A stretch of 64,000 bases of DNA, taken from positions 682,001 through 746,000 of the forward strand of contig NZ_JAZHRT010000001.1 of assembly GCF_036924535.1 (NCBI RefSeq), given 5' to 3'. Numbering within the stretch: position 1 is the stretch's first letter; the number at the start of each line of letters is the position of its first letter. A program made the position numbers and the translations under genes. This document shows positions 1 to 64,000 of this stretch, one piece after another. The notes beneath the pieces are model-generated. The model worked only from the letters and a program-made list of their open reading frames with translations, ran no database searches and had not been told where the DNA came from. This stretch comes from Bradyrhizobium sp. AZCC 2262. GTDB taxonomy: Bacteria > Pseudomonadota > Alphaproteobacteria > Rhizobiales > Xanthobacteraceae.

Positions 1-1239
1 TCCCCTGATGAGACGCGGCTGCGCTATGCAGGCTGGCGCGCCGTGCTTGCCTGTTTCCTCATGGCGCTGTTTCTGTTCGGCTTTGCTCTTTACGGCCAGG
101 GTATCTACCTGGTCGAACTGCAGCGCCTGAATGGCTGGCCGCCCGCGCTGATCTCGGGGGCCAGCACGCTTTCTTTCCTGCTCAGCAACATCCTTGCGAC
201 CTTCACCAGCGAGTTCGTGGACCGTTTGGGCGCGAAGCGGCTCGTCCTGCTCGGAATTGCAGCGCTTGCTGCGTCCATGGCGATGCTCGCGTCGGCGACC
301 ACGGTTTGGCAGCTCTATGCCGCCTTCATCCTGATGTCGTTGGGGTGGATCGGTATGGGCACCGTCGTGATCGCGACCGTCGTAAGTCTGTGGTTCGTGC
401 GCCGTCGCGGGCTCGCCATCAGTCTGGCCTACACCGGTGCGAGTTTCGGCGGGGTCGTCGCCACGCCCTTGCTCGTGCTTCTCGTCGAGCGAACAGGCTT
501 TGCAGCCGCGATGCTGACTGCGGCAGCGGTCACGGTTGTCGTTCTCGTGCCCGTCGCGCTCGCCTGGATCGGCCCGCGATCGCCGGCCGGGGCCGGGGAG
601 ACTGGCGATCCATCGCAATCTCAACCGCCGCTCGCAACGGCCGACATATCGCGCGCAAAACTGATACGCAGCCTGGCGTTCTGGACAATCTCGCTTCCCT
701 TTGCGCTCGCTTTGGTCGCCCAGATCAGCTTCATCGTGCACCAGATCGCGCTGCTTGAACCGAAGGTCGGCCGCAGCAGCGCGGGGCTCGCGGTTTCCAT
801 CATGACCTTCATGTCGATCGCGGGACGCTTCGGTCTCGGCATGGTCGTCGATCGGTTCGATCCGCGGCTCGTCGCCGCCGTCTCGATCGTCAGCCAGGCG
901 GCGGCGCTCCTGGTCATCCGCCAGACCGATACCGTGCCGATCATCCTGGCCGCTTGCGCCGTCTTCGGTTTTTCGGTCGGCAATCTCATTACCCTGCCGC
1001 CGCTGATCATTCATCGCGAATTCAGCGCCGCCAGCTTTGTCGTCGTCATGGGCCTGTCGACTGCGATCAGTGGCACCGTCGGCGCGCTGGGTCCCGGATT
1101 GATCGGCATCATCAGGGGGTGGAGCAGCGACTATGACGCCGCCCTGCTGGTTTGCATCGTGCTGGAGCTTGTCGCCGCGGCGATCGTGGCCCGCCCGGGA
1201 TTTCTGATCTGGCAGGCGACGCCGGAGGGCAGCGGGTAA
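1..1239 (+). CDS. MFS transporter (5' partial)
   Basis: The reading frame is open from base 1 (residues reading SPDETRLRYAGW) through to the stop, so the true start lies left of the window. The visible part has about twelve hydrophobic segments, an early loop with D-R-L-G-A-K-R between helices 2 and 3 (the classic MFS motif A position), and a charged central linker near residues 185-200. This is the major facilitator fold, an inner-membrane secondary carrier. The substrate cannot be told. It sits alone, followed by a palindromic repeat and a gene on the other strand. Confidence 0.85.
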   Translation, partial: SPDETRLRYAGWRAVLACFLMALFLFGFALYGQGIYLVELQRLNGWPPALISGASTLSFLLSNILATFTSEFVDRLGAKRLVLLGIAALAASMAMLASATTVWQLYAAFILMSLGWIGMGTVVIATVVSLWFVRRRGLAISLAYTGASFGGVVATPLLVLLVERTGFAAAMLTAAAVTVVVLVPVALAWIGPRSPAGAGETGDPSQSQPPLATADISRAKLIRSLAFWTISLPFALALVAQISFIVHQIALLEPKVGRSSAGLAVSIMTFMSIAGRFGLGMVVDRFDPRLVAAVSIVSQAAALLVIRQTDTVPIILAACAVFGFSVGNLITLPPLIIHREFSAASFVVVMGLSTAISGTVGALGPGLIGIIRGWSSDYDAALLVCIVLELVAAAIVARPGFLIWQATPEGSG

Positions 1240-1245
1240 GCCCCG

Positions 1246-1359
1246 CCGTCATTGCCTGCGACAAACGCAAAGCGTTTGCGCAAGGGAGCGCAGCGACGAA
1301 GCAATCCATTTCTCTGCGGAAAGAAAGAACGGATTGCTTCGCTTCGCTCGCAATGACGG
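1246..1359. repeat. palindromic intergenic repeat, type 1 copy A
   Basis: The ends are inverted (ccgtcattg ... caatgacgg) and the interior carries further inverted segments (gcaatcc ... ggattgc). A close relative lies at 1891-2038, so the two copies flank the OsmC gene. Short palindromic repeats of this kind are scattered in Bradyrhizobium-type genomes. The short ORFs read across it are not genes. Confidence 0.8.
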
Positions 1360-1395
1360 CGGAGAACGATTGGCGGCCGGCTGCCGAAGGCCACA

Positions 1396-1857
1396 CTAAC
1401 TGACGACATCGGACGCCATTCGAAATTGCGGAGCCAATTTCACGTCCGCGGTGATCGAGTTGGAGATGAAGCAGTTTTCCTTCACCTCGGCCATGATCGT
1501 TCGGGCAGTCGCGATGTCGGCGTCCGTTCTCAAGACCAGCGTCGGCCGAACACTGACTTCAACAATCCGGTATTTGCCGTCGACATTTTCCAGCAAGCCT
1601 TCTGCGGTGCTTTCATAGGCCACAAACGCCAGCCGCTTGCTTTGGGCGAACGATACAAACGTCAGCATCATGCAGGCATTCAGCGCGGCGACCAGCATTT
1701 CTTCGGGCGCCCAGACGCCCGCCTCTCCCTTGAATTCGGGAGGACTGCCGATCTCGATGTTGGGCTTGCCGGGTGCGGAAGATCGGCCGCGGCGAGCGGT
1801 GTCCCAGACCAGGTTGTTTCTGTACTGAAAGGTCTTGTATGTTTTCCTTGTTTCCAC
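1396..1857 (-). CDS. OsmC family protein
   Basis: A 153-residue protein of the OsmC/Ohr fold. It has the family's layout: an N-terminal beta region, then G-x-W-x-P-E-E-M-L-V-A-A-L-N-A-C-M near residues 47-63, which places the first redox cysteine (in NAC) at the start of the central helix, and a second cysteine in KENCFISNSI near residue 128. OsmC and Ohr proteins are small thiol peroxidases that remove organic hydroperoxides in the cytoplasm. The gene is alone between two copies of the same palindromic repeat. It reads as OsmC-like rather than Ohr proper; the substrate is not determined. Confidence 0.85.
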   Translation of the reverse strand: METRKTYKTFQYRNNLVWDTARRGRSSAPGKPNIEIGSPPEFKGEAGVWAPEEMLVAALNACMMLTFVSFAQSKRLAFVAYESTAEGLLENVDGKYRIVEVSVRPTLVLRTDADIATARTIMAEVKENCFISNSITADVKLAPQFRMASDVVS

Positions 1858-1890
1858 GTGATCCTCCAGGATGACCTCGTTGGAGCTCTC

Positions 1891-2038
1891 CCGTCATTGC
1901 CTGCGACAAACGCGAAGCGTTTGCGCAAGAGAGCGTAGCGACGAAGCAATCCATGTATCCGCGCGTGGCGACATGGATTGCTTCGCGGGGCCCGTCGTCG
2001 GGCGGGCATTCGCCCGACCCGTTGGCTCGCAATGACGG
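1891..2038. repeat. palindromic intergenic repeat, type 1 copy B
   Basis: Same ends and left half as the repeat at 1246-1359, but with an extra GC-rich inverted insert (about 1987-2025, cgggcg ... cgcccg) before the right end. Longer than copy A by about 34 bases. Confidence 0.8.
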
Positions 2039-2054
2039 TGGAAACGGCCAACCG

Positions 2055-2504
2055 TCAATTCAGCAGCTTCGTATCATCCGGCGCCTGCGGCGGCGTCTTG
2101 ATCGCGATCGCCTTGATGGTCCGGCCGACGGGCTTGGTGCCACCATGCGGGGTGCCCTTGGGGATCACGACGAGATCGCCGGGCTTTACCGTCACTTCCT
2201 TATCGCCGAGCCAGATCGTTCCCGTGCCTTCGAGGATGTACTGAATCTCGTTCGCGTTGGCGTGCAGATGCTTTGGTGGGCTGCCGTCCTGGATCGAGAT
2301 GGTGGCGCCATCCACCGAGACGAACGTCTTGTTGCGCATGCCGCCGGCGTTGGCCGGCGAGAGCGTGTCGCCTTCCAGCTCTCCGGTGTGGATGATCTGC
2401 GCGGTGATGTTTTCTGCAGCCAACGCAGGACGCAGGAAATGCGTGACGCCGCAACCGGCGGCAAAGGCGGCAGTCAACGACAGCGCGGCAACTAGGCGAT
2501 TCAT
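2055..2504 (-). CDS. exported cupin-domain protein
   Basis: 149 residues. The first ~30 form a signal peptide (MNRLVAALSLTAAFAAGCGV...ALAA). AAGC near residue 18 could serve as a weak lipobox, so a lipoprotein is possible. The rest is one cupin barrel: motif 1 region PPKHLHANANEIQYILEG and motif 2 region GDLVVIPKGTPHGG supply the usual metal-ligand histidines and glutamate. Cupins are a broad fold, so the reaction is unknown; an envelope-located metal-binding protein is what can be supported. It is transcribed away from the binding-protein gene at 2737. Confidence 0.8.
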   Translation of the reverse strand: MNRLVAALSLTAAFAAGCGVTHFLRPALAAENITAQIIHTGELEGDTLSPANAGGMRNKTFVSVDGATISIQDGSPPKHLHANANEIQYILEGTGTIWLGDKEVTVKPGDLVVIPKGTPHGGTKPVGRTIKAIAIKTPPQAPDDTKLLN

Positions 2505-2736
2505 GGAAAATCCTCCCTAAAGCGTTTCTTGTGGCGGGGATGCTATGCCGCGGAAATCCGCCTGACCAGCGCGCGATGCCGCGCAACTCGCGAAAAGATC
2601 GGGTGTCCATCGCGGAATAAACTGCGGCCTGCATGGTCGGAACGCCAGCGTTGCAAGCCGCGCTTTGGCACCAAAGTCGCCTTCTCAAGCGCGCCGCGCT
2701 GCACTATCGTGCCGGCCAAATTCCTGGAGGAAAATC

Positions 2737-3765
2737 ATGAGAAATCTGTTTGCCCGGCTGGCTGGAGCACTGCTGGCGCTGGCGCTGTCGACGGGTTTTG
2801 CCGCAGCGCAAAGCAAGGTCACCATAGCCGTCGGCGGTGGCTCCTGCCTGTGCTATCTGCCCACCGTGCTGGCCAAGCAACTCGGTGAATACGAAAAGGC
2901 GGGGCTATCAGTCGAACTGGTCGATCTCAAGGGCGGTTCGGACGCGCTCAAAGCCGTGCTCGGCGGCAGCGCCGACGTGGTCTCGGGTTATTTCGATCAT
3001 TGCGTCAATCTGGCCGCCAAGAAGCAGGAGCTGCAGTCTTTCGTGGTCTATGACCGCTATCCCGGCCTGGTGCTGGTGGTGTCGCCCGCGCACACCAATG
3101 AGATCAAGTCGATCAAGGATCTGGCCGGCAAGAAGGTCGGCGTCAGCGCGCCGGGCTCCTCGACCGATTTCTTCCTGAAATATCTGTTGAAGAAGAACGG
3201 CCTCGATCCGACCAGCGCCGCGGTGATCGGCGTCGGTCTGGGGGCGACTGCTGTGGCGGCGATGCAGCAGGGGCAGATCGACGCAGCCGTGATGCTCGAT
3301 CCCTCCGTCACCGTCCTGCAGGGCAGCTACCCGGATTTGAAGATCCTGGCCGACACCCGCACGCAGAAGGACACGCTCGCGCTGTTCGGCGGCGAGTATC
3401 CGGGCGGCGCGCTCTACACCACCACGGCGTGGATCAAGTCGCATGACAAGGAAGTGCAGGCGCTGACTAATGCGATCGTCAACACGCTCACCTGGATTCA
3501 TTCGCATTCGCCAGAAGAGATCATGGCGAAGATGCCCGACGAAATCGTCGGCAAGAACAAGGAGCTTTATCTCGCCGCGCTGAAGAACACGATCCCGATG
3601 TATTCGCTGACCGGCATGATGGACCCCAAGGGCGCCGACGCGGTGCTCGCCGTGTTCAGCGAGGGTTCGCCGGAGGTCGCGAAAGCCAATATCGACGTGA
3701 CCAAGACCTGGACCAACAAATATGTCGAGCAGGTCAAGAAGACGACCGGCGCGAGCACGAAGTAA
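2737..3765 (+). CDS. ABC transporter substrate-binding protein, NMT1/THI5-SsuA-like
   Basis: 342 residues counted from the ATG at 2737, which follows a good GGAGG at 2726-2730; a longer in-frame start at 2665 has no such site and would bury the signal peptide. Residues 1-25 are a Sec signal (MRNLFARLAGALLALALSTG...AAAQ). The mature part has the type II periplasmic-binding layout: KVTIAVGGGSCLCYLPTVLA, a GGSDALKAVLGGSADV block, and a GKKVGVSAPGSSTDFF block typical of SsuA/THI5-like proteins, which bind sulfonates, nitrate, pyrimidine precursors and similar ligands. No permease or ATPase lies beside it, so it is an orphan component here and the ligand is unknown. Confidence 0.85.
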   Translation: MRNLFARLAGALLALALSTGFAAAQSKVTIAVGGGSCLCYLPTVLAKQLGEYEKAGLSVELVDLKGGSDALKAVLGGSADVVSGYFDHCVNLAAKKQELQSFVVYDRYPGLVLVVSPAHTNEIKSIKDLAGKKVGVSAPGSSTDFFLKYLLKKNGLDPTSAAVIGVGLGATAVAAMQQGQIDAAVMLDPSVTVLQGSYPDLKILADTRTQKDTLALFGGEYPGGALYTTTAWIKSHDKEVQALTNAIVNTLTWIHSHSPEEIMAKMPDEIVGKNKELYLAALKNTIPMYSLTGMMDPKGADAVLAVFSEGSPEVAKANIDVTKTWTNKYVEQVKKTTGASTK

Positions 3766-3806
3766 GGTCTGGGCGGGATCGGCGTGAAAGCAAGCGAAGT
3801 CAGCCG

Positions 3807-4523
3807 ATGAGTGACACGAAACCGCCGGTCATTTATCGCGTCAGCGCGCTCGACTTCGTTGTCGAAGCGTGGGCGTGGCCATTTGCCGAGGCGCGCCGCG
3901 CGGAGATCGATGCGCATTTCGCCGACAAGCAGCGCGAAAAGCCCGCGCTGTGGAACGGCCGGGTCCTGCTCGGGCGCAACCCGGTGTTTGCCGGAGACCG
4001 CTTCAGCGCCAGCTATTTCGAAACCGATTTCGCAAGTTTTCTGGCCTGGCGCGACTGGGGTTTTCCTGATCCAAGCGTGTTCAACGGTTTCGGCATGGGC
4101 GCGCTCCGCTGCGCCGACGGCGCTTTCGTGCTTGGCGAGATGGGCCAGCACACGTCGACCGCCGGACGCATCTATTTTCCGTCCGGCACCCCCGACCTCG
4201 ACGACATCAGGGACGGCACGGTCGACATATCCGGCAGCGTCACGCGCGAACTCGAGGAAGAGACCGGGCTGACGCCCGGCGAATACGAGAGCGAGCCGCA
4301 TTGGCACTGCGTCTGCACCGAACATGCGGTTGCGATGATCCGCATGCTGCGGGTCGATCTGCCGGGCGACGTCGTGCGCGACCGGATCGAGCGCAATCTC
4401 GCCGCGCAGCGTCAGCCGGAATTGTCCGCCATCCACCTCGTGCGCGACGCGCGCGATCTCAATGCGGCAATGCCGCGTTTTGTCACGGCATTCATCGAGG
4501 CACAGCTCGCTTCCCAGCCCTGA
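3807..4523 (+). CDS. Nudix-like hydrolase domain protein
   Basis: 238 residues. Residues ~149-157 read RELEEETGL, which matches the C-terminal half of the Nudix box (REUxEExGU) that binds the catalytic metal in diphosphate hydrolases. The N-terminal half of the box is degenerate: the expected glycine and first glutamate are not in register. The first ~100 residues (FVVEAWAWPFAEARRAEIDAHF...) do not resemble a common domain that I recognise. It lies 41 bases after the binding-protein gene and may be co-transcribed. The substrate is unknown. Confidence 0.65.
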   Translation: MSDTKPPVIYRVSALDFVVEAWAWPFAEARRAEIDAHFADKQREKPALWNGRVLLGRNPVFAGDRFSASYFETDFASFLAWRDWGFPDPSVFNGFGMGALRCADGAFVLGEMGQHTSTAGRIYFPSGTPDLDDIRDGTVDISGSVTRELEEETGLTPGEYESEPHWHCVCTEHAVAMIRMLRVDLPGDVVRDRIERNLAAQRQPELSAIHLVRDARDLNAAMPRFVTAFIEAQLASQP

Positions 4524-4536
4524 CCAAGCAATGCGC

Positions 4537-4565
4537 TTGACATCTGGTCGCGCTACCAATGTGAT
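4537..4565 (+). promoter_or_regulatory. candidate sigma-70-type promoter for the liv operon
   Basis: TTGACA at 4537-4542, a 17-base spacer, and TGTGAT at 4560-4565 (four of six -10 positions). It lies ~58 bases before the ATG at 4623. Sequence match only. Confidence 0.45.
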
Positions 4566-4622
4566 AGGCGCCAACAAATAATAAAAGACGCAGTGCACAA
4601 AAAATATCCAAGGGAGGATTCC

Positions 4623-5933
4623 ATGCCGGGGCGAAAAGCTGCACGCCTGCTCATTGGGCTGTCTGCCGCCATGGCGGTACTGGGGATGGCGGTTGCCGCC
4701 GAGGCTCAGGAAAAGAAAATCAAGATCGGCGTGATCTACGACCTCACCGGCCCGCTCGCGGGCGGTGGTTCGGAACTGCAATATATCGGCGCCAAGATCA
4801 TGCTCGACCAGTACGCCAAAACCGGCGTCGAGGGTTACAAGGTCGAAGCTGTCTACGCCGACGCCCAGAGCAAGCCTGACGTCGCGATCAACGAGGCCGT
4901 CCGGCTGATCGAGCAGGAAAAGGTCAACATGCTGCTCGGCTTCTTCTCGTCGGCGCAATGCGTGCCGGTGGCCGCGCGCGTCGAGCAGCTCAAGAACTTC
5001 ATGTGGATTACCACCTGCATTTCTTCCGCCGTGCTTGCCGACAAGAACTTCAAATACGTGTTCCGCCCGCAGGCTTCAGGCGATCAGTTCGGCCTGATGA
5101 CGATGGATTTCATCGCACAGAACTCCAAGGAAAAGTTCGGCAAGGAGCCGAAGGACCTGCGCGTCGCCATCATCCACGAGGACGGCGCCTATGGCGTCGA
5201 CGTCTCCAAGGGCAACGAGGCCGGCGCCAAGAAGGCCGGCTTCAACGTCGTGATGAAGGAAGGCTATTCAGCCACCGCGCCCGATCTCTCCGCGCTGGTG
5301 ACAAAACTGAAGCGCGCGCGGCCCGACGTTATCTTCCACACCGGCTATAACCCCGACATCACCCTGTTCGGACGTCAGGCGCGTGAGCAGGGCCTGAAGT
5401 TCGCGGCACTCGTCGGCCACGGCGCGGGCTATGGGGTGTACGAGAAGCTGAAGGAAGGTCTCGGCGCCGACGTCAATTACGTCTTCAACACCGATCCGAT
5501 TTCGATCTGGCTCGCGAACCAAAAGAGCATGGATCCGAAGCTGCCGCCCGTGATCAAGATGGTCGGCGAGGAGTTCGACAAGGCCAAGCCTGGCGTTGCG
5601 ATCCGTTCAGCGCATGTCGGCATGGCGGCGTCGAACACCTACGTCTTCCTGACGGAAGTATTGCCGCGCGCCATCAAGAAATACGGAGGCGTCGATCCCG
5701 ATGCGCTGCGCAGGGCGGCGCTCGAAGTCGACATTCCCGAAGGCGGCACCATGCTGGGCTTCGGCGTCAAGTTCCACGGCGAGGGCACGCAGATGGCCGG
5801 CCAGAATGAGCGCTCGTTCCCGGTGGTCATCCAGTATGTCGACGACAAGTCGTATGTGGTGTGGCCGAAGAGCCAGGCGCAGCGCGAGGCCGTGCTGCCG
5901 CTGCCGAAGGGAACCACGTTCAGCAACCAGTAA
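4623..5933 (+). CDS. branched-chain amino acid-type ABC substrate-binding protein (LivK-like)
   Basis: 436 residues from ATG 4623, preceded by AAGGGAGGA. An upstream GTG at 4593 is in frame but lacks a site and would precede the signal peptide. A Sec signal ends near AEA-QE. The mature domain is the type I periplasmic-binding (Peripla_BP_6) fold: KIKIGVIYDLTGPLAGGGSE at the start, then AINEAVRLIEQEKVNMLLG and a two-lobe architecture. It binds a ligand in the periplasm and hands it to LivHM. It heads a complete liv operon. Family members carry amino acids, amides, urea or aromatic acids, so leucine is not proven. Confidence 0.9.
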   Translation: MPGRKAARLLIGLSAAMAVLGMAVAAEAQEKKIKIGVIYDLTGPLAGGGSELQYIGAKIMLDQYAKTGVEGYKVEAVYADAQSKPDVAINEAVRLIEQEKVNMLLGFFSSAQCVPVAARVEQLKNFMWITTCISSAVLADKNFKYVFRPQASGDQFGLMTMDFIAQNSKEKFGKEPKDLRVAIIHEDGAYGVDVSKGNEAGAKKAGFNVVMKEGYSATAPDLSALVTKLKRARPDVIFHTGYNPDITLFGRQAREQGLKFAALVGHGAGYGVYEKLKEGLGADVNYVFNTDPISIWLANQKSMDPKLPPVIKMVGEEFDKAKPGVAIRSAHVGMAASNTYVFLTEVLPRAIKKYGGVDPDALRRAALEVDIPEGGTMLGFGVKFHGEGTQMAGQNERSFPVVIQYVDDKSYVVWPKSQAQREAVLPLPKGTTFSNQ

Positions 5934-5964
5934 AGCCAGCAAACGAGTAAGCGGAGGTTCTGGC

Positions 5965-6732
5965 GTGCTGACGGTAGAAGGGTTGGTGAAGCGTTTTGGC
6001 GGCTTCACCGCTGTCAACAACGTGTCGTTCCGGGTCGAGCAGGGCGAGATTCTCGGCCTGATCGGCCCGAACGGCTCCGGCAAGAGCACGATCTTCAACA
6101 TGCTGTCGGGCACGCTGGTGCCGACGGCGGGATCGATCCTGTTCGACGGCGCGGAGATCGCGGGCGTGGCTCCGCACCGCATCATCAACAGCGGCATCGG
6201 CCGCACCTTCCAGATCCCGCGGCCGTTTCACCGGCTCAGCATTTTCGAGAACGTGGCGCTGGCCGGCTATTACGGCCAGGGCCGCCACAGCCGCGCCAAG
6301 GCGGATGAGGCGGCCGAGCGCGCGCTTCGTATGGTCGGCTTGCCCACGGATCGGCACGCCAGCGTCGATGGCCTCGGCGCCGCCGGGTTGAAGAAGCTCG
6401 AACTCGCCAAGGCGCTCGCCACGGGGCCCAAACTCCTGCTCGCCGATGAAAGCCTCGGCGGGCTCGACGAGCACGAGATGGACCAGGCCGCCGACATGCT
6501 TCGCAAGATCCGCGACGAACTCGGCATCACCATCATCTGGGTCGAGCACATCATGGGCGTGTTGATGCGGGTGGTCGACCGCGTGATGGTGCTCGATCAC
6601 GGCGAGAAGATTTCGGAGGGCTTGCCGAGCGCGGTGGCCGGCGATCCCAGGGTGATCGAGGTCTATCTCGGCACGGATGCGGATTCGAGCCAGGTCGCGG
6701 CGGCGGAAGCGCGCCGCAAGGCGGGGGTCTGA
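5965..6732 (+). CDS. livG: branched-chain amino acid-type ABC ATPase, LivG-like
   Basis: 255 residues from GTG 5965, which has GGAGG at 5953-5957; the open frame runs further left, through the end of the preceding gene, but that part is a shadow. The Walker A is GPNGSGKST. The usual LSGGQ signature is replaced by a diverged stretch around GLGAAGLKKLELAKALA, followed by a Walker B LLLADESLGGL with the D-E pair. LivG proteins keep the extra loops ...GIGRTFQIPRPF.... It powers transport with LivF. Confidence 0.9.
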   Translation: MLTVEGLVKRFGGFTAVNNVSFRVEQGEILGLIGPNGSGKSTIFNMLSGTLVPTAGSILFDGAEIAGVAPHRIINSGIGRTFQIPRPFHRLSIFENVALAGYYGQGRHSRAKADEAAERALRMVGLPTDRHASVDGLGAAGLKKLELAKALATGPKLLLADESLGGLDEHEMDQAADMLRKIRDELGITIIWVEHIMGVLMRVVDRVMVLDHGEKISEGLPSAVAGDPRVIEVYLGTDADSSQVAAAEARRKAGV

Positions 6733-6735
6733 CGC

Positions 6736-7440
<705 letters not shown>

Positions 7441-7477
7441 GGCATGATGAGACCAGATCGCGTATCCGCGGAGCCAA

Positions 7478-7576
7478 CCGTCATCCTGAGGAGCGAGCGC
7501 AGCGAGCCTCGAAGGATGGGCCACGGGCCGTGCTCATCCTTCGAGGCGCGCAAGAGCGCGCACCTCAGGATGACGG
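7478..7576. repeat. palindromic intergenic repeat, type 2
   Basis: The ends ccgtcatcctgagg ... cctcaggatgacgg are perfect inverted arms, with inner arms around tcgaaggatg / catccttcga. It occupies the gap between livF and livH inside the operon, where the transcript would fold into a long hairpin. Confidence 0.8.
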
Positions 7577-7614
7577 CTGACTTAGCCAAAAGTCATCACG
7601 GATTGGGGTAGGCG

Positions 7615-8496
7615 ATGCAGGCATTCCTCGACATCTTCGACATCTATCTGCTGGAAGCCGTGGTCAACGGCATCCTGCTCGGCGGCGTGCTGGCGCTGCT
7701 GGCGCTCGGGCTCAATCTGATCTTCGGCGTCATCGACGTCACCTGGATCTGCTACGCCGAACTGGTCATGATCGGCATGTACGGCATGTATTACATGGTC
7801 CAGGTGTTCGGCCTGCCGTACTGGGTCGCGGCGCCGTTTGCGATCCTGCTGGTCGCGGCTCTTGGAGCGGCGCTGCATTACATCGTCATCGCGCCGCTGC
7901 TCACCGCGCCGCCGATCAACCAGTTGCTCGCCACCGGCGGCGTGCTGTTCATCCTGCAGAGTTTTGCCACCGTCGCCTTCGGTATCGATTTCCGCAATCT
8001 CGGCATCCGCCTGCCAGTGCTGGCGATCGGCGAGATGCATTTCAGCTATGCGCGGCTGCTCGCCTTCGTCGCGGCTTTGGTCGGCATGCTGGCTATCTAC
8101 TTCTTCATGAAGCGCACCTATACCGGCACGGCGATCCGCGCCGTCGCGCAGGACCGCCAGATCATGTCGCTGATGGGGGTCGATACCAAGCGCATCTATC
8201 TCATCACCTCGGCGCTCGGCGGCGCGCTCGCCGGCCTCGCCGCCTGTCTCCTGGTGCTGCAATATGACGTGCATCCCTTCGTCGGGCTGTCTTTCGGGCC
8301 GATCACCTTTCTGATCTGCGTGCTCGGGGGCTTGGGCAATTTCGTTGGCGGCTTCATCGCGGCATTCGTGTTCGCCCAGATCATTTCGCTGGGCGGCCTG
8401 TTTTCCGATCTTGAATGGGGTTACGTGCTGGCGTTCGCCTTCTTCATCGTCATGATGTTCATCCGGCCCGCGGGCCTTTTTGCGAGGCGCTCGTGA
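7615..8496 (+). CDS. livH: branched-chain amino acid-type ABC permease, LivH-like
   Basis: 293 residues with about eight membrane segments. It carries the family signatures VNGILLGGVLALLALGLNL near the N-terminus and the EAA-like loop RAVAQDRQIMSLMGVDTKRIYL. It is one half of the inner-membrane channel. The end overlaps livM by four bases (GTGA). Confidence 0.92.
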   Translation: MQAFLDIFDIYLLEAVVNGILLGGVLALLALGLNLIFGVIDVTWICYAELVMIGMYGMYYMVQVFGLPYWVAAPFAILLVAALGAALHYIVIAPLLTAPPINQLLATGGVLFILQSFATVAFGIDFRNLGIRLPVLAIGEMHFSYARLLAFVAALVGMLAIYFFMKRTYTGTAIRAVAQDRQIMSLMGVDTKRIYLITSALGGALAGLAACLLVLQYDVHPFVGLSFGPITFLICVLGGLGNFVGGFIAAFVFAQIISLGGLFSDLEWGYVLAFAFFIVMMFIRPAGLFARRS

Positions 8497-9464
8497 ATCC
8501 CCGTCATGCCGCCTGGGGCGTTGGCCTCGCCGCGCTGATCGCGCTGCCCTTCGTCTATCGCGAGCCCTATCACCTGCACATCCTGGTGCTGATCCTGATC
8601 TGGTCGTTCGCCTACACCGCGTGGTCGATCATGGGCCGCTTCGGGCTGGTCTCGCTCGGCCATGGCGGCTTCATGGGCGTCGGCGCCTATGTCACCGCGC
8701 TGTTGTGGAACCATCTCGACGTGTCGCCGTGGATCGGCATTCCCATCAGCATGGTGGCGGCAGGCGTACTGGCGCTTATCGTCGCCTATCCCTGTTTTCG
8801 CTTCCGCATCACCGGGCATTATTTTGTGCTGGTGACGCTGGCGCTGTCGGGCATCGTGCTTCAGGTCATCACCGCGACGCGCGACTACACCGGCGGCTCG
8901 CTCGGCTACACGCCGAACCGCGCCCGCAGCGGCTCTGGCCTGATGGCGCTGCAGTTCGACGACAAGACGACCTGGTACCTGATCGCGCTCGGCGTCTGGG
9001 TGCTCGGCCTCCTGGTCTGGCGCTGGGTCGACCGCAGCATGAGCCGCTACGCCATGGAGGCGATCTCGGAGGACGAGGACGCCGCCGCCGCTGCCGGCGT
9101 CAACGTGACAGCCGAAAAGCTCAAGATCACGCTGATCTCGGCGCTGATGACCGCGCTCGCCGGCGCGCTGTACTGCCAGTACCAGATGTTCATCTCGCCC
9201 GACACGGTGAGCGGCATCGCAGTGTCGCTGCAGATGGTGTTTGCCGTCATCGTCGGCGGCCTCTACGTCTCGCTCGGCCCCACCGTCGGCGCCATCATCA
9301 CCATCATGCTCGCGGAAGTGCTGCGCATCGGCTTCGGCACCAAGGCGGTGGGCTGGGACAATCTCGTTTACGGCGTGCTGCTGGTCGTCTTCATCATATT
9401 CCTTCCCAAGGGCATTCTTGGTAGCGTCCTCGACAGATTGAAGACGCAACCGAAGAAGGCGTGA
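8493..9464 (+). CDS. livM: branched-chain amino acid-type ABC permease, LivM-like
   Basis: 323 residues. I chose GTG 8493, which overlaps the livH stop as GTGA; the in-frame extension to 8415 lies wholly inside livH. The LivM-type segment GRFGLVSLGHGGFMGVGAY and the loop AISEDEDAAAAAGVNVTAEK are clear. It is the second half of the permease. It is the last transport gene of the operon. Confidence 0.92.
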   Translation: MNPRHAAWGVGLAALIALPFVYREPYHLHILVLILIWSFAYTAWSIMGRFGLVSLGHGGFMGVGAYVTALLWNHLDVSPWIGIPISMVAAGVLALIVAYPCFRFRITGHYFVLVTLALSGIVLQVITATRDYTGGSLGYTPNRARSGSGLMALQFDDKTTWYLIALGVWVLGLLVWRWVDRSMSRYAMEAISEDEDAAAAAGVNVTAEKLKITLISALMTALAGALYCQYQMFISPDTVSGIAVSLQMVFAVIVGGLYVSLGPTVGAIITIMLAEVLRIGFGTKAVGWDNLVYGVLLVVFIIFLPKGILGSVLDRLKTQPKKA

Positions 9465-9487
9465 AGGAACCCAGATGCACACTCTCT

Positions 9488-9578
9488 CCGTCATGGCCGG
9501 GCTTGTCCCGACCATCCACGTTCTTCTTGCGGATATGGGTCAAGTACGTGGATGCCCGGGTCAAGCCCGGGCATGACG
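9488..9578. repeat. palindromic intergenic repeat, type 3
   Basis: Inverted structure beginning cgtcatggccgggcttgtcccg and ending cccgggtcaagcccgggcatgacg, with a short central spacer holding the inverted pair acgtac-like cores. It lies between livM and ppk2 and is a common intergenic palindrome type. Confidence 0.75.
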
Positions 9579-9590
9579 AGGAGGAGATAG

Positions 9591-10514
9591 ATGAGCAAGA
9601 AATCCTCGCAACCGCTGGCGAACGAGCTGAAACCCTATGTCGCCCCGTTCCGTTACGACGGGTCGGGCGAGTTTCACCTGAAGTCGCACAAGACCAATGA
9701 GAAGGGCGGCCTCGACAAGGAGGGTGCGACCAAAATCATCGAGGCCAACCGCGAGCGGCTGAACGATTTCCAGGAAAAACTCTACGCGCAGGACCGCTGG
9801 TCGCTGCTGCTGATTTTTCAGGGCATGGATGCCGCCGGCAAGGATTCCGCGATCAAGAGCGTGTTCGAGGGCGTCAACCCGCAGGGCTGCGAGGTCACCT
9901 CGTTCAAGCAGCCGTCGACGAAAGAGCTCGACCACGATTTCCTCTGGCGCAGCATGATCGCGCTGCCGGAGCGCGGCCGGATCGGTATCTTCAACCGGTC
10001 CTATTACGAGGAATGCCTGGTAGTGCGGGTGCACCCGGAAATCCTCGCCAAACAGAAGATCCCGCAGCAGTTGGTCACCAAGGACATCTGGAAGGATCGC
10101 TTCGAGGACATCTCCGCCATGGAGCGCTACCTCGCGCGCAACGGCACCGTGATCCTGAAATTCTTTCTCAACGTCTCGAAGGAAGAGCAGCGCGAACGCT
10201 TCCTTGAGCGGCTGGAAGAGCCCGCCAAGAACTGGAAATTCTCAATGGCCGATATCGGCGAGCGCAGGCTGTGGGACAAATATCAGGCCGCCTACCAGGA
10301 TCTGATCCGCCACACCTCGACGAAGCATGCGCCATGGCACATCGTGCCGGCCGACCACAAATGGTTCGCCCGCGTGGTGATCGGCTCGGCCATCGTCAGC
10401 GCGCTGGACAGACTCGACCTGCATTTCCCCGATGTCGAAAAGGCCGACCGCAGCGAGTTCAAGCAGGTCCGCGAGGCATTGCTGGCGGAGGGGAAGGGCG
10501 GCAAGGCGAAGTGA
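9591..10514 (+). CDS. ppk2: polyphosphate kinase 2 family protein (class I PPK2)
   Basis: 307 residues. The Walker A loop is GMDAAGKDS (residues 78-86) and the lid/Walker B region is GRIGIFNRSYYEE (129-141); both are PPK2 hallmarks. PPK2 enzymes transfer phosphate between polyphosphate and nucleoside diphosphates. A single domain of ~300 residues fits class I (NDP-phosphorylating). It sits after the liv operon, separated by a palindromic repeat, so co-transcription is uncertain. The C-terminus is lysine-rich. Confidence 0.9.
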   Translation: MSKKSSQPLANELKPYVAPFRYDGSGEFHLKSHKTNEKGGLDKEGATKIIEANRERLNDFQEKLYAQDRWSLLLIFQGMDAAGKDSAIKSVFEGVNPQGCEVTSFKQPSTKELDHDFLWRSMIALPERGRIGIFNRSYYEECLVVRVHPEILAKQKIPQQLVTKDIWKDRFEDISAMERYLARNGTVILKFFLNVSKEEQRERFLERLEEPAKNWKFSMADIGERRLWDKYQAAYQDLIRHTSTKHAPWHIVPADHKWFARVVIGSAIVSALDRLDLHFPDVEKADRSEFKQVREALLAEGKGGKAK

Positions 10515-10522
10515 CCCGGTGC

Positions 10523-10607
10523 GTAGCCCGCATGAGCGGAGCGACATGCGGGAGCGTCACGTCCATCTGGCACCGGCCCCGGATGTCGCTTCGCTCATCC
10601 GGGCTAC
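10523..10607. repeat. palindromic intergenic repeat, type 4 copy A
   Basis: The arms gtagcccgcatgagcg ... cgctcatccgggctac are inverted, with inner arms gcgacatgcggg / cccggatgtcgc. A second copy lies at 22556-22632. Confidence 0.8.
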
Positions 10608-10667
10608 AAGGCCCGCTACTTGCTCGACCATTCGTCCCGGCGAGGTCGTCACCGCCGACTGCGCCCG

Positions 10668-10859
10668 CTATGCGACGAATTTTTTGTACAACCAGCGACG
10701 GCCGTCGTGGCGCCGCCAGACCTGTCCGCGCACCAGCCGGCCGGTAATGCTGCGTCTCGGCATGATGACCCGCCGCAGATGCCAGGTGGTTGGCCTGGCC
10801 GTGCGCCGGTTCAATGCAAGCTTCCGGATGTCGATGGCTGTGAAACTGATCGATGGCAT
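10668..10859 (-). CDS. small conserved-looking basic protein, paralogue of 44389-44595
   Basis: 63 residues from ATG 10859, which follows AAGGGGGG at good spacing. It is very basic. Its C-terminal half (WHLRRVIMPRRSI...GRLVRGQVWRRHDGRRWLYK) is nearly identical to the small protein at 44389-44595, while the N-terminal halves differ. Two diverged copies within one window argue that this is a real gene, or part of a dispersed repeated sequence. The function is not recognised. Confidence 0.5.
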   Translation of the reverse strand: MPSISFTAIDIRKLALNRRTARPTTWHLRRVIMPRRSITGRLVRGQVWRRHDGRRWLYKKFVA

Positions 10860-11303
10860 GATGCCCCCCTTGGCCCAAGCTGCCGCTGCAGGCACGGCCC
10901 GCAGCGGACATCCTGGCCCCCTCATCGGCTTTCACGATCGTCGCCCCTGCTGCGACCGCGAGAAATAAAAGCTGTCCTAGGGATCACGTTCCCCGATCCC
11001 CGCGACACGCGAATCATAGCGAGTCGGCCGGCCACAGTGGTCAACCAAATCCGGCTTTTCGGCCCGAGAAATAATTATTGGCCGTCACTGCGGCATTTTT
11101 GCCCGCCATGCTTCACCATGACTCACGAACGACCACCATGCCGGATACCCGGGCGAAATGCTGGGCACGCTGCGCTTTGCAACCCTACACAATTGAAACG
11201 GGCGTGACAGCGTCAGCTCGGGAAGATGAGGCACGTCGTCCCGTCCCGTAGATCTTGGTGGCCATGATTTGCCTTCGGTTCTTTATGTCCGCGCTCACGC
11301 CGC
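10860..11303. other. intergenic stretch with nothing identified
   Basis: 444 bases between the small basic protein gene and the SnoaL-like gene. I see no ORF with protein-like composition, no clear hairpin terminator and no tRNA. It contains a locally AT-richer patch near 11040-11110. Confidence 0.4.
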
Positions 11304-11729
11304 TCACTCTGCGGCTTCCCCGAAAACCATCTGCCAGCCTTTTCGCGTGTCCATGTACTCGCGAACCTGCTTGACGCGGCCGCCTGCGACGACAAAGACG
11401 AAACAATAGTCGTTGTCATACGGCCGGCCTTCCGGAAGTGTCGCCCGCATCCGCTCCTCGATGATCACGGTGTCGCCGTCGGCATGGACGGCGCGGAACG
11501 AGATGTCGATCGCGGAGAACAGGCGGTGCATCTCGGTGGCGATGAAGCGCGCGATCTGGTCGGGGCCGATCATGTGATCGGTATGCGCAAGCGCGACCGC
11601 CGTGGCGTTGCGGGCCGGCGCGATCCACTCGGCGTCCGGCGTGAAGAGGGATGCGATCTGGCCGGCGTCGCGTGTCGAAAATGTCTTCCAGGCGTTGAGG
11701 ACGACGTCCTTGGCTGTCGGATGATCCAT
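11304..11729 (-). CDS. SnoaL-like / NTF2-fold protein
   Basis: 141 residues from the ATG at 11729 (MDHPTAKDVVLNAW); an alternative ATG ten codons upstream is possible. The pattern is that of the SnoaL-like ketosteroid-isomerase fold: an N-terminal helix ending AWKTFSTRDAGQIASLF, then TPDAEWI, and a closing beta strand CFVFVVAGGRVKQVREYMDT. Such proteins may be enzymes or ligand binders and the reaction cannot be read from sequence. It diverges from the Ada-like gene at 11862. Confidence 0.75.
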   Translation of the reverse strand: MDHPTAKDVVLNAWKTFSTRDAGQIASLFTPDAEWIAPARNATAVALAHTDHMIGPDQIARFIATEMHRLFSAIDISFRAVHADGDTVIIEERMRATLPEGRPYDNDYCFVFVVAGGRVKQVREYMDTRKGWQMVFGEAAE

Positions 11730-11861
11730 GGTTTGGCCTTCGGTGAGGAGTGAAATCAATCGTTCCTCATCTAGGCCAGCTGCGCCGTTCGCGCTGGTCG
11801 GAATCGGACCTCATCACCAGCGGCCACTTTCCTCGACCACACGATGCGCTAGAATCCGACC

Positions 11862-12434
11862 ATGCTGAGCTTTGACGTTTGCAACTCCGCACGGCTGCGG
11901 CGTGACGCCCGGTACGACGGTCGCTTCTTCACGGCGGTTCGAACCACGCGGATCTATTGCCGCCCGGTCTGCCCGGTGAAGCACCCGTTGACGCGTAACG
12001 TCACCTATTACCCGACGGCAGCCGCCGCCGAGGCTGCGGGATATCGGCCGTGCCTGCGCTGCCGCCCGGAGACCGCTCCGTTCTGCCCGGCCTGGAACGG
12101 CACGCGCTCGACGGTTGCGCGCGCGCTGAAACTGATCGACGGCGGCGTGCTGGAGCGCGGATCGGTCGCCGCATTGGCGGAGAAACTCGGGATCACCTCG
12201 CGCCATCTCGCCCGTCTGTTCGAGCGCCATGTCGGCGCAAGCCCGCAACAGGTCGCAACCACCCGCCGCGTCCAGCGCGCCAAGCGGCTGCTCGACACTA
12301 CCGACGACACGATGACCGAGATCGCCTTCCGCGCGGGCTTCGGCAGCGTCCGCCGCTTCAACGCGGCGTTCTCCGATCTCTACGGCCGCTCACCATCGAG
12401 CCTGCGTGCGACGTCGCGCGGGCGGAGGAGGTGA
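11862..12434 (+). CDS. Ada-like methyl-phosphotriester sensor with AraC-type HTH
   Basis: 190 residues. Residues 1-75 are the Ada zinc domain: the four cysteines appear as YCRPVC (about residues 34-38) and CLRC (about 61-64). In E. coli Ada the first of these takes methyl groups from DNA phosphotriesters. Residues ~85-185 form an AraC-type double helix-turn-helix (ALAEKLGITSRHLARLF; MTEIAFRAGFGSVRRFNAAF). The C-terminal O6-methylguanine transferase of full Ada is absent, so this is an AdaA-type regulator or the N-terminal part of an Ada-AlkA arrangement. No alkA follows. Confidence 0.85.
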   Translation: MLSFDVCNSARLRRDARYDGRFFTAVRTTRIYCRPVCPVKHPLTRNVTYYPTAAAAEAAGYRPCLRCRPETAPFCPAWNGTRSTVARALKLIDGGVLERGSVAALAEKLGITSRHLARLFERHVGASPQQVATTRRVQRAKRLLDTTDDTMTEIAFRAGFGSVRRFNAAFSDLYGRSPSSLRATSRGRRR

Positions 12435-12651
12435 GGGAGGCCATCCGGGGCAGTCCAATTAGGTCATCTCTCCTGACCATCTTTTGGCATTGCGGCCGGC
12501 CATATTTCTCGTCTAGAACAGGCCCGGAACGCCGTCCCGGCAACGAACCGTCAATGGTTTTGGCTGAGGATTTGGCCGTCCAAAGGGTCTGGCAATGCTG
12601 ATTCGCAGCGAAAAGTACGGAGTTCGGGGTGGAGCGGCCAAGGCTGCCTCC

Positions 12652-12729
12652 ATGACTGCCCCCGCGATTCCGGCTGCGACCGCGCCCACCCTCCTTCTTG
12701 GCGGGCTTCTGCTTCTTATCGGCCCCTGA
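12652..12729 (+). CDS. leucine-rich leader peptide upstream of leuA
   Basis: A 25-codon reading frame, ATG 12652 to TGA 12727-12729, encoding a peptide with the core TLLLGGLLLLIGP. Seven leucine codons and one isoleucine codon fall within thirteen positions, just before the stop and ~105 bases before leuA. This is the arrangement of ribosome-mediated attenuation leaders. The stop lies inside one arm of the hairpin at 12723-12765. GGAG occurs at 12631-12634, a little far upstream, so initiation strength is uncertain. Confidence 0.7.
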   Translation: MTAPAIPAATAPTLLLGGLLLLIGP

Positions 12730-12765
12730 GGGCCGTCTGGGCGTTTGCGCCTGGGCACTCAGGGG
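12723..12765 (+). promoter_or_regulatory. candidate leuA attenuator hairpin
   Basis: Arms cccctgag (12723-12730) and ctcagggg (12758-12765) are perfect reverse complements and enclose a smaller hairpin ggcg-tttg-cgcc (12740-12751). The left arm overlaps the stop codon of the leader peptide, so a ribosome paused at Leu codons or at the stop would decide its folding. There is no uridine run after it, so it may act on translation or Rho access rather than as an intrinsic terminator. Confidence 0.5.
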
Positions 12766-12833
12766 TTCGCACGAGATCACCAGACCCTTCAGCGCCCATT
12801 GAACCGGCGCACGACCCAAAAGGAACTTCAGAA

Positions 12834-14393
<1,560 letters not shown>

Positions 14394-14399
14394 GGCTTG

Positions 14400-14477
14400 C
14401 CGTCATTCCGGGGCGCGAAGCGAACCCGGAATCTCCAGATTCCGGGTTCGATGCTTCGCATCGCCCCGGAATGACGG
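14400..14477. repeat. palindromic intergenic repeat, type 5
   Basis: The arms cgtcattccggggcg ... cgccccggaatgacg enclose a second inverted pair (cccggaatct / agattccggg). It sits directly after the leuA stop, where it may also end transcription. Confidence 0.8.
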
Positions 14478-14500
14478 CGTAGGTTGAAGCTACTCCGCCT

Positions 14501-14644
14501 CTACTTCCGGCTCGCGCCGGGCAATTGGACGGGAACGTGCGGCGAGGTGCTGATGACCCTCGGGCTGCCATCGGCGTAGGCCGGGCCGCGCTCGGTCAGG
14601 CTCCGGATCGTTTCCAAAAGCAGCATGTACTTTTCGGCAAGCAT
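14501..14644 (-). CDS. small protein of unknown function, 47 residues
   Basis: ATG 14644 follows TGGAG at a suitable distance. The peptide begins MLAEKYMLLLETIRSL and continues YADGSPRVISTSPHVPVQLP. The composition is protein-like and helical at the N-terminus, and a DGSPRV...HVPV tail like this is one I associate with short Bradyrhizobium hypothetical proteins (from memory, unverified). No function can be given. Confidence 0.55.
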   Translation of the reverse strand: MLAEKYMLLLETIRSLTERGPAYADGSPRVISTSPHVPVQLPGASRK

Positions 14645-14823
14645 GGCATCTCCAGTTCTGCGATGGTCCCGCCGCTGGTCTGGCGAGACGCAGGGAAATC
14701 ACGAGCCTGTCAGGTTGCCGGATGTCGATTTCAGGACGTTTTCGAGGAAACCCAAAAATGGCTTCATCCGTCGGGTGAAATATTTCGTCGCGGCCCCTGC
14801 ACGAAACCGAGATTACCGAATCG

Positions 14824-14952
14824 TTAATTGCTGCGGCGCGGCGCGCCGCCCCCCATGCGCCTCGAGAGGGTCTCTGCGGTTGCCGACAGCGTCGCCTCCA
14901 CGGTCGCGATCGGCTTGCGATCGATCTTGTCGATCCTCTCCGCGTGAGACAT
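14824..14952 (-). CDS. possible small protein, 42 residues
   Basis: Begins MSHAERIDKIDRKPI and ends GGGAPRRSN. The composition is plausible (alternating charged and small residues) but there is no good ribosome site before the ATG, and GC-rich DNA gives such frames by chance. Kept as a weak call. Confidence 0.3.
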   Translation of the reverse strand: MSHAERIDKIDRKPIATVEATLSATAETLSRRMGGGAPRRSN

Positions 14953-14994
14953 TGCTTGATCCGCGCCAAAAGCAAATGTGGACCTGCTGCCAGC

Positions 14995-16824
14995 TCAAAA
15001 CGGAAGAGCAATCGGAACGAGCAGCACGCACACGATTGCAGCAATAACGGTGAACGGCACACCCACCTTCACGAAATCGCCGAAACTATACTGTCCGGGT
15101 CCCACGACCAGCGTGTTTACCGGCGAGGAGATCGGCGTCATGAAAGCCGCGGATGCGGCCAGGGCTACGATCATTGCGAACGGATAGGGCGAGGCGCCGA
15201 GGTCCTTGGCGATGGCCAGTGCCACGGGCGCCATCAGTACGGCCGTGGCCGTATTGGAGATGAACAAGCCCAGCGTCGCGGTGATGACGAACAAGGTCGC
15301 CAATACGAACCGCGGTGCGGCGGTTCCAACCAGGCCGACGACCGCGTCGGCAGCGAGGTCGACGCCTCCCGTCCGCTGCAGGGCCAGCGAGAACGGCAGC
15401 ATGCCAACGATCAGGACGAGGGTCTTCCAGTTGATGGAGCGATAGGCGCTGTTGAAATCGACGCAGCCCAGAAGCCCCATCAGCAGGCAGCCGATCAACG
15501 CGGCCTGGACGTTCGGTATCAACCCGCTGACCATCAGCACGACCACCAGCCCGAGCACGGCCAGTGCGTGCGGCGCCCGCGGTGCCGCGGGAAGAACTTC
15601 CTCCAGTTCGACCGGCATGTTCAGGACGACCACGTCCTCAGTGTGGGACTGAAGATCCCGAATGTCGGACCAGAAGCCGACCAGCAGGAGGGTATCTCCG
15701 ATCTTCAGCCTTTCCTCCAGCAGGTTGGGCATCACTACTTTGTTGCCGTGCCGCAACCCGATGACGGTGAGGCCGTATTCGGAGCGAATCCGGGCTTCGA
15801 GCACGGTCTGGCCGATCAGGGTGGATTCAGCCGGCAGGATGACCTCCGCAGCGCCGATCTCCTGAGAGACGTCGGTAAAGTAATTTCCGATCTCGCTGAG
15901 CGGCCGCGGCTCGAGATTGAGCGACTGCCACAGCTTGCTGGCGCCGTCGTTCGAGATGTCGACATCGGCGAGCAATACATCGCCGGCCCGCAGCTCGGTC
16001 TGTGCGGCTGGACGGAGCGCCTTGGCCGCAAATCCCGTCCCACGTTCGATGGCGAGAAGGTTTACGCCCGCGGCGCGGAACGACAGTTCGTCGAGGCGCT
16101 TTCCGACGAGCGACGAGCCGGCGTTTATGCGGCCGCGCTTTTCGCGATCAGCGAGGCCGTATTGCTCGATCCACCGCGCAAGCCTGGGGCGGCGGTCCGC
16201 CACGGCGGGCGGCTTCTTGCTGGAGAGCAGGCCGCGCGCGAAAAGCATATAAACGATGCCGAGTGCGAGCAGCGGCAGCCCGAAAGGGGTAAAGCTGAAA
16301 AAATTGAATCCCTGCGCACCCTGCCGGATCAGTTCGGCGTTTACGACCAGATTGGGTGCCGTTGCCACCAGTGTCAGCATCCCGCTGATCAGCGCGGCAA
16401 AACTCAGGGGCATCATGAGCCGGCTTGGCGCCATGCCGCGATTTTGCGAGATGCGCAGCACCACCGGGATGAAAATGGCGACAACGGCCGTTGAGCTCAT
16501 CAAGGAGCCCAGGCCGCCTACGGCCGCCATCAGCAGAACGAGCAAACGGCCCTCGCTGGTGCCGGCCTTGGCGTCGAGCCAATCGCCGAGCCGTCGTGCG
16601 ACGCCGGTCCTCACCAGGCCTTCGCCGATGACGAACAGCGCGGCGATCAGTATGATCGATGGATCGGCAAACCCCGCCAGCGCTTCGTTCATGGTGATGA
16701 TGCCGGTGAAGGGCATCGAAACCATCACGAGGAGCGCGACTGCGTCCATGCGGGGCCGGTTGATGACGAACATCACGATTGCGGCCGCGAGCATCAGCAG
16801 GATGAGGGCGAGATCGAGGGTCAT
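14995..16824 (-). CDS. SLC13/DASS-type permease with two TrkA-C domains
   Basis: 609 residues from ATG 16824 (MTLDLALILLMLAAAIV); a longer start at 16860 adds twelve residues with no membrane character. Segments 1-200 and ~395-609 are membrane spanning, with the ion-transporter motifs SFAALISGMLTLVATAPN and, in the second half, the repeat FMTPISSPVNTLVVGPG. Between them (about 215-385) lie two TrkA-C/RCK-C domains (KRLDELSFRAAGVNLLAIER; LIGQTVLEARIRSEYGLTVIGLR). Proteins of this layout carry anions such as sulfate, dicarboxylates or arsenite; the substrate is not determined. It diverges from the transglutaminase gene. Confidence 0.87.
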   Translation of the reverse strand: MTLDLALILLMLAAAIVMFVINRPRMDAVALLVMVSMPFTGIITMNEALAGFADPSIILIAALFVIGEGLVRTGVARRLGDWLDAKAGTSEGRLLVLLMAAVGGLGSLMSSTAVVAIFIPVVLRISQNRGMAPSRLMMPLSFAALISGMLTLVATAPNLVVNAELIRQGAQGFNFFSFTPFGLPLLALGIVYMLFARGLLSSKKPPAVADRRPRLARWIEQYGLADREKRGRINAGSSLVGKRLDELSFRAAGVNLLAIERGTGFAAKALRPAAQTELRAGDVLLADVDISNDGASKLWQSLNLEPRPLSEIGNYFTDVSQEIGAAEVILPAESTLIGQTVLEARIRSEYGLTVIGLRHGNKVVMPNLLEERLKIGDTLLLVGFWSDIRDLQSHTEDVVVLNMPVELEEVLPAAPRAPHALAVLGLVVVLMVSGLIPNVQAALIGCLLMGLLGCVDFNSAYRSINWKTLVLIVGMLPFSLALQRTGGVDLAADAVVGLVGTAAPRFVLATLFVITATLGLFISNTATAVLMAPVALAIAKDLGASPYPFAMIVALAASAAFMTPISSPVNTLVVGPGQYSFGDFVKVGVPFTVIAAIVCVLLVPIALPF

Positions 16825-16964
16825 CAAGACCTCTTTCCATCGGTGGCGACACCTGGCCACTGATCTGTAAGATGGCTACCGTCGTCCACCGTAGCGGGTG
16901 TGCGGCGCCCGGTAAATCGAGCCCGCTCGGTCTCGTGGAGTCAATCCAATCGGAGGAGGCTCGT

Positions 16965-17852
16965 ATGGCGAAGATCGGTATCGTGCACACCACCGAATAC
17001 ACCTACCGCAACCCGGTAGGCCTGCTGCGCCATAAGCTGATGGTGCGGCCGGACGAGAGCCACGACCTTCGCCTGCACAGCGCGATGCTGAAGGTCGAAC
17101 CGGAGCCGAATGCGATCTACTGGAAGCATGACGTCTTCAACAATTCCATCTGCTACCTCGAATGGCCGGAAGCGCTCAGGACCGAACGGCTCAGCATCGT
17201 ATCGACGCTTGATATGACACATCACCCCGAGGGTCAGCCGCTGCCGGTCTACAGCCTCGACGCAACTGCCGAGCAGTTTCCGTGTTCCTACGCAGCTCAT
17301 GAGATTCCCGACCTGGCGCGCCTCGCCGAACGCCAGATGCCGGACCCCGAGCGAAAGGTCGACGTCTGGGCCCGCCGTGTCGTGTCGGAAGTGGAAGGCA
17401 AGCAGACGCTAGGGGTACTGGAAGCGATGACACACGCCATCAAGCAGGAGTTCGATTATCGCGCCCGCTACGAGGAGGGCACGCAGACGGCCGCCCGGAC
17501 ACTGGCGTTGGGCTCCGGCACCTGCCGCGACTTTGCGGTGCTTATGATGGAAGCGCTGCGCAGCTTCGGCCTCGCCACGCGTTTTGTCACCGGCTATTTG
17601 TACGACGATTCCTCGGGCACGACCGTGGGCGGCGGCAGCACCCACGCCTGGTGCAGCGTCTATCTGCCCGGTGCGGGCTGGGTCGAATACGATCCGACCA
17701 ATGGTTTGATTGCCGGCGCCAACCTGATCCGCGTGGGTGTGACCAGGGAGGCGGAACAGGCGATCCCGATATCAGGCGGCTTCGTCGGCAATGCGGATGA
17801 TCCGACCGGACTGCATGTGGATGTAACGGTCCACGCTGTACCGATACTTTAG
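16965..17852 (+). CDS. transglutaminase-like cysteine protease family protein
   Basis: 295 residues from ATG 16965, which has GGAGGAGG before it; an in-frame start at 16872 lacks a site. The N-terminal ~150 residues are the beta-rich bacterial transglutaminase-like N domain (VHTTEYTYRNPVGLLRHKLMVRP). The catalytic core has cysteine in GSGTCRDFAVLM, histidine in THAWCSVYL and aspartate in EYDPTNG, so the full Cys-His-Asp triad is present. Such proteins hydrolyse or crosslink peptide amides. There is no signal peptide. The target is unknown. Confidence 0.88.
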   Translation: MAKIGIVHTTEYTYRNPVGLLRHKLMVRPDESHDLRLHSAMLKVEPEPNAIYWKHDVFNNSICYLEWPEALRTERLSIVSTLDMTHHPEGQPLPVYSLDATAEQFPCSYAAHEIPDLARLAERQMPDPERKVDVWARRVVSEVEGKQTLGVLEAMTHAIKQEFDYRARYEEGTQTAARTLALGSGTCRDFAVLMMEALRSFGLATRFVTGYLYDDSSGTTVGGGSTHAWCSVYLPGAGWVEYDPTNGLIAGANLIRVGVTREAEQAIPISGGFVGNADDPTGLHVDVTVHAVPIL

Positions 17853-18096
17853 ATCACGCGTCTTGATGGTGGGCACGCCTGCGCTTTGCCCACCCTTCTG
17901 TAACGGGCCTCGAAGGTCTGCCTGGCGCCAAGCCATGAGACCGAACGTCCGCTAGTGGGTTCAAAATCCGAAGAACTCGCTTTGAGCACATTTGGTCCGC
18001 TCTCGCGTCGCTTCCGGTCAACGATCACGCCAGCAGCGCGACCGCGATGGCGACCGGCGCGATGTACCCGAAACAACGATACGCTCGGCGAGCGGC

Positions 18097-18306
18097 TCAG
18101 GCTGTATGCCGAAGAGAACTTCCATGATGCGGACTTCCATGATGCTTGAAGAAGAGATCAAGCTTCACGGGTTCGCCGGTATCTCGCCAAAAAAATCTCT
18201 TACCGAGGCTGGCCGCCAGCGAGAGGCGATGGTGGCCGCCGAGTAGGGTATGGTCATCCGTTGCTTTGGCGATGATTTCGCCGGCTTCGTCGACAATAAC
18301 CTTCAT
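18097..18306 (-). CDS. small protein of unknown function, 69 residues
   Basis: ATG 18306 follows GGAGG with six bases between. It begins MKVIVDEAGEIIAKATDDH and has a histidine-rich tail. The ribosome site and N-terminal composition support a real gene; I do not recognise a family. The 244 bases to its left, after the transglutaminase gene, hold nothing I can name. Confidence 0.5.
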   Translation of the reverse strand: MKVIVDEAGEIIAKATDDHTLLGGHHRLSLAASLGKRFFWRDTGEPVKLDLFFKHHGSPHHGSSLRHTA

Positions 18307-18549
18307 GCGCCGCCTCCAATGCAACGCCCCGTCAGCGCAGCCGCGATGCTGCGCAAACTATCTAACCTCGTGCAGGCTCCGGCGTTCCAAGATAGTTGAG
18401 CCGCGGTTCCGATGGACGGCCGGCCTCGCAAACACCTTGCAAGCCCGGCCCTTTCGAACTAGTTTGCCTTTGCGGGGAAATGCAGACTCCCCATTAGACG
18501 GGTTCCGTCCAAGCTCTGCGCAACACTCGACGTGTCGAGGAGATTGCGC

Positions 18550-18798
18550 ATGGACGATCGAAAACCTCCAATTTCGCAAAGTGCTCCTTGTGGAAAAACC
18601 GACGCTGACGCGGCGCTGATCGATTCTGTCAGCCAAGGCTCTTCAGTCGTTCAAGGCTCGTCAGTCGTTTATTTCTGCAGTGCGGGGGAAGTCAGCGAAG
18701 GCTTCGCCATTGCGTTACGGGCGATGGGCTTCGACGAAATTCTGCTCCCAGATCTTGTTGCGCAGTCTCCCACCACCTCAAACCCGGAGGATAGCTAA
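18550..18798 (+). CDS. small protein upstream of the DUF1259 operon, 82 residues
   Basis: ATG 18550 follows GAGGAG. It begins MDDRKPPISQSAPCGKTDAD, contains a short tandem repeat (QGSSV QGSSV) and ends EGFAIALRAMGFDEILLPDL.... Its stop codon directly abuts the ATG of the next gene (18799), so coupling is likely if it is translated. No family recognised. Confidence 0.45.
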   Translation: MDDRKPPISQSAPCGKTDADAALIDSVSQGSSVVQGSSVVYFCSAGEVSEGFAIALRAMGFDEILLPDLVAQSPTTSNPEDS

Positions 18799-19686
18799 AT
18801 GGGTATCAAACTTTGGCTTGTGGCTTCGATCCTTGCGGCCTCGTTCACGACGACCGCGACCGCGCAGGAAATCGACTGGAAGAAGGTCGATGACACGTTT
18901 GGAAGAAAGCCTGCGGTTACGGGCGATGTGCATCGCTACGGTTTCCCCCGGACCGATCTGACCGTGACTCTTGACGGCGTCACCATCAAGCCGGCTCTGG
19001 CGCTCGGCGGATGGGTGGCGTTCAAGCCGATGCACGGCGAGGCCATGATCATGGGCGACCTCGTGCTACTCGAGACCGAAATCAATCCGGTCATGCTCAA
19101 GATGATCGAAGGCGGGCTTGAGATCACGGCCGTCCACAATCACCTGCTGCGCGCCAGTCCCGCCACGTTCTACATGCATGTCGGAGGCCATGGTGATCCC
19201 GCAAAGATGGCTACCGTTATTCGGGATGCCCTGGCGGCGAGCAAGACCCCGCCCGCGACACCGGCCGCGGCGCCTCCGCCAGCCGTCGAGCTCGATACCG
19301 CACAGCTTGATCAGATCATAGGCGTAAAAGGGCAAGCCAACGGCGGCGTCTACCAATTCGCCGTGCCGCGCCGCGATCCGGTCACGGAAGATGGCATGCA
19401 GATCAGCCCGGTTGGGCCGATGGGCGTGGCGATAGCGATCGGTTTTCAGCCCACTGGTGGCGGCAAGGCTGCCATCACCGGGGATTTCGTTCTCTCCGGC
19501 GACGAGGTGAATCCGGTGATCCGAGCATTGCGAGCGAACGGCATCGACGTAACCGCCGTCCACAGCCACATGCTGGACGAACAACCGCGGCTGTTCTTCC
19601 TTCACTTCTGGGCTAATGACGACGCGCTGAAACTTGCCCGAGGACTTCGCGCTGCGCTCGACAAAACTGCGAGCACAAAAAGCTAG
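18799..19686 (+). CDS. exported DUF1259 (LppY/LpqO-like) protein
   Basis: 295 residues with a Sec signal peptide (MGIKLWLVASILAASFTTTATA). The mature protein has two copies of the DUF1259 unit. The first contains GWVAFKPMHGEAMIMGDL and ITAVHNHLL; the second has VAIAIGFQP...AAITGDFVL and VTAVHSHML, joined by an Ala-Pro linker near residues 155-165. The HNH / HSH pairs may bind metal. The biochemical role of the family is unknown. It is first in a tight four-gene run with a sulfite-exporter-like permease, a propeller protein and a ChrB-like protein. Confidence 0.85.
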   Translation: MGIKLWLVASILAASFTTTATAQEIDWKKVDDTFGRKPAVTGDVHRYGFPRTDLTVTLDGVTIKPALALGGWVAFKPMHGEAMIMGDLVLLETEINPVMLKMIEGGLEITAVHNHLLRASPATFYMHVGGHGDPAKMATVIRDALAASKTPPATPAAAPPPAVELDTAQLDQIIGVKGQANGGVYQFAVPRRDPVTEDGMQISPVGPMGVAIAIGFQPTGGGKAAITGDFVLSGDEVNPVIRALRANGIDVTAVHSHMLDEQPRLFFLHFWANDDALKLARGLRAALDKTASTKS

Positions 19687-19788
19687 GACGAGAGGAACTC
19701 GATCAAGCTGCCAATTGGGGACCGCGGCCTCCCCATCAGATGGATGTCCATCCAAGTGCTCGCTACCTCGCTTTGGGGGAGCGAACCT

Positions 19789-20535
19789 ATGGATGAATGG
19801 ATTCTCACTCTTTTTCTTATCGCGGCCTTTACCGGCGGTTTCGTCAGCGGCTTTTCCGGGTTCGCAATGGGCCTCGTCGTATCGGGCGTGTGGCTGCACA
19901 TCATCACGCCGATACAAACCGCGGCACTGATCGCCGGCTACGGTCTGCTCACGCAGGGTTACGGCATCCTGAAACTGCGTCAGGCGCTGGACTGGCAAAA
20001 GATCTGGCCGCTCTCGCTGGGCACGACGATCGGCATCCCGATCGGAGTGATCCTGCTGAGCCGTCTCAATCCGGTCTATCTGCGGTTCGGCGTGGGCGTG
20101 TTGCTCGTGCTCTATACGGTTTATGGCTTGGCGCGGCCAGCGATCAAGCCGATGAAAATTGGAGTCGGCGCCGACATCGGCATTGGCATCGTCAACGGGC
20201 TCGTTGGCGGACTGACCGGACTTGGCGGGGTCGTGTCGACGATCTCCTGCCAATGGCGCGGTTGGACGAAGGATTTGCAACGAGCCGTGTTCCAACCGGT
20301 GTTGTTCGCCGCCTTTGTGGTTATCTCCATTTCAATGGGCATTACCGGCGCCATCACGCCGGAAACCTTCAAACTGTATGCGCTGGGCTTTCCATTAATG
20401 CTCGCCGGCTTGTGGAGCGGGTTCAAGCTCTACGGAACCATTGATGACGAGACATTCCGCAAAGCGGTGCTGGTGCTTCTTCTGTTTGCGGGCCTGTCGC
20501 TGATTGTGCCTGCTGTGTTCGTTCGTGGTTCGTGA
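19789..20535 (+). CDS. TauE/SafE family sulfite-exporter-like permease
   Basis: 248 residues from ATG 19789 after GGGGGA. Eight hydrophobic segments, with the family's N-terminal glycine-rich turn GGFVSGFSGFAMGL and its internal repeat NGLVGGLTGLGG. TauE/SafE proteins export organic or inorganic sulfur anions across the inner membrane. The run of genes around it suggests a periplasmic or oxyanion-related role. Confidence 0.87.
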   Translation: MDEWILTLFLIAAFTGGFVSGFSGFAMGLVVSGVWLHIITPIQTAALIAGYGLLTQGYGILKLRQALDWQKIWPLSLGTTIGIPIGVILLSRLNPVYLRFGVGVLLVLYTVYGLARPAIKPMKIGVGADIGIGIVNGLVGGLTGLGGVVSTISCQWRGWTKDLQRAVFQPVLFAAFVVISISMGITGAITPETFKLYALGFPLMLAGLWSGFKLYGTIDDETFRKAVLVLLLFAGLSLIVPAVFVRGS

Positions 20536-20542
20536 GGTCGTC

Positions 20543-21439
20543 ATGCCCCTGAAAACAATCGGAACCATCGCCATACCAGACGCCGTGGGTAGCGAGTTCG
20601 ACCACGCCGCCTTCGATGCAAGAAGCCGGCGCGTGTTCATTGCCCACACCGCCCGCGATCGTGTCGAGGTGATCGACCACGATGCCGGCACGCACCTTGC
20701 GACCCTGCCAGGGTTTCCGGGCGTGGCAGGCGCCGTCGCTGACAATGGGCAGATTCTGGTCACCAACCGCGGCAGCGCCAGCGTTGCCTTGCTTGATGCC
20801 AACACCTTGGAAACGCGCGCCACGTACAGGACCGGCGGCCGACCGAATGGTGCTGTGATCGTCGCGCAATCTGGCCTCGGGATTGCAGCATGCATCGGCG
20901 GCGATGGGGAAACTCCGACGCTTCAGCTCTTCGAACTGAACGGTCCCAAGCATGTGTCGATCGATCTGCCGGGACGGCCACGCTGGTGCGTTACCGATGC
21001 AGCCGCCGAACGGGTGTTCCTCTGTATCCGCGATCCTTCCATGGTGCTGGTGGCACGACTGCCCGACCTTGGCGCGGTTACGCAATGGAAAGTCCCGTCA
21101 TCGGGCGCTCATGGTCTCGACATCGATCATTCCAGAGAACGTCTTTATGTCGCCTGCGATGATTCGACCCTGGTCGAGATGAGTAGCACCTCGGGCGAAA
21201 TCACCAACGTCTGGCCAATCGGAGGCCCGCCCGATGTCACGTTTTTCAATCCGGCAACCGGTCTGGTTCATGTCGCCATCGGGGAGCCCGGACTTGTCGA
21301 TTCCATTGATCCGCGCAACGGAAATAGCACGCGAACCGTGACAGGCGCGGGCGCGCATACCACGGCGCTGGTGGCGCCGGACCAGCTTTACGTCATTTCA
21401 GCAGCACATGGCGGAGTGCTTGTCCTCTCGGACACCTGA
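20543..21439 (+). CDS. YncE-like beta-propeller protein
   Basis: 298 residues from ATG 20543. It is built of repeated ~40-residue blades of the pattern SRRVFIAHTARDRVEVID, GQILVTNRGSASVALLD, ERLYVACDDSTLVEM, as in the seven-blade YVTN/YncE proteins. No signal peptide is visible, so a cytoplasmic location is implied unless export is non-classical. It begins seven bases after the permease stop, so they are in one operon. Function unknown. Confidence 0.75.
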   Translation: MPLKTIGTIAIPDAVGSEFDHAAFDARSRRVFIAHTARDRVEVIDHDAGTHLATLPGFPGVAGAVADNGQILVTNRGSASVALLDANTLETRATYRTGGRPNGAVIVAQSGLGIAACIGGDGETPTLQLFELNGPKHVSIDLPGRPRWCVTDAAAERVFLCIRDPSMVLVARLPDLGAVTQWKVPSSGAHGLDIDHSRERLYVACDDSTLVEMSSTSGEITNVWPIGGPPDVTFFNPATGLVHVAIGEPGLVDSIDPRNGNSTRTVTGAGAHTTALVAPDQLYVISAAHGGVLVLSDT

Positions 21440-21474
21440 TGTTCGCCAACACAGGCACCTCAAGGAGAATCAAG

Positions 21475-21939
21475 ATGAAATGGATCACCCGCGAAAAAGT
21501 TAAGGTCGATCGCGTCGCATGTCCTTGGCTCATCAAGAAGTTCGTCGATAACGACGCCGAGTTCGTGTTTGTGCCGGGCGAGAAGGTGATGGCAGAGGCG
21601 AAGCGGCTCGACGCCATTCCTTACGACGTCAAAGACGTTGAGCTAGGCCATCACGGCAAGGAATGCTCGTTCGAGGCTATCCTGAAAAAGTACAAGCTGA
21701 CCGGCGATCCCGCGCTGGTGTTGCTTGGGCGGATCGTCAACGGCGCCGACACCGACAACACGCTGTACAATCAACCGGAGGGTCCTGGCCTCGAAGCTGT
21801 CGCAGAAGGGTTTCGGCATCTCGGCTTCAAGGACGACCACGAACAAAACGCGGCGGAGTGGATTGTGTATGACGCGCTCTATGCGTACTGCCGCGAGATG
21901 GTAAAGCGCGGCAAGCCGCACGGTGACTTCATGAGTTGA
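21475..21939 (+). CDS. ChrB C-terminal-like (chromate resistance) protein
   Basis: 154 residues from ATG 21475 after AAGGAGA; a start at 21439 is in frame but overlaps the previous stop. It matches the ChrB C-terminal domain: the opening KVDRVACPWLIKKFVDNDAEF and the later GLEAVAEGFRHLG block. Full ChrB has an additional N-terminal regulator half that is missing here. It is the last gene of the DUF1259 operon. No chrA lies in the window, so a chromate role is only a family inference. Confidence 0.8.
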   Translation: MKWITREKVKVDRVACPWLIKKFVDNDAEFVFVPGEKVMAEAKRLDAIPYDVKDVELGHHGKECSFEAILKKYKLTGDPALVLLGRIVNGADTDNTLYNQPEGPGLEAVAEGFRHLGFKDDHEQNAAEWIVYDALYAYCREMVKRGKPHGDFMS

Positions 21940-22254
21940 TGCTCGCTTGACAGCCCGCGAACTGATTTGCTGCGCACACAAGCGCTATCTCGGCGAGCAA
22001 CTGCGACAAAACAACCCGACGGGCAAATCAATTCTGATTTTCCGAAATCGTGTCAAGTCCAGGAATCAAAAATATTCCGCTTTCGTTCTCACCCAAATCA
22101 GTCCCATAACTCCGCCCGTCTCACGGCAGATGAGGGACGCTCGCGATCGTCACGAACGTGCGGTGAGATGCGATGGACGCAAATGGCGCGATAGACGTAC
22201 GCGCCGGATGCGTACGGCGAAGTCGTGTGGTTCGGGCGCCGCGGTGCTGGCGCT
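21940..22254. other. intergenic stretch with nothing identified
   Basis: About 315 bases after the ChrB-like gene. It is AT-richer than its surroundings near 22020-22110. No ORF, promoter or hairpin stands out. Confidence 0.4.
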
Positions 22255-22490
22255 AAGTCCGGGAAAAGCGAAAGTTTATCCCGTGGCGACGGTGGCAAGA
22301 AAGCCGTTCACCGGGGAGAGCGCGAAGTAAGCCGTAAAGCCATTGCGCAGGGAAGGCCGGAATGCTCCCGCTGCCCTGTATGCTCGTGTGCACTTTTGTT
22401 TGCGCAAATCGCACGCGAGACCGCGGGTGCAGCAAGCACCCGGTCTTCCCTGCGCCCTCTATTTCTAAGAGGGCCAAACGAAGATGCAAA
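22255..22490. repeat. dispersed intergenic repeat (GAGKTGCLLHPRS type)
   Basis: The minus-strand translation reads EGAGKTGCLLHPRSRV and SGSIPAFPAQWLYGLLRALPG. I recognise this as a sequence found many times in Bradyrhizobium and Rhodopseudomonas genomes and commonly misannotated as a protein. I treat it as a repeated DNA element, not a gene. The recognition is from memory, without a search. Confidence 0.65.
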
Positions 22491-22555
22491 CCTCGGGCGA
22501 TCTGCGCCGCGAGAATGCGAAAGCTCGTTCAGCCGTCATTGCGTGCGCAGGAGCC

Positions 22556-22632
22556 GTAGCCCGGATGAGCGCAGCGACATCCGGGGACCACTCTAACACC
22601 GCCCCGGATATCGCTTCGCTCATCCGGGCTAC
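22556..22632. repeat. palindromic intergenic repeat, type 4 copy B
   Basis: Arms gtagcccggatgagcg ... cgctcatccgggctac; same family as 10523-10607 with a shorter, different centre. It directly follows the dispersed repeat at 22255-22490. Confidence 0.8.
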
Positions 22633-22931
22633 GAGCAACAAGCTGGACTGCTTCGCTGCGCTAGCAATGACGAGGAGAGCCGGCGTCGCTCCTTGCCCGC
22701 ACCCTGAGGAAGCCGCGAAGGGACGAGGTCACCAGCGAGGCGACCAGGATTGCCCACGAAACAGGCTTGGAAACCCGAGCGGACAGAATGTCGCATTTTT
22801 GCAATGCAGCAAAACCATCAACGTGGCCCCTGCTAACGGGCAATGGCAATTCGAACCGCTTCTCTGTATTGGTGCGACTGGCATACAAGCTTCGGAGCGG
22901 GCGCTTCGAAAAAAAATACGCGGGAGGAAAC

Positions 22932-23933
22932 ATGCGTAAATTGATACTGGCGGCGGCATCGATCGCGGCCGTGACTCTGGTCGGTCCGGCCGCGGCCCAA
23001 TCGCCGATTGTGATCAAGTTCAGCCACGTGGTGGCGACCAATACGCCAAAGGGGCTGGCGGCCGAGAAGTTCAAGGAACTCGCCGAGAAATACACCGCCG
23101 GCAAGGTCAAGGTCGAAGTCTATCCGAACTCGCAGCTCTACAAGGACAAGGAGGAGCTGGAAGCTTTGCAGCTCGGTGCGGTGCAGATGCTGGCGCCGTC
23201 GAACTCGAAATTCGGCCCGATCGGGGTCAAGGAATTTGAGGTGTTCGATCTGCCTTACATCCTCCCCGACCTGAAGACGCTGCGCAAAGTCACCGACGGT
23301 CCCCTCGGCGCGAAGCTGCTCAAGCTTCTGGACTCCAAGGGCATGACCGGCCTCGCCTATTGGGACAACGGCTTCAAGCAGATGAGCGCCAACAAGAAGC
23401 TCGTCGCACCGGCGGACTACAAGGGCCTCAAGTTCCGCATCCAGTCCTCCAAGGTGCTGGAAGCCCAGTTCCGTTCGCTCGGCGCGATTCCGCAGGTGAT
23501 GGCGTTCTCCGAAGTCTATCAGGCGCTGCAGACCGGCGTGGTCGACGGCCAGGAAAACACCTGGTCCAACATCTACACCCAGAAAATGCATGAGGTGCAG
23601 AAGTACATCACCGAAACCAACCACGGTTACATCGGTTACGTCGTTGTCACCAACAAGAAGTTCTGGGATGGCCTGCCGGCGGATGTCCGCGCCCAATGCG
23701 AAAAAGCCATGAAGGAAGCGACCGAGTATGGCAACGGCCAGTCGGCGAAGGAAAACGAGGACGCGCTGGCCGAGATCAAGAAGACCGGCAAGAGCGAGAT
23801 CGTGTCGCTGACGCCGCAGCAGGACGCGGCGATGCGCAAGGCGCTCGAACCCGTTTACCAGGATGTCGCCAAGCGCGTCGGTCAGCCCCTGATCGACGAA
23901 TTCCTCAAGGAGACGAGGGGCGCGACCAACTAG
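22932..23933 (+). CDS. dctP: TRAP transporter solute-binding protein, DctP-like
   Basis: 333 residues from ATG 22932 (GGGAGG upstream at 22922-22927). The open frame extends left to 22767, but that part crosses the spacer and precedes the signal peptide MRKLILAAASIAAVTLVGPAAA. The mature part opens IVIKFSHVVATNTPKGLAAEKF, the usual DctP start, and has the carboxylate-clamp region SNKKLVAPADYKGLKFRIQSS. It binds a C4-dicarboxylate or similar organic acid in the periplasm. Confidence 0.92.
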   Translation: MRKLILAAASIAAVTLVGPAAAQSPIVIKFSHVVATNTPKGLAAEKFKELAEKYTAGKVKVEVYPNSQLYKDKEELEALQLGAVQMLAPSNSKFGPIGVKEFEVFDLPYILPDLKTLRKVTDGPLGAKLLKLLDSKGMTGLAYWDNGFKQMSANKKLVAPADYKGLKFRIQSSKVLEAQFRSLGAIPQVMAFSEVYQALQTGVVDGQENTWSNIYTQKMHEVQKYITETNHGYIGYVVVTNKKFWDGLPADVRAQCEKAMKEATEYGNGQSAKENEDALAEIKKTGKSEIVSLTPQQDAAMRKALEPVYQDVAKRVGQPLIDEFLKETRGATN

Positions 23934-23943
23934 AATAGCGTTG

Positions 23944-23975
23944 AAGGGCTTCCGTGTTTCGGCACGGAAGCCCTT
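23944..23975 (+). terminator. intergenic terminator or attenuating hairpin after dctP
   Basis: Perfect 13-bp stem aagggcttccgtg / cacggaagccctt with loop tttcgg, followed by a short T tract (ttta). It lies between the P and Q genes, which may let the binding protein be made in excess of the membrane subunits. Confidence 0.8.
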
Positions 23976-24086
23976 TACTGTCTGGACTATACTATCTGTA
24001 CCGGGGAGCAGCGTCCGCAATGGACGCGGCGGGAATGGCTCGAGGTCAGGCTGCAACAACAGCGCCGGCCTTTCAGGGGGAAATTG

Positions 24087-24662
24087 ATGTTTCTACGCAT
24101 CCTCGATCGACTTGAGGAGATACTGATCGCGACGCTGATGGCGTTGGCGACGACGATCATCTTTCTGGCGGTCATGCACCGTTATCTCGTCGGCATTCCC
24201 TTCCTGTATCCGATCCTGTTTCCGATCAACCTGTCCTGGGCGCAGGAACTGTGCATCTACATGTTCGTGTGGGTGGCCAAGTTCGGCGCCGCCTACGGCG
24301 TGCGCACCGGCATCCATGTCGGCGTCGACGTGGTGGTCAACCAGCTCAAATCGCCGTGGCGGAATGCGGTCGTGCTGTTCGGGCTGTTCTGCGGCGCCTT
24401 CTTCACCGCCGTGATCGGCACCATGGGCGCGAAATTCGTGATCGGGCTGATGTATACCGACCAGGTTTCGCCCGATCTCGAGATCCCGAGCTGGTTCGTC
24501 TATCTCTGCATTCCCCTCGGTTCGTATTTGATGTGCTTCCGCTTCCTGCAGGTCGCCTATCATTATTGGCGCACCGGCGAACTGCCGCACCACGACCACG
24601 CCCATGTCGAGGGCGTCGAGGTCGAGGAGCCCGGTGTCGGCGCTGCGGAGGTCACCCGATGA
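24087..24662 (+). CDS. dctQ: TRAP transporter small permease, DctQ-like
   Basis: 191 residues from ATG 24087 after GGGGGAA. Four hydrophobic segments as in DctQ subunits, with MHRYLVGIPF...WAQELCIYMFVWVAKFGA, the usual helix-2 pattern. The C-terminal 25 residues are acidic and histidine-rich (HHDHAHVEGVEVEE). It pairs with DctM in the inner membrane. The stop overlaps the dctM start (ATGA). Confidence 0.9.
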   Translation: MFLRILDRLEEILIATLMALATTIIFLAVMHRYLVGIPFLYPILFPINLSWAQELCIYMFVWVAKFGAAYGVRTGIHVGVDVVVNQLKSPWRNAVVLFGLFCGAFFTAVIGTMGAKFVIGLMYTDQVSPDLEIPSWFVYLCIPLGSYLMCFRFLQVAYHYWRTGELPHHDHAHVEGVEVEEPGVGAAEVTR

Positions 24663-25984
24663 GCAGCCTGATCATCTTCTCGCTGCTGATCGCGTTGATG
24701 CTGACCGGCATGCCGATCTCGATCGCGCTCGGCATGACGGTTTTGACCTTCATCTTCACCATGACCAACGTGCCGACCGAGTCGGTGGCGCTGAAGCTTT
24801 TCACCGGCATCGACAATTTCGAGATCATGGCGATCCCGTTCTTCATTCTCGCCGGAAATTTTCTGACCCATGGCGGCGTCGCGCGCCGCATGATCAATTT
24901 CGCGACTTCTATGGTGGGCCATTGGTATGGCGGGCTGGGGCTCGCGGGCGTGATGGCCTGCGCGCTGTTCGCCGCGGTGTCGGGTTCGTCGCCGGCGACC
25001 GTGATCGCGATCGGCTCGATCATGATGCCCGCCATGGTCAAGCAGGGTTTTCCAAAACGCTTCGGCGCCGGCGTTATCACCACCTCGGGCGCGCTCGGTA
25101 TCCTGATCCCGCCTTCGATCGTGATGGTGATCTACTGCGTGGCGACCGGCGGCAGCATCGCGCTCGATCCGGCCGGGCATCGGGTGTCGTCGGCGTCCGT
25201 CGGCCAGATGTTCATGGCGGGCGTCATCCCGGGCCTGATGCTGGCGACGCTGTTGGGCCTGACGACCTTCTATCGCGCATACAAGTTTGATTATCCGCGG
25301 CTGCCGAAGGCGAGCTGGTCCGAACGCTTCACCGCGTTCCGCAAATGCGTGTGGGGATTGCTGCTGATCCTGATCGTGCTGGGCGGCATCTATGCCGGCC
25401 TGTTCACGCCGACGGAAGCCGCCGCCATCAGCGCGGTCTATGCCTTCGTCATCGCCGTATTCGTCTATCGCGACATGTCGCTAAGGGATGTGCCGCGGGT
25501 GCTGCTCGGCTCGGCCAATATGAGCGCGATGATCCTCTACATCATCACCAACGCGGTGCTGTTCTCGTTCCTGATGGCGAATGAAAACATTCCCCAGCAG
25601 ATCGCGGCGTGGATCACCTCGGTCGGCGTCGACTGGATCATCTTCCTCCTGATCGTCAATGTGCTGCTGCTGATCGCGGGCAACGTGATGGAGGCGTCCT
25701 CGATCGTGCTGATCATGGCGCCGATCCTGTTTCCGGTGGCGGTCAAGCTCGGCATCCATCCGGTGCATCTCGGCATCCTGATGGTCGTCAACATGGAAGT
25801 CGGCATGTGCCATCCGCCGGTCGGGCTGAACCTCTACGTGGCGTCCGGCATCGCCAAGATGGGCATCACGGAGCTGACGATCGCGGTGTGGCCGTGGCTT
25901 TTGACCATGCTGATCTTCCTCGGTGTCGTCACCTATGTGCCGGAAATCTCGCTGTGGCTGCCGCGCGCGCTCGGCATGCTGTAG
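24659..25984 (+). CDS. dctM: TRAP transporter large permease, DctM-like
   Basis: 441 residues from ATG 24659, which overlaps the dctQ stop; the longer open frame starting at 24251 is a shadow of dctQ. About twelve membrane segments with the family blocks FFILAGNFLTHGGVARRMI, SGSSPATVIAIGSIM and ITTSGALGILIPPSIVM, and the C-terminal METHYLATE-like mirror GNVMEASSIVLIMAPI. It is the sodium-coupled translocation channel. Confidence 0.93.
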   Translation: MSSLIIFSLLIALMLTGMPISIALGMTVLTFIFTMTNVPTESVALKLFTGIDNFEIMAIPFFILAGNFLTHGGVARRMINFATSMVGHWYGGLGLAGVMACALFAAVSGSSPATVIAIGSIMMPAMVKQGFPKRFGAGVITTSGALGILIPPSIVMVIYCVATGGSIALDPAGHRVSSASVGQMFMAGVIPGLMLATLLGLTTFYRAYKFDYPRLPKASWSERFTAFRKCVWGLLLILIVLGGIYAGLFTPTEAAAISAVYAFVIAVFVYRDMSLRDVPRVLLGSANMSAMILYIITNAVLFSFLMANENIPQQIAAWITSVGVDWIIFLLIVNVLLLIAGNVMEASSIVLIMAPILFPVAVKLGIHPVHLGILMVVNMEVGMCHPPVGLNLYVASGIAKMGITELTIAVWPWLLTMLIFLGVVTYVPEISLWLPRALGML

Positions 25985-26028
25985 CCGTTCGCATTTACGG
26001 GGGATCAAACGGCGGCACATTACATCTT

Positions 26029-26050
26029 GGTAAGGGAGGCCTCCCTTGCC
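26029..26050. promoter_or_regulatory. near-perfect palindrome upstream of the LTXXQ gene
   Basis: The core aagggaggcctccctt (26032-26047) is a perfect 16-base palindrome without a loop, extended by GG/CC on each side. A loopless palindrome fits a dimeric DNA-binding protein better than an RNA hairpin. It is 66 bases before ATG 26116. Confidence 0.4.
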
Positions 26051-26115
26051 AACCTTTAAGTTGAAGGCCGGCTGAGGCGAGCCCATCTTCAGCCAACCTT
26101 GCACAGGAGGTTCGC

Positions 26116-26709
26116 ATGAGGAATTTCGCTATCGCAGCGGTTGCGGTTCTTGCCATCGCCGGTTCGACCGCCGTCTACGCCCAGCACCGCCATTGGGGGG
26201 GGCCCGGCTTTTCGCGGATGAACCCGGAGGACAGGGCGGCCTATGCCGACGCCCGGATCGCGGCCGTGCATGCCGGCCTCAAATTGACGGCGGACCAGGA
26301 AAAGCTGTGGCCGCCGGTCGAGGCCGCGATCAAGGAGTTCGCCAAGCTCAGAATCGATCGCGCCAACGCGCGGATGAACCCGCCGAAGGACGATTCCAGC
26401 CAGCAGAAGCCGGACGATCCGGTGGCGCGGCTGCGCGACCGGGCCGAGAATATGGCGGCGACGGCCGGGTCCATGAAGAAGATCGCGGATGCCGCCGATC
26501 CGCTCTACAAGACACTCGATGACGGCCAGAAGCGTCGGCTCGCCGTTCTGACCCGCATGGACCGGTTCGGGGGCAGGGAGGGCTGGCGCCATCACCGGTT
26601 CGAGCGCGAAACGGACATGGATCGCGACTACGGCCGCGAGCGCGGCTACGACCGCGACCGCTATGACCGGGATGGCGGCCCGGACCGGAGCGGCCCCGAA
26701 CGGCTCTGA
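26116..26709 (+). CDS. exported Spy/CpxP-like LTXXQ motif protein
   Basis: 197 residues with a Sec signal (MRNFAIAAVAVLAIAGSTAVYA). The LTXXQ motif occurs once, as LKLTADQEKLWPPVEAAI near residue 57, inside a long helix typical of the Spy fold, a periplasmic chaperone that senses envelope stress. The C-terminal ~40 residues are rich in Arg, Asp and Tyr (RDYGRERGYDRDRYDRD), a low-complexity tail not present in Spy. An 8-9-bp hairpin follows. Confidence 0.8.
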   Translation: MRNFAIAAVAVLAIAGSTAVYAQHRHWGGPGFSRMNPEDRAAYADARIAAVHAGLKLTADQEKLWPPVEAAIKEFAKLRIDRANARMNPPKDDSSQQKPDDPVARLRDRAENMAATAGSMKKIADAADPLYKTLDDGQKRRLAVLTRMDRFGGREGWRHHRFERETDMDRDYGRERGYDRDRYDRDGGPDRSGPERL

Positions 26710-26746
26710 CGCGCCCCTGCCAGGGGCCTGATCCGAACATCGGCAG

Positions 26747-26774
26747 AAGCCGCTGAAATCCAGCGGCTTTTTGC
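26747..26774 (+). terminator. rho-independent terminator after the LTXXQ gene
   Basis: Stem aagccgctg / cagcggctt with loop aaatc, followed by TTTTT-like uridines (ttttt at 26768-26772). It is about 40 bases after the stop codon. Confidence 0.75.
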
Positions 26775-26889
26775 CGTTCCGGCGATCTGCCAAAGCCCCG
26801 GGAAAAGTCGTCCCGGCTTGCTGGACATCCGAAGGTCGCTTTGCTAAACGACGCCCTCTCGCGAAGGCTTTTCCGGACCTTAAGCATCC

Positions 26890-26965
<76 letters not shown>

Positions 26966-27260
26966 AGCCTTTCAAGAAACTTGGCGAAACCGACCTGTGG
27001 ACGTGCGACACGGGGCTTTGTCGCACGGCGTGCGACATCGCGTCGTTCATCGGGCTGATCGCCCGATGCGCTCCCGGTTCACGAACTCGACCAGCAGGTT
27101 GATCGCGACGTCGGCTATTCGCAGCTCGCCGGCAGGGTCATTGTCGCCGAAGGAGCATGGCACCTGCATGCTTCGGCGCGAGAGGCTCCATTTAGGCCGA
27201 AAATTCGGGTTATTGCCCACTATCTGGGTATATGCTCTTATCGGATCGGAAAAATCTCCG

Positions 27261-27926
27261 ATGATAGTGCCCGATCTCATCATTTTCGATTGCGACGGCG
27301 TGTTGGTCGATAGTGAGGTGCTGAGTTGCCGCTGCCTCTCGCATGCGCTTGCGGGATACGGCATCAAGCTCGACATCGATCAGGCGCTTGACCTGTTCCT
27401 TGGACGAAGCGTGACAGCGGTCTTCCAGCATTACGAGGCGTTGGGACGCTCGATCCCTGAGCAATTTGCGGCCGAGCTGAGAGCAGGGGTTCGAGCTGCG
27501 TTTCTCTCGTCGCTTCGCCCAATCGAAGGGGTGAACGCGGTACTGCAAGACATGCAGATCCCGCATTGCGTCGCCTCGTCCAGTGATATCGACCGGGTGT
27601 CCTACTCGCTCTCCTTGACCGGCCTCGCGCCGCATTTCGACGCGCGTCTCTATACCTCGCAAATGGTGGAACGCGGCAAGCCGGCACCCGACCTCTTTCT
27701 CTACGCAGCCGAAAGGATGCAGGTGGATCCACGTCGCACCCTCGTGATCGAGGACAGCGTTAGCGGCGTCAAGGCGGGCAAGGCGGCCGGCATGATGGTT
27801 TGGGGATTTGTCGGAGGCAGCCACTATCAATCGCGTGATGGCAAGGCCATTCTGCGCGAGGCGGGGGCTGATCGGGTGTTCGGACGAATGGCGGATTTCT
27901 GGCGAACGGACCGGCAAGGAGACTGA
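27261..27926 (+). CDS. HAD family hydrolase, beta-phosphoglucomutase-like
   Basis: 221 residues from ATG 27261. The catalytic motif DCDGVLVDSE is at residues ~10-19, followed by a helical cap, SSSD in the motif II region, KPAPD for motif III and EDSVSGVKAG for motif IV, so all four HAD motifs are present. Such enzymes are sugar-phosphate phosphatases or mutases. It overlaps the regulator gene at 27926 by one base and probably works in the polyol locus that follows. The 295 bases between the tRNA and this gene hold two small hairpins and nothing else that I can name. Confidence 0.85.
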   Translation: MIVPDLIIFDCDGVLVDSEVLSCRCLSHALAGYGIKLDIDQALDLFLGRSVTAVFQHYEALGRSIPEQFAAELRAGVRAAFLSSLRPIEGVNAVLQDMQIPHCVASSSDIDRVSYSLSLTGLAPHFDARLYTSQMVERGKPAPDLFLYAAERMQVDPRRTLVIEDSVSGVKAGKAAGMMVWGFVGGSHYQSRDGKAILREAGADRVFGRMADFWRTDRQGD

Positions 27927-28879
27927 TGGCGGCATCCGACAACGAGAAGTCGCGTCTCGACGAAGCCGCGCGGGCAGGCTGGCTTTATTTCATTGCCGGT
28001 CACACCCAGGACGAAATCGCCAGGATGCTGAAGGTATCGCGTGCATCGGCCCAGCGCCTGGTTTCACTCTGTCTCGCCGAGCGCCTGATTACCTTCCGGC
28101 TGGAGCACCCGATAACGGCCTGTATGGAGCTGGCGGCGCGGCTGAAGGACTTGTTTCACCTCGTCTACTGCGAAGTGGTGCCAACCGACCCCGCCGCGCC
28201 GCTCTCGGCCGCCGGGATTGCCGAGCGGGCTGCGAACATCCTCGAAACGACGTTGCGTACCGAGAAGCCGACGATCGTGGCGCTGGGCACCGGGAGAGCG
28301 GTGCGGGCTGCCGTCGAGCGCGTGTCTCCGATCGACTGTCCGAACCACCAGATCGTGTCGCTGGTCGGAAACATTTCGGCCGACGGCTCTGCCAGCTTCT
28401 TCGACACCGTCGGTCGTCTCGCCGACCGGACCAGGGCGCGCCACTATCCGATGCCGCTGCCGTTTCTGATGTCGTCCGAGCGCGAGCGCGACCAGATGCT
28501 CAAGATAGATCCGATCGCCAGGGTGAGAGCGGTCGCCGCCAAGGCCGACCTGCGGCTTGTCGGGGTCGGGCAGATGGACCGGCAGGCGCAAGTCCACATT
28601 GACGGTTTCGTCTCGCGCGAAGAGCTGCTCGAGATGATGCGGTTGGGCGCCGTTGGCGAACTGATCGGCTGGGCATTTGACGAGGAGGGGCACCTCATCA
28701 AAGGCGGAACAAACCTTCGCCTCACCAGCATTCCACCGCAGGTACCTGCCGAGGCCCTGACCATCGGAGCGGCGGTCGGTCGTGCCAAGGTTTCGGCCAT
28801 CAGGGCGGCGCTCAAGGGGCGGCTGCTGAACGGGCTGATCACCGACGAGGCGACCGCGGGCGCCATCCTCAAGTCGTAG
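27926..28879 (+). CDS. SorC/DeoR-type sugar-binding transcriptional regulator
   Basis: 317 residues. The N-terminal helix-turn-helix is GHTQDEIARMLKVSRASAQRL (about residues 24-45), and the rest is the SorC sugar-binding domain (LGTGRAVRAAVERV...VGNISADGSASFFDTVGRLA). This family binds a phosphorylated sugar or polyol and controls its catabolic operon. It starts on the last base of the HAD stop codon. It is the likely regulator of the ABC operon that begins 197 bases downstream. Confidence 0.88.
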   Translation: MAASDNEKSRLDEAARAGWLYFIAGHTQDEIARMLKVSRASAQRLVSLCLAERLITFRLEHPITACMELAARLKDLFHLVYCEVVPTDPAAPLSAAGIAERAANILETTLRTEKPTIVALGTGRAVRAAVERVSPIDCPNHQIVSLVGNISADGSASFFDTVGRLADRTRARHYPMPLPFLMSSERERDQMLKIDPIARVRAVAAKADLRLVGVGQMDRQAQVHIDGFVSREELLEMMRLGAVGELIGWAFDEEGHLIKGGTNLRLTSIPPQVPAEALTIGAAVGRAKVSAIRAALKGRLLNGLITDEATAGAILKS

Positions 28880-28999
28880 CTAATTGACCAGGCTCGCTGC
28901 CTCGTCACGCGCGGGGTTCCCGCCAGCCAATCCAGGCATGCGGGCCATCGAACCGTGCCCTCCCGTCTGCGCATCGGTGCACAAGCGCAATTCCAATCC

Positions 29000-29031
29000 T
29001 TGACAACCTCTGGAGTCGGTGTGAACATAAT
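29000..29031 (+). promoter_or_regulatory. candidate promoter for the polyol operon
   Basis: TTGACA at 29000-29005 with CATAAT at 29026-29031, a 20-base spacer, longer than ideal. The start codon is at 29076. The adjacent gtgaacata..tatgctcaac may hold operator half-sites for the SorC-type regulator, but I cannot define them. Confidence 0.35.
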
Positions 29032-29075
29032 TGCAAGACGTGGGCATATGCTCAACGTCAATAAGGGAGGTTACC

Positions 29076-30389
29076 GTGAAGCACGTCCTCAGCGCCCTGC
29101 TGGGCGCGGCTACCCTGTTGGGCTCAGCCCCTTCCATCGCACAGACGACCCTGACCATCGCCACCGTGAATAACAGCGACATGATCCGGATGCAGGCGCT
29201 GACCAACGAGTTCACCGCCAAGAATCCCGACATCACCGTGAAATGGGTGACTCTCGAAGAGAACGTCCTGCGCCAGCGCGTTACAACCGACATCGCGACC
29301 AAGGGTGGGCAGTTCGACGTGCTCACCATCGGCACCTACGAGGTGCCGATATGGGCCAAGAAAAACTGGCTCATTCCGCTCGACAATCTCGGACCCGACT
29401 ACGACACCGCGGACCTGCTGCCCAAGATCCGTGACGCCGTCTCGGCATCGGGCAAGCTGTACGCCGCGCCGTTCTACGGTGAGAGTTCGATGGTCATGTA
29501 CCGCACCGACCTGTTCCAGAAGGCCGGCTTGACGATGCCGGAAAAACCGACCTGGGATTTCGTGATCGAAGCGGCCAAGAAGCTCACCGACAAATCTGAC
29601 GGCGTCTACGGCATCTGCCTGAGGGGCAAGGCGGGCTGGGGCGAAAACATGGCGTTCCTGACCGCGATGTCAAACTCGTTCGGTGCGCGCTGGTTCGATG
29701 AGAAGTGGCAGCCGCAATTCGACAAGCCGGAATGGAAGAAGACACTGTCGACCTATGTCGACCTGATGAAGGCCGCAGGTCCTCCGGGTGCCAGCTCGAA
29801 CGGATTCAATGAAAACCTCGCGCTGTTCAACTCCGGCAAGTGCGCAATGTGGATCGATGCCACGGTGGCCGCCTCCATGGTCACCAATCCCAAGGATTCC
29901 AGGGTGGCCGACAAGGTCGGCTTCGCGCTGGCGCCGAATGCGGGGCTTGGCAAGAACGCCAACTGGCTGTGGGCGTGGAATCTCGCCATCCCTGCCGGCT
30001 CGAAGAAGACCGCCGCCGCCGAAAAATTCATCGCCTGGGCCACGAGCAAGGACTACACCAAGCTCGTCGCCTCGAAGGAGGGATGGGCTAACGTGCCACC
30101 CGGCACCCGAACCTCGCTCTACCAGAATCCGGAATATCTGAAGGTTGCGCCGTTTGCCAAGCTGACGCTTGCGTCGATCGACGCCGCCGATCCGAACAAG
30201 CCGACCGTGCAGCCGGTGCCGTATGTCGGCGTGCAGTACGCGGCGATTCCGGAGTTCCAGGGCATCGGCACCAGCGTCGGTCAGCAGTTCTCGGCAGCGT
30301 TGGCTGGTTCATCGACGGTGGACGCAGCACTCGCGGCCGCGCAAAGCGCCACCGAACGCGAAATGAAGCGCGCCGGCTATATCAAATAG
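29076..30389 (+). CDS. smoE: ABC sugar/polyol-binding protein, SmoE-like
   Basis: 437 residues from GTG 29076, after AGGGAGG. The frame is open from 29031, but the signal peptide VKHVLSALLGAATLLGS...IAQ begins at the GTG. The mature domain is the extracellular solute-binding family 1 fold (TLTIATVNNSDMIRMQAL; KWVTLEENVLRQRVTTDIATKGGQFDV), as in the sorbitol/mannitol-binding SmoE proteins of Rhizobiales. It delivers a polyol to the permease below. The symbol rests on family and context. Confidence 0.85.
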   Translation: MKHVLSALLGAATLLGSAPSIAQTTLTIATVNNSDMIRMQALTNEFTAKNPDITVKWVTLEENVLRQRVTTDIATKGGQFDVLTIGTYEVPIWAKKNWLIPLDNLGPDYDTADLLPKIRDAVSASGKLYAAPFYGESSMVMYRTDLFQKAGLTMPEKPTWDFVIEAAKKLTDKSDGVYGICLRGKAGWGENMAFLTAMSNSFGARWFDEKWQPQFDKPEWKKTLSTYVDLMKAAGPPGASSNGFNENLALFNSGKCAMWIDATVAASMVTNPKDSRVADKVGFALAPNAGLGKNANWLWAWNLAIPAGSKKTAAAEKFIAWATSKDYTKLVASKEGWANVPPGTRTSLYQNPEYLKVAPFAKLTLASIDAADPNKPTVQPVPYVGVQYAAIPEFQGIGTSVGQQFSAALAGSSTVDAALAAAQSATEREMKRAGYIK

Positions 30390-30472
30390 CGCACTGCGCC
30401 AATCTTGGCTGCCGACCGGCCGAAGCACGGACGGCAGCCACATCTCCCTTCAAGAGATAGCAGGAGGCGGCG

Positions 30473-31345
30473 ATGGCGACGGAGCAAACCCAGGTCCTCG
30501 GTAGGGCTCTGCTGACGCCGGCCGTCGCATTGCTGTTCATCTGGATGATCGTCCCGCTGGCAATGACGATCTATTTTTCGACGCTGCACTACAGCCTGCT
30601 CGACGCGGAAACCTGGAGTTTTGTGGGGCTGGAGAACTTTCGATATTTTCTCACCGACCCCGCTTTTCTGACCGCACTGCGGAACACGCTGGTGCTGGTC
30701 GGATCAGTGCTCGCCATCACCATCCTGCTTGGCACGCCGCTGGCGCTGCTGCTCGATCAGCAGGTGGTCGGGCGCAGCGTCGTCCGCTTGATGGTGATCG
30801 CGCCGTTCTTCGTGATGCCGACCGTGAGCGCGCTGGTCTGGAAGAACCTCTTGATGCATCCGGTCTCCGGACTGTTCGCCTGGATCGCGACGCTCGTGGG
30901 CGCAACGCCGATCGACTGGTTCAACGATGTGCCTTTGTTGGCGGTGATCCTGATCGTGGCCTGGCAATGGCTGCCGTTTGCGACCCTCATCTTGCTGACG
31001 GCGCTGCAGTCGCAGGACGAAGAGCAGAAGGAAGCCGCCGAGATGGACGGCGCGAGCGCGGTTTCGACCTTCATCTATCTCACCTTGCCGCATCTCGCGC
31101 GGCCGATCACCGTGGTCATCCTGATCGAAACGATCTTCCTGCTGACCGTGTTCGCCGAGATATTTGTCACGACCGGCGGCGGCCCCGGCCTGGCGACCAC
31201 CAATATCGCATTCCTGATCTACCAACAGGCGCTGGTCCAGTACGACGTCGGCAACGCCTCGGCTGGTGGACTGGTCGCGGTCGTGATCGCCAATATCGTG
31301 GCCTTCTTCCTGGTGCGGATCGTCGGGCGGAATCTGGAGGCGTAA
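30473..31345 (+). CDS. smoF: ABC polyol permease, SmoF-like
   Basis: 290 residues with six membrane segments of the MalF/binding-protein-dependent type. The EAA loop is EEQKEAAEMDGASAVSTFIYLTLP, where it contacts the ATPase. It lies in the operon order binding protein, permease, permease, ATPase. Confidence 0.9.
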   Translation: MATEQTQVLGRALLTPAVALLFIWMIVPLAMTIYFSTLHYSLLDAETWSFVGLENFRYFLTDPAFLTALRNTLVLVGSVLAITILLGTPLALLLDQQVVGRSVVRLMVIAPFFVMPTVSALVWKNLLMHPVSGLFAWIATLVGATPIDWFNDVPLLAVILIVAWQWLPFATLILLTALQSQDEEQKEAAEMDGASAVSTFIYLTLPHLARPITVVILIETIFLLTVFAEIFVTTGGGPGLATTNIAFLIYQQALVQYDVGNASAGGLVAVVIANIVAFFLVRIVGRNLEA

Positions 31346-31348
31346 GCG

Positions 31349-32179
31349 ATGGCACGCAAGGTGACGGCGAGACGCGTATGGGTGTCCACGGCGGCGGCGT
31401 GGTTGTTCGGGTTTCTGATTTTCCTGCCGATCCTGTGGATGGTGTTGACGAGCTTCAAGACCGAGCTCGAGGCGTTCTCGATGCCGCCAAAATTCCTGCT
31501 GTTTCACTGGACCACCGAGAACTACACCACGGTGCAGGAGCGCAGTGACTACGTGCATCATGCGCTCAATTCGATCATCATTGCCGGTGGCTCGACGTTG
31601 ATTGCGATGATCATCGCAATACCCGCGGCGTGGTCGATGGCGTTCGCGCCGACCAAGCGCACCAAGGACGTCCTGCTCTGGATGCTCTCGACCAAGATGA
31701 TGCCGTCGGTCGGTGTGCTGGTTCCGATCTATCTGATCTTCCGCGATTTTGGGCTGCTCGATACTCGCGCCGGTCTGGTGATGATTCTTTGTCTCGGCAA
31801 TCTGCCGATCGTGATCTGGATGCTCTTCACTTACTTCAAGGAAATCCCGAAAGACATTCTCGAAGCGGCGCGGATGGATGGGGCGACCATCGGGCGCGAA
31901 CTCGTCTATGTTCTGACGCCGATGGCTGTCCCAGGCCTCGCCTCGACGCTGCTGCTTAATTTCATCCTGGCGTGGAACGAGGCGTTCTGGACGCTGAATC
32001 TTTCGACGCTGGAGGCAGCACCGCTCACAACGTTCATCGCATCCTATTCGAGTCCCGAGGGCCTGTTCTGGGCAAAGCTGTCGGCCGCCTCGACGCTCGC
32101 CATTGCGCCGATCATCATCCTCGGATGGTTCACGCAGCGTCAGCTTGTCCGCGGACTGACCTTCGGCGCGGTCAAATAG
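31349..32179 (+). CDS. smoG: ABC polyol permease, SmoG-like
   Basis: 276 residues, six membrane segments, MalG type. The N-terminus has [19 protein letters not shown] and the EAA loop is [23 protein letters not shown]. It starts three bases after smoF. The pair forms the inner-membrane channel. Confidence 0.9.
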
Positions 32180-32195
32180 CAAGGGAACAGAGATC

Positions 32196-33200
32196 ATGGG
32201 CCAGATCACGCTGCAGGGAGTCCGGAAGTCGTTCGGGCCGGTCAACATCATCAAGGATGCCAATCTGGATATCGAGGACGGCTCCTTCGTGGTGTTCGTC
32301 GGGCCGTCCGGCTGCGGGAAGACGACGCTCTTGCGCCTGATCGCCGGACTGGAGGATGTCACCGGCGGGCAAATCCTGATCGATGGCAAGAACGTGGTGG
32401 ATGTGCCGCCGGCCAAGCGGGGCCTGTCGATGGTGTTCCAATCCTATGCGCTCTATCCGCATATGAGCGTCCGCGGCAACATCGCGTTCGGCCTGAAGAT
32501 GGCCGGCCTGCCGCGCCCGGATATCGACCGCAAGGTGGAGGCGGCCGCCGCCACGCTGAATCTTACTCCCTATCTCGATCGCAAGCCGCGCGAGCTCTCC
32601 GGCGGACAGCGCCAGCGCGTCGCGATCGGGCGCGCGATCGTGCGCGAGCCGAAGGCGTTTCTGTTCGACGAGCCCTTGTCGAATCTCGACGCGGCGCTCC
32701 GCGTCCAGATGCGGCTGGAAGTCACCAAATTGCAGAAGCAGCTTGCGACCACCGCCATCTATGTCACCCATGACCAGGTCGAGGCCATGACGATGGCCGA
32801 CAAGATCGTCGTGCTGAACGCCGGCCATATCGAACAATACGGCTCGCCGCTGGAGCTCTACGAGCGGCCGGCGAATCTTTTCGTCGCCGGTTTCATCGGC
32901 TCGCCGAAGATGAATTTTGTGTCCGGCGAGGCGGCCGGCGAGGCCGGCGTCGCTACCCTCGGCATCAGGCCCGAGCATCTGAAGATCGGCAAGGAGGGAG
33001 AGGGCTGGCCCGGTACCGTGTCGGTCGCCGAGCATCTCGGCAGCGACACCTTCCTCTATGTCGACGCCGGCAAGCTTGGTCTGCTGACGGCGCGCTGCAT
33101 CGGAGAATTCAATCTCAAGGCCGGCGACCGCGTATGGCTTTCGCCCGATCCAACCCGGCTGCACCGTTTCGACAAGGACGGCGCGGTGATCAGGACATGA
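32196..33200 (+). CDS. smoK: ABC polyol ATPase, SmoK/MalK-like
   Basis: 334 residues. Walker [11 protein letters not shown]-loop [14 protein letters not shown], signature [16 protein letters not shown], Walker [16 protein letters not shown], then a regulatory OB-like tail of about 100 residues with GIRPEHLKI, as in MalK proteins. It energises the SmoFG channel. Confidence 0.92.
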
Positions 33201-33247
33201 GCGGACGGCGCGCTGCGCCGCGATAGGAAAACAGGACCAACAAGAAG

Positions 33248-34021
33248 ATGTATCTGGAAAAATTCAAACTGGACCAGAAGACAGCCGTGGTAACCGGGGG
33301 CGGTCAGGGAATCGGACTGGCCTGCGCGGAAGCCCTAGCGGAGGCGGGAGCGAAGGTCGTCATCGCGGATCGCGATTCCCAGCTTGCCGCTGCCGGATGC
33401 GCGAGCCTGAAAGCGAAGGGCCTGGATGCCGAGATCGCGATCATGGATGTGACGGACCCAACGCGCGTTTCCGAGGTCGCCGATCAGCTGACATCTCGCT
33501 TCGGCCGGGTCGATATCCTGGTCAACAATGCCGGCATTGCGCGGAGCGAGACACCGGCCGAGAAGGTAGCCGACGAACATTGGCTCAACGTCATCGACGT
33601 CAATCTCAACGGCACGTTCTGGTGCTGCCGCGCCTTCGGCAAGCATATGCTGGACGCGAAGTCCGGTTCCATCGTGAACATCGGGTCGATGTCCGGCTTC
33701 ATCGTCAACAAACCGCAGGAGCAGTGCTACTACAACGCCTCCAAGGCCGCGGTGCACCATCTGACCAAATCGCTGGCGGCCGAGTGGGGGGCGCGCGGCG
33801 TCCGCGTCAACGCCGTGGCGCCGACTTATATCACCACCCCCCTCAACGCGTTCGTCAAAAGCAACCCGCGGATGTACGATGCCTGGATCGGCGGTACGCC
33901 GATGGCCCGGATGGGAGAGGTCGACGAAATCGCGTCCGTCGTCCTGTTTCTGGCGTCCGACGCCGCCAGCCTGATGACCGGGAGCGTTGTTCTTGTTGAC
34001 GGAGGTTATACGTGCTGGTGA
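33248..34021 (+). CDS. SDR family polyol dehydrogenase
   Basis: 257 residues, a classical short-chain dehydrogenase. The cofactor loop is TGGGQGIG, an acidic residue (IADRD) follows beta-2 and favours NAD, NNAG is near residue 95, and the catalytic Ser-Tyr-Lys is in NIGSMSGF and YYNASKAAV. It very likely oxidises the imported polyol to a ketose; which polyol (sorbitol, xylitol, arabitol, threitol) cannot be told. It is the first enzyme gene after the transporter. Confidence 0.87.
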   Translation: MYLEKFKLDQKTAVVTGGGQGIGLACAEALAEAGAKVVIADRDSQLAAAGCASLKAKGLDAEIAIMDVTDPTRVSEVADQLTSRFGRVDILVNNAGIARSETPAEKVADEHWLNVIDVNLNGTFWCCRAFGKHMLDAKSGSIVNIGSMSGFIVNKPQEQCYYNASKAAVHHLTKSLAAEWGARGVRVNAVAPTYITTPLNAFVKSNPRMYDAWIGGTPMARMGEVDEIASVVLFLASDAASLMTGSVVLVDGGYTCW

Positions 34022-34049
34022 ACTGGCGCTGATCTGCAGTGGGGTTGCA

Positions 34050-35714
34050 ATGCAGCAGGCCTTCATCGGCATCGACGTCGGGACGTCGAGCGCTCGCGCC
34101 GGAATATTTGACGAGAACGGAACCTTGCTGGCGACCGCCCGGCATCCGATCACGCTATGGCACGAAGCGGGCGGCGTCGTCGAACAGTCGTCGTCCGAGA
34201 TCTGGTCAGCATGCGCCGCTTCGGTTCGCGCCGCGATGGGGGAGGCATCCATTCCGCCTTCCGCGGTCAAGGGCCTGGGTTTTGACGCGACTTGCTCGCT
34301 CGTGGTGCTCGACACTGGTGGCCATCCGCTGACGGTAAGCAGCTCCGGCGACGGGCGAAGGAACGTCATCGTCTGGATGGATCATCGCGCGATGGTCGAA
34401 GCGCGCGAGGTGAACGAGACGCAGGACGAGGTGCTCCGCTATGTCGGCGGCTCGATCTCGCCGGAAATGGAAGTTCCAAAACTGCTTTGGCTGAAGCGGC
34501 ACCTGCCGTCGACCTATCGGTCGGCGGGTCATTTCTTCGACCTTGCCGACTATCTCTCGTTTCGCGCCACCGGATCGACGACGCGATCGATATGCACCGT
34601 CGTCTGCAAATGGAATTATCTCGCCCACGATCGGCGCTGGAGCCGCGGTTATTTCGAGCGCGTTGGTCTTGGCGACCTGGTCTCCGACCAATACGCGAAA
34701 ATCGGAACGGAGATCGTCGCGTCCGGCACGCCGCTGGGTGCCGGCCTGACGAAATCAGCGGCACACGATTTCGGCCTCCTCGAAGGCACGCCGGTTGCCG
34801 CGTCGTTGATTGACGCGCACGCCGGCGGTGTAGGCACGATCGGCGGGCGCGCGAAGTCGGATGAGTCAGTCGATGTGTGCCGTCGTCTTGCCTACATCAT
34901 GGGAACCTCGGCCTGCATCATGGCGACAACGCCAAAGGCTTGCTTCGTCCCGGGCGTCTGGGGTCCTTACTATTCGGGCATGGTGCCCGGGTTCTGGCTC
35001 AACGAGGGCGGACAGTCCGCCGCCGGTGCGGCCATCGATCACCTCATCAGGTCCCATCCCGCCTATAACGAGGCCGTCGCGACCGCGCATTCGGCCGGCA
35101 TGGAAGTTCTTGAATTTCTCGAACGGCGCATCGTCTCATGCGCGCCGAGCCTGGGTGAGGCGGCGTTGCTGGCCCGCGATATCCACGTTCTGCCGGAGTT
35201 TCTCGGCAACCGGTCGCCCTTCGCCGATCCCTATTCCCGCGCGGTGGTTGCAGGCATGGATCTCGACGTCGATATCGGCTCGATGGAGCGGCTGTTCGTG
35301 GCCGGGCTGTGCGGGCTTGCCTACGGTCTTGCCGACGTCGTCGAGGCTTTTCGATCGCACGGCGTGGACAGCGACATGATGGTGATCAGCGGTGGCGCGG
35401 GACGAAGTCCGCTGGTTCGCCAGATCATGGCGGATACGACCGGCCTGACCGTTGCGGTCCCCGAAACGCAGGAGCCCGTGCTGCTCGGGGCTGCCATGCT
35501 GGGCGCGGTCGCGGCGAAGTCTTGCGGATCAATCGGCGAAGCAATGGCTTCAATGTCGGCGATTGGCCGGCTGAGCGAACTGACGCCACCGGGATTGACC
35601 GATTTCCATCGGACAAAGCGGCGAGTTCACGGAATGATGCGAAAGCTCGAACGAGACAGCCGCAATGCGATGCAGGAGATCGCATCGATCGCCGGACTTG
35701 ATACGAAGAACTAG
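34050..35714 (+). CDS. FGGY-family carbohydrate kinase
   Basis: 554 residues from ATG 34050; the longer frame from 33987 runs back into the SDR gene. The first ATPase lobe begins FIGIDVGTSSARAGIFD, with WMDHRA and the aspartate in SLIDAHAGGVGTIGG; the second lobe holds the FGGY signature region VVIAG... (MVISGGAGRSPLVRQIMA). FGGY enzymes phosphorylate ketopentoses such as D-ribulose or polyol-derived sugars. It probably acts on the product of the SDR enzyme. Confidence 0.88.
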   Translation: MQQAFIGIDVGTSSARAGIFDENGTLLATARHPITLWHEAGGVVEQSSSEIWSACAASVRAAMGEASIPPSAVKGLGFDATCSLVVLDTGGHPLTVSSSGDGRRNVIVWMDHRAMVEAREVNETQDEVLRYVGGSISPEMEVPKLLWLKRHLPSTYRSAGHFFDLADYLSFRATGSTTRSICTVVCKWNYLAHDRRWSRGYFERVGLGDLVSDQYAKIGTEIVASGTPLGAGLTKSAAHDFGLLEGTPVAASLIDAHAGGVGTIGGRAKSDESVDVCRRLAYIMGTSACIMATTPKACFVPGVWGPYYSGMVPGFWLNEGGQSAAGAAIDHLIRSHPAYNEAVATAHSAGMEVLEFLERRIVSCAPSLGEAALLARDIHVLPEFLGNRSPFADPYSRAVVAGMDLDVDIGSMERLFVAGLCGLAYGLADVVEAFRSHGVDSDMMVISGGAGRSPLVRQIMADTTGLTVAVPETQEPVLLGAAMLGAVAAKSCGSIGEAMASMSAIGRLSELTPPGLTDFHRTKRRVHGMMRKLERDSRNAMQEIASIAGLDTKN

Positions 35715-35718
35715 AGCC

Positions 35719-36672
35719 ATGCTGCTGAGTTGTGGAGATGCCCTGGTCGATTTCCTGCCGGTCAAGTCCGCGGATGGACGTGACGCGGCGGTGCCGGTTG
35801 TCGGGGGTTCCTGTCTCAACATCGCTGTCGGCATGGCGCGCCTGGGTGCGCCGGCGGGGTTTGTGGGCGGTATCTCGACCGATCTCTTTGGCCGCATGAT
35901 TGCCGACCACGCGTCGGCCTCCCAGGTCGACCTTCGCTATGCGACGCGCAGTGCGCATCAGACGACTCTCGCGTTTGTCCGCCACGTCGGCGGTGAGCCG
36001 CACTATGCGTTCTATGACGAGGCAACGGCGTCCCGAAACTGGAGCTACCAGCGCGGCTCCATCCCCTTCGATCAGATTGAAGCAATCCATGTCGGCTCGA
36101 CCACGCTTGCCAACGACACGGGCGCAACCCAGGCGCTGGCGATGATCGAAGACGCGGGCGGTTCGACCACCATCTCCTTCGATCCGAATTGCCGGCCCAA
36201 CCTGGTCAGCCACAAGGCGCGCTACGTCGATCAGATGAATGCATTTGCCGCCGCCGCCGACATCGTGCGGATGTCGGATGTCGATTTTGAATTTCTCTAT
36301 GGCCGGAGCGACCACGGCGAAAGGGCGAGGTCGCTCATTGCGGCTGGAACGAGTCTTGTCGTCGTCACGCGCGGGATCAAGGGAGCTCGGGCGTGGCACC
36401 GGGAGGCGGGTCTGGTCGAGGTCGAGGCGCCCGTCGTCGACGTGGTGGATTCGATCGGGGCAGGCGACAGCTTTCAGGCCGCCCTGTTGTTCGCTTTGCG
36501 AGCGATCGGACGGATCAGGCGCGGAACGCTGGCGCATTTGAATTCCGAGGAGCTTGGCCGGGCGTTGTCGTTTGCGGCGACTTGCGCGGCCGTCACATGC
36601 GGGCGCGCTGGGGCCGATCCACCACGCCTACCTGATGTCAGCCAGGCATTGTCGCGTCTTCTTGCCGGATGA
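35719..36672 (+). CDS. PfkB-family sugar kinase (fructokinase-like)
   Basis: 317 residues from ATG 35719, four bases after the FGGY stop codon. It opens LLSCGDALVDFLP, has the N-terminal GGSCLNIAVGMARLGAPAGFVGGIS, and the C-terminal PfkB signature DVVDSIGAGDSFQAALLF with the catalytic aspartate in GAGD. Fructokinases of this subfamily phosphorylate fructose, for example from sorbitol or mannitol. Having both an FGGY and a PfkB kinase suggests that the locus handles more than one ketose. Confidence 0.88.
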   Translation: MLLSCGDALVDFLPVKSADGRDAAVPVVGGSCLNIAVGMARLGAPAGFVGGISTDLFGRMIADHASASQVDLRYATRSAHQTTLAFVRHVGGEPHYAFYDEATASRNWSYQRGSIPFDQIEAIHVGSTTLANDTGATQALAMIEDAGGSTTISFDPNCRPNLVSHKARYVDQMNAFAAAADIVRMSDVDFEFLYGRSDHGERARSLIAAGTSLVVVTRGIKGARAWHREAGLVEVEAPVVDVVDSIGAGDSFQAALLFALRAIGRIRRGTLAHLNSEELGRALSFAATCAAVTCGRAGADPPRLPDVSQALSRLLAG

Positions 36673-36880
36673 TCCTGGAAAGACCAATCTCCGCAAGCTT
36701 GTAATATTCGAGGTGGTTCCTGCTGGCGCGGAAATCCAGCGATATCAAAGCCCTCACTGTGGACGCTCAGGCGGCAGTGGTGCCGGCCAAAAAGAGGTGC
36801 AGAGGCGTCCGAAGGTTGACGCCGTCGAGCGGGGACACGACATATCCTGTACCGTCCAGGTCACTGCCCAGGAGCAAGAT

Positions 36881-38080
36881 ATGAACGCGCCGCCAAAAAT
36901 CGATCCGGTCACCGCGCATTCTGACAGTGACGTCGTGCACTGGCTGACAAACGAGACGCGCGATGAGCGCTTCATTGACAATATTTTCGCCGAGCTGTGC
37001 GTCCGGCTTCAGCGCGCGGGCATTCCCGTCAAGCGGGCGACGCTTCATCTTCTGATCTACCATCCGCAATGGCTTGGCGCCCGGATCATGTGGTCCGACG
37101 GGATGCGCGAGGCCGAGCTTGCGAGGGTAGACTACGATGTCAGGGAGCGATCCGAATACATCGATAGTCCCGCCAATGAAATCCATGACGGGGCAACCGA
37201 GGTGCGCGAGAATCTCGAACGCGATCCCTCGCTGGGCCGCAAGCACGCCGTCTATGACGAGATGCGGGCGAAAGGCCTGACCGACTATGTGGCGTGGCCA
37301 GTGTACCATACGCTAGGCAAGCGGCACATCGTGACCTTTGCAACCGACCAGCCGGGAGGTTTCGACGACGCGCATATCGCAGGCCTGTTGAAACTGTTGC
37401 CGACTCTCGCACTGGTCAGCGAAATCCGCATGAAGAACCGGCTGGCGCGAACGCTGCTCGAAACCTATGTCGGGTCGCACGCCAGCGAGCTCATTCTGGC
37501 CGGCGCCACCAGGCGCGGAAGCGGGACGACGGTACGCGCCGCCATCATGATCTGCGATCTGCGTGATTTCACCCGGATCTCCGACAACTGGCCGCGCGAT
37601 GACGTCATCGATCTTCTGAACGGCTATTTCGACGCGATGTCGGAGCCGATTGCGCGGCATGGCGGGGAAATACTGAAATTCATCGGCGACGGTCTGCTCG
37701 CCATTTTTCCGCTCAGCCAGCCATCGGCCTGCGCAAATCTGCTGCATGCCGTGGCCGAAGCCCGTCAGGCCGTGGCTACCCTGAACGAAAAGAACGGTGA
37801 AACCGGACGTGCGCCGCTGAATTACGGCATCGGCGTCCATGTCGGAGACGTCATGTACGGCAATATCGGGTCGCGCACCCGGCTCGACTTCACCGTCATC
37901 GGTCCTGCGGTCAACATGGCTTCCCGTCTCGAAACCCTCACCAAACAATTGGGGAGAACGGTGCTGCTCTCCCGCGCGTTCGCCGAGTGCGTCGAAAGCG
38001 ATTTCGATCTCGAACGCGTCGGGGAATATCCGGTGCGCGGCTTCAACGACCCAATCGAGTTGTTTGCGTATCACGGCTGA
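36881..38080 (+). CDS. class III adenylate/guanylate cyclase
   Basis: 399 residues from ATG 36881 after AGGAGC; the in-frame upstream part lies in the PfkB gene. Residues ~1-190 form an unassigned sensory region with few membrane segments. The catalytic domain (about 195-395) has the metal aspartate in CDLRDFTRISD and in IGDGLLAIFP, and the GVHVGDVMYGNIGSRTRLDF block with VIGPAVNMASRLE. It makes a cyclic nucleotide from ATP, or possibly GTP. It lies downstream of the polyol locus with a gap of 208 bases and may not belong to it. Confidence 0.9.
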   Translation: MNAPPKIDPVTAHSDSDVVHWLTNETRDERFIDNIFAELCVRLQRAGIPVKRATLHLLIYHPQWLGARIMWSDGMREAELARVDYDVRERSEYIDSPANEIHDGATEVRENLERDPSLGRKHAVYDEMRAKGLTDYVAWPVYHTLGKRHIVTFATDQPGGFDDAHIAGLLKLLPTLALVSEIRMKNRLARTLLETYVGSHASELILAGATRRGSGTTVRAAIMICDLRDFTRISDNWPRDDVIDLLNGYFDAMSEPIARHGGEILKFIGDGLLAIFPLSQPSACANLLHAVAEARQAVATLNEKNGETGRAPLNYGIGVHVGDVMYGNIGSRTRLDFTVIGPAVNMASRLETLTKQLGRTVLLSRAFAECVESDFDLERVGEYPVRGFNDPIELFAYHG

Positions 38081-38301
38081 ATGCCGATCCGTCGACAGGT
38101 GAAGAGCCGCTCCCAAGGGGCAAGTGATCGGCGATTTCACGCCGCTCCTGCTTTCGCGGGCCTGAAGAAGAAAGCCGTTCCGTAATCGCTCTCTACGGAA
38201 ATACGCTTCCATTCCATGGTTTGAAAAAGCAAATCGCTTCCATTGCCCCGTCGGTCGGAAACGACGACATTTGCCTTGCAAATCAAGGAACTGGCCGCGC
38301 A

Positions 38302-38520
38302 ATGGAACGCTTGAGATACGAGCCGTTTGGCGAGCGCCTGGCGCCCGAAGGGGAAGCAGGGCAGCGTTCGCGCGCGTCCAAATATCTGTTGTGGACGGGC
38401 ACAGCCCTGTTCTGGTCGCTGGTTGGTGCCATCGTGATTGCCCGCGCTGTCTTCTTCGATCCGGGCGTCTTTGACGAATTCAGCCGCGTTGCGGCGCTCG
38501 TCAAGGCCGCGATCTTCTAG
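38302..38520 (+). CDS. small single-pass membrane protein, 72 residues
   Basis: From ATG 38302 (AAGGA upstream); an in-frame TTG at 38221 would add 27 residues. One membrane helix (KYLLWTGTALFWSLVGAIVI) lies after a charged N-terminus. The stop overlaps the end of the convergent LysR gene by four bases. No function is recognised. Confidence 0.55.
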   Translation: MERLRYEPFGERLAPEGEAGQRSRASKYLLWTGTALFWSLVGAIVIARAVFFDPGVFDEFSRVAALVKAAIF

Positions 38521-39425
38521 GCCACTTCCGCAACGCGCTTGTCCTGCCAGATCATCCGCTCGAACGCGGTCGCTGCAGGGATTTCTATTCGCCCGGGTAC
38601 CTTCAATTGCCACAGCGTGCGCTCGATCTGCAGGTCGCGCATTGGCACGACCTTCAGCCGGCCAAGCGTGACCTGATCGGAAATCGTGGCGCTGGAGACG
38701 ATGGCGACGCCGAGGCCGGCGGCGACCGCCTGCTTGATTGCCTCGGTGCTGCCGATCTCCAGTGTGCGCCTGGGTTCGATGCCCTTGGCGGCCAGCGCCT
38801 GCGCCACCACCTCGCGGGATCCGGAACCGGGCTCGCGCACAATCAGGACTTCATCGCAAAGCGCCGCGCCGTCGATCCCACGCTCGGTCGCCGCGAAGCG
38901 GTGCCGCGCATCGACGATCAGGCTCATCACGTCGGTGCGCCAGGCATGGCTCTCGAGCTCATCATCTTCGACCGGACCTTCGACCAGTGCGATCTCGATG
39001 TCATGCGCCAGCATGAGGTCGGCGATGTCCCTGGTATTGGCGATCACGAGATGCAGATCGATCCCGGGATAGTTTCGGTGAAACGTCCCGAGATAGTCCG
39101 ATATCATGTAGGTCGCGATCGTGGTGGATGCGCCGATGCGCAGCGATCCGCTGTCGAGATTGCGCAGCGACAATAACTCGTCCTCCGCCGCGCGCTCGGC
39201 CGCAAACAGCGTTTCCGCGTGCCGCACCAGCGCCTTTCCCTCCCGTGTCGGCCGCACGCCCTTCGGCGTCCGGTCGAGCAGGCGGCAGCCGACCTGAAGC
39301 TCGAAATCCCGCACCCCCTTCGAGATCGCCGGCTGGCTGATATGAAGGGCGTCGGCTGCGCGCGAGAAGCTCCCGGTTCTCACCACCGTCGTGAACAGGC
39401 GCAGCAAGTGCAGGTTCAAGGACAT
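38517..39425 (-). CDS. LysR family transcriptional regulator
   Basis: 302 residues, the usual LysR length. The N-terminal winged HTH is LFTTVVRTGSFSRAADALHISQPAISKGV (about residues 9-37), followed by a co-inducer-binding domain. It is divergent from the YeiH-like permease with 85 bases between, a layout in which the regulator usually controls the neighbour. Confidence 0.9.
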   Translation of the reverse strand: MSLNLHLLRLFTTVVRTGSFSRAADALHISQPAISKGVRDFELQVGCRLLDRTPKGVRPTREGKALVRHAETLFAAERAAEDELLSLRNLDSGSLRIGASTTIATYMISDYLGTFHRNYPGIDLHLVIANTRDIADLMLAHDIEIALVEGPVEDDELESHAWRTDVMSLIVDARHRFAATERGIDGAALCDEVLIVREPGSGSREVVAQALAAKGIEPRRTLEIGSTEAIKQAVAAGLGVAIVSSATISDQVTLGRLKVVPMRDLQIERTLWQLKVPGRIEIPAATAFERMIWQDKRVAEVA

Positions 39426-39490
39426 AGCTTCCCTTTATCGAGCCAGATCGAAAAGATATTACCTAACTATCGCCATCTGACGCATAGATT

Positions 39491-39507
39491 TTTCTCCCCG
39501 GGAGAAA
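39491..39507. promoter_or_regulatory. 17-base inverted repeat at the yeiH start (candidate operator)
   Basis: tttctccc and gggagaaa are perfect inverted arms around a single centre base. The right arm is also the ribosome site (GGGAG) of the GTG start at 39511. A one-base loop cannot form RNA, so a DNA operator, possibly for the divergent LysR protein, is the better reading. Confidence 0.45.
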
Positions 39508-39510
39508 TTA

Positions 39511-40572
39511 GTGCCGCAGGACGAGGAATTTTCCGCCCCAGGAAATGGGCCGGCTACCAGCATGACCCGTCTTGCAGCGCTCATTCCTGGCGTGCTGCTT
39601 TGCATCGTCGTCGCCGGCGTCTCGGCAGCGCTCGAAGCCGCGGAACGGCACCTGTTCGCGCATCCCTATGTGGAGGCGCTGGTACTGGCGATCCTGCTCG
39701 GCATGGCCGTGCGCAGCTTCTGGAATCCGCCCGAGCGCTGGCAGGCCGGCATCGCCTTCAGCGCCAAGCAGCTGCTCGAGGTGGCCGTGATGCTGCTCGG
39801 CGCGTCCATCAGCTTTGCCGCGATCGCAGCGTCCGGCGCTGCCTTGCTCGGCGCGATTGCCGCGACTGTGGTCGTGACTTTGGCTCTGAGCTTCGGTATC
39901 AGCCGCATGCTCGGCCTGTCGACGCGGCTCGCGATCCTGATCGCCTGCGGCAATTCCATCTGCGGCAATTCGGCGATTGCAGCGGTCGCGCCGGTCATCG
40001 GCGCCGATAGCGACGACATCGCGTCCTCGATCTCCTTTACCGCGATACTCGGCGTGATGATGGTGTTGGGGCTGCCGCTGCTGATTCCGCTATTGCAATT
40101 ATCCGCGACGCAATACGGAATTCTTGCCGGCCTCACGGTCTACGCCGTCCCGCAAGTGCTTGCCGCAACGGTGCCGGCGGGGCTCGTGAGCACGCAGATC
40201 GGCACGCTGGTGAAATTGATGCGCGTATTGATGCTGGGACCGATCGTGGTGGGGCTTTCGTTGCTCGCCCCGCGTCTGCCTGGCGGCGTGCGCGGCAAGA
40301 CAACGGTCGGCTTCTTCCGGCTCGTGCCCTGGTTCATCCTCGGCTTTCTCGCGCTTTCCGTTCTGCGCTCGCTCGATATCGTGCCCGCAACGGTGGCCGG
40401 CCCGCTGACTGCGGTCACCGGCTTCCTCACGGTCGTGTCGATGGCGGCGCTCGGCCTCGGCGTCGACGTGCGCGTTCTCGCCACCGTCGGCGGCAAAGTG
40501 ACGGCGGCCGTGACGCTGTCGCTGATGCTCCTGCTCGCGATCAGCATCGGGCTGATTCATCTGTTCAACTGA
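39511..40572 (+). CDS. YeiH/UPF0324 family putative sulfate-exporter-type permease
   Basis: 353 residues. GTG 39511 has GGGAG seven bases upstream; ATG 39562 is an alternative start. About ten hydrophobic segments, with the family's CGNSICGNSAIAAVAPVI block and the second-half repeat around FILGFLALSVLRSLDIVP. Members are inner-membrane proteins often paired with LysR genes and annotated as sulfate exporters, though the evidence for transport is thin. The pairing with a divergent LysR gene is retained here. Confidence 0.87.
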   Translation: MPQDEEFSAPGNGPATSMTRLAALIPGVLLCIVVAGVSAALEAAERHLFAHPYVEALVLAILLGMAVRSFWNPPERWQAGIAFSAKQLLEVAVMLLGASISFAAIAASGAALLGAIAATVVVTLALSFGISRMLGLSTRLAILIACGNSICGNSAIAAVAPVIGADSDDIASSISFTAILGVMMVLGLPLLIPLLQLSATQYGILAGLTVYAVPQVLAATVPAGLVSTQIGTLVKLMRVLMLGPIVVGLSLLAPRLPGGVRGKTTVGFFRLVPWFILGFLALSVLRSLDIVPATVAGPLTAVTGFLTVVSMAALGLGVDVRVLATVGGKVTAAVTLSLMLLLAISIGLIHLFN

Positions 40573-40611
40573 CGGTCCGCCCGGTTGGCAGCGCGGGATC
40601 GTTCGAACCGA

Positions 40612-41454
40612 TCAGTCCAGCCTGAAGCCGATGCGCCTCGCATAGGCGCCAAAATCCGCGCGCTCGGGGCGGGCATATTGCCGTGCCTTATCTTCCGACC
40701 AGCCATAGGTATCGGCCAATCCGAACTCCCTGACATAGCGCTGAGCCGCGTAAGGCTGGGCCGCCTCGCGGCGCCGATCATAGGCCTCGATGGCATCATC
40801 GAGGCCGTCTTCGAGAAATGCGTTGTGATGCACGGTCACGGACAGCGGAAGCCGCATGCTGAGTTTCGGCGCCTCTGCAGGATATCCCACGGCGAGGCCG
40901 GCTACCGGGAAAACATGGTCGGGAAGTTTCAGGAGCCGTGACAGCGCGTCGGAGTGATTGCGGACCGCGCTAACCGGACAGACGCCAAGGCCTTCGGCTT
41001 CGGCCGCGATCACGAACGCGGACAAGGCAATCGCCGCATCGACCGCGGCGTTGAAGAAGGCATCGAGGTGATCGTTGGCGAAATGCCTGTCGCGCAATGC
41101 GTGGATTCGGCGCTGTCGTCGATTGTTGCCGCAGAAGATGAGAAGGTTCGGAACGCCTGCAAGCCATTTCTGGCCTAACGGGCCGTCGGCGAGGAGCGCT
41201 CCGATCTGGGATTTCAGGGACGGCGAGTCGATGATGATGATGTCGCGCTGCTGGAGATCGCTTTTGGTCGGAGCGCATAGCGCCAGCGCACATAGCCGCC
41301 GCAAGGTCCGATCCGGAATGATATCGGACCGGAATTTTCGTACCGAGCCGCGAGCCGCCAACTGACGGAGAAGGGGTGGGGCGTCGCCGCCGAATTCCAC
41401 ATCCGCAGCGTCGGGACCGAAGCGATCGACAAGCGGGGTTTTCGAATTGGACAT
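40612..41454 (-). CDS. nitroreductase family protein
   Basis: 280 residues. It matches the FMN-dependent nitroreductase fold: RGSVRKFRSDIIPDRTLRRLCALALCAPTKSDLQQRDIIII at residues ~34-75 and AFVIAAEAEGLGVCPVSAVRNH near residue 155, where the flavin phosphate binds. Members reduce nitro groups, quinones or flavins with NAD(P)H; the substrate is unknown. It is transcribed away from the acyl-CoA dehydrogenase gene, with ~115 bases between. Confidence 0.87.
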   Translation of the reverse strand: MSNSKTPLVDRFGPDAADVEFGGDAPPLLRQLAARGSVRKFRSDIIPDRTLRRLCALALCAPTKSDLQQRDIIIIDSPSLKSQIGALLADGPLGQKWLAGVPNLLIFCGNNRRQRRIHALRDRHFANDHLDAFFNAAVDAAIALSAFVIAAEAEGLGVCPVSAVRNHSDALSRLLKLPDHVFPVAGLAVGYPAEAPKLSMRLPLSVTVHHNAFLEDGLDDAIEAYDRRREAAQPYAAQRYVREFGLADTYGWSEDKARQYARPERADFGAYARRIGFRLD

Positions 41455-41569
41455 CTCGAAGGTCTCCAGACTTGAACGTCGGGATCATAAATTATTTGGT
41501 TGCGTTTTGGAGCACTTCGGAGCCGAATGATCGAAAAGATCGCGCCGTTTTCGGCGGAGGATGATTGCA

Positions 41570-42781
41570 ATGGATATGAAACTAACGCCCGAGCAAACCA
41601 AGCTCCGCAGCGCTGCGCGTGAATTGGCCGAAACCGAATTCGCGCCGAAGGCGGCGGAGATCGATCGAACCGAAGCCTACCCTTTCGACAACGTGGCTGC
41701 TCTGAAGGCCGCGGGCTTCATGGGCTATACAATTCCGACATCCTACGGCGGTCGGGGAGGAAGTTATTTCGAGGCCGCCCTGATCATCGAGGAAATGGCG
41801 CGGGTATGCGGGGCGACGGGACGCATTACGGTTGAAGCCAACATGGGCGCCATCTCCGCGGTCATGCAGTATGGCACCGAGAAGCAGAAGCGGATGGGAG
41901 CTGATCTCGTTCTTTCGGGCGACAAGCCGGCGATCTGCATCACCGAGCCGGAAGCCGGATCGGCCGCGACCGAGATGACGACGCGTGCGGACAAGCACGG
42001 CAACACGTATGTCATCCGAGGCAAGAAGCACTGGATCACGGGCGGCGGGGTTTCCAAACTCCACCTGATCTTCGCCCGGGTATTCGATGAGCGAGGTGAG
42101 GAGCAGGGGATCGGCGGATTCCTCGCACTCAAGGGGACGCCCGGCCTGACCGTCGGCAAACGCGAACCCGCAATGGGGCTCCGCGGCATCCCTGAAACAG
42201 AGATCATCTTCGAAAACCTGGAAGTTCAGGACGATATGCTGGTGCTGCCGCCGCGCGGGCTTCGGCGCGGCTTTGCGGACCTTATCGACGCATACAACAG
42301 CCAGCGGGTCGGGGCCGGTACAGTCGCGCTCGGGCTCGCGCAGGGTGCGTTTGAGAAGGCCATGGCCTTCGTGAAAGAACGCAAGCAGTTCGGTCGCCCT
42401 ATCGCCGAATTCCAGGGCCTGCAGTGGATGCTGGCCGACATGGCGGTCGCGCTCAATGCGGCGAGGCTGTCGCTTCATCAGGCAGCGCTTAGCGCGGATC
42501 CTTTTCCGGATCCTCTTCTCGCGGCGCAGGCGAAGATCATCGCTTCCGAGACGGCCAATACGGTCACGAACCAGGCGCTCCAACTGTTCGGCGCCAGGGG
42601 CTACTCGCGGGACTATCCGCTCGAACGGATGGTTCGGGATGCCCGCATGTTCACAATTGCCGGCGGCACGGCACAGGTGCTGAGGACGCTGGTGGCATCC
42701 AGGATTCTCGACACAAAAATCCCGCAGACCCGCAACGGATATTTGGAAGCGGTTCAGGCTCCGTCCCTCGCGGCGAAGTAA
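41570..42781 (+). CDS. acyl-CoA dehydrogenase homologue without the standard catalytic glutamates
   Basis: 403 residues from ATG 41570; the ATG at 41561 touches the GGAGG directly, which is too close. The ACAD fold is clear: CITEPEAGSAATEMTTRADK with the FAD and substrate loop, and ERKQFGRPIAEFQGLQWMLADM. The catalytic glutamate in the usual YEGT motif near the C-terminus is absent: the aligned segment reads AGGTAQVLR. The alternative glutamate position (isovaleryl type, helix G) is Q245 (AYNSQRVG). An arginine stands at 85. Family knowledge: 3-sulfinopropanoyl-CoA desulfinases lack the base and carry R and Q at about these positions. I infer a possible desulfinase, not a normal dehydrogenase. 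Confidence 0.8.
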   Translation: MDMKLTPEQTKLRSAARELAETEFAPKAAEIDRTEAYPFDNVAALKAAGFMGYTIPTSYGGRGGSYFEAALIIEEMARVCGATGRITVEANMGAISAVMQYGTEKQKRMGADLVLSGDKPAICITEPEAGSAATEMTTRADKHGNTYVIRGKKHWITGGGVSKLHLIFARVFDERGEEQGIGGFLALKGTPGLTVGKREPAMGLRGIPETEIIFENLEVQDDMLVLPPRGLRRGFADLIDAYNSQRVGAGTVALGLAQGAFEKAMAFVKERKQFGRPIAEFQGLQWMLADMAVALNAARLSLHQAALSADPFPDPLLAAQAKIIASETANTVTNQALQLFGARGYSRDYPLERMVRDARMFTIAGGTAQVLRTLVASRILDTKIPQTRNGYLEAVQAPSLAAK

Positions 42782-42949
42782 GCTCTTGCGGCGGTTCACA
42801 CCGCCGATCAAGGTTGGCGTTTATCGAGCGGTTGTTACGTCGAGGGTATGCGAAGCATGCACCACTGAATCAAAAGTCCCCGCCAACGGCGAGGATTTTT
42901 GTCAATCGTCTGTGACCGCCATCAGGCGGCCTCTCTGCAGCCGATTTGT

Positions 42950-43135
42950 TTATCGCCGCATCGCCTTTTGCGGCGGCTCTACCATTTTCTCGCGCTCGAC
43001 GACAGGCGGGCTAAGGACGCGTGCCACGAGTTCGGCTTGCGCTACCTTCTCTCGCAGAGAAATCACTTCCGACATTTTTTGGAAGAGCTGGTCCCGCGGG
43101 AGGCTACGCTGGTTTCTTGGCTGCTTCATACGCAT
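42950..43135 (-). CDS. small helical protein with disturbed start, 61 residues
   Basis: The frame reads MRMKQPRNQRSLPRDQLFQK then a coiled-coil-like stretch LREKVAQAELVARVL. It is charged and helical, so it looks like a real protein. The in-frame ATG at 43135 lies inside a 16-bp tandem duplication (43125-43156) and has no ribosome site near it. The duplication moves the GGAG site away, so the gene may now be poorly translated or a pseudogene. No family recognised. Confidence 0.45.
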   Translation of the reverse strand: MRMKQPRNQRSLPRDQLFQKMSEVISLREKVAQAELVARVLSPPVVEREKMVEPPQKAMRR

Positions 43136-43156
43136 TCAACTTCATACGCATTCAAC
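43125..43156. repeat. 16-bp perfect tandem duplication
   Basis: ttcatacgcattcaac occurs twice in direct tandem with no difference. It duplicates the start of the minus-strand small gene at 42950-43135. Confidence 0.95.
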
Positions 43157-43501
43157 GGCTCCGCAAAAGGCCTGCAAAGTGCAGACTCGCCGTGCGGCAC
43201 ATTTTGGGCGCAAACGAGGCATTTCCTTGCTTTCAGCCCAGCGTTACGAAGTTCGCGATAGCCGGGGTCGCCACTAAGGCGACCTTATCATATGTCGGTG
43301 GCTATCACTCGCTCATGTGAGCGGTTGCTTTGGGCTGTCACGGCAACAGTTCGAGAGTGCAGCGCGTTTCTGACGCTGGCGGGTTTTTCGATAACTGTGA
43401 TGATGCAGTGCACAACCTTAAATCGGCCCCAATCTTCTTCGCCAATCGTTGACTGGTGGGCAGCGTTCCTGAGTCTCAGAAATCAAAAGAGGACAGACGC
43501 G
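43157..43501. other. intergenic stretch with nothing identified
   Basis: About 345 bases of mixed composition. The short ORFs in it look like chance frames. I see no hairpin, promoter or RNA gene. Confidence 0.4.
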
Positions 43502-43594
43502 ATGGCGAACGCACTACAAATAAACTTTGCTCTCTGGGGGATGATTGGCTGCGCAGCATTCAAGTCTGTGCAGTTCGTCCAATATCTGAACTGA
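43502..43594 (+). CDS. very small hydrophobic protein, 30 residues
   Basis: ATG 43502 has AAGAGGA upstream at a good distance. The peptide is MANALQINFALWGMIGC then AAFKSVQFVQYLN, essentially one amphipathic or membrane helix. It ends exactly where the convergent small gene at 43595 begins its last codon. It resembles short hypothetical proteins I have seen in Bradyrhizobium (memory only). Confidence 0.55.
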   Translation: MANALQINFALWGMIGCAAFKSVQFVQYLN

Positions 43595-43768
43595 TCAAGC
43601 AAGTACCAGTTTCGCAACCTCAGCTGCGGCCCAGCTGAACGCGGAGAGCCAGCCGAGCATCGCGACGGCGGCTGCGGTCAGATAGCAGGCTACCAAAACG
43701 CGCTGTTTCCATGTGCCTCTGCTCACGGCTGCTGCTTTAATGGACCTGATTTCGGGGCGGCTGTGCAT
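43595..43768 (-). CDS. small single-pass membrane protein, 57 residues
   Basis: ATG 43768 follows GGGAG. The N-terminus is basic (MHSRPEIRSIKAAAVSRGTW), followed by a membrane helix LVACYLTAAAVAMLGWLSAF and a short tail, the positive-inside layout of a small inner-membrane protein. It is convergent with the 30-residue gene and lies 42 bases downstream of the 28-residue gene on the same strand. Function unknown. Confidence 0.6.
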   Translation of the reverse strand: MHSRPEIRSIKAAAVSRGTWKQRVLVACYLTAAAVAMLGWLSAFSWAAAEVAKLVLA

Positions 43769-43810
43769 GATGCTACTCCCTTGATGCGTCGGGCCATCTC
43801 TAGCCTGCGA

Positions 43811-43897
43811 CTAATGGGTGCGATACGCGTCCAGCGCGTGAGCGGCGAAGATCACAACGCTAATGAGCGTGAGAATACCTGCTGTTGCCTCCATCAT
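43811..43897 (-). CDS. very small single-pass membrane protein, 28 residues
   Basis: ATG 43897 follows GGGAGG at seven bases, a strong site. The peptide MMEATAGILTLISVVIFAAH then ALDAYRTH is almost one helix with a polar tail. The strong ribosome site makes a chance frame unlikely. Probably co-transcribed with the 57-residue gene. Function unknown. Confidence 0.6.
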   Translation of the reverse strand: MMEATAGILTLISVVIFAAHALDAYRTH

Positions 43898-44388
43898 TGC
43901 TCGACCTCCCGCTGACCCATTGCGGCGAGGTAACTGCTACGTGACTGGTTCCAAATCAATTCGAAGAAAAACTGCATTTTGGCCATCCCCTGCTTGTTGG
44001 AGATGAGGATACCCAGCCCTTTGTTTCAGGGTGGTTTCGTCGGCTCCGGAAAACGGTTTCGTCCCACGGACCGGCTGCTCGAAGGCGACGCCTTCGGGAT
44101 CGTTCTCAAACAACGGCGCCAGCCGGCGGGGGGATAGGCTGGGGCGGACATCCCATGTACCGGTGCCGCGTCATCCCGCGGTGGCCGCCACCAGCGGTTC
44201 CAGCTTTAACCTCCAGCCGCGGCATCAATACTAACGGGCGAATTTCGTTGCTCTGGACCTCTGAGCCAATAACCTGCAGTCGCCGGACGCGGGGCATATC
44301 CCACCGCTCCATGCTCGGCGACTTCAATACCTGCATTGATGTCCGATCAGGCGAACAGCGAAACGTGCTCTTTCAGGACTGGCATCGC
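43898..44388. other. stretch of ~490 bases with no supported gene
   Basis: Several short frames cross it on both strands without protein-like composition or a ribosome site. It is less GC-rich at the left edge. I cannot name anything in it. Confidence 0.4.
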
Positions 44389-44595
44389 ATGACGACCGTG
44401 AACAATCACCCGGAGACGTGGAGCTCAAAGCCTGCAGGGGCGGAATTTTGGCACCTCTGGACCGTGATCATTCCGAGGCGATCAATTGCCGGCCGCCTGG
44501 TGCGCGGGCGCGTGTGGCGCCGACATGACGGGCGTCGCTGGCGGTATAAAGAGTTTGTAGACAACCAGCAGGGTCGGGATGGCACCGGGTCCTAA
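44389..44595 (+). CDS. small basic protein, paralogue of 10668-10859
   Basis: 68 residues from ATG 44389; a longer frame to 44155 is unsupported. The C-terminal half (VIIPRRSIAGRLVRGRVWRR and on) is nearly identical to the protein at 10668-10859, while the N-terminal ~25 residues differ. It is highly positive, so a nucleic acid or surface interaction is possible, but this is a guess. Its end overlaps the PilZ gene by 17 bases. Confidence 0.5.
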   Translation: MTTVNNHPETWSSKPAGAEFWHLWTVIIPRRSIAGRLVRGRVWRRHDGRRWRYKEFVDNQQGRDGTGS

Positions 44596-44842
44596 TAACG
44601 ATCGGCGATTAGTTGGCCGGACGCGCATCGAGAAAGGCGCTCTGCTTTTCTTCAAGGGCCAACTCGGGGTCCGCGCCTGCGATGTCACCGATGTGACGAA
44701 TCGTGGCGCAGGAATTCGAACGCACGATTTGTCCGTGCTGCCGACCAGCTTCGACCTGACCTTCGATAATTTTCGCGCCGTCCGAAAATGCCGCCTGATT
44801 TGGCGTGAAGGCGATTTCCTCGGCTTGGCTTTCGAGAGCTAG
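44579..44842 (+). CDS. PilZ-domain protein, 87 residues
   Basis: A single PilZ domain: the RRLVGR arginine patch at residues 9-14, CDVTDVTNRGAGIRT as the D-x-S/T-x-x-G motif (threonine in place of serine) and CRLIWREGDFLGLAF at the end. PilZ domains bind cyclic di-GMP and alter the activity of a partner. There is no attached output domain. The ATG lies inside the end of the preceding small gene. It stands near an exopolysaccharide cluster, the kind of target PilZ proteins often control. Confidence 0.75.
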   Translation: MAPGPNNDRRLVGRTRIEKGALLFFKGQLGVRACDVTDVTNRGAGIRTHDLSVLPTSFDLTFDNFRAVRKCRLIWREGDFLGLAFES

Positions 44843-44964
44843 CGGCACACTGGACGCCTTGCTCGACCGATTGCGACCGCTATGCATGGCCCCGAAACCT
44901 TGCGGTGCAGTCATGACAATCGACACACCCTATGTTCCCGCGCGGTGCGGAGCCCCAGGATTAG

Positions 44965-45192
44965 CCAATCTACCCTCGGATTGATTTCCCCGAGGAGTTC
45001 TTTCAAGCGCTGGGACGGGCCCGCAAGGCCGCCAGGGGCGAAATAGAACGCCTTATCGGCTGGCTCGATTCCATGATTGACCAGGGGGAGGGGGTTGGAT
45101 GGCTGGGCGACCCGGCAGAAGACGGCGGTGACTACGAGCCACGGGTTGGAAGCACCGAAGCCATGAAGCAAACGGCGTGGGGGCGGCCTTGA
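44965..45192 (+). pseudogene. remnant of a short conserved protein gene lacking a start
   Basis: The frame reads YPRIDFPEEFFQALGRARKA, then GEIERLIGWLDSMIDQ and later DYEPRVGSTEAMKQTAWGRP before a stop. The composition is protein-like and matches my recollection of longer Bradyrhizobium hypothetical proteins with an acidic C-terminal part. A TAG stop lies just before it (44962-44964), with no ATG, GTG or TTG in the first part, so the start is lost and the tail is cut. A rare non-standard start is the other reading. Confidence 0.5.
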
Positions 45193-45348
45193 AGTGCGGC
45201 ACGAGCGAGACAGCCCGCCGGCTCACGCCGGAGAAAGTCCGGTGTTGGTTTCTCCGGTTCGGGATCTTGGCGTGGGTATTGCTATGCACCGTCTATAGGC
45301 CGCCAAGTTTTCAAGGTGTGCCAAACTCGACCATTTGGACGTCACAAT

Positions 45349-45618
45349 ATGAAACACCAGCGCCATCTTGGGAGTGTCAACGCCGTGCGGGAGGCAACCC
45401 AAGTAACCATCTTGATTGCCGATCTCTCCCGGATCGTTGATCTCCTTAACGCAGATATTGCCGCCAGAGAACAGGAAGCCGGAGTCAGCGATCCTGCCCG
45501 CCCGGGATACCCCGCCCTTGCCAGAGAACTGAGAGCACGTCGGGACAATCTGCTGGAAACTATCGACGCGCTCCGGCGGCGGTCGGTTCAGCCAATCGAA
45601 TTTGGTCATCGCATGTAG
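45349..45618 (+). CDS. small helical protein, 89 residues
   Basis: From ATG 45349 (or GTG 45316). It is mostly charged helix: VTILIADLSRIVDLLNADIA and LARELRARRDNLLETIDALRRRS. It has the length and composition of a short regulatory or structural protein, but I recognise no family. The ribosome site is weak. Confidence 0.5.
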   Translation: MKHQRHLGSVNAVREATQVTILIADLSRIVDLLNADIAAREQEAGVSDPARPGYPALARELRARRDNLLETIDALRRRSVQPIEFGHRM

Positions 45619-45727
45619 CCGCGCCAGAGGCGAAATGAGGAATTTGCCGTCGGCATTGACAGCCGGTCACAGGGGCGACACGCTACGTTTTTAGACTTCC
45701 TCAACGTTATATTATTTTAGGTATAAA

Positions 45728-45931
45728 ATGATCATTCGGGAACATTTGGTTCGGTTACGAACCCATCGCAATAACGTTCAACGCTACCGCGGGCTGCTGG
45801 AAACCAGTCTTGCGGATTTTGAGCGCCGGTTCATCGAAAAGCGGCTTTCGGAAGAGCAGCTGGCGATCGAGAACTTGGCTGCCAGGATTGCAGCACCGCT
45901 GAATACTCAACCGCACCCGCACGGGGCCTGA
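45728..45931 (+). CDS. small helical protein, 67 residues
   Basis: MIIREHLVRLRTHRNNVQRY then ETSLADFERRFIEKRLSEEQ, a continuous basic-acidic helix. A short AGG precedes the ATG in an AT-rich stretch. It resembles short conserved hypothetical proteins I have seen in Bradyrhizobium (memory only). Function unknown. Confidence 0.6.
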   Translation: MIIREHLVRLRTHRNNVQRYRGLLETSLADFERRFIEKRLSEEQLAIENLAARIAAPLNTQPHPHGA

Positions 45932-46034
45932 TCGAGCCAGCCTGATCTCGCCAGCCCGTCATAGCGGCTTCAGATGCTTCTCTGCATCGCAATTTCCAGC
46001 GGTTTTCCGATGGCATCTTCGCCGCGTTTTGTCT

Positions 46035-46805
46035 TCACAGGCCGATGACAAGACGGACCGCAGGAACAGATTCGCCAATACCAAAAACCAGATTCCTGCC
46101 GACCTTCTCGGGGTCAATGTAGGTGCCGAATAGGTGGTCCCAGATGGGGAAAAGTACAGCGAGATTATTGTTGTAGTGCTCTGGATTATCGCTGTGATGA
46201 ATATGGTGATACCGTGGAGTTACGATTATCCACTCCAGCCATCGATTGCCCCACCAGGTGTTGAGATGCATGAAGTCATTTTCGAAGGTATTTTTCAGTA
46301 AGATGGCCCAGAAAATCCACCACGGAGAAAATTCGAGAAGCGCTCCGGCTGCGATATAGGGCAAGTTGGCCAACGTCATTTGGACGACGGAACCGCGCAC
46401 GCCGGCCAGCCAGTACATGTAAGTTGGAGAGTGATGCCACTTGTGCGCCCGCCACAAATGGCGTGTGTGCAGCAGCCTATGCACCCAATAATGGCCTAGA
46501 TCAGCCAACACGAGATAGAGCGCGATACGGATCGTCAGCGGCCACTCCAGCACCCAGTGCGGCAGCGTTGGCGGATGCATAATCCAACGGTCAATGAATT
46601 CTGCGGTCGGCACCACGCCAAAAGCGAAAACTAGCATGGCGAGGATGTCTTTTGGCAGAACCTTCCGGTACGGCACAAAGTGCGCCGGGTCCCGTTTCTC
46701 CAGCGCTGTCAGCAAGACCAGTCGGAACCCAAACAGGATCAGACTGACCAATACGACCTTCTTTGGAATGAAAGAAAGGGTTGCACTTTGCAGAAATTCG
46801 AACAT
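46035..46805 (-). CDS. fatty acid hydroxylase / sterol desaturase family membrane protein
   Basis: 256 residues, membrane-bound di-iron type. The histidine boxes are HYWVHR (residues 105-110), HTRHLW, HKWHH (121-125) and RYHHIHHSDNPEHYN near the C-terminus, the eight or more histidines that hold the two irons. Such enzymes hydroxylate or desaturate lipids using O2. It lies at the edge of the NRPS/polysaccharide cluster, transcribed toward it in the same direction as the first flippase. A role in making a hydroxy-acyl group for the cluster is only an inference. Confidence 0.85.
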   Translation of the reverse strand: MFEFLQSATLSFIPKKVVLVSLILFGFRLVLLTALEKRDPAHFVPYRKVLPKDILAMLVFAFGVVPTAEFIDRWIMHPPTLPHWVLEWPLTIRIALYLVLADLGHYWVHRLLHTRHLWRAHKWHHSPTYMYWLAGVRGSVVQMTLANLPYIAAGALLEFSPWWIFWAILLKNTFENDFMHLNTWWGNRWLEWIIVTPRYHHIHHSDNPEHYNNNLAVLFPIWDHLFGTYIDPEKVGRNLVFGIGESVPAVRLVIGL

Positions 46806-46988
46806 CGGCGCCTCGAAAATTATCCAGCGGCATCAAAAAATTATCTAGCAAACATCAAAACCCTTCCTGGGCAGCGGGAAAGGAAAGGCTATCGTATCAT
46901 GCCGCAGGGAGAACGAAAGCAATAGCGTGGCATTGGTTTTTGCTTTCGAGGTCCAGACCAGGCCCGTGCAGTCCCGGCGAGCCATTAT

Positions 46989-47049
46989 CCAGTTCGGCGC
47001 CGGCCGAGGCGATGGACTATCTCGTCCCACGAACCATGGGCCGAACTGG
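46989..47049. repeat. inverted repeat between hydroxylase and flippase genes
   Basis: ccagttcggc (46989-46998) and gccgaactgg (47040-47049) are perfect 10-bp arms 41 bases apart. It lies in the 348-base gap between the two minus-strand genes, which holds nothing else that I can name. Confidence 0.5.
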
Positions 47050-47153
47050 CCGCGTAACCCTAACGGCTTTGCCGATCGAACGTGATTCACCCTGCGCCCG
47101 GCATAACATTGTCCGCGAGTTTAATCGCAGCCGAATGAGGGTCGAGGAGCAGG

Positions 47154-48605
47154 TCATGCCACACCAAGCGTCCTCCGCAACACCTTGACCGCGCGAACCA
47201 GCTCATGACGAAGCGGATGACGGATGAGCCATAGGCCGCAGCCCCACCCGACTGCCGAAAGAAACAGAGCGATCAACGCGCCTTTAATCGACAAATTGCC
47301 CGGCCCGCCCGCAACCAAAATCACGGCGATTGGGCCGAGGCCACTCAGGAATGAGAGGCCAGCACTCTTGCGGAGCGCCTTGATGAATTCGAACCAGCGG
47401 AACCCAAGGTGTCGGCGAACCAGTAGAACGGCCGCAAATGCGTTTAGCGGCACGGTTACAACCAGGCTCGATGCGACGGCGACCAGTCCGTATTGCGCCG
47501 CAAAGCCGACTGCCAAAGTGTTCAGTAGGGCCTGCGACGCAACCAGGCGAGGCAGGAACTTGACCGCGCCGACTGCCACGAGAACAGGGTACTGCAGGGC
47601 CCAGGGAAATGAGAAAGCCGCGGCAAGGCACAAGATCCGTACGAGCGGCGCCACATCAAGCCATTGTCGTCCAAGTAATCCGCTGACCAGAGGAGTAGCG
47701 AGCGCGCCCAACAGGATTAGGCACGGCCACTGCACGGCAGTGATGAATTCTATAGCGATCAGATAAACGCGTTTTGTGTCCGAGTTTTCACGCACGCTCC
47801 GGGCAAATGCGGGCAGAGCAACCGCGCCTATGCCAGCGAGTATTACGCGTTCAGGAAAAAGAGATAGCAGAACGGCACGCTGCGCGATCCCGACACTGGC
47901 AGGATCCAACACTTTTCCGAGAACCAGATAAGGCGCGTACTCACCTAAAGCGGCGATCAACGCCGTCGCGCTGTCGAAAGTGCCGAAGCCGATTACGCCG
48001 CGCCATTCGCTCAACGACAAGCGATAGATTGAATGGTCCGAGCGAAAGGCAAAGCAGAGGCAGCTTCCTACAATGGCAGATGCCACGCTTGCCCATGCAA
48101 GTGACATGTAGCCGAAATCCAGTGCCGCGAGCCCAATGCTTGTCAGTGCGCCAGCAAACGACATCGATACGGTTACCAGTGCGTGAGAGCCAAAGGCCAT
48201 CTCACGACTCATCAATGCGAAGATCGGGAAAATGAACGGCCCCAGGACATATCCGAGGGCGACGACCTGTATATAATGCTCTACTTCCGGGAGGCCGTAA
48301 AAACGTGCGAGGGTACCCGCGCCGAGGTAGAGTAGAAGCGCGATTATGATCGAGACAAGCAGGCTGGTTGTGATGCTTGTCCGTATTTTTTCAAGGCTCA
48401 GTTCGTTTTGCTGAATAAGATAGGCGCCCCCGCCAAGCTCACGTAAGGCTTCTGCAATCGCGTAGACCGAACTGCCCAGAACCGCGACGCCAAAAGCGGC
48501 CGGCGCAATCAGCCGCGCGATCGCGATAGTCACGAAGAGATTGATTACCATCACCACGTAGCGTCCGGCCGTGGCCCATACGAAGGCCCTCCTCACGCCG
48601 ACCAT
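47154..48605 (-). CDS. Wzx-type oligosaccharide flippase (polysaccharide biosynthesis protein)
   Basis: 483 residues with about fourteen membrane helices of the MOP flippase superfamily. The N-terminus has GRYVVMVINLFVTIAIARLI, then APAAFGVAVLGSSVY, the usual start of Wzx/colanic-type flippases. It would move a lipid-linked glycan or lipid product across the inner membrane. It is divergent from the NRPS gene with 334 bases between. A second flippase is at 60696-61985. Confidence 0.88.
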   Translation of the reverse strand: MVGVRRAFVWATAGRYVVMVINLFVTIAIARLIAPAAFGVAVLGSSVYAIAEALRELGGGAYLIQQNELSLEKIRTSITTSLLVSIIIALLLYLGAGTLARFYGLPEVEHYIQVVALGYVLGPFIFPIFALMSREMAFGSHALVTVSMSFAGALTSIGLAALDFGYMSLAWASVASAIVGSCLCFAFRSDHSIYRLSLSEWRGVIGFGTFDSATALIAALGEYAPYLVLGKVLDPASVGIAQRAVLLSLFPERVILAGIGAVALPAFARSVRENSDTKRVYLIAIEFITAVQWPCLILLGALATPLVSGLLGRQWLDVAPLVRILCLAAAFSFPWALQYPVLVAVGAVKFLPRLVASQALLNTLAVGFAAQYGLVAVASSLVVTVPLNAFAAVLLVRRHLGFRWFEFIKALRKSAGLSFLSGLGPIAVILVAGGPGNLSIKGALIALFLSAVGWGCGLWLIRHPLRHELVRAVKVLRRTLGVA

Positions 48606-48939
48606 TTAAAGCTCCCGAATAGCAAGTGCGTCCGGACGGGAACAACTAGCGTTGAGGGAAAGTTAACGCTTGTCCCCCTGTTGTCCGCGACCTACCGATG
48701 GTTAACAGAATCGCTCTTGCGGTGGCGGCAAATCGACACATCTGGGAGCTCTCGAAAGGCTATATACACAAGGTGTTCTCTGCACTGGCGAGCGCCCGGT
48801 TCCGTGCCAGAGTGCTCGAATCTATTAATAGGCGCATTAATGCGTTTTATTGATTTGAAGATTATGGTATCGCGGAATCAGGCCGCAACTGCAAGCTTTA
48901 GCGGCTAGAAATAGCAACGGAACGGGCAGGAAGTCGATC
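48606..48939. promoter_or_regulatory. divergent regulatory region between flippase and NRPS genes
   Basis: 334 bases that must contain the promoters of both genes. AT-rich blocks lie near 48835-48875 (aatgcgttttattgattt). I cannot define -35/-10 boxes with confidence, and no terminator hairpin is visible. Confidence 0.5.
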
Positions 48940-51900
48940 TTGCATTACAATTCCGAGCTTCGGCTTTTGAGCCAGGGCCAAATCAGCATTTGGCTCGCTC
49001 AGATGCTTGATCCGCATGACCCGGCGTTTAATATCGGCGAATGCATTGAAATTTGCGGGCCGATTGACGAAAAGTTTTTTGAGCAGGCTTTGCGACGAGC
49101 AGTGAAGGAAGCGGACGCCCTGCATCTCCGCGTGCTCGAAACCGACGACGGACCTCGACAGTATTACGGCGATGACGACGACTGGGTCATGCCGTTCCTT
49201 GATCTGAGTGCGGATGCCGATCCTCGCGCAGCGGCCGCGGCGTGGATGCGCGTGGATATGACCCGCGCATTTAATCTGGCTGAAGGACCTCTGTTTCGTT
49301 TCGCGCTTCTTCGGGTCAGCGCCGATTGCTACTTCTGGTATGCTGTCAACCATCACATCGTGAACGACGGTTTTGGGTGGCTGATAGTGCTTCGTCGGGT
49401 CGCCGAGCTCTACAGTGACCTGGCAGGCGGTCGTCTGGCAGATTCTGAAAGTGTCCCCTCGCACGAATATCTTCTCGAGGCGGAACGAAACTATCGTCAA
49501 TCCGAACATTTTTTTCGGGACCGAGACTACTGGTCGAACATTCTCAAGGACCGTCCGGAAGCCGTAACGCTATCAACGCGGGCCGTCGCTCCGAGTCCGA
49601 GTGTTGTTCAAATTTCGGGCTGGATTCCCCGCGCGATCGATTTGGAGTCATTCGGGCGTACCTACGGCTCAAGCGGCGCTGCCGTAATAATAGCGGGAGC
49701 AGCGCTGTACCTATGCCGGATGACGGGAGCCCGGGATCTCGTGTTGGGGATGCAAGTCGCCGCCAGAATTGGAGATCGTCCACGGCGCGCAGCCGGATTG
49801 GCAGCCAATATTGTTCCGCTACGATTGTCGATCGATCCGAACGAAAGCTTCGATAGTCTGTTGCGCCGGACAGCGCGCAAGTTGCGCGACGCTTTCCGTC
49901 ATCAACTTTATCGGACGGAAGACCTGCGGCGCGATTTCGGGTTGGCTCCAAATGATCCCGATATCTACTGTGCATTCGCAAACTACATACCGCTGGACGA
50001 GGGCATCAGGTTCTCCGAATTTGCTATTCGACGCTCGCCCTTGGGCAACTGGCGCGTAGAGGACATTCAATTTGTTTACTATGGGGGTAGCGCGTCTTGC
50101 GGCCATCGCATCGACATTGTCGCAAATGCCGCCAAATACACCCCGAATGAACTGGAGGAGCATCAACAGCGGTTTTCCGCCCTGCTGAGCCAATGCGTCG
50201 CAAGACCGGATACGATTTGCAGCCGTGCCGATATTATATCCACGGCAGAGCGAACGAAAATATTGGTGGAGTTCAATGCCGTCGGAAAAGACTATCCGAC
50301 GGACAAATTAATTCATCAACTGTTCGAGGAACAGGTCAAAGCGAATCCGGAAGCGATTGCCGTCCATTTCGACAAGGCGACGCTGACATATGCAGATTTG
50401 AACGTCCGTGCCAACAAGCTGGCTCGTTGCCTGAGGGCCAACGGCGTGGGGCCCGAGACGCTGGTTGCTGTTTGTCTTGAGATATCGGTCAATATGGTTG
50501 TGGCCCTGCTCGGCATCATGAAGGCGGGAGGAGCCTGCGTTCCAATCGATCTGGCGCTTCCGAAAGGTCGGGTTGCGTCGATACTGGGCGACGTTGACCC
50601 CTTGGTCATACTGACCGAGGATCGGGTGCGAGCGCGGCTTCCCGACACGCAGAGCAAGCTTATCGTGCTCGATCTCGAGGAAGACGCTATTGCGCGTTTT
50701 GCCGGGACGAATCTCGACGCCGAAGCGCCAGGGCTAACACCTCGTTGCCTGGCCTATGTCGATTATACGTCGAGTTTCACGGGCGTCCCAAAAGGCGCGA
50801 TGCATGAGCACCGCGGCATTGTGAGTCGACTGCAATGGATGCAGGATGAATACCGCTTAACGAGTGACGACTGCGTCCTGCAAAAAACTCCCTTGGGATT
50901 TGATGGGTCCGTGCGGGAGGTCCTTTGGCCCTTGATGGCAGGCGCGAGATTGGCCGTTGCTCGACCGCGGGAGCAACTCGACCCAGCCTACCTAAAGCGG
51001 CTAATTCTCGAAATCGGCGTCACCACGATCCACTTTTTTCCATCCATGCTTCCGGCATTCCTCGATTTCGAGGGTATCGAGGAATGCAAATCCTTGCGTC
51101 GAATTTTCTGTAGCGGCGAAGAGCTGTCGCCCGCGCTGGCGAGTCGATGCCTTGCGCGACTGCCAGGGACGCGGCTCTACAATCTATGTGGACCGACGGA
51201 AGTGGCGATCGACGTCACCCACTGGACCTGCCTTCCCGACGATTCGGCCGGGCGGGCGCCGATCGGACGACCAGTCGCCAACACCCAAATCTATATCCTC
51301 GATCCACTCATGCAGCCGGTGCCCGTCGGCGCCGTTGGCGAAATCCATATCGGGGGTGTCGGCCTCGCGCGTGGGTACCTGCGGCAACCGGAACTCACCG
51401 CGCAAAGGTTCATTCCCTCGCCGTTCAACCAGGATGATCCGGACGCGAAACTCCACAAGACCGGGGATCTCGGCCGATGGCGCTCTGACGGCGCAGTAGA
51501 ATATCTCGGTCGCAATGACCTTCAGGTCAAGATCCGGGGCGCTTGCATTGAATTGAATGAGATCGAGCTGAAGCTAACTCGCATTCCGGGGATACGAGAA
51601 GCGGCAGTAGTTGTATGCGAGGATCCTGAGTCCCGGCCGCAACTGGTAGCCTACTTTACTGAAGACGCCCCAAAGCTTGCTCCATCCGGCAACCAGGCCC
51701 CGGCAGATATCGAGGTCATTCGACGGGAATTGTCGCTCACCCTGTTCGATCAGATGGTCCCGGCGGTGTTCGTGCCCATCGCTGCCATGCCGCTCACGGC
51801 GGACGGGAAACCAGATCGACGGGCTCTGGTCGCCATGGGTCGGCCCGGAGGCGCGGGTGCCGCTGGGGTCGATACATCGCCGCAAGGCGCCACCGAACAG

Positions 51901-54900
51901 GCCTTGCACGCGATATGGCGCGAAGTCTTGAGAGCGGATCATTTCGGCAGATTTGATGACTTCTTTGATCTTGGCGGGCATTCGCTGCTTGCGACGCAGG
52001 TCGCCTCACGGATATCCCGTACTTTTGGCCTCGAGCTTCCGTTGCATGTGATCTTCGACGCGCGAACTCTGGAGAGCCTGGGCCGGCGGGTGGACGACGC
52101 TCTCAGCAAGAATCCGCCAATCGCCATTGCCCCGCTCATTGAAGACCGAATCTTGCAGAATCCGCGCCGGCGCGCCGACAGTGCTCCTGGCGGGAATAAA
52201 CGAACCGCGATTGCGCCGCTGACCGAGCCTGTTCCCGATGAACGTGAACCGGCACTTTCCTACTCGCAACAGCGAATGTGGCTTATCCAGTCGCTCGATC
52301 CGAACAACACTGCCTACAACCTGAGCGGCGCGATACGTCTCCTTGGCCCGCTCGATGTACGCGCATTCTCCGAAGCCCTCAACGAGTTGCGTCGACGACA
52401 TGAAAACCTGCGCAGCACGTTCTCCGAAGTGGATGGCGAGGTGAAGCAGCAGGTTAATGCTTGGCGATCTCAGGAACTGGTCGTTACCGATCTGCGATCA
52501 TTTGGTGACGGCGCATCGAAGGAGGCGCAGCAGAGAGCCAAAGCCGATGCGCGGACGCCGATTGACCTGGGACGCGGGCCGGTTCTGCGTGTATCGCTTC
52601 TCCGAATCGCGGCCGAGGAGCATCTTCTCCAGATAACCCTGCATCACATTTCAGGCGATCAATGGTCGGTAGGAATCTTCGGCCGCGAGTTGGCTGCTGC
52701 CTACAATGCGCTGCGTGCCGGACAACCCGTCAGCCTGGAACCAATCAGGATCCACTACCGGGACTATGCGTTATGGCAGCGCCGATATCTCAATGACAGC
52801 CGGACAGAGAACCAGCTGTCGTACTGGACCGAGAAGCTCAGGGAATTGCCATCGCTGGAGTTTCCAACGGATTTTCCCCGGCCACGGGTGCGGGGATTGA
52901 ATGGCGCCAGCCACCTGACATCGATCACGCCGTCCCTGCTGTCCAGGCTCGACCAATTGAGCCGCCGCGAGGGATGCACCCTTTTCATGACGATGCTGGC
53001 GGCTTTCGCTCTGCAACTGTATCGTTTGACGGGACAGGATGACTTTGCGATCGGCGCGCCGATCGCAAATCGTACCCAGAGCGATGTCGAGAACATGGTC
53101 GGCACCTTTGTGAACACGCTGGCACTGCGAATCGATTTGTCGGGAAAACCCGGCTTTCTCGATTTTCTGAAGCGCGTCCGTGCCACTGCCCTGGACGCGT
53201 ACGCGAACCAGGATGTTCCATTCGACAAGCTGGTTCAGGATATCAAGCAGGCGCGCGACAACAGCCGAGCGCCGCTTGCACAGGTCATGTTCAACATGTT
53301 GAACGCGCCATTTTATGGCGTCTCGTTCGATGATCTGAAATGGGAGCCGGTGGTTATTGACAGGGGCGGCGCGCAGTTCGAATTGAGTGTGTCGGTGGAC
53401 GCTCAGCTGTCCAATACGGTAACCTTCGAGTACAATACGGACCTGTTCGAGCGAGCAACCATTGAGCGCTTTGCGGCTCAATACCTTCAAATCCTGGAAA
53501 GCATAGCCGACGATCCAACGCTCACTATCGCAGCGGTGCCGATGTTACCGCTAGACGAGCGTCGATTGCTATTGAACGACTGGAATGCTACCCGGACGGA
53601 CGACATCGACCGGCCGTTGTTCGTAAGCATGTTCGAACAACAGGCGGCTCGGCATCCGGAAGCGCCAGCCATATCGTTTGAGGATCAGACGATCAGCTAT
53701 GCCGCCCTCAATGCTTCTGCCAACACAGTTGCGCGAAATCTTCGTGAAATGGGCGTACGACCCAACACCGGCGTTGCGATTTGCGTGAAGCGATCGATTG
53801 ATCTCGTCGCGATGCTGCTCGGGATCCAGAAGGCCGGCGCCTACTACGTCCCCCTTGACCCGTCTTTTCCGGCCAAGCGGCTTTCGTATATGCTGGAAGA
53901 CAGCAGCGTCTGCGCGCTGGTGACCGATGCGGATTCCAAGGACCTGTTGACGCCGCCGACCGGTCTTCATGTATTCGATTCCGCGGCTCTGGTGGCGGCC
54001 TCAAACGCGTCGAGCCAGGGCAATATCGATGGAGGAGCCTCTCCGTCGGACATTGCGTACATCATCTACACATCGGGATCGACCGGTCAGCCGAAGGGGG
54101 TCGCGGTCCAGCATCGCTCGCTTTCGAATTTCCTGCTGTCGATGTCGCGAAGTCCCGGGCTGAGTAGCCAGGACGTGCTGGCCGCGGTGACGACCATCTC
54201 GTTCGATATTGCGGGCCTGGAGCTCTATTTGCCGTTAAGCGTCGGTGCGCGCATCGAGCTGGTGTCCAAGGAAACAGCCTCTAACGCGGCTGCGCTCTCG
54301 CGTCTGCTCGACGGAAGTGGAGCGACAGTCCTTCAGGCGACTCCGGCGACCTGGCGGATGCTTATAGAGGGCGGCTGGAAGGGGAACACCAATCTCCGCG
54401 CCTTGTGCGGTGGTGAAGCGCTTTCTCGCGACCTCTCCGATGCAGTGCTCGCCCGCGTTGCTGAACTCTGGAACTTGTATGGGCCGACGGAGACCACGAT
54501 CTGGTCGGCTGCCGCGCGAATTGAGCCGGGCAAGGCCCCAATCTCGATCGGGCGGCCAATTGAAAATACGCGTATCTACGTTACCGATCATGAAGGCGAG
54601 TTGTCGCCGATCGGGATTCCCGGCGAAATCGTGATTGCAGGCGATGGCGTAGCGAGCGGCTATCACGGCCGGCCAGAGGCGACGGCGGATCGGTTCTTAC
54701 GCGACCGCTTTGCGCCAAACGGGGGCGGGCGCCTTTATAGGACTGGCGACCTCGGGAAATGGGGCGCCAACGGTCTACTTTATCATCTTGGCCGGATTGA
54801 CAGCCAAGTGAAGGTTCGCGGCTTTCGTATCGAAGTCGGAGAGATCGAGGCGATCCTGCGACAACACCCCTCTGTGGCCCAGGCTGTCGTTGTGGCGCGC

Positions 54901-55359
54901 GAGTTAAGTCCGGAGGATAGTCGCCTGGTCGCCTACGTCGTGTATACGGGCGAGGAGGCAACTGTCAGTGAACTCCGAAATCATCTTCGGCTTTACCTTC
55001 CCGATTACATGGTTCCTGCCCTCATCGTTGCCATCGACGAAGTCCCCTTGACGCCGAACGGAAAGATCAACGCAAAGGCGCTGCCGGATCCTTTCGCAAA
55101 TCGAACCCAACTGACCGGAGAATATGTTGCGCCTGCCCCCGGCATAGAGGAACTGATCGCGGATATCTGGCGAGATCTGCTTAAGGTGAGAAACGTCAGC
55201 GCAGATGATAATTTTTTCGAATTGGGCGGTCATTCCCTGCTGGCGGTGAAAGTGGCGGCGATGGTCAGGAAGCGGACAGGACGGCGCCTGGATCCGAGAA
55301 CGCTATATTTTCAAAATCTTCGACAGATTGCGGAAGTCGTGATCCAAGAACGGGTATAA
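48940..55359 (+). CDS. two-module nonribosomal peptide synthetase (C-A-T-C-A-T, no thioesterase)
   Basis: 2139 residues. The start is TTG 48940 with AGGAAG upstream; no ATG exists before the first C-domain motif (LLSQGQISIWLAQ), and in-frame stop 48856-48858 limits the 5' end. Domain order and motifs: C1 ~10-440 (HHIVNDG 138-144); A1 ~455-965 (YTSSFTGVPKG 609-619, NLCGPTE 748-754); T1 Ser1015 in GGHS; C2 ~1105-1540 (HHISGDQ 1235-1241); A2 ~1560-2070 (YTSGSTGQPKG 1710-1720, NLYGPTE 1845-1851); T2 Ser2099. A2's ten-residue specificity code, read by alignment to the GrsA frame, is DILQLGLIWK, a code I know for glycine. A1 reads DGRHFSLIDK, serine-like (DVWHFSLIDK) except at the second and third positions. 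There is no TE, reductase, epimerase or second release domain. A leading C domain suggests an N-acylated start. It is followed by two hydrolases that may release or transfer the product. Confidence 0.95.
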   Translation: MHYNSELRLLSQGQISIWLAQMLDPHDPAFNIGECIEICGPIDEKFFEQALRRAVKEADALHLRVLETDDGPRQYYGDDDDWVMPFLDLSADADPRAAAAAWMRVDMTRAFNLAEGPLFRFALLRVSADCYFWYAVNHHIVNDGFGWLIVLRRVAELYSDLAGGRLADSESVPSHEYLLEAERNYRQSEHFFRDRDYWSNILKDRPEAVTLSTRAVAPSPSVVQISGWIPRAIDLESFGRTYGSSGAAVIIAGAALYLCRMTGARDLVLGMQVAARIGDRPRRAAGLAANIVPLRLSIDPNESFDSLLRRTARKLRDAFRHQLYRTEDLRRDFGLAPNDPDIYCAFANYIPLDEGIRFSEFAIRRSPLGNWRVEDIQFVYYGGSASCGHRIDIVANAAKYTPNELEEHQQRFSALLSQCVARPDTICSRADIISTAERTKILVEFNAVGKDYPTDKLIHQLFEEQVKANPEAIAVHFDKATLTYADLNVRANKLARCLRANGVGPETLVAVCLEISVNMVVALLGIMKAGGACVPIDLALPKGRVASILGDVDPLVILTEDRVRARLPDTQSKLIVLDLEEDAIARFAGTNLDAEAPGLTPRCLAYVDYTSSFTGVPKGAMHEHRGIVSRLQWMQDEYRLTSDDCVLQKTPLGFDGSVREVLWPLMAGARLAVARPREQLDPAYLKRLILEIGVTTIHFFPSMLPAFLDFEGIEECKSLRRIFCSGEELSPALASRCLARLPGTRLYNLCGPTEVAIDVTHWTCLPDDSAGRAPIGRPVANTQIYILDPLMQPVPVGAVGEIHIGGVGLARGYLRQPELTAQRFIPSPFNQDDPDAKLHKTGDLGRWRSDGAVEYLGRNDLQVKIRGACIELNEIELKLTRIPGIREAAVVVCEDPESRPQLVAYFTEDAPKLAPSGNQAPADIEVIRRELSLTLFDQMVPAVFVPIAAMPLTADGKPDRRALVAMGRPGGAGAAGVDTSPQGATEQALHAIWREVLRADHFGRFDDFFDLGGHSLLATQVASRISRTFGLELPLHVIFDARTLESLGRRVDDALSKNPPIAIAPLIEDRILQNPRRRADSAPGGNKRTAIAPLTEPVPDEREPALSYSQQRMWLIQSLDPNNTAYNLSGAIRLLGPLDVRAFSEALNELRRRHENLRSTFSEVDGEVKQQVNAWRSQELVVTDLRSFGDGASKEAQQRAKADARTPIDLGRGPVLRVSLLRIAAEEHLLQITLHHISGDQWSVGIFGRELAAAYNALRAGQPVSLEPIRIHYRDYALWQRRYLNDSRTENQLSYWTEKLRELPSLEFPTDFPRPRVRGLNGASHLTSITPSLLSRLDQLSRREGCTLFMTMLAAFALQLYRLTGQDDFAIGAPIANRTQSDVENMVGTFVNTLALRIDLSGKPGFLDFLKRVRATALDAYANQDVPFDKLVQDIKQARDNSRAPLAQVMFNMLNAPFYGVSFDDLKWEPVVIDRGGAQFELSVSVDAQLSNTVTFEYNTDLFERATIERFAAQYLQILESIADDPTLTIAAVPMLPLDERRLLLNDWNATRTDDIDRPLFVSMFEQQAARHPEAPAISFEDQTISYAALNASANTVARNLREMGVRPNTGVAICVKRSIDLVAMLLGIQKAGAYYVPLDPSFPAKRLSYMLEDSSVCALVTDADSKDLLTPPTGLHVFDSAALVAASNASSQGNIDGGASPSDIAYIIYTSGSTGQPKGVAVQHRSLSNFLLSMSRSPGLSSQDVLAAVTTISFDIAGLELYLPLSVGARIELVSKETASNAAALSRLLDGSGATVLQATPATWRMLIEGGWKGNTNLRALCGGEALSRDLSDAVLARVAELWNLYGPTETTIWSAAARIEPGKAPISIGRPIENTRIYVTDHEGELSPIGIPGEIVIAGDGVASGYHGRPEATADRFLRDRFAPNGGGRLYRTGDLGKWGANGLLYHLGRIDSQVKVRGFRIEVGEIEAILRQHPSVAQAVVVARELSPEDSRLVAYVVYTGEEATVSELRNHLRLYLPDYMVPALIVAIDEVPLTPNGKINAKALPDPFANRTQLTGEYVAPAPGIEELIADIWRDLLKVRNVSADDNFFELGGHSLLAVKVAAMVRKRTGRRLDPRTLYFQNLRQIAEVVIQERV

Positions 55360-55371
55360 GAAACTGACACG

Positions 55372-56136
55372 ATGGTGCCTTTTTTTTTCGGATCAAGACA
55401 GCGACGTCTTTTCGGCATCTACGAGCCTGCGGCCGGGCGCGGTGGGGGGGCGCGTGCGGCTTTGCTCTGCAATTCCTGGGGGAAGGAGTATTTCAACGGG
55501 CATAGGGCGATGCGCCTGCTCGCCAAACGGCTATGCGCAACCGGATTCGATACATTGAGGTTTGATTATTTCGGCGCAGGCGACTCCGGAGGTGAAGCGA
55601 GCGAGGCCGATCTCGATGGCTGGAGACACGACATCGTGTCAGCAGCGCGTGAACTCAAGCACATGAGCGCTGCGCCGCGCGTAGTTCTTGTCGGTCTGCG
55701 CCTGGGCGCCACGCTGGTAGCGGAGACGGCACCTCGTCTGCACGAGGATATTGACGGAGTTATTCTTTGGGATCCGATTGTACGTGGCTTGGACTACGTG
55801 GAAGAACTGGCAGAACAAGGCGGGCAAAAGGCCAGACTGTCCGAGTTCAAATCCGACATGGCAGACGATATGGAACTGGAAGGACTTTCTGTTTCACCGG
55901 CTTTCGTCTCCGGATTGAAAGCTATTGACCTCTGCTCCGAGAAGTTGGGGCTGCAAGCGCGCCGACTGACCATTTTCACCTGTAAGCCCCCTTCAGATTG
56001 CCAACTTCTGAACTCCGAAGGGCGCACCAGCGAAGTCCTGGTCTTGAAAACGGCGTCGCCATGGAAAGATGCTACTGAACGGACCGAAACCCTTCCCATC
56101 GAGGTGTACGAACGGATTGTCGAGTGGCTGCGATAA
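55372..56136 (+). CDS. alpha/beta-hydrolase fold protein with nucleophile position R110
   Basis: 254 residues, 12 bases after the NRPS stop. The fold is clear: NSWGKEYFNGHRAM, LRFDYFGAGDSGG, then the nucleophile elbow, which reads GLRLG (108-112). The usual Ser is therefore an Arg. The acid DPIV is present near residue 132, but no catalytic histidine stands in the last 30 residues. It resembles, from memory, the 'hydrolase 2' proteins of exosortase-A EPS loci, where GLRLG-type elbows also occur. I infer a non-classical or partner role. A nine-T tract lies just after the start codon (55380-55388). Confidence 0.75.
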   Translation: MVPFFFGSRQRRLFGIYEPAAGRGGGARAALLCNSWGKEYFNGHRAMRLLAKRLCATGFDTLRFDYFGAGDSGGEASEADLDGWRHDIVSAARELKHMSAAPRVVLVGLRLGATLVAETAPRLHEDIDGVILWDPIVRGLDYVEELAEQGGQKARLSEFKSDMADDMELEGLSVSPAFVSGLKAIDLCSEKLGLQARRLTIFTCKPPSDCQLLNSEGRTSEVLVLKTASPWKDATERTETLPIEVYERIVEWLR

Positions 56137-57059
56137 AAGATGATTTCACGGAGCGCGTAGTCCAGTTCGGTCCAGGCAAGTGCCTGGTCGGAATCACGGC
56201 TCAGCCCGCCGAAACGTCGGACGGGGATAAACCGGCGGTCGTCATCCTGAATACCGGGACGATTCACCGTGTCGGCCATCACCGCATGTATGTGTCAATG
56301 TCGCGGAAACTGGCACGAGCCGGCCACACCGTCCTGCGCTTTGATTTCTCCGGCCTTGGAGACAGCGCCCCCCATTCATCGGGACAGCCGTTGCTCCGAT
56401 CCAACCTTTCAGACATTCGTTCGGCGCTGGACTGGCTGGAGACGACGCTGAAGGTTTCGAGGGTCATTTTGATCGGTCTATGCTCCGGCGCAGATCATGC
56501 CATTCTGTACGGACATTCGGATCCACGCGTAGCCGGTCTTGTTTTGATCGATCCGTACATTCCGACGACCGCCCGCTACTTCATCGATTACATCTCTCGG
56601 CGCATGGACCTCAAGAGCTGGAGACAGTTCAATTTCCGCAAGAGCAAACTCATGCGGCTTTTGTTGGAGCGCTTGTCGCGCGGTCTCTACAGAGAAACCG
56701 GACCGCAGCACCTGACTTTTCAAGGGCTCGATGCACGAGCATCTCTCGAGCAGGTCTATCACGCCACTGCGCAGGCGCGGGTGCAGCTTCTGGTGATTTG
56801 CACTGGCCTGCATCATGCGCCTCGACAAACCTACCGCGAACAATTCATCAATGCGTTCGACGCGGTTTCTTTCGATGACACCTTACGGCTTGAATTTTTC
56901 GAAGATGCCGATCACACGTTCAGTTCCGCAAGATGCAGAGATGAGCTGAATGATCTCGTCGTGGGATGGGGCCATGCCACGAAGTTCAATCGTGCCACCT
57001 CGGCGAGTTCATCGCCCAATCCCACGGTCAGCGATACCATTAACGCCTGGATTGCCTGA
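56124..57059 (+). CDS. alpha/beta-hydrolase fold protein with Cys nucleophile C120
   Basis: 311 residues from GTG 56124, overlapping the previous gene by 13 bases. The elbow is GLCSG (118-122), a Cys in place of Ser, with acid DPY near 143 and histidine in DADHTFSS near residue 275, so a Cys-Asp-His triad is possible. The N-terminal part NTGTIHRVGHHRMYVSMSRK and LRFDFSGLGDSAPH match, from memory, the 'hydrolase 1' proteins of exosortase-A EPS clusters (TIGR03100-like). Cys-type thioesterases release peptides or acyl groups; here it could unload the NRPS in trans. Confidence 0.78.
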   Translation: MAAIKDDFTERVVQFGPGKCLVGITAQPAETSDGDKPAVVILNTGTIHRVGHHRMYVSMSRKLARAGHTVLRFDFSGLGDSAPHSSGQPLLRSNLSDIRSALDWLETTLKVSRVILIGLCSGADHAILYGHSDPRVAGLVLIDPYIPTTARYFIDYISRRMDLKSWRQFNFRKSKLMRLLLERLSRGLYRETGPQHLTFQGLDARASLEQVYHATAQARVQLLVICTGLHHAPRQTYREQFINAFDAVSFDDTLRLEFFEDADHTFSSARCRDELNDLVVGWGHATKFNRATSASSSPNPTVSDTINAWIA

Positions 57060-57691
57060 GCCGCACCCCGCCACGTCCCCTGAAGCCAACCAATGGTAGC
57101 ATCCGATCATGACGGGTCGGCGAGATGGCTCAATTCTGCTGCCAGGTTTGCCCGGAAGGAGCGGCAGATCAGGTGGCACGACATGAGGCGCGGCATCGAG
57201 GAATGGAGGATCGAGGGCAACTCGGGCAGAAGGCATGGTAGGCCCACCGATGTTCGGGAATGCAGCAAGACGATCACCTGGCTTACGTCACGGGTTCGAG
57301 GACCGTCTGACTGGGGAGGTCTTGCGCTTCTAGCGATGTCTATCGTAACTGGTCATCTTGGCCGCGTTAGCTTGTTAAATTTCTATCATTGTTTTGGAGT
57401 GGGATATGTCCCGATTACGCCGGATAGCCGGGCGTTAGGCATGGCGAAAAATTTTGCTTCGTTTCTAATTTGGTCTTGAGAACGACCGGTCACGTTAGAA
57501 CAGTTGGTTCGGAGAGGCGGCGGATTCGCCAGAACCGCCACGCAGAGAATGGAATTTCAGAGCCGATTTTCCATCATCGCGCGTCAGGCTTCGATTCCGC
57601 GATAAGGTATCCAGGTAGGGTAGGTTAAGGAAGTTTAATCCAGTGGAGGGGCCTCGCAGTGCGAAAAGCTAAGTCTGGTTTGGGGATTTAA
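57060..57691. other. intergenic stretch of 632 bases inside the cluster
   Basis: No ORF here has convincing composition; the frame at 57093-57479 is arginine-rich and lacks a site. The base composition drops in GC around 57340-57480 (for example atttctatcattg). It splits the cluster and may hold a promoter for the glycosyltransferase group, but I can point to no box. Confidence 0.4.
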
Positions 57692-58519
57692 ATGCAAACT
57701 CCCGTCGACTTCTCGGTCGTGATGCCTACCTTCCGCCGGCCAGCGGAACTGCGCATCGCGATTTCGAGCGTGCTTGCCCAGGCCGGGGTGGAGGTCGAAG
57801 TCATCGTGGCAGACGACAGTCCCGAACGCTCGGCTGAAGCGGTCGTCAGCAGTTTTCAAGACCCGCGCGTTACGTATATGGCAGGTCAGCCCTCCGGAGG
57901 CTTTCCGAGCAAGGTTCGTAACCTTGCCTGGCCCCATGCAAGGGGCAATTTCGTCCACTTTCTAGACGACGACGACATCGTACCACAGGGCCACTATGCG
58001 GCCGTCAAGGCGGTGTTTATCAAACAGCCGGATATTGGGGTGGTGTTCTGCCGTATCGCGCCATTCGGCAATTGCTCAAAGGAGCAGTTGCAGCACGAAA
58101 CCGAATACTTTGCCAAGGCCGCTCGGCTTGCCTCCTTTTGCCAGCGGCTTGGCTCAAGAAAGGCGTTTGTGGCGTGTCTGATGTTTCGGTGGGCTATCAT
58201 GGTCTGCGGCGCAGGAATGCTTCGCCGTGACTGCTTGGTGCACCTCGGAGGCTTCGATCCGGAACTTCGTCTCCGGGAGGATGTCGATTTTTATTCGCGC
58301 GCGATGCGTCGCTTTGGCGTTTATTTTCTCGATCAAGTCGGACTACAATATCGCATTGGTAGTCCCTCTCTTATGCACGCGCCTGTTCTTACTGAACTGG
58401 ACCTTCGGCAACTCCAGGAAGCGCAATCTCGCACCAACGCAAGATATAAGCGAGAGTGGGGTGCTTTTGAATTTTATGCCCTCAAATTATTTGCTCGAAC
58501 CCTCCTGAAAATCGTATGA
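57692..58519 (+). CDS. GT2 family glycosyltransferase
   Basis: 275 residues. The GT-A nucleotide-sugar site opens VDFSVVMPTFRRPAELRIAISSVL, with VIVADDSPER and the metal motif FLDDDDIVP near residue 90. The acceptor half contains CGAGMLRRDCLVHLGGFDPELRLREDVDF, with the acid ED as catalytic base. It would transfer one sugar from a nucleotide donor to a lipid or peptide acceptor on the cytoplasmic face. The stop overlaps the next gene (ATGA). Confidence 0.88.
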   Translation: MQTPVDFSVVMPTFRRPAELRIAISSVLAQAGVEVEVIVADDSPERSAEAVVSSFQDPRVTYMAGQPSGGFPSKVRNLAWPHARGNFVHFLDDDDIVPQGHYAAVKAVFIKQPDIGVVFCRIAPFGNCSKEQLQHETEYFAKAARLASFCQRLGSRKAFVACLMFRWAIMVCGAGMLRRDCLVHLGGFDPELRLREDVDFYSRAMRRFGVYFLDQVGLQYRIGSPSLMHAPVLTELDLRQLQEAQSRTNARYKREWGAFEFYALKLFARTLLKIV

Positions 58520-59637
58520 CATTGATCGTTGAAAGATTGTCGCACGCCGACGCGTTCGAAAAGTTGGTGCCCGAATGGGAAGCGCTCGACGCCCGGCTTA
58601 CCCCGCGTACGCCCTTCACCTCGCCAACCTGGAATCAGATTTGGTGGAAATATTTGGCTCGCCGGGAGGGCCTGCGGAACGACGAATTTTTCGTTCATGC
58701 GGTGCGCGATAGCGGCCGGCTCGTTGCTGTCGCGCCATTAATGAGGACGCATCAACCTGCGTTCGGTCCACTGCGGTTGTGCAAGCTGCAGTTCTTTGGG
58801 ACCGATCCCAGTCTTACCGAGATTCGTGGCGTGATTTGCGAGGTTGAGCGCCAAGGCGAGGTGGTCGCTGCTCTGATCGACTATTTCGCGGCCAGCAACG
58901 GTGATTGGGAGCTATTCAAATGGAGCGGGATTCGTCTCGATGGAGGAGGGCATAAGAAACTTGCGAGCCTGGGTTATACCAGAACAGAACGCATATTGCC
59001 CGACTACGTTAAGTCGCTTCCGGGCAGTTGGGAGGAACTCCACGCGAAGCTTTCCAACAACACAAGGAAAAGCCTGCGGAAGGGTTACGAATTCATCGAT
59101 CGGGATGGGCATAAGATTTCGCTTCGGGTGACGGACCGCGATACCGAGCTGGGCGATGCGATCGAACGGTTTTTTATACTTCATGCCGCGCGATCGCGGG
59201 CTTCCGAGATGACGTCGCACCGTGACAACTTTACGGAAGAAAAACATCGCGATTTCCTCCGCGAAGTAGCCCGCAGCTTGGCAGCGCGGGGCGTGCTCCG
59301 CGTCTTTCAACTGGAGATTGACGGCGAAATAGCCGCGACCCGCATTGCGTTCGCGCTGGGCGGAGAGTTATACCTTTATTTCTCGGGTTATGATCCCAAA
59401 TGGCGGAAGTATGGTGTAATGACCACGCTTATGGTCGAAACGATTAAATGGGCAATCGAACATGGATTTGCTTTCATAAATCTATCGACCGGAAAGGATC
59501 TTTCGAAATTGCGGTGGAAGCCGACTGAGATCTCTTTTCAGGACATTGTGCAGTCGTCGCCTTCGATCCGAGGAAGGCTTGCCCTCCGCGCCGATCTTTG
59601 GATACGTCGGCGCCGCCGCGATGCGATCCCTGAGTGA
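58516..59637 (+). CDS. FemAB/GNAT-like acyl- or aminoacyltransferase
   Basis: 373 residues. It matches the GNAT-related 'Acetyltransf_6/FemAB-like' group: the N-terminus FTSPTWNQIWWKYLA, central SNNTRKSLRKGYEFIDRDG, then ARSRASEMTSHRDNFTEEKHRDF and LRVFQLEIDGEIAATRIAFAL, the last being the acyl-donor beta hairpin. Relatives (BcsL/CelD, FemAB-like) attach acyl or amino-acyl groups to sugars or peptides and occur in EPS and PEP-CTERM loci. It overlaps the glycosyltransferase gene by four bases. Confidence 0.8.
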   Translation: MTLIVERLSHADAFEKLVPEWEALDARLTPRTPFTSPTWNQIWWKYLARREGLRNDEFFVHAVRDSGRLVAVAPLMRTHQPAFGPLRLCKLQFFGTDPSLTEIRGVICEVERQGEVVAALIDYFAASNGDWELFKWSGIRLDGGGHKKLASLGYTRTERILPDYVKSLPGSWEELHAKLSNNTRKSLRKGYEFIDRDGHKISLRVTDRDTELGDAIERFFILHAARSRASEMTSHRDNFTEEKHRDFLREVARSLAARGVLRVFQLEIDGEIAATRIAFALGGELYLYFSGYDPKWRKYGVMTTLMVETIKWAIEHGFAFINLSTGKDLSKLRWKPTEISFQDIVQSSPSIRGRLALRADLWIRRRRRDAIPE

Positions 59638-59818
59638 TTATGCAGCTTGATCAGCTAACGTCGTTCTGTCCGAGCCCGCCTGCGCAATCCCCGGCAGATT
59701 GCAAACGTTACCATTCCTGTAACGGTGCGGGCATCCAAATCAGCCAACAAATCGAAGGTGGCTATGCGCGACCCTCCGCCAATGTGGAGCGCGCAATTTC
59801 AACGGTTGAAAATCGATT

Positions 59819-60625
59819 GTGAACACGAATCCTCGCGACGAATGGCGGCCCGGTCTTTTTGGCCGACTGATCTTGCTGACACGGACAACTTTGTGGCGGC
59901 TACGCCTGTTCTTCAATTTGCGCCATCTGCGATTCCGCGGTGCATTCGCTACCTATGAAGAAGCTGCTGCCGCCGTTCGCCGGGGCGTTGCGGTCGGTTA
60001 CGACAACGACGCTATTCTCCTCCGCGATTTCGATCTCATGTGTCAGGTTAAGCCTGAGGACTACGCGATTTTATACTGGTTGAGACGTTTGGCGCCACAG
60101 ACGCAGGTCCTTTTGGACGCGGGCGGCCATATGGGAACAAAATATCGCGCATTCGGCAATTATTTGGACTTGGACAGCGGGATCGAATGGGTGGTTTATG
60201 ACCTTCCCAGCATGGTTCGAGCCGGGCGCAAGATGGCGGAAGACGAAGGCCTGAGCAGGCTCCGCTTTGTCGACGACCTCTCGGAAGCGCCTGACGCGGA
60301 CGTCTTGCTCGCTTCCGGATTGCTGCAATACCTCGACATTCCGTTTGACGATTTGCTGCGGCGGCTTCCGGCCTTGCCGCGACACTTGTTGCTGAACAAG
60401 GTCCAGACGCGAGAGGGGCCTTCGGTGGTAACGTTGGAGAATTTCACTTACGCTGAGGTGCCCTATCAAATGCGTAATCGAGCTGAGTTCCTCGCCATGC
60501 TGGATGCACTGGGCTACGACATCGTGGACCAATGGACGATCCCTTCGCTCTCTCAGGTCATTCGGACCGACCTGTATTTGGGATCATCAACCAGCCGCGG
60601 ATACTACGCAAAGCTGCGCACGTAG
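59819..60625 (+). CDS. methyltransferase of the TIGR04325 type
   Basis: 268 residues from GTG 59819. The S-adenosylmethionine-like core is LLDAGGHMGTKYRAFGNYL (with glycine loop G-G-H), followed by WVVYDLPSMVRAGRKMAED and the ASGLLQYLDIPFDDLL segment, a pattern I associate with the TIGR04325 family. Its acceptor is unknown; it may O- or N-methylate the glycan or peptide of the cluster. A frame of 62 residues (59634-59822) that would bridge the gap before it looks like chance. Confidence 0.75.
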   Translation: MNTNPRDEWRPGLFGRLILLTRTTLWRLRLFFNLRHLRFRGAFATYEEAAAAVRRGVAVGYDNDAILLRDFDLMCQVKPEDYAILYWLRRLAPQTQVLLDAGGHMGTKYRAFGNYLDLDSGIEWVVYDLPSMVRAGRKMAEDEGLSRLRFVDDLSEAPDADVLLASGLLQYLDIPFDDLLRRLPALPRHLLLNKVQTREGPSVVTLENFTYAEVPYQMRNRAEFLAMLDALGYDIVDQWTIPSLSQVIRTDLYLGSSTSRGYYAKLRT

Positions 60626-60695
60626 CAGAGGTTGGTCCGCTGCGCGCAGGAGCGCGGATAAGTAGTGAGATCAGCGCGCTGGGAAGTGATCGAAA

Positions 60696-61985
60696 ATGCT
60701 AAATGTTATAAATTTCCTGCGGTCGAAGTTGCCTATGTTGCGGCGATTCGCTGGGTCGGCCGGTAGCTTGGCGATTGGAATCGTAGCCCAGGCGATAGCC
60801 TTTATCCTGCTTGCCCGCTATCTTGGGACCGTGCAATTCGGTCATCTGGTGACCGTCACGGCGGTGACAGCGCTTGCCAACTCGTGGTGCGGATTTGGTC
60901 CCGGCGAGCTGCTGCGGCGAGTCGTCAGCCGCGATCGATCAATGTACCCGCAAGCGATCGGCCACACCGTTCTGATGATTCTCATAACCGGTATTGTGCT
61001 GTCGGTACTGGTAGTGGCAGGCATGATGCTGTTTGTGCCGGACGGGAGCGATCCTCTCGAATATCTCCTGATCTTGTCGCTTCTTGTGCCGACCAACGTG
61101 ATTTTTCCCTCCTATATCAACATGGTCGAGAACGTTTTTTTGGCGCGTGGAGATTTCAAGCGAGCCAACATTGTCAATGGTGGTTCTGGCTTGGTGCGTG
61201 CGCTGGCCGCGGTCGTGGCGTGTGGCTTTTTCGGGTTAAGCTCGTTACTCAGCTGGGCGTTGGTTTGGGCAGCGGTCCACGTTGTCATGTGTTTATTGTG
61301 TGTCGCCGCAATTTGGCGTTTCGGCAGGCCCCGCTGGCGCATCCTTCAAAATGAAATTTGGCTGGGCGGGAATCTTGCTCTGTCGAGCTTTTTCATCGGG
61401 CTTCGTCATAATGTGGACGTCTTGGTGCTAAGTGCGGTGACGTCGCCCGAATTTGTTGGCATATATGGGGCCGGTCGGCGCGTGATAGGCGCGGCGCTGG
61501 TGGTACCAGGGTCTTTTGATCGCGTGATATACGGCAATCTTGCAGTTGCCGGGAAAGATGGTGCCGCAGCCAGTCTGAAGCTGGCCAGAAGGTACCTCAT
61601 CTACTCAGTTGCGATCAGTGGAGCAACAAGCGTAGCTCTCTTTCTGGTGGCCCCGTTTGCGCCGCTGATCTTCGGCGGCGCCTTCGGCGCAGCCAGCGAT
61701 GTCATCAGGATTCTTGCCTGGACGGTAATAACGACCGCTATCCAGTTTCTTGCCTTCGACGCGCTCAATGCGTCAGAACATCATAAGGTATCGACCATCG
61801 TAGGTAGTATTGCAAATGCCGCCGGGGCAGCCATGGTTGTTGTCTTCGGTAGTGTTTATGGCACTTTCGGCATATTCGTCGCCTTGTATTTATCCGATAT
61901 CACCCGCGGCGGAGCACTTTGGTTCGCCCTGCATTGGCTGGCCCGCCGGCAACACGGCGAGACGGCTCAGGGAACCGAAGCTTAG
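60696..61985 (+). CDS. Wzx-type flippase, second copy in the cluster
   Basis: 429 residues with about twelve to fourteen membrane helices of the MOP superfamily; the N-terminus is FAGSAGSLAIGIVAQAIAFILLARYLGTVQFG. It is unrelated in close sequence to the flippase at 47154-48605 but belongs to the same broad family. It would export a lipid-linked oligosaccharide or lipopeptide. Confidence 0.88.
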   Translation: MLNVINFLRSKLPMLRRFAGSAGSLAIGIVAQAIAFILLARYLGTVQFGHLVTVTAVTALANSWCGFGPGELLRRVVSRDRSMYPQAIGHTVLMILITGIVLSVLVVAGMMLFVPDGSDPLEYLLILSLLVPTNVIFPSYINMVENVFLARGDFKRANIVNGGSGLVRALAAVVACGFFGLSSLLSWALVWAAVHVVMCLLCVAAIWRFGRPRWRILQNEIWLGGNLALSSFFIGLRHNVDVLVLSAVTSPEFVGIYGAGRRVIGAALVVPGSFDRVIYGNLAVAGKDGAAASLKLARRYLIYSVAISGATSVALFLVAPFAPLIFGGAFGAASDVIRILAWTVITTAIQFLAFDALNASEHHKVSTIVGSIANAAGAAMVVVFGSVYGTFGIFVALYLSDITRGGALWFALHWLARRQHGETAQGTEA

Positions 61986-62155
61986 GCTGATTATCGTCCG
62001 CTATTTCCAAGCACCACTATGCAAACAGAGAACTCTTCGCCGGCGAGCAAGGTCGGAGTATAAGCGCTGTTCAGAGGGTTCTCGCAGCCGCAGCGTGGCT
62101 CCAAGCCATACGCCCAGGCGGCGGTCAAATCAGCTTCTTGATGGATGATTTTTTG

Positions 62156-62182
62156 GCCGGCGAGGTGCGTTGCATCGCCGGC
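62156..62182. terminator. candidate bidirectional hairpin between flippase and Wzc-like genes
   Basis: gccggcga (62156-62163) and tcgccggc (62175-62182) are perfect 8-bp arms. The following bases on the plus strand are tgattctta, only weakly T-rich, so termination is not certain. It lies in the 242-base gap between the convergent genes. Confidence 0.3.
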
Positions 62183-62227
62183 TGATTCTTATCGTATGTA
62201 TCGATCGCTCAGTTGAGGCACGCGCCA

Positions 62228-64000
62228 TCACGCCTGCGTATAGCCGTACTGGGCATAGTGCTCATTGTTATAATAACCGCGATTCTCAATATCGTATTTG
62301 TCGATCTGATTCATATCGACCTTGTTGAGTATCACGCCCAGCACGTTTTCGGAAACCCCCGGCGCTCTGCTGAGCGCGTGTTCGACGACGTCAATTTTCG
62401 TGTTGCCCCATTCGACGACAAATAAATATGAATCGATCAGGTGCGTTGTGGCCCGCGTATCTACAACAGGTGCAAGGGGAGGCAAGTCCACTACGACGTA
62501 GTTATACTCACTGCGCAATTTTTCCAGAAATACTCTTGTCACCTGCGAAGCCATGATCTCATTGCTCTGAACAAACATGGTTTTAATGACCGTCGGCAGG
62601 AATGTCAGGTTTTTCGTTTCGTCGGTCCAGACCGCGTCCGCAAGTCGCATTTTTCCTGAAATGACATCAAGGAAACCGTCGCCCGCATTCGGCGCGAGCA
62701 TTCGGGTGATCGTAGGATTGCGTAGATCAAAATCGAGCAGCATGACTTTGGCACCGGCCCGCGCCATGGTCAGCGCAAGCGACGCCGCGATTGTGGATTT
62801 TCCTTCTTTGGGAAGCGAAGACGTCAATCCGATTACCTGAGCGCCTTTGACGTTGCTATTGAGATCGATTGCAAGCTTTACCGACCGCATCGCTTCGGCA
62901 TGGCTCGAGAGAGGTGAATCGGTACCAGCCCAGGCCGGACCTTCGGTCCGTACTATCTGTCTTGTGCCATCCGGAGAACGACTCGTATCGGAATTCACCA
63001 CCTCGTCGCCTTTCCAGAGGGGGACGACTGTGATGCAATTCATCTGCAGACGCTTTTCGACTTGTCCGACGGTACGAAATACGCGGTCGGTAAGCTCACG
63101 CAGCACCGAAAATCCAAATCCCAGCGATATTCCGCCGCCAAATATCGCAGCCAGAACTTTGAGCTTCGACTTGTATTCCTTATCCAGGGGTCGACTAGCC
63201 CGTGAAATGACTCTCGCTTCCGTCACGGGAAAGGACTTTTGCTCGACCGACTCCATGTACCGCTTGTTCAGGTTGTCATACAGATCCTTCAGGGCCGCCG
63301 CCGAGCCCTCAAGCTCGCGCAACGTTACCTGCGCGCGATTCGACGTCTCTGACTGCGAGATGGATTGAGCCACCTGGGTTTCAAGATTTTTTTCCTTCCG
63401 CAGCGCGAGCTCGTAGTCGCTCTTGGAGGATTCTCCGAGCCGGCGAAGTTCGTCGAGCATGGCCGAGCGAACCTGCGCGATCTGGTTGCGCAAGTTGACC
63501 ACGGCTTGATTGTTCTGGCCGAACTTCGCAGACCAGTCGCTCTCTCTGCTGAGGAGCTCCAGCAGTTGTGACCGCTGCTTTCCAATCGTTTCGTTGATCA
63601 GGACGTCGGTAACCATCACGTTGGCGTTTCCGGAAGCTGTAGCGGATTGGACGATAGCGCTTACGCGATCGAGCCGGGCCTTCGCTTCGGAGGTCTGCCC
63701 ACGCGCCGTCCCCAACTGGCTATTGATCTCGCTGAGCTGCTGATCGCTCATGAGCCGCCCGCCAGTATCGACGATATTGTTCTTCGCCTTGAATTCGACC
63801 ACTGCGCGTTGCGCGGCCAGTGTCTGCTCGCGGATTTCCTTCACACGGCCTTCCAGCCAGCCGCTGGCTTGTCGGGTGGTCTGGTATTTTGCGTCCAATT
63901 GATCGGCAATGTAGGCATCGGCAAAAGCATTGGCGAATTGGGCCGCGCGTTCTCCATCTGAGGCCTCGTAGCTGATTTCAATGATCCATGCGGCGCCGAG
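62228..64000 (-). CDS. Wzc-type polysaccharide co-polymerase / BY-tyrosine kinase (5' partial)
   Basis: 591 residues are visible; the frame is open to base 64000, so the N-terminus lies beyond the window. A Wzz-like periplasmic part with long coiled coil (about 1-260) precedes a transmembrane segment (KLKVLAAIFGGGISLGFGFS). The kinase follows: Walker A LTSSLPKEGKSTIAASLAL, Walker A' MLLDFDLRNP and Walker B YNYVVVDLPPLAP. The C-terminal tyrosine cluster is ENRGYYNNEHYAQYGYTQA. Such proteins set chain length in Wzx/Wzy-type polysaccharide assembly. Its presence beside two flippases supports an EPS or capsule locus. Confidence 0.92.
   Translation of the reverse strand, partial: LGAAWIIEISYEASDGERAAQFANAFADAYIADQLDAKYQTTRQASGWLEGRVKEIREQTLAAQRAVVEFKAKNNIVDTGGRLMSDQQLSEINSQLGTARGQTSEAKARLDRVSAIVQSATASGNANVMVTDVLINETIGKQRSQLLELLSRESDWSAKFGQNNQAVVNLRNQIAQVRSAMLDELRRLGESSKSDYELALRKEKNLETQVAQSISQSETSNRAQVTLRELEGSAAALKDLYDNLNKRYMESVEQKSFPVTEARVISRASRPLDKEYKSKLKVLAAIFGGGISLGFGFSVLRELTDRVFRTVGQVEKRLQMNCITVVPLWKGDEVVNSDTSRSPDGTRQIVRTEGPAWAGTDSPLSSHAEAMRSVKLAIDLNSNVKGAQVIGLTSSLPKEGKSTIAASLALTMARAGAKVMLLDFDLRNPTITRMLAPNAGDGFLDVISGKMRLADAVWTDETKNLTFLPTVIKTMFVQSNEIMASQVTRVFLEKLRSEYNYVVVDLPPLAPVVDTRATTHLIDSYLFVVEWGNTKIDVVEHALSRAPGVSENVLGVILNKVDMNQIDKYDIENRGYYNNEHYAQYGYTQA

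What the first reader, a model, noticed from the sequence alone, without database searches (positions are those of the whole stretch)
46035..64000. Candidate undescribed surface peptide/glycan system: NRPS embedded in a Wzx/Wzc export cluster
Seen: fatty-acid hydroxylase, flippase, two-module NRPS, two non-classical hydrolases, GT2, FemAB/GNAT-like transferase, methyltransferase, second flippase, Wzc-type kinase. Known: Wzx/Wzc proteins assemble polysaccharides, FemAB-like enzymes attach acyl or amino-acyl groups, and NRPS modules make peptides. Inference: a short (acyl-)X-Gly peptide or aminoacyl unit is made on the NRPS and joined to a lipid-linked glycan, then exported, coupling peptide synthesis to exopolysaccharide. 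I know of no described system with exactly this set, but I cannot search.
Basis: partly seen in the sequence, partly recalled or inferred. Interest (0 to 1): 0.85.

Follow-up and report, generated by a model that had tools for sequence, protein, structure and literature searches.

The report
Glycine-ending peptide synthetase in sugar-coat cluster
A soil bacterium carries, inside its gene cluster for a secreted sugar coat, a peptide-making enzyme that ends on glycine and lacks the usual release domain; two conserved partner proteins, found beside similar enzymes in many bacterial phyla, probably take the product off and pass it on, possibly to the coat.

Summary
The NRPS (starter-type C-A-T-C-A-T, no thioesterase) is followed by two coupled alpha/beta-hydrolase-fold genes, and these prove the most telling part. 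hyd1 has an invariant Cys nucleophile and His (39/39 each); hyd2 has an invariant Arg where the nucleophile should be (39/39). The order carrier domain-hyd2-hyd1 recurs across phyla: 62 of 76 hyd2-hyd1 pairs from one genome scan have a T or A domain directly upstream. The adjacent A domain carries the glycine code in 31 of 46 loci, against 2 of 29 control A domains. Related pairs sit beside two other carrier-loading systems: amino acid:[carrier protein] ligases and the exosortase-A ligase TIGR03098.
The sugar-coat link also holds: five of 195 sampled genomes of the genus (inferred: Bradyrhizobium) share NRPS, hyd pair, flippase Wzx1, the GNAT gene and much of an EPS supercluster. Farther relatives often lack polysaccharide genes.
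Best reading: hyd2-hyd1 is a trans-acting Cys-type acyl-transfer/release pair for glycine-ended thioesters, here on an N-acyl-X-Gly chain. Transfer to glycan is plausible but unshown. A1 is eroded in several strains, so X is uncertain. No structure was obtained.

The parts
47154..48605 (-). Wzx1, MOP-family flippase (PF13440), divergent from the NRPS
   Evidence: 63-69% identical relatives beside the NRPS in four other genomes of the genus and 47-51% in L098, L099, L101
48940..55359 (+). Two-module NRPS, C-A-T-C-A-T, 2139 aa, ends with the second T domain (no TE)
   Evidence: 40 residues after the T2 serine
48964..50265 (+). C1, starter-type condensation domain, HHIVNDG intact
   Evidence: coordinates; closest PDB 7c1k/7c1h, 4jn3
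50386..51609 (+). A1, code DGRHFSLID (serine-like); core motif A3 altered (TSSFTG)
   Evidence: coordinates
51898..52089 (+). T1 carrier domain, LGGHS intact
52246..53571 (+). C2, condensation domain, HHISGDQ
53695..54891 (+). A2, glycine code DILQLGLIW, core motif A3 and A10 Lys present
   Evidence: coordinates
55153..55347 (+). T2 carrier domain (approximate limits), LGGHS intact, last domain of the NRPS
55372..56136 (+). hyd2, alpha/beta-hydrolase-fold partner with Arg110 (codon 55699-55701) at the nucleophile position
   Evidence: 12 bases after the NRPS stop, overlaps hyd1 by 13 bases
56124..57059 (+). hyd1, alpha/beta-hydrolase-fold protein with Cys120 (codon 56481-56483) and His264 (codon 56913-56915)
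57692..58519 (+). GT2 glycosyltransferase, overlaps the next gene by 4 bases
   Evidence: 70-71% relatives beside the GNAT gene in the four other genomes
58516..59637 (+). PF13480 GNAT/FemAB-like acyl or aminoacyl transferase
59819..60625 (+). TIGR04325 methyltransferase
   Evidence: 188.6 bits, cut-off 80; beside Wzx2 in three of four relatives
60696..61985 (+). Wzx2, second MOP-family flippase
   Evidence: seen in three of four relatives within the stretch fetched
62228..64000 (-). Wzc-type polysaccharide co-polymerase/tyrosine kinase, runs off the window (747 aa in all)
   Evidence: seen in G460 and G304
46035..46805 (-). OlsE-like fatty acid hydroxylase (below the OlsE cut-off); neighbour, not found with the NRPS in relatives
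   Evidence: no hit in tblastn of the relatives

Best explanation
The NRPS builds an N-acylated dipeptide-like chain ending in glycine and leaves it as a thioester on its last carrier domain. Having no thioesterase, it relies on hyd2-hyd1: hyd1 takes the glycyl-ended acyl group onto its invariant Cys (keeping it as a thioester) and passes it to an acceptor; hyd2, an Arg-containing pseudo-enzyme, docks the carrier or acceptor. The acceptor may be another carrier, an amine or hydroxyl of the coat polysaccharide or a lipid, or in the simplest case water (rival 1 is that narrow case, so the odds overlap). The product then leaves with, or as part of, the Wzx/Wzc surface material. Shown by sequence: domain order, missing TE, gene coupling, invariant Cys/His/Arg, glycine code, conservation across phyla, co-inheritance with the EPS set. 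Inferred: the reaction, the acyl cap, the docking role. Unknown: the acceptor and residue X. Confidence is for 'trans-acting acyl transfer or release pair for a glycine-ended thioester'; for a glycan acceptor I would say about 0.25.
For: No TE in the NRPS. In the scan of genome contigs (449 pattern stretches, 310 relatives, best 80 kept), hyd2 lies just upstream of hyd1 in 76 of 80 loci, and a T or A domain lies directly upstream of hyd2 in 62 of those 76; in 60 the T hit ends 15-301 bases before the hyd2 hit, which leaves no room for a TE. The last A domain has the strict glycine code in 31 of 46 resolved loci (22 of 37 without nine Corallococcus) against 2 of 29 control A domains, Fisher p 1.7e-7. 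hyd1 C120 and H264 and hyd2 R110, W133, P135 are each invariant in 39 of 39. hyd2-hyd1 are fused in one ~600-aa protein in other Hyphomicrobiales, where all 48 genomes with a strong match also hold an amino acid:[carrier protein] ligase and 36 of 53 copies lie within 20 kb of it, against 0 of 40 weaker hydrolase matches. Seven of seven ligases tested near XrtA-type hyd1 genes pass the TIGR03098 cut-off. Precedents for carrier-to-carrier aminoacyl transfer by a stand-alone enzyme: CmaE, LgnA (PMC8748450, passages), CysB (PMC7966384, passages). C1 closest to 7c1k and 4jn3.
Against: The canonical acid of the triad is not conserved in the 39-row hyd1 set. A1 core motifs are altered in the window and badly eroded in G460, G304 and B. 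rifense, so the first residue may be loaded in trans or the line may be decaying. 14 of 76 loci with hyd2 show no T or A directly upstream, and four of these (L138, L145, L158, L175) show no NRPS hit at all. Two loci with hyd2 and hyd1 in the earlier set (L086, L088) showed no ligase or A-domain hit. Some neighbouring ORFs carry an ordinary Thioesterase domain (5 of 120). 15 of 46 last A domains miss the strict glycine code (7 of these read DI[LVI]QIGG[IV]Y). A domains elsewhere in the same loci also often fit the glycine code (30 of 69).
Confidence: 0.6

Rival explanations
1. Ordinary lipodipeptide line: hyd1 simply hydrolyses the chain, and the free N-acyl-X-Gly amphiphile is exported (perhaps by Wzx1) as a surfactant or signal. 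The EPS genes are neighbours because both products serve the cell surface or biofilm. (This is the narrow, water-acceptor case of the best explanation; the odds overlap.)
For: Starter-type C domain; many hyd2-hyd1 NRPS loci show no polysaccharide gene nearby (50 of 80 show none of nine gene types); PPTases and Thioesterase-domain ORFs are among the commonest neighbours, as in secondary-metabolite clusters; G327 has the pair without EPS genes on its contig.
Against: A Cys nucleophile without a conserved acid, plus a pseudo-enzyme partner, is unusual for a plain hydrolase; Wzx1 and GNAT relatives co-occur exactly with hyd2 in the genus.
Confidence: 0.27
2. hyd2-hyd1 is a housekeeping editing pair (type II thioesterase-like) that frees stalled carrier domains, with no part in the product.
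For: Such enzymes share the fold and lie next to NRPS genes; LgnA both edits and transfers (PMC8748450, passages).
Against: The NRPS has no other release domain, hyd2-hyd1 directly follows the last T domain in most loci of the scan, and the partner A domain is strongly biased to glycine, which general editing does not explain.
Confidence: 0.08
3. The NRPS line in this strain is decaying and makes nothing; conservation reflects shared ancestry of a mobile cluster.
For: A1 motif changes; the first A domain of the second line is cut down to its C-terminal ~195 residues; cluster is patchy (5 of 195 genomes).
Against: C1, T1, C2, A2 and T2 keep the motifs looked at in all six sequences of the genus compared, and hyd1 keeps Cys and His; the hyd genes are only 53-58% (hyd2) and 66-68% (hyd1) identical to the other four genomes', so these residues have been kept over long divergence.
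Confidence: 0.12

Closest known systems
NCBIfam TIGR03100/TIGR03101, exosortase A system-associated hydrolases 1 and 2
   Same: Best named families for both proteins; in the related loci tested the hyd1 gene lies near an adenylating ligase TIGR03098 (7 of 7 tested); same Cys position in hyd1
   Different: Below both cut-offs; no exosortase in this genome; partner is an NRPS; separate tree branch
Amino acid:[carrier protein] ligase operons (NF005479/PRK07080; Mocibob et al. 2010, seen only as cited in passages of PMC4849084 and PMC6789786; no settled role that I recall)
   Same: Amino acid loaded on a carrier protein, hyd2 and hyd1 nearby, flippase or WbaP/Wzc sometimes nearby
   Different: Loader is a seryl-tRNA-synthetase-like enzyme plus a free carrier; hyd2-hyd1 are fused; an acyl-CoA dehydrogenase, a DUF1839-type protein (name recalled) and a ~830-aa protein accompany them; no such ligase in this genome
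CmaE / SyrC / CysB aminoacyl shuttles and LgnA
   Same: Stand-alone enzymes that move aminoacyl groups between carrier domains (PMC8748450, PMC7966384, passages read; fold and Cys of CmaE/SyrC recalled)
   Different: Work without a pseudo-enzyme partner as far as the passages say; not tied there to glycine or to TE-less terminal modules; sequence relation not tested
Wzx/Wzy-dependent exopolysaccharide clusters
   Same: WbaP, GTs, two Wzx, Wzc, Wza, UGD, polysaccharide lyases
   Different: Carries two PKS/NRPS lines and a PPTase; no Wzy recognised by family (ORF L007:2907-4220 is a candidate only)
DltA-DltC D-alanylation of teichoic acids (recalled)
   Same: Carrier-bound amino acid destined for a surface polymer would be the same logic
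   Different: No DltB/DltD-type acyltransferase was recognised among the genes scanned; acceptor unproven

Membership tests
Type I modular NRPS | C, A and T domains in order with intact core motifs | tested here: met
   A1 core A3/A8 altered, the other motifs looked at intact
Type I modular NRPS | C-terminal release domain (TE, R or terminal C) | tested here: not met
   protein ends 40 residues after the T2 serine
Exosortase-A (XrtA) associated hydrolases TIGR03100/TIGR03101 | score over the curated cut-off | tested here: not met
   121.3 of 168.45 and 104.9 of 202.75 bits
Exosortase-A (XrtA) system | exosortase gene in the genome | tested here: not met
   PF09721: no match at E<=0.001 in the one genome searched
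Amino acid:[carrier protein] ligase system | NF005479 ligase in the genome | tested here: not met
   G000 without match at E<=0.001
CmaE/SyrC-type aminoacyltransferases | carrier-to-carrier aminoacyl transfer through an active-site nucleophile | not testable with these tools
   needs an assay; Cys120 and His264 invariant in 39 of 39
Wzx/Wzy-dependent EPS cluster | initiating transferase, Wzx, co-polymerase Wzc, outer-membrane Wza | tested here: met
   PF02397, PF13440/PF01943, TIGR01007 over and TIGR01005 under its cut-off for the part of Wzc in the window, Wza-like protein with best families of the polysaccharide export type, below their cut-offs
Wzx/Wzy-dependent EPS cluster | Wzy polymerase | tested here: inconclusive
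   ORF L007:2907-4220 has 8 hydrophobic stretches but no family
Starter (lipo-initiation) C domain | closest to known starter C domains | tested here: inconclusive
   best PDB hits 7c1k/7c1h then 4jn3; their identity as starter domains is recalled

The most novel reading that the evidence does not exclude
hyd2-hyd1 is a general transferase that takes glycine-ended acyl groups from carrier proteins and fixes them on surface glycans or lipids: a Gram-negative counterpart of D-alanylation. It would be fed by three interchangeable loaders (NRPS modules, seryl-tRNA-synthetase-like ligases, exosortase-associated AMP ligases) and would explain the unassigned role of two long-known orphan gene sets.
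Probability: 0.2. Interest if true: 0.9.

Novelty: new variant of a known kind. Interest (0 to 1): 0.68.

Why it matters
If the pair is the release or transfer step of TE-less, glycine-ended assembly lines, it adds a widespread way of ending nonribosomal synthesis. It also gives a common, testable reaction for two unexplained gene sets: the amino acid:[carrier protein] ligase operons and the hydrolase pair of exosortase-A loci. In Bradyrhizobium it would tie peptide synthesis to the exopolysaccharide, a cell-surface layer that matters in plant symbiosis.

Tried and rejected
Rejected: (1) that the hydrolases are exosortase-associated here (below cut-offs, no exosortase). (2) That the fatty-acid hydroxylase is part of the system (not found beside the NRPS in relatives). 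(3) That NRPS-hyd2-hyd1 always lies in polysaccharide clusters (30 of 80 loci show one of nine gene types; seeds for that search came partly from these same loci). (4) A fixed 'Ser-Gly' product: A1 codes are serine-like in the window, G253 and G337, but motifs are eroded in other strains.

Led nowhere: AlphaFold of hyd1 (polled at 62, 67, 71, 74, 82, 86, 88, 90, 93, 95, 97, 99, 102, 103, 105, not finished), so no fold comparison. Ten paper searches (two of them gave no papers) listed no paper that, from title and abstract start, describes this pair or this cluster. I opened passages of five papers only (PMC4849084, PMC8707904, PMC6789786, PMC8748450, PMC7966384), so this is weak evidence of absence. 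Two regions fetched were not analysed; the two glycine-coded control A domains showed no hyd1 or hyd2 hit in their ~4.2-kb loci.

Limits of counts: the strong/weak cut (E about 5e-10) was set after seeing the list, and only 40 of the weaker matches were typed in as controls., 47 used 120 of the 135 flanking ORFs listed. One search dropped five loci (L116, L135, L154, L159, L170) from the 44 rows tried. Control A domains are the top-scoring one per genome, without the window genome's own. The scan alignment and the tree rows were chosen by me. Related sequences are not independent.
Full report
What is there. The window is bases 682001-746000 of a 9.48-Mb single-contig genome. The genus is Bradyrhizobium by inference: a 'same genus' genome (G337) gives a contig of the same length and content as the one the named collection lists as B. 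centrolobii. All genes of the finding exist at the stated coordinates with the expected families. GC falls from about 62% to 55-59% from 42 kb on, and the cluster continues past the window: a transmembrane ORF, GTs, Wza-like protein, polysaccharide lyase, metallophosphatase, PPTase, cupin, GTs, a UDP-sugar dehydrogenase-like gene (named from its sequence, no family scan), a hexapeptide acyltransferase, a PKS-NRPS line with its own TE, long repetitive proteins and WbaP.

The NRPS. It reads C-A-T-C-A-T and ends with T2. C1 is closest to PDB 7c1k/7c1h and then 4jn3, which I recall as starter (lipo-initiation) C domains, so an N-acyl cap is likely. The specificity residues are DGRHFSLID for A1 and DILQLGLIW for A2; the second is the glycine code, the first is serine-like (both meanings recalled). 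A1 core motif A3 is altered here (TSSFTG) and badly eroded in G460, G304 and B. rifense, but intact in G253, G337 and L099, while C1, T1, C2, A2 and T2 keep the motifs looked at in all seven sequences. So X is uncertain and may be loaded in trans; an inactive A domain bypassed by a shuttle has a precedent in cystobactamid synthesis (PMC7966384, passages).

The two 'hydrolases'. hyd2 starts 12 bases after the NRPS stop and overlaps hyd1 by 13, so the three are probably co-translated. In a 33-row alignment of mixed types hyd1 keeps Cys120 and Asp263-His264 in 33 of 33, and hyd2 never has Ser or Cys at the nucleophile place in 33. In a 39-row set of mostly NRPS-type loci, hyd1 keeps Cys120 and His264 in 39 of 39, while Asp263 falls to 31 of 39 and no acid is conserved at the usual place; hyd2 keeps Arg110, Trp133 and Pro135 in 39 of 39. 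The Arg thus looks selected, not a sign of decay. In other Hyphomicrobiales the two are one fused ~600-aa protein, which argues that they act together.

A conserved partnership with glycine-loading lines. A scan of the genome-contig collection (84,980 species by its description) with a hyd1 alignment gave 449 pattern stretches, 310 relatives and the best 80 loci, from Proteobacteria, Gemmatimonadota, Myxococcota, Planctomycetota, Chloroflexi, Acidobacteria, KSB1 and others by their record titles. hyd2 lies just upstream of hyd1 in 76 of 80; in three of the four exceptions hyd1 begins within 200 bases of a contig end, in the fourth (L139) it does not. A T or A domain lies directly upstream of hyd2 in 62 of the 76, and in 60 the T hit ends 15-301 bases before the hyd2 hit. 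The last A domain could be read in 46 loci: 31 fit DILQxG[LMV][IV]W, seven read DI[LVI]QIGG[IV]Y and eight differ. Without nine Corallococcus loci, all of which fit, this is 22 of 37. Of 29 control A domains (one per genome, best score to TIGR01733), 2 fit (Fisher p 1.7e-7). The A domains elsewhere in the same loci also often fit (30 of 69), so the bias belongs to these lines and is stronger at their end.

Two other loaders. In 297 Hyphomicrobiales genomes, 53 strong non-NRPS hyd2 matches lie in 48 genomes; all 48 hold an NF005479 amino acid--[acyl-carrier-protein] ligase (63 of 297 genomes have it over the cut-off), and 36 of the 53 lie within 20 kb of it, against 0 of 40 weaker hydrolase matches. 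Fifteen genomes have the ligase without a strong fused hyd2; one of them, G253, has the NRPS-type pair, far from its ligase. Of 17 such loci looked at in detail (L045-L061), 10 show the complete five-gene ligase operon beside the fused protein and two more, at contig edges, one gene of it. In XrtA-type loci, 7 of 7 ligases tested pass the TIGR03098 cut-off, while L086 and L088 showed no ligase hit. A hyd1 tree of 49 rows separates XrtA-type (100/99), fused/ligase-type (100/99) and NRPS-type (98/85, with two rows of unassigned context); rows were chosen by me. All three settings share an adenylating enzyme, a carrier (seen here for two; recalled for XrtA loci) and hyd1, usually with hyd2. That is the ground for reading the pair as a carrier-thioester handler.

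The link to the sugar coat. In 195 genomes of the genus, hyd2 relatives of at least 54% identity, Wzx1 relatives of at least 63% and GNAT relatives of at least 54% occur in the same five genomes (G000, G253, G304, G337, G460); the next best are 40%, 38% and 44%. In the other four, about 15 to 20 further genes of the set (WbaP, Wza, GTs, UGD, lyase and so on) lie next to Wzx1-NRPS-hyd2-hyd1 within the stretch fetched, in an order different from the window's; Wzc was seen in two, Wzx2 and the PKS-NRPS line in three, and PPTase and cupin not in G304. A sixth genome, G327, has a more distant NRPS-hyd2-hyd1 with none of the EPS genes on its 18-kb contig. Farther out, all six nearest loci (L096-L101) have a flippase, four of them outside Bradyrhizobium by title. 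Two Rhodocyclaceae loci (L140, L167) carry GNAT, flippase, GT2, deacetylase and GT4 genes behind hyd1, though a PPTase-like gene lies between their NRPS and hyd2. Overall 30 of 80 loci have one of nine polysaccharide gene types against 2 of 20 arbitrary loci, and the nearest two ORFs downstream of hyd1 include PPTases (7), LuxR (6), DegT (5), flippases (5), Thioesterase-domain ORFs (5) and GT4 (4) among 120. So the sugar link is real in this lineage and some others, not general.

How it most likely works. An acyl chain is taken up by C1, residue X and glycine are added, and the glycine-ended thioester is removed by hyd1 through Cys120 with the help of hyd2. A Cys thioester intermediate keeps the energy needed for transfer to an amine, hydroxyl or thiol; enzymes that shuttle aminoacyl groups between carriers are known (CmaE, LgnA: PMC8748450; CysB: PMC7966384; passages read). 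Glycine at the end is sterically easy and cannot racemise, which may explain the bias. GT2, the FemAB-like GNAT, TIGR04325 and the flippases would decorate or export the carrier glycan. Shown: anatomy, conservation, statistics above. Inferred: chemistry and direction. Open: acceptor, X, acyl group.

Novelty. Each part belongs to a known family. The recurring unit 'TE-less glycine-ended assembly line + Arg pseudo-hydrolase + Cys hydrolase', and its kinship with the carrier-ligase and XrtA sets, I did not find described in the ten paper searches made, whose listings I read; I opened passages of five papers only. I rate it a new variant of a known kind.

Noticed in passing
L008:8511-17284 and L011:12256-16224 (about 26-38 kb past the window end): Second assembly line KS-AT-T-AMT-C-A-T then C-C-T-TE (iturin-like order, recalled); its first A domain is reduced to the C-terminal ~195 residues in this genome, while G460 has a 647-aa frame there.
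   Followed up: partly
window 50386-51609 and relatives L077, L078, L097: A1 of the NRPS loses its core motifs in several strains of the genus while the motifs looked at in the other domains stay intact.
   Followed up: partly
L046-L048, L050, L051, L053, L055, L059-L061, L080: Amino acid:[carrier protein] ligase operons beside a fused hyd2-hyd1 protein; in each of these 11 loci a ~830-aa protein without an NCBIfam match (one member scanned; 'GH' in my scripts is a guess) accompanies them.
   Followed up: partly
L010:1978-8095: Caspase-domain (PF00656) protein, HlyD and C39-peptidase ABC transporter next to very large repetitive, adhesin-like proteins downstream of the cluster.
   Followed up: no
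L111 and L113 (Hydrogenophaga MAGs): Two hyd2-hyd1 NRPS loci stand tail to tail within 20 kb, on opposite strands.
   Followed up: no
window 42800-46000: Stretch with few convincing genes at the GC step from ~62% to ~58-59%, a likely edge of the acquired cluster.
   Followed up: no
L007:6529-7377 and L007:17526-18578: Two PF14099 polysaccharide lyase genes in the same EPS cluster.
   Followed up: no
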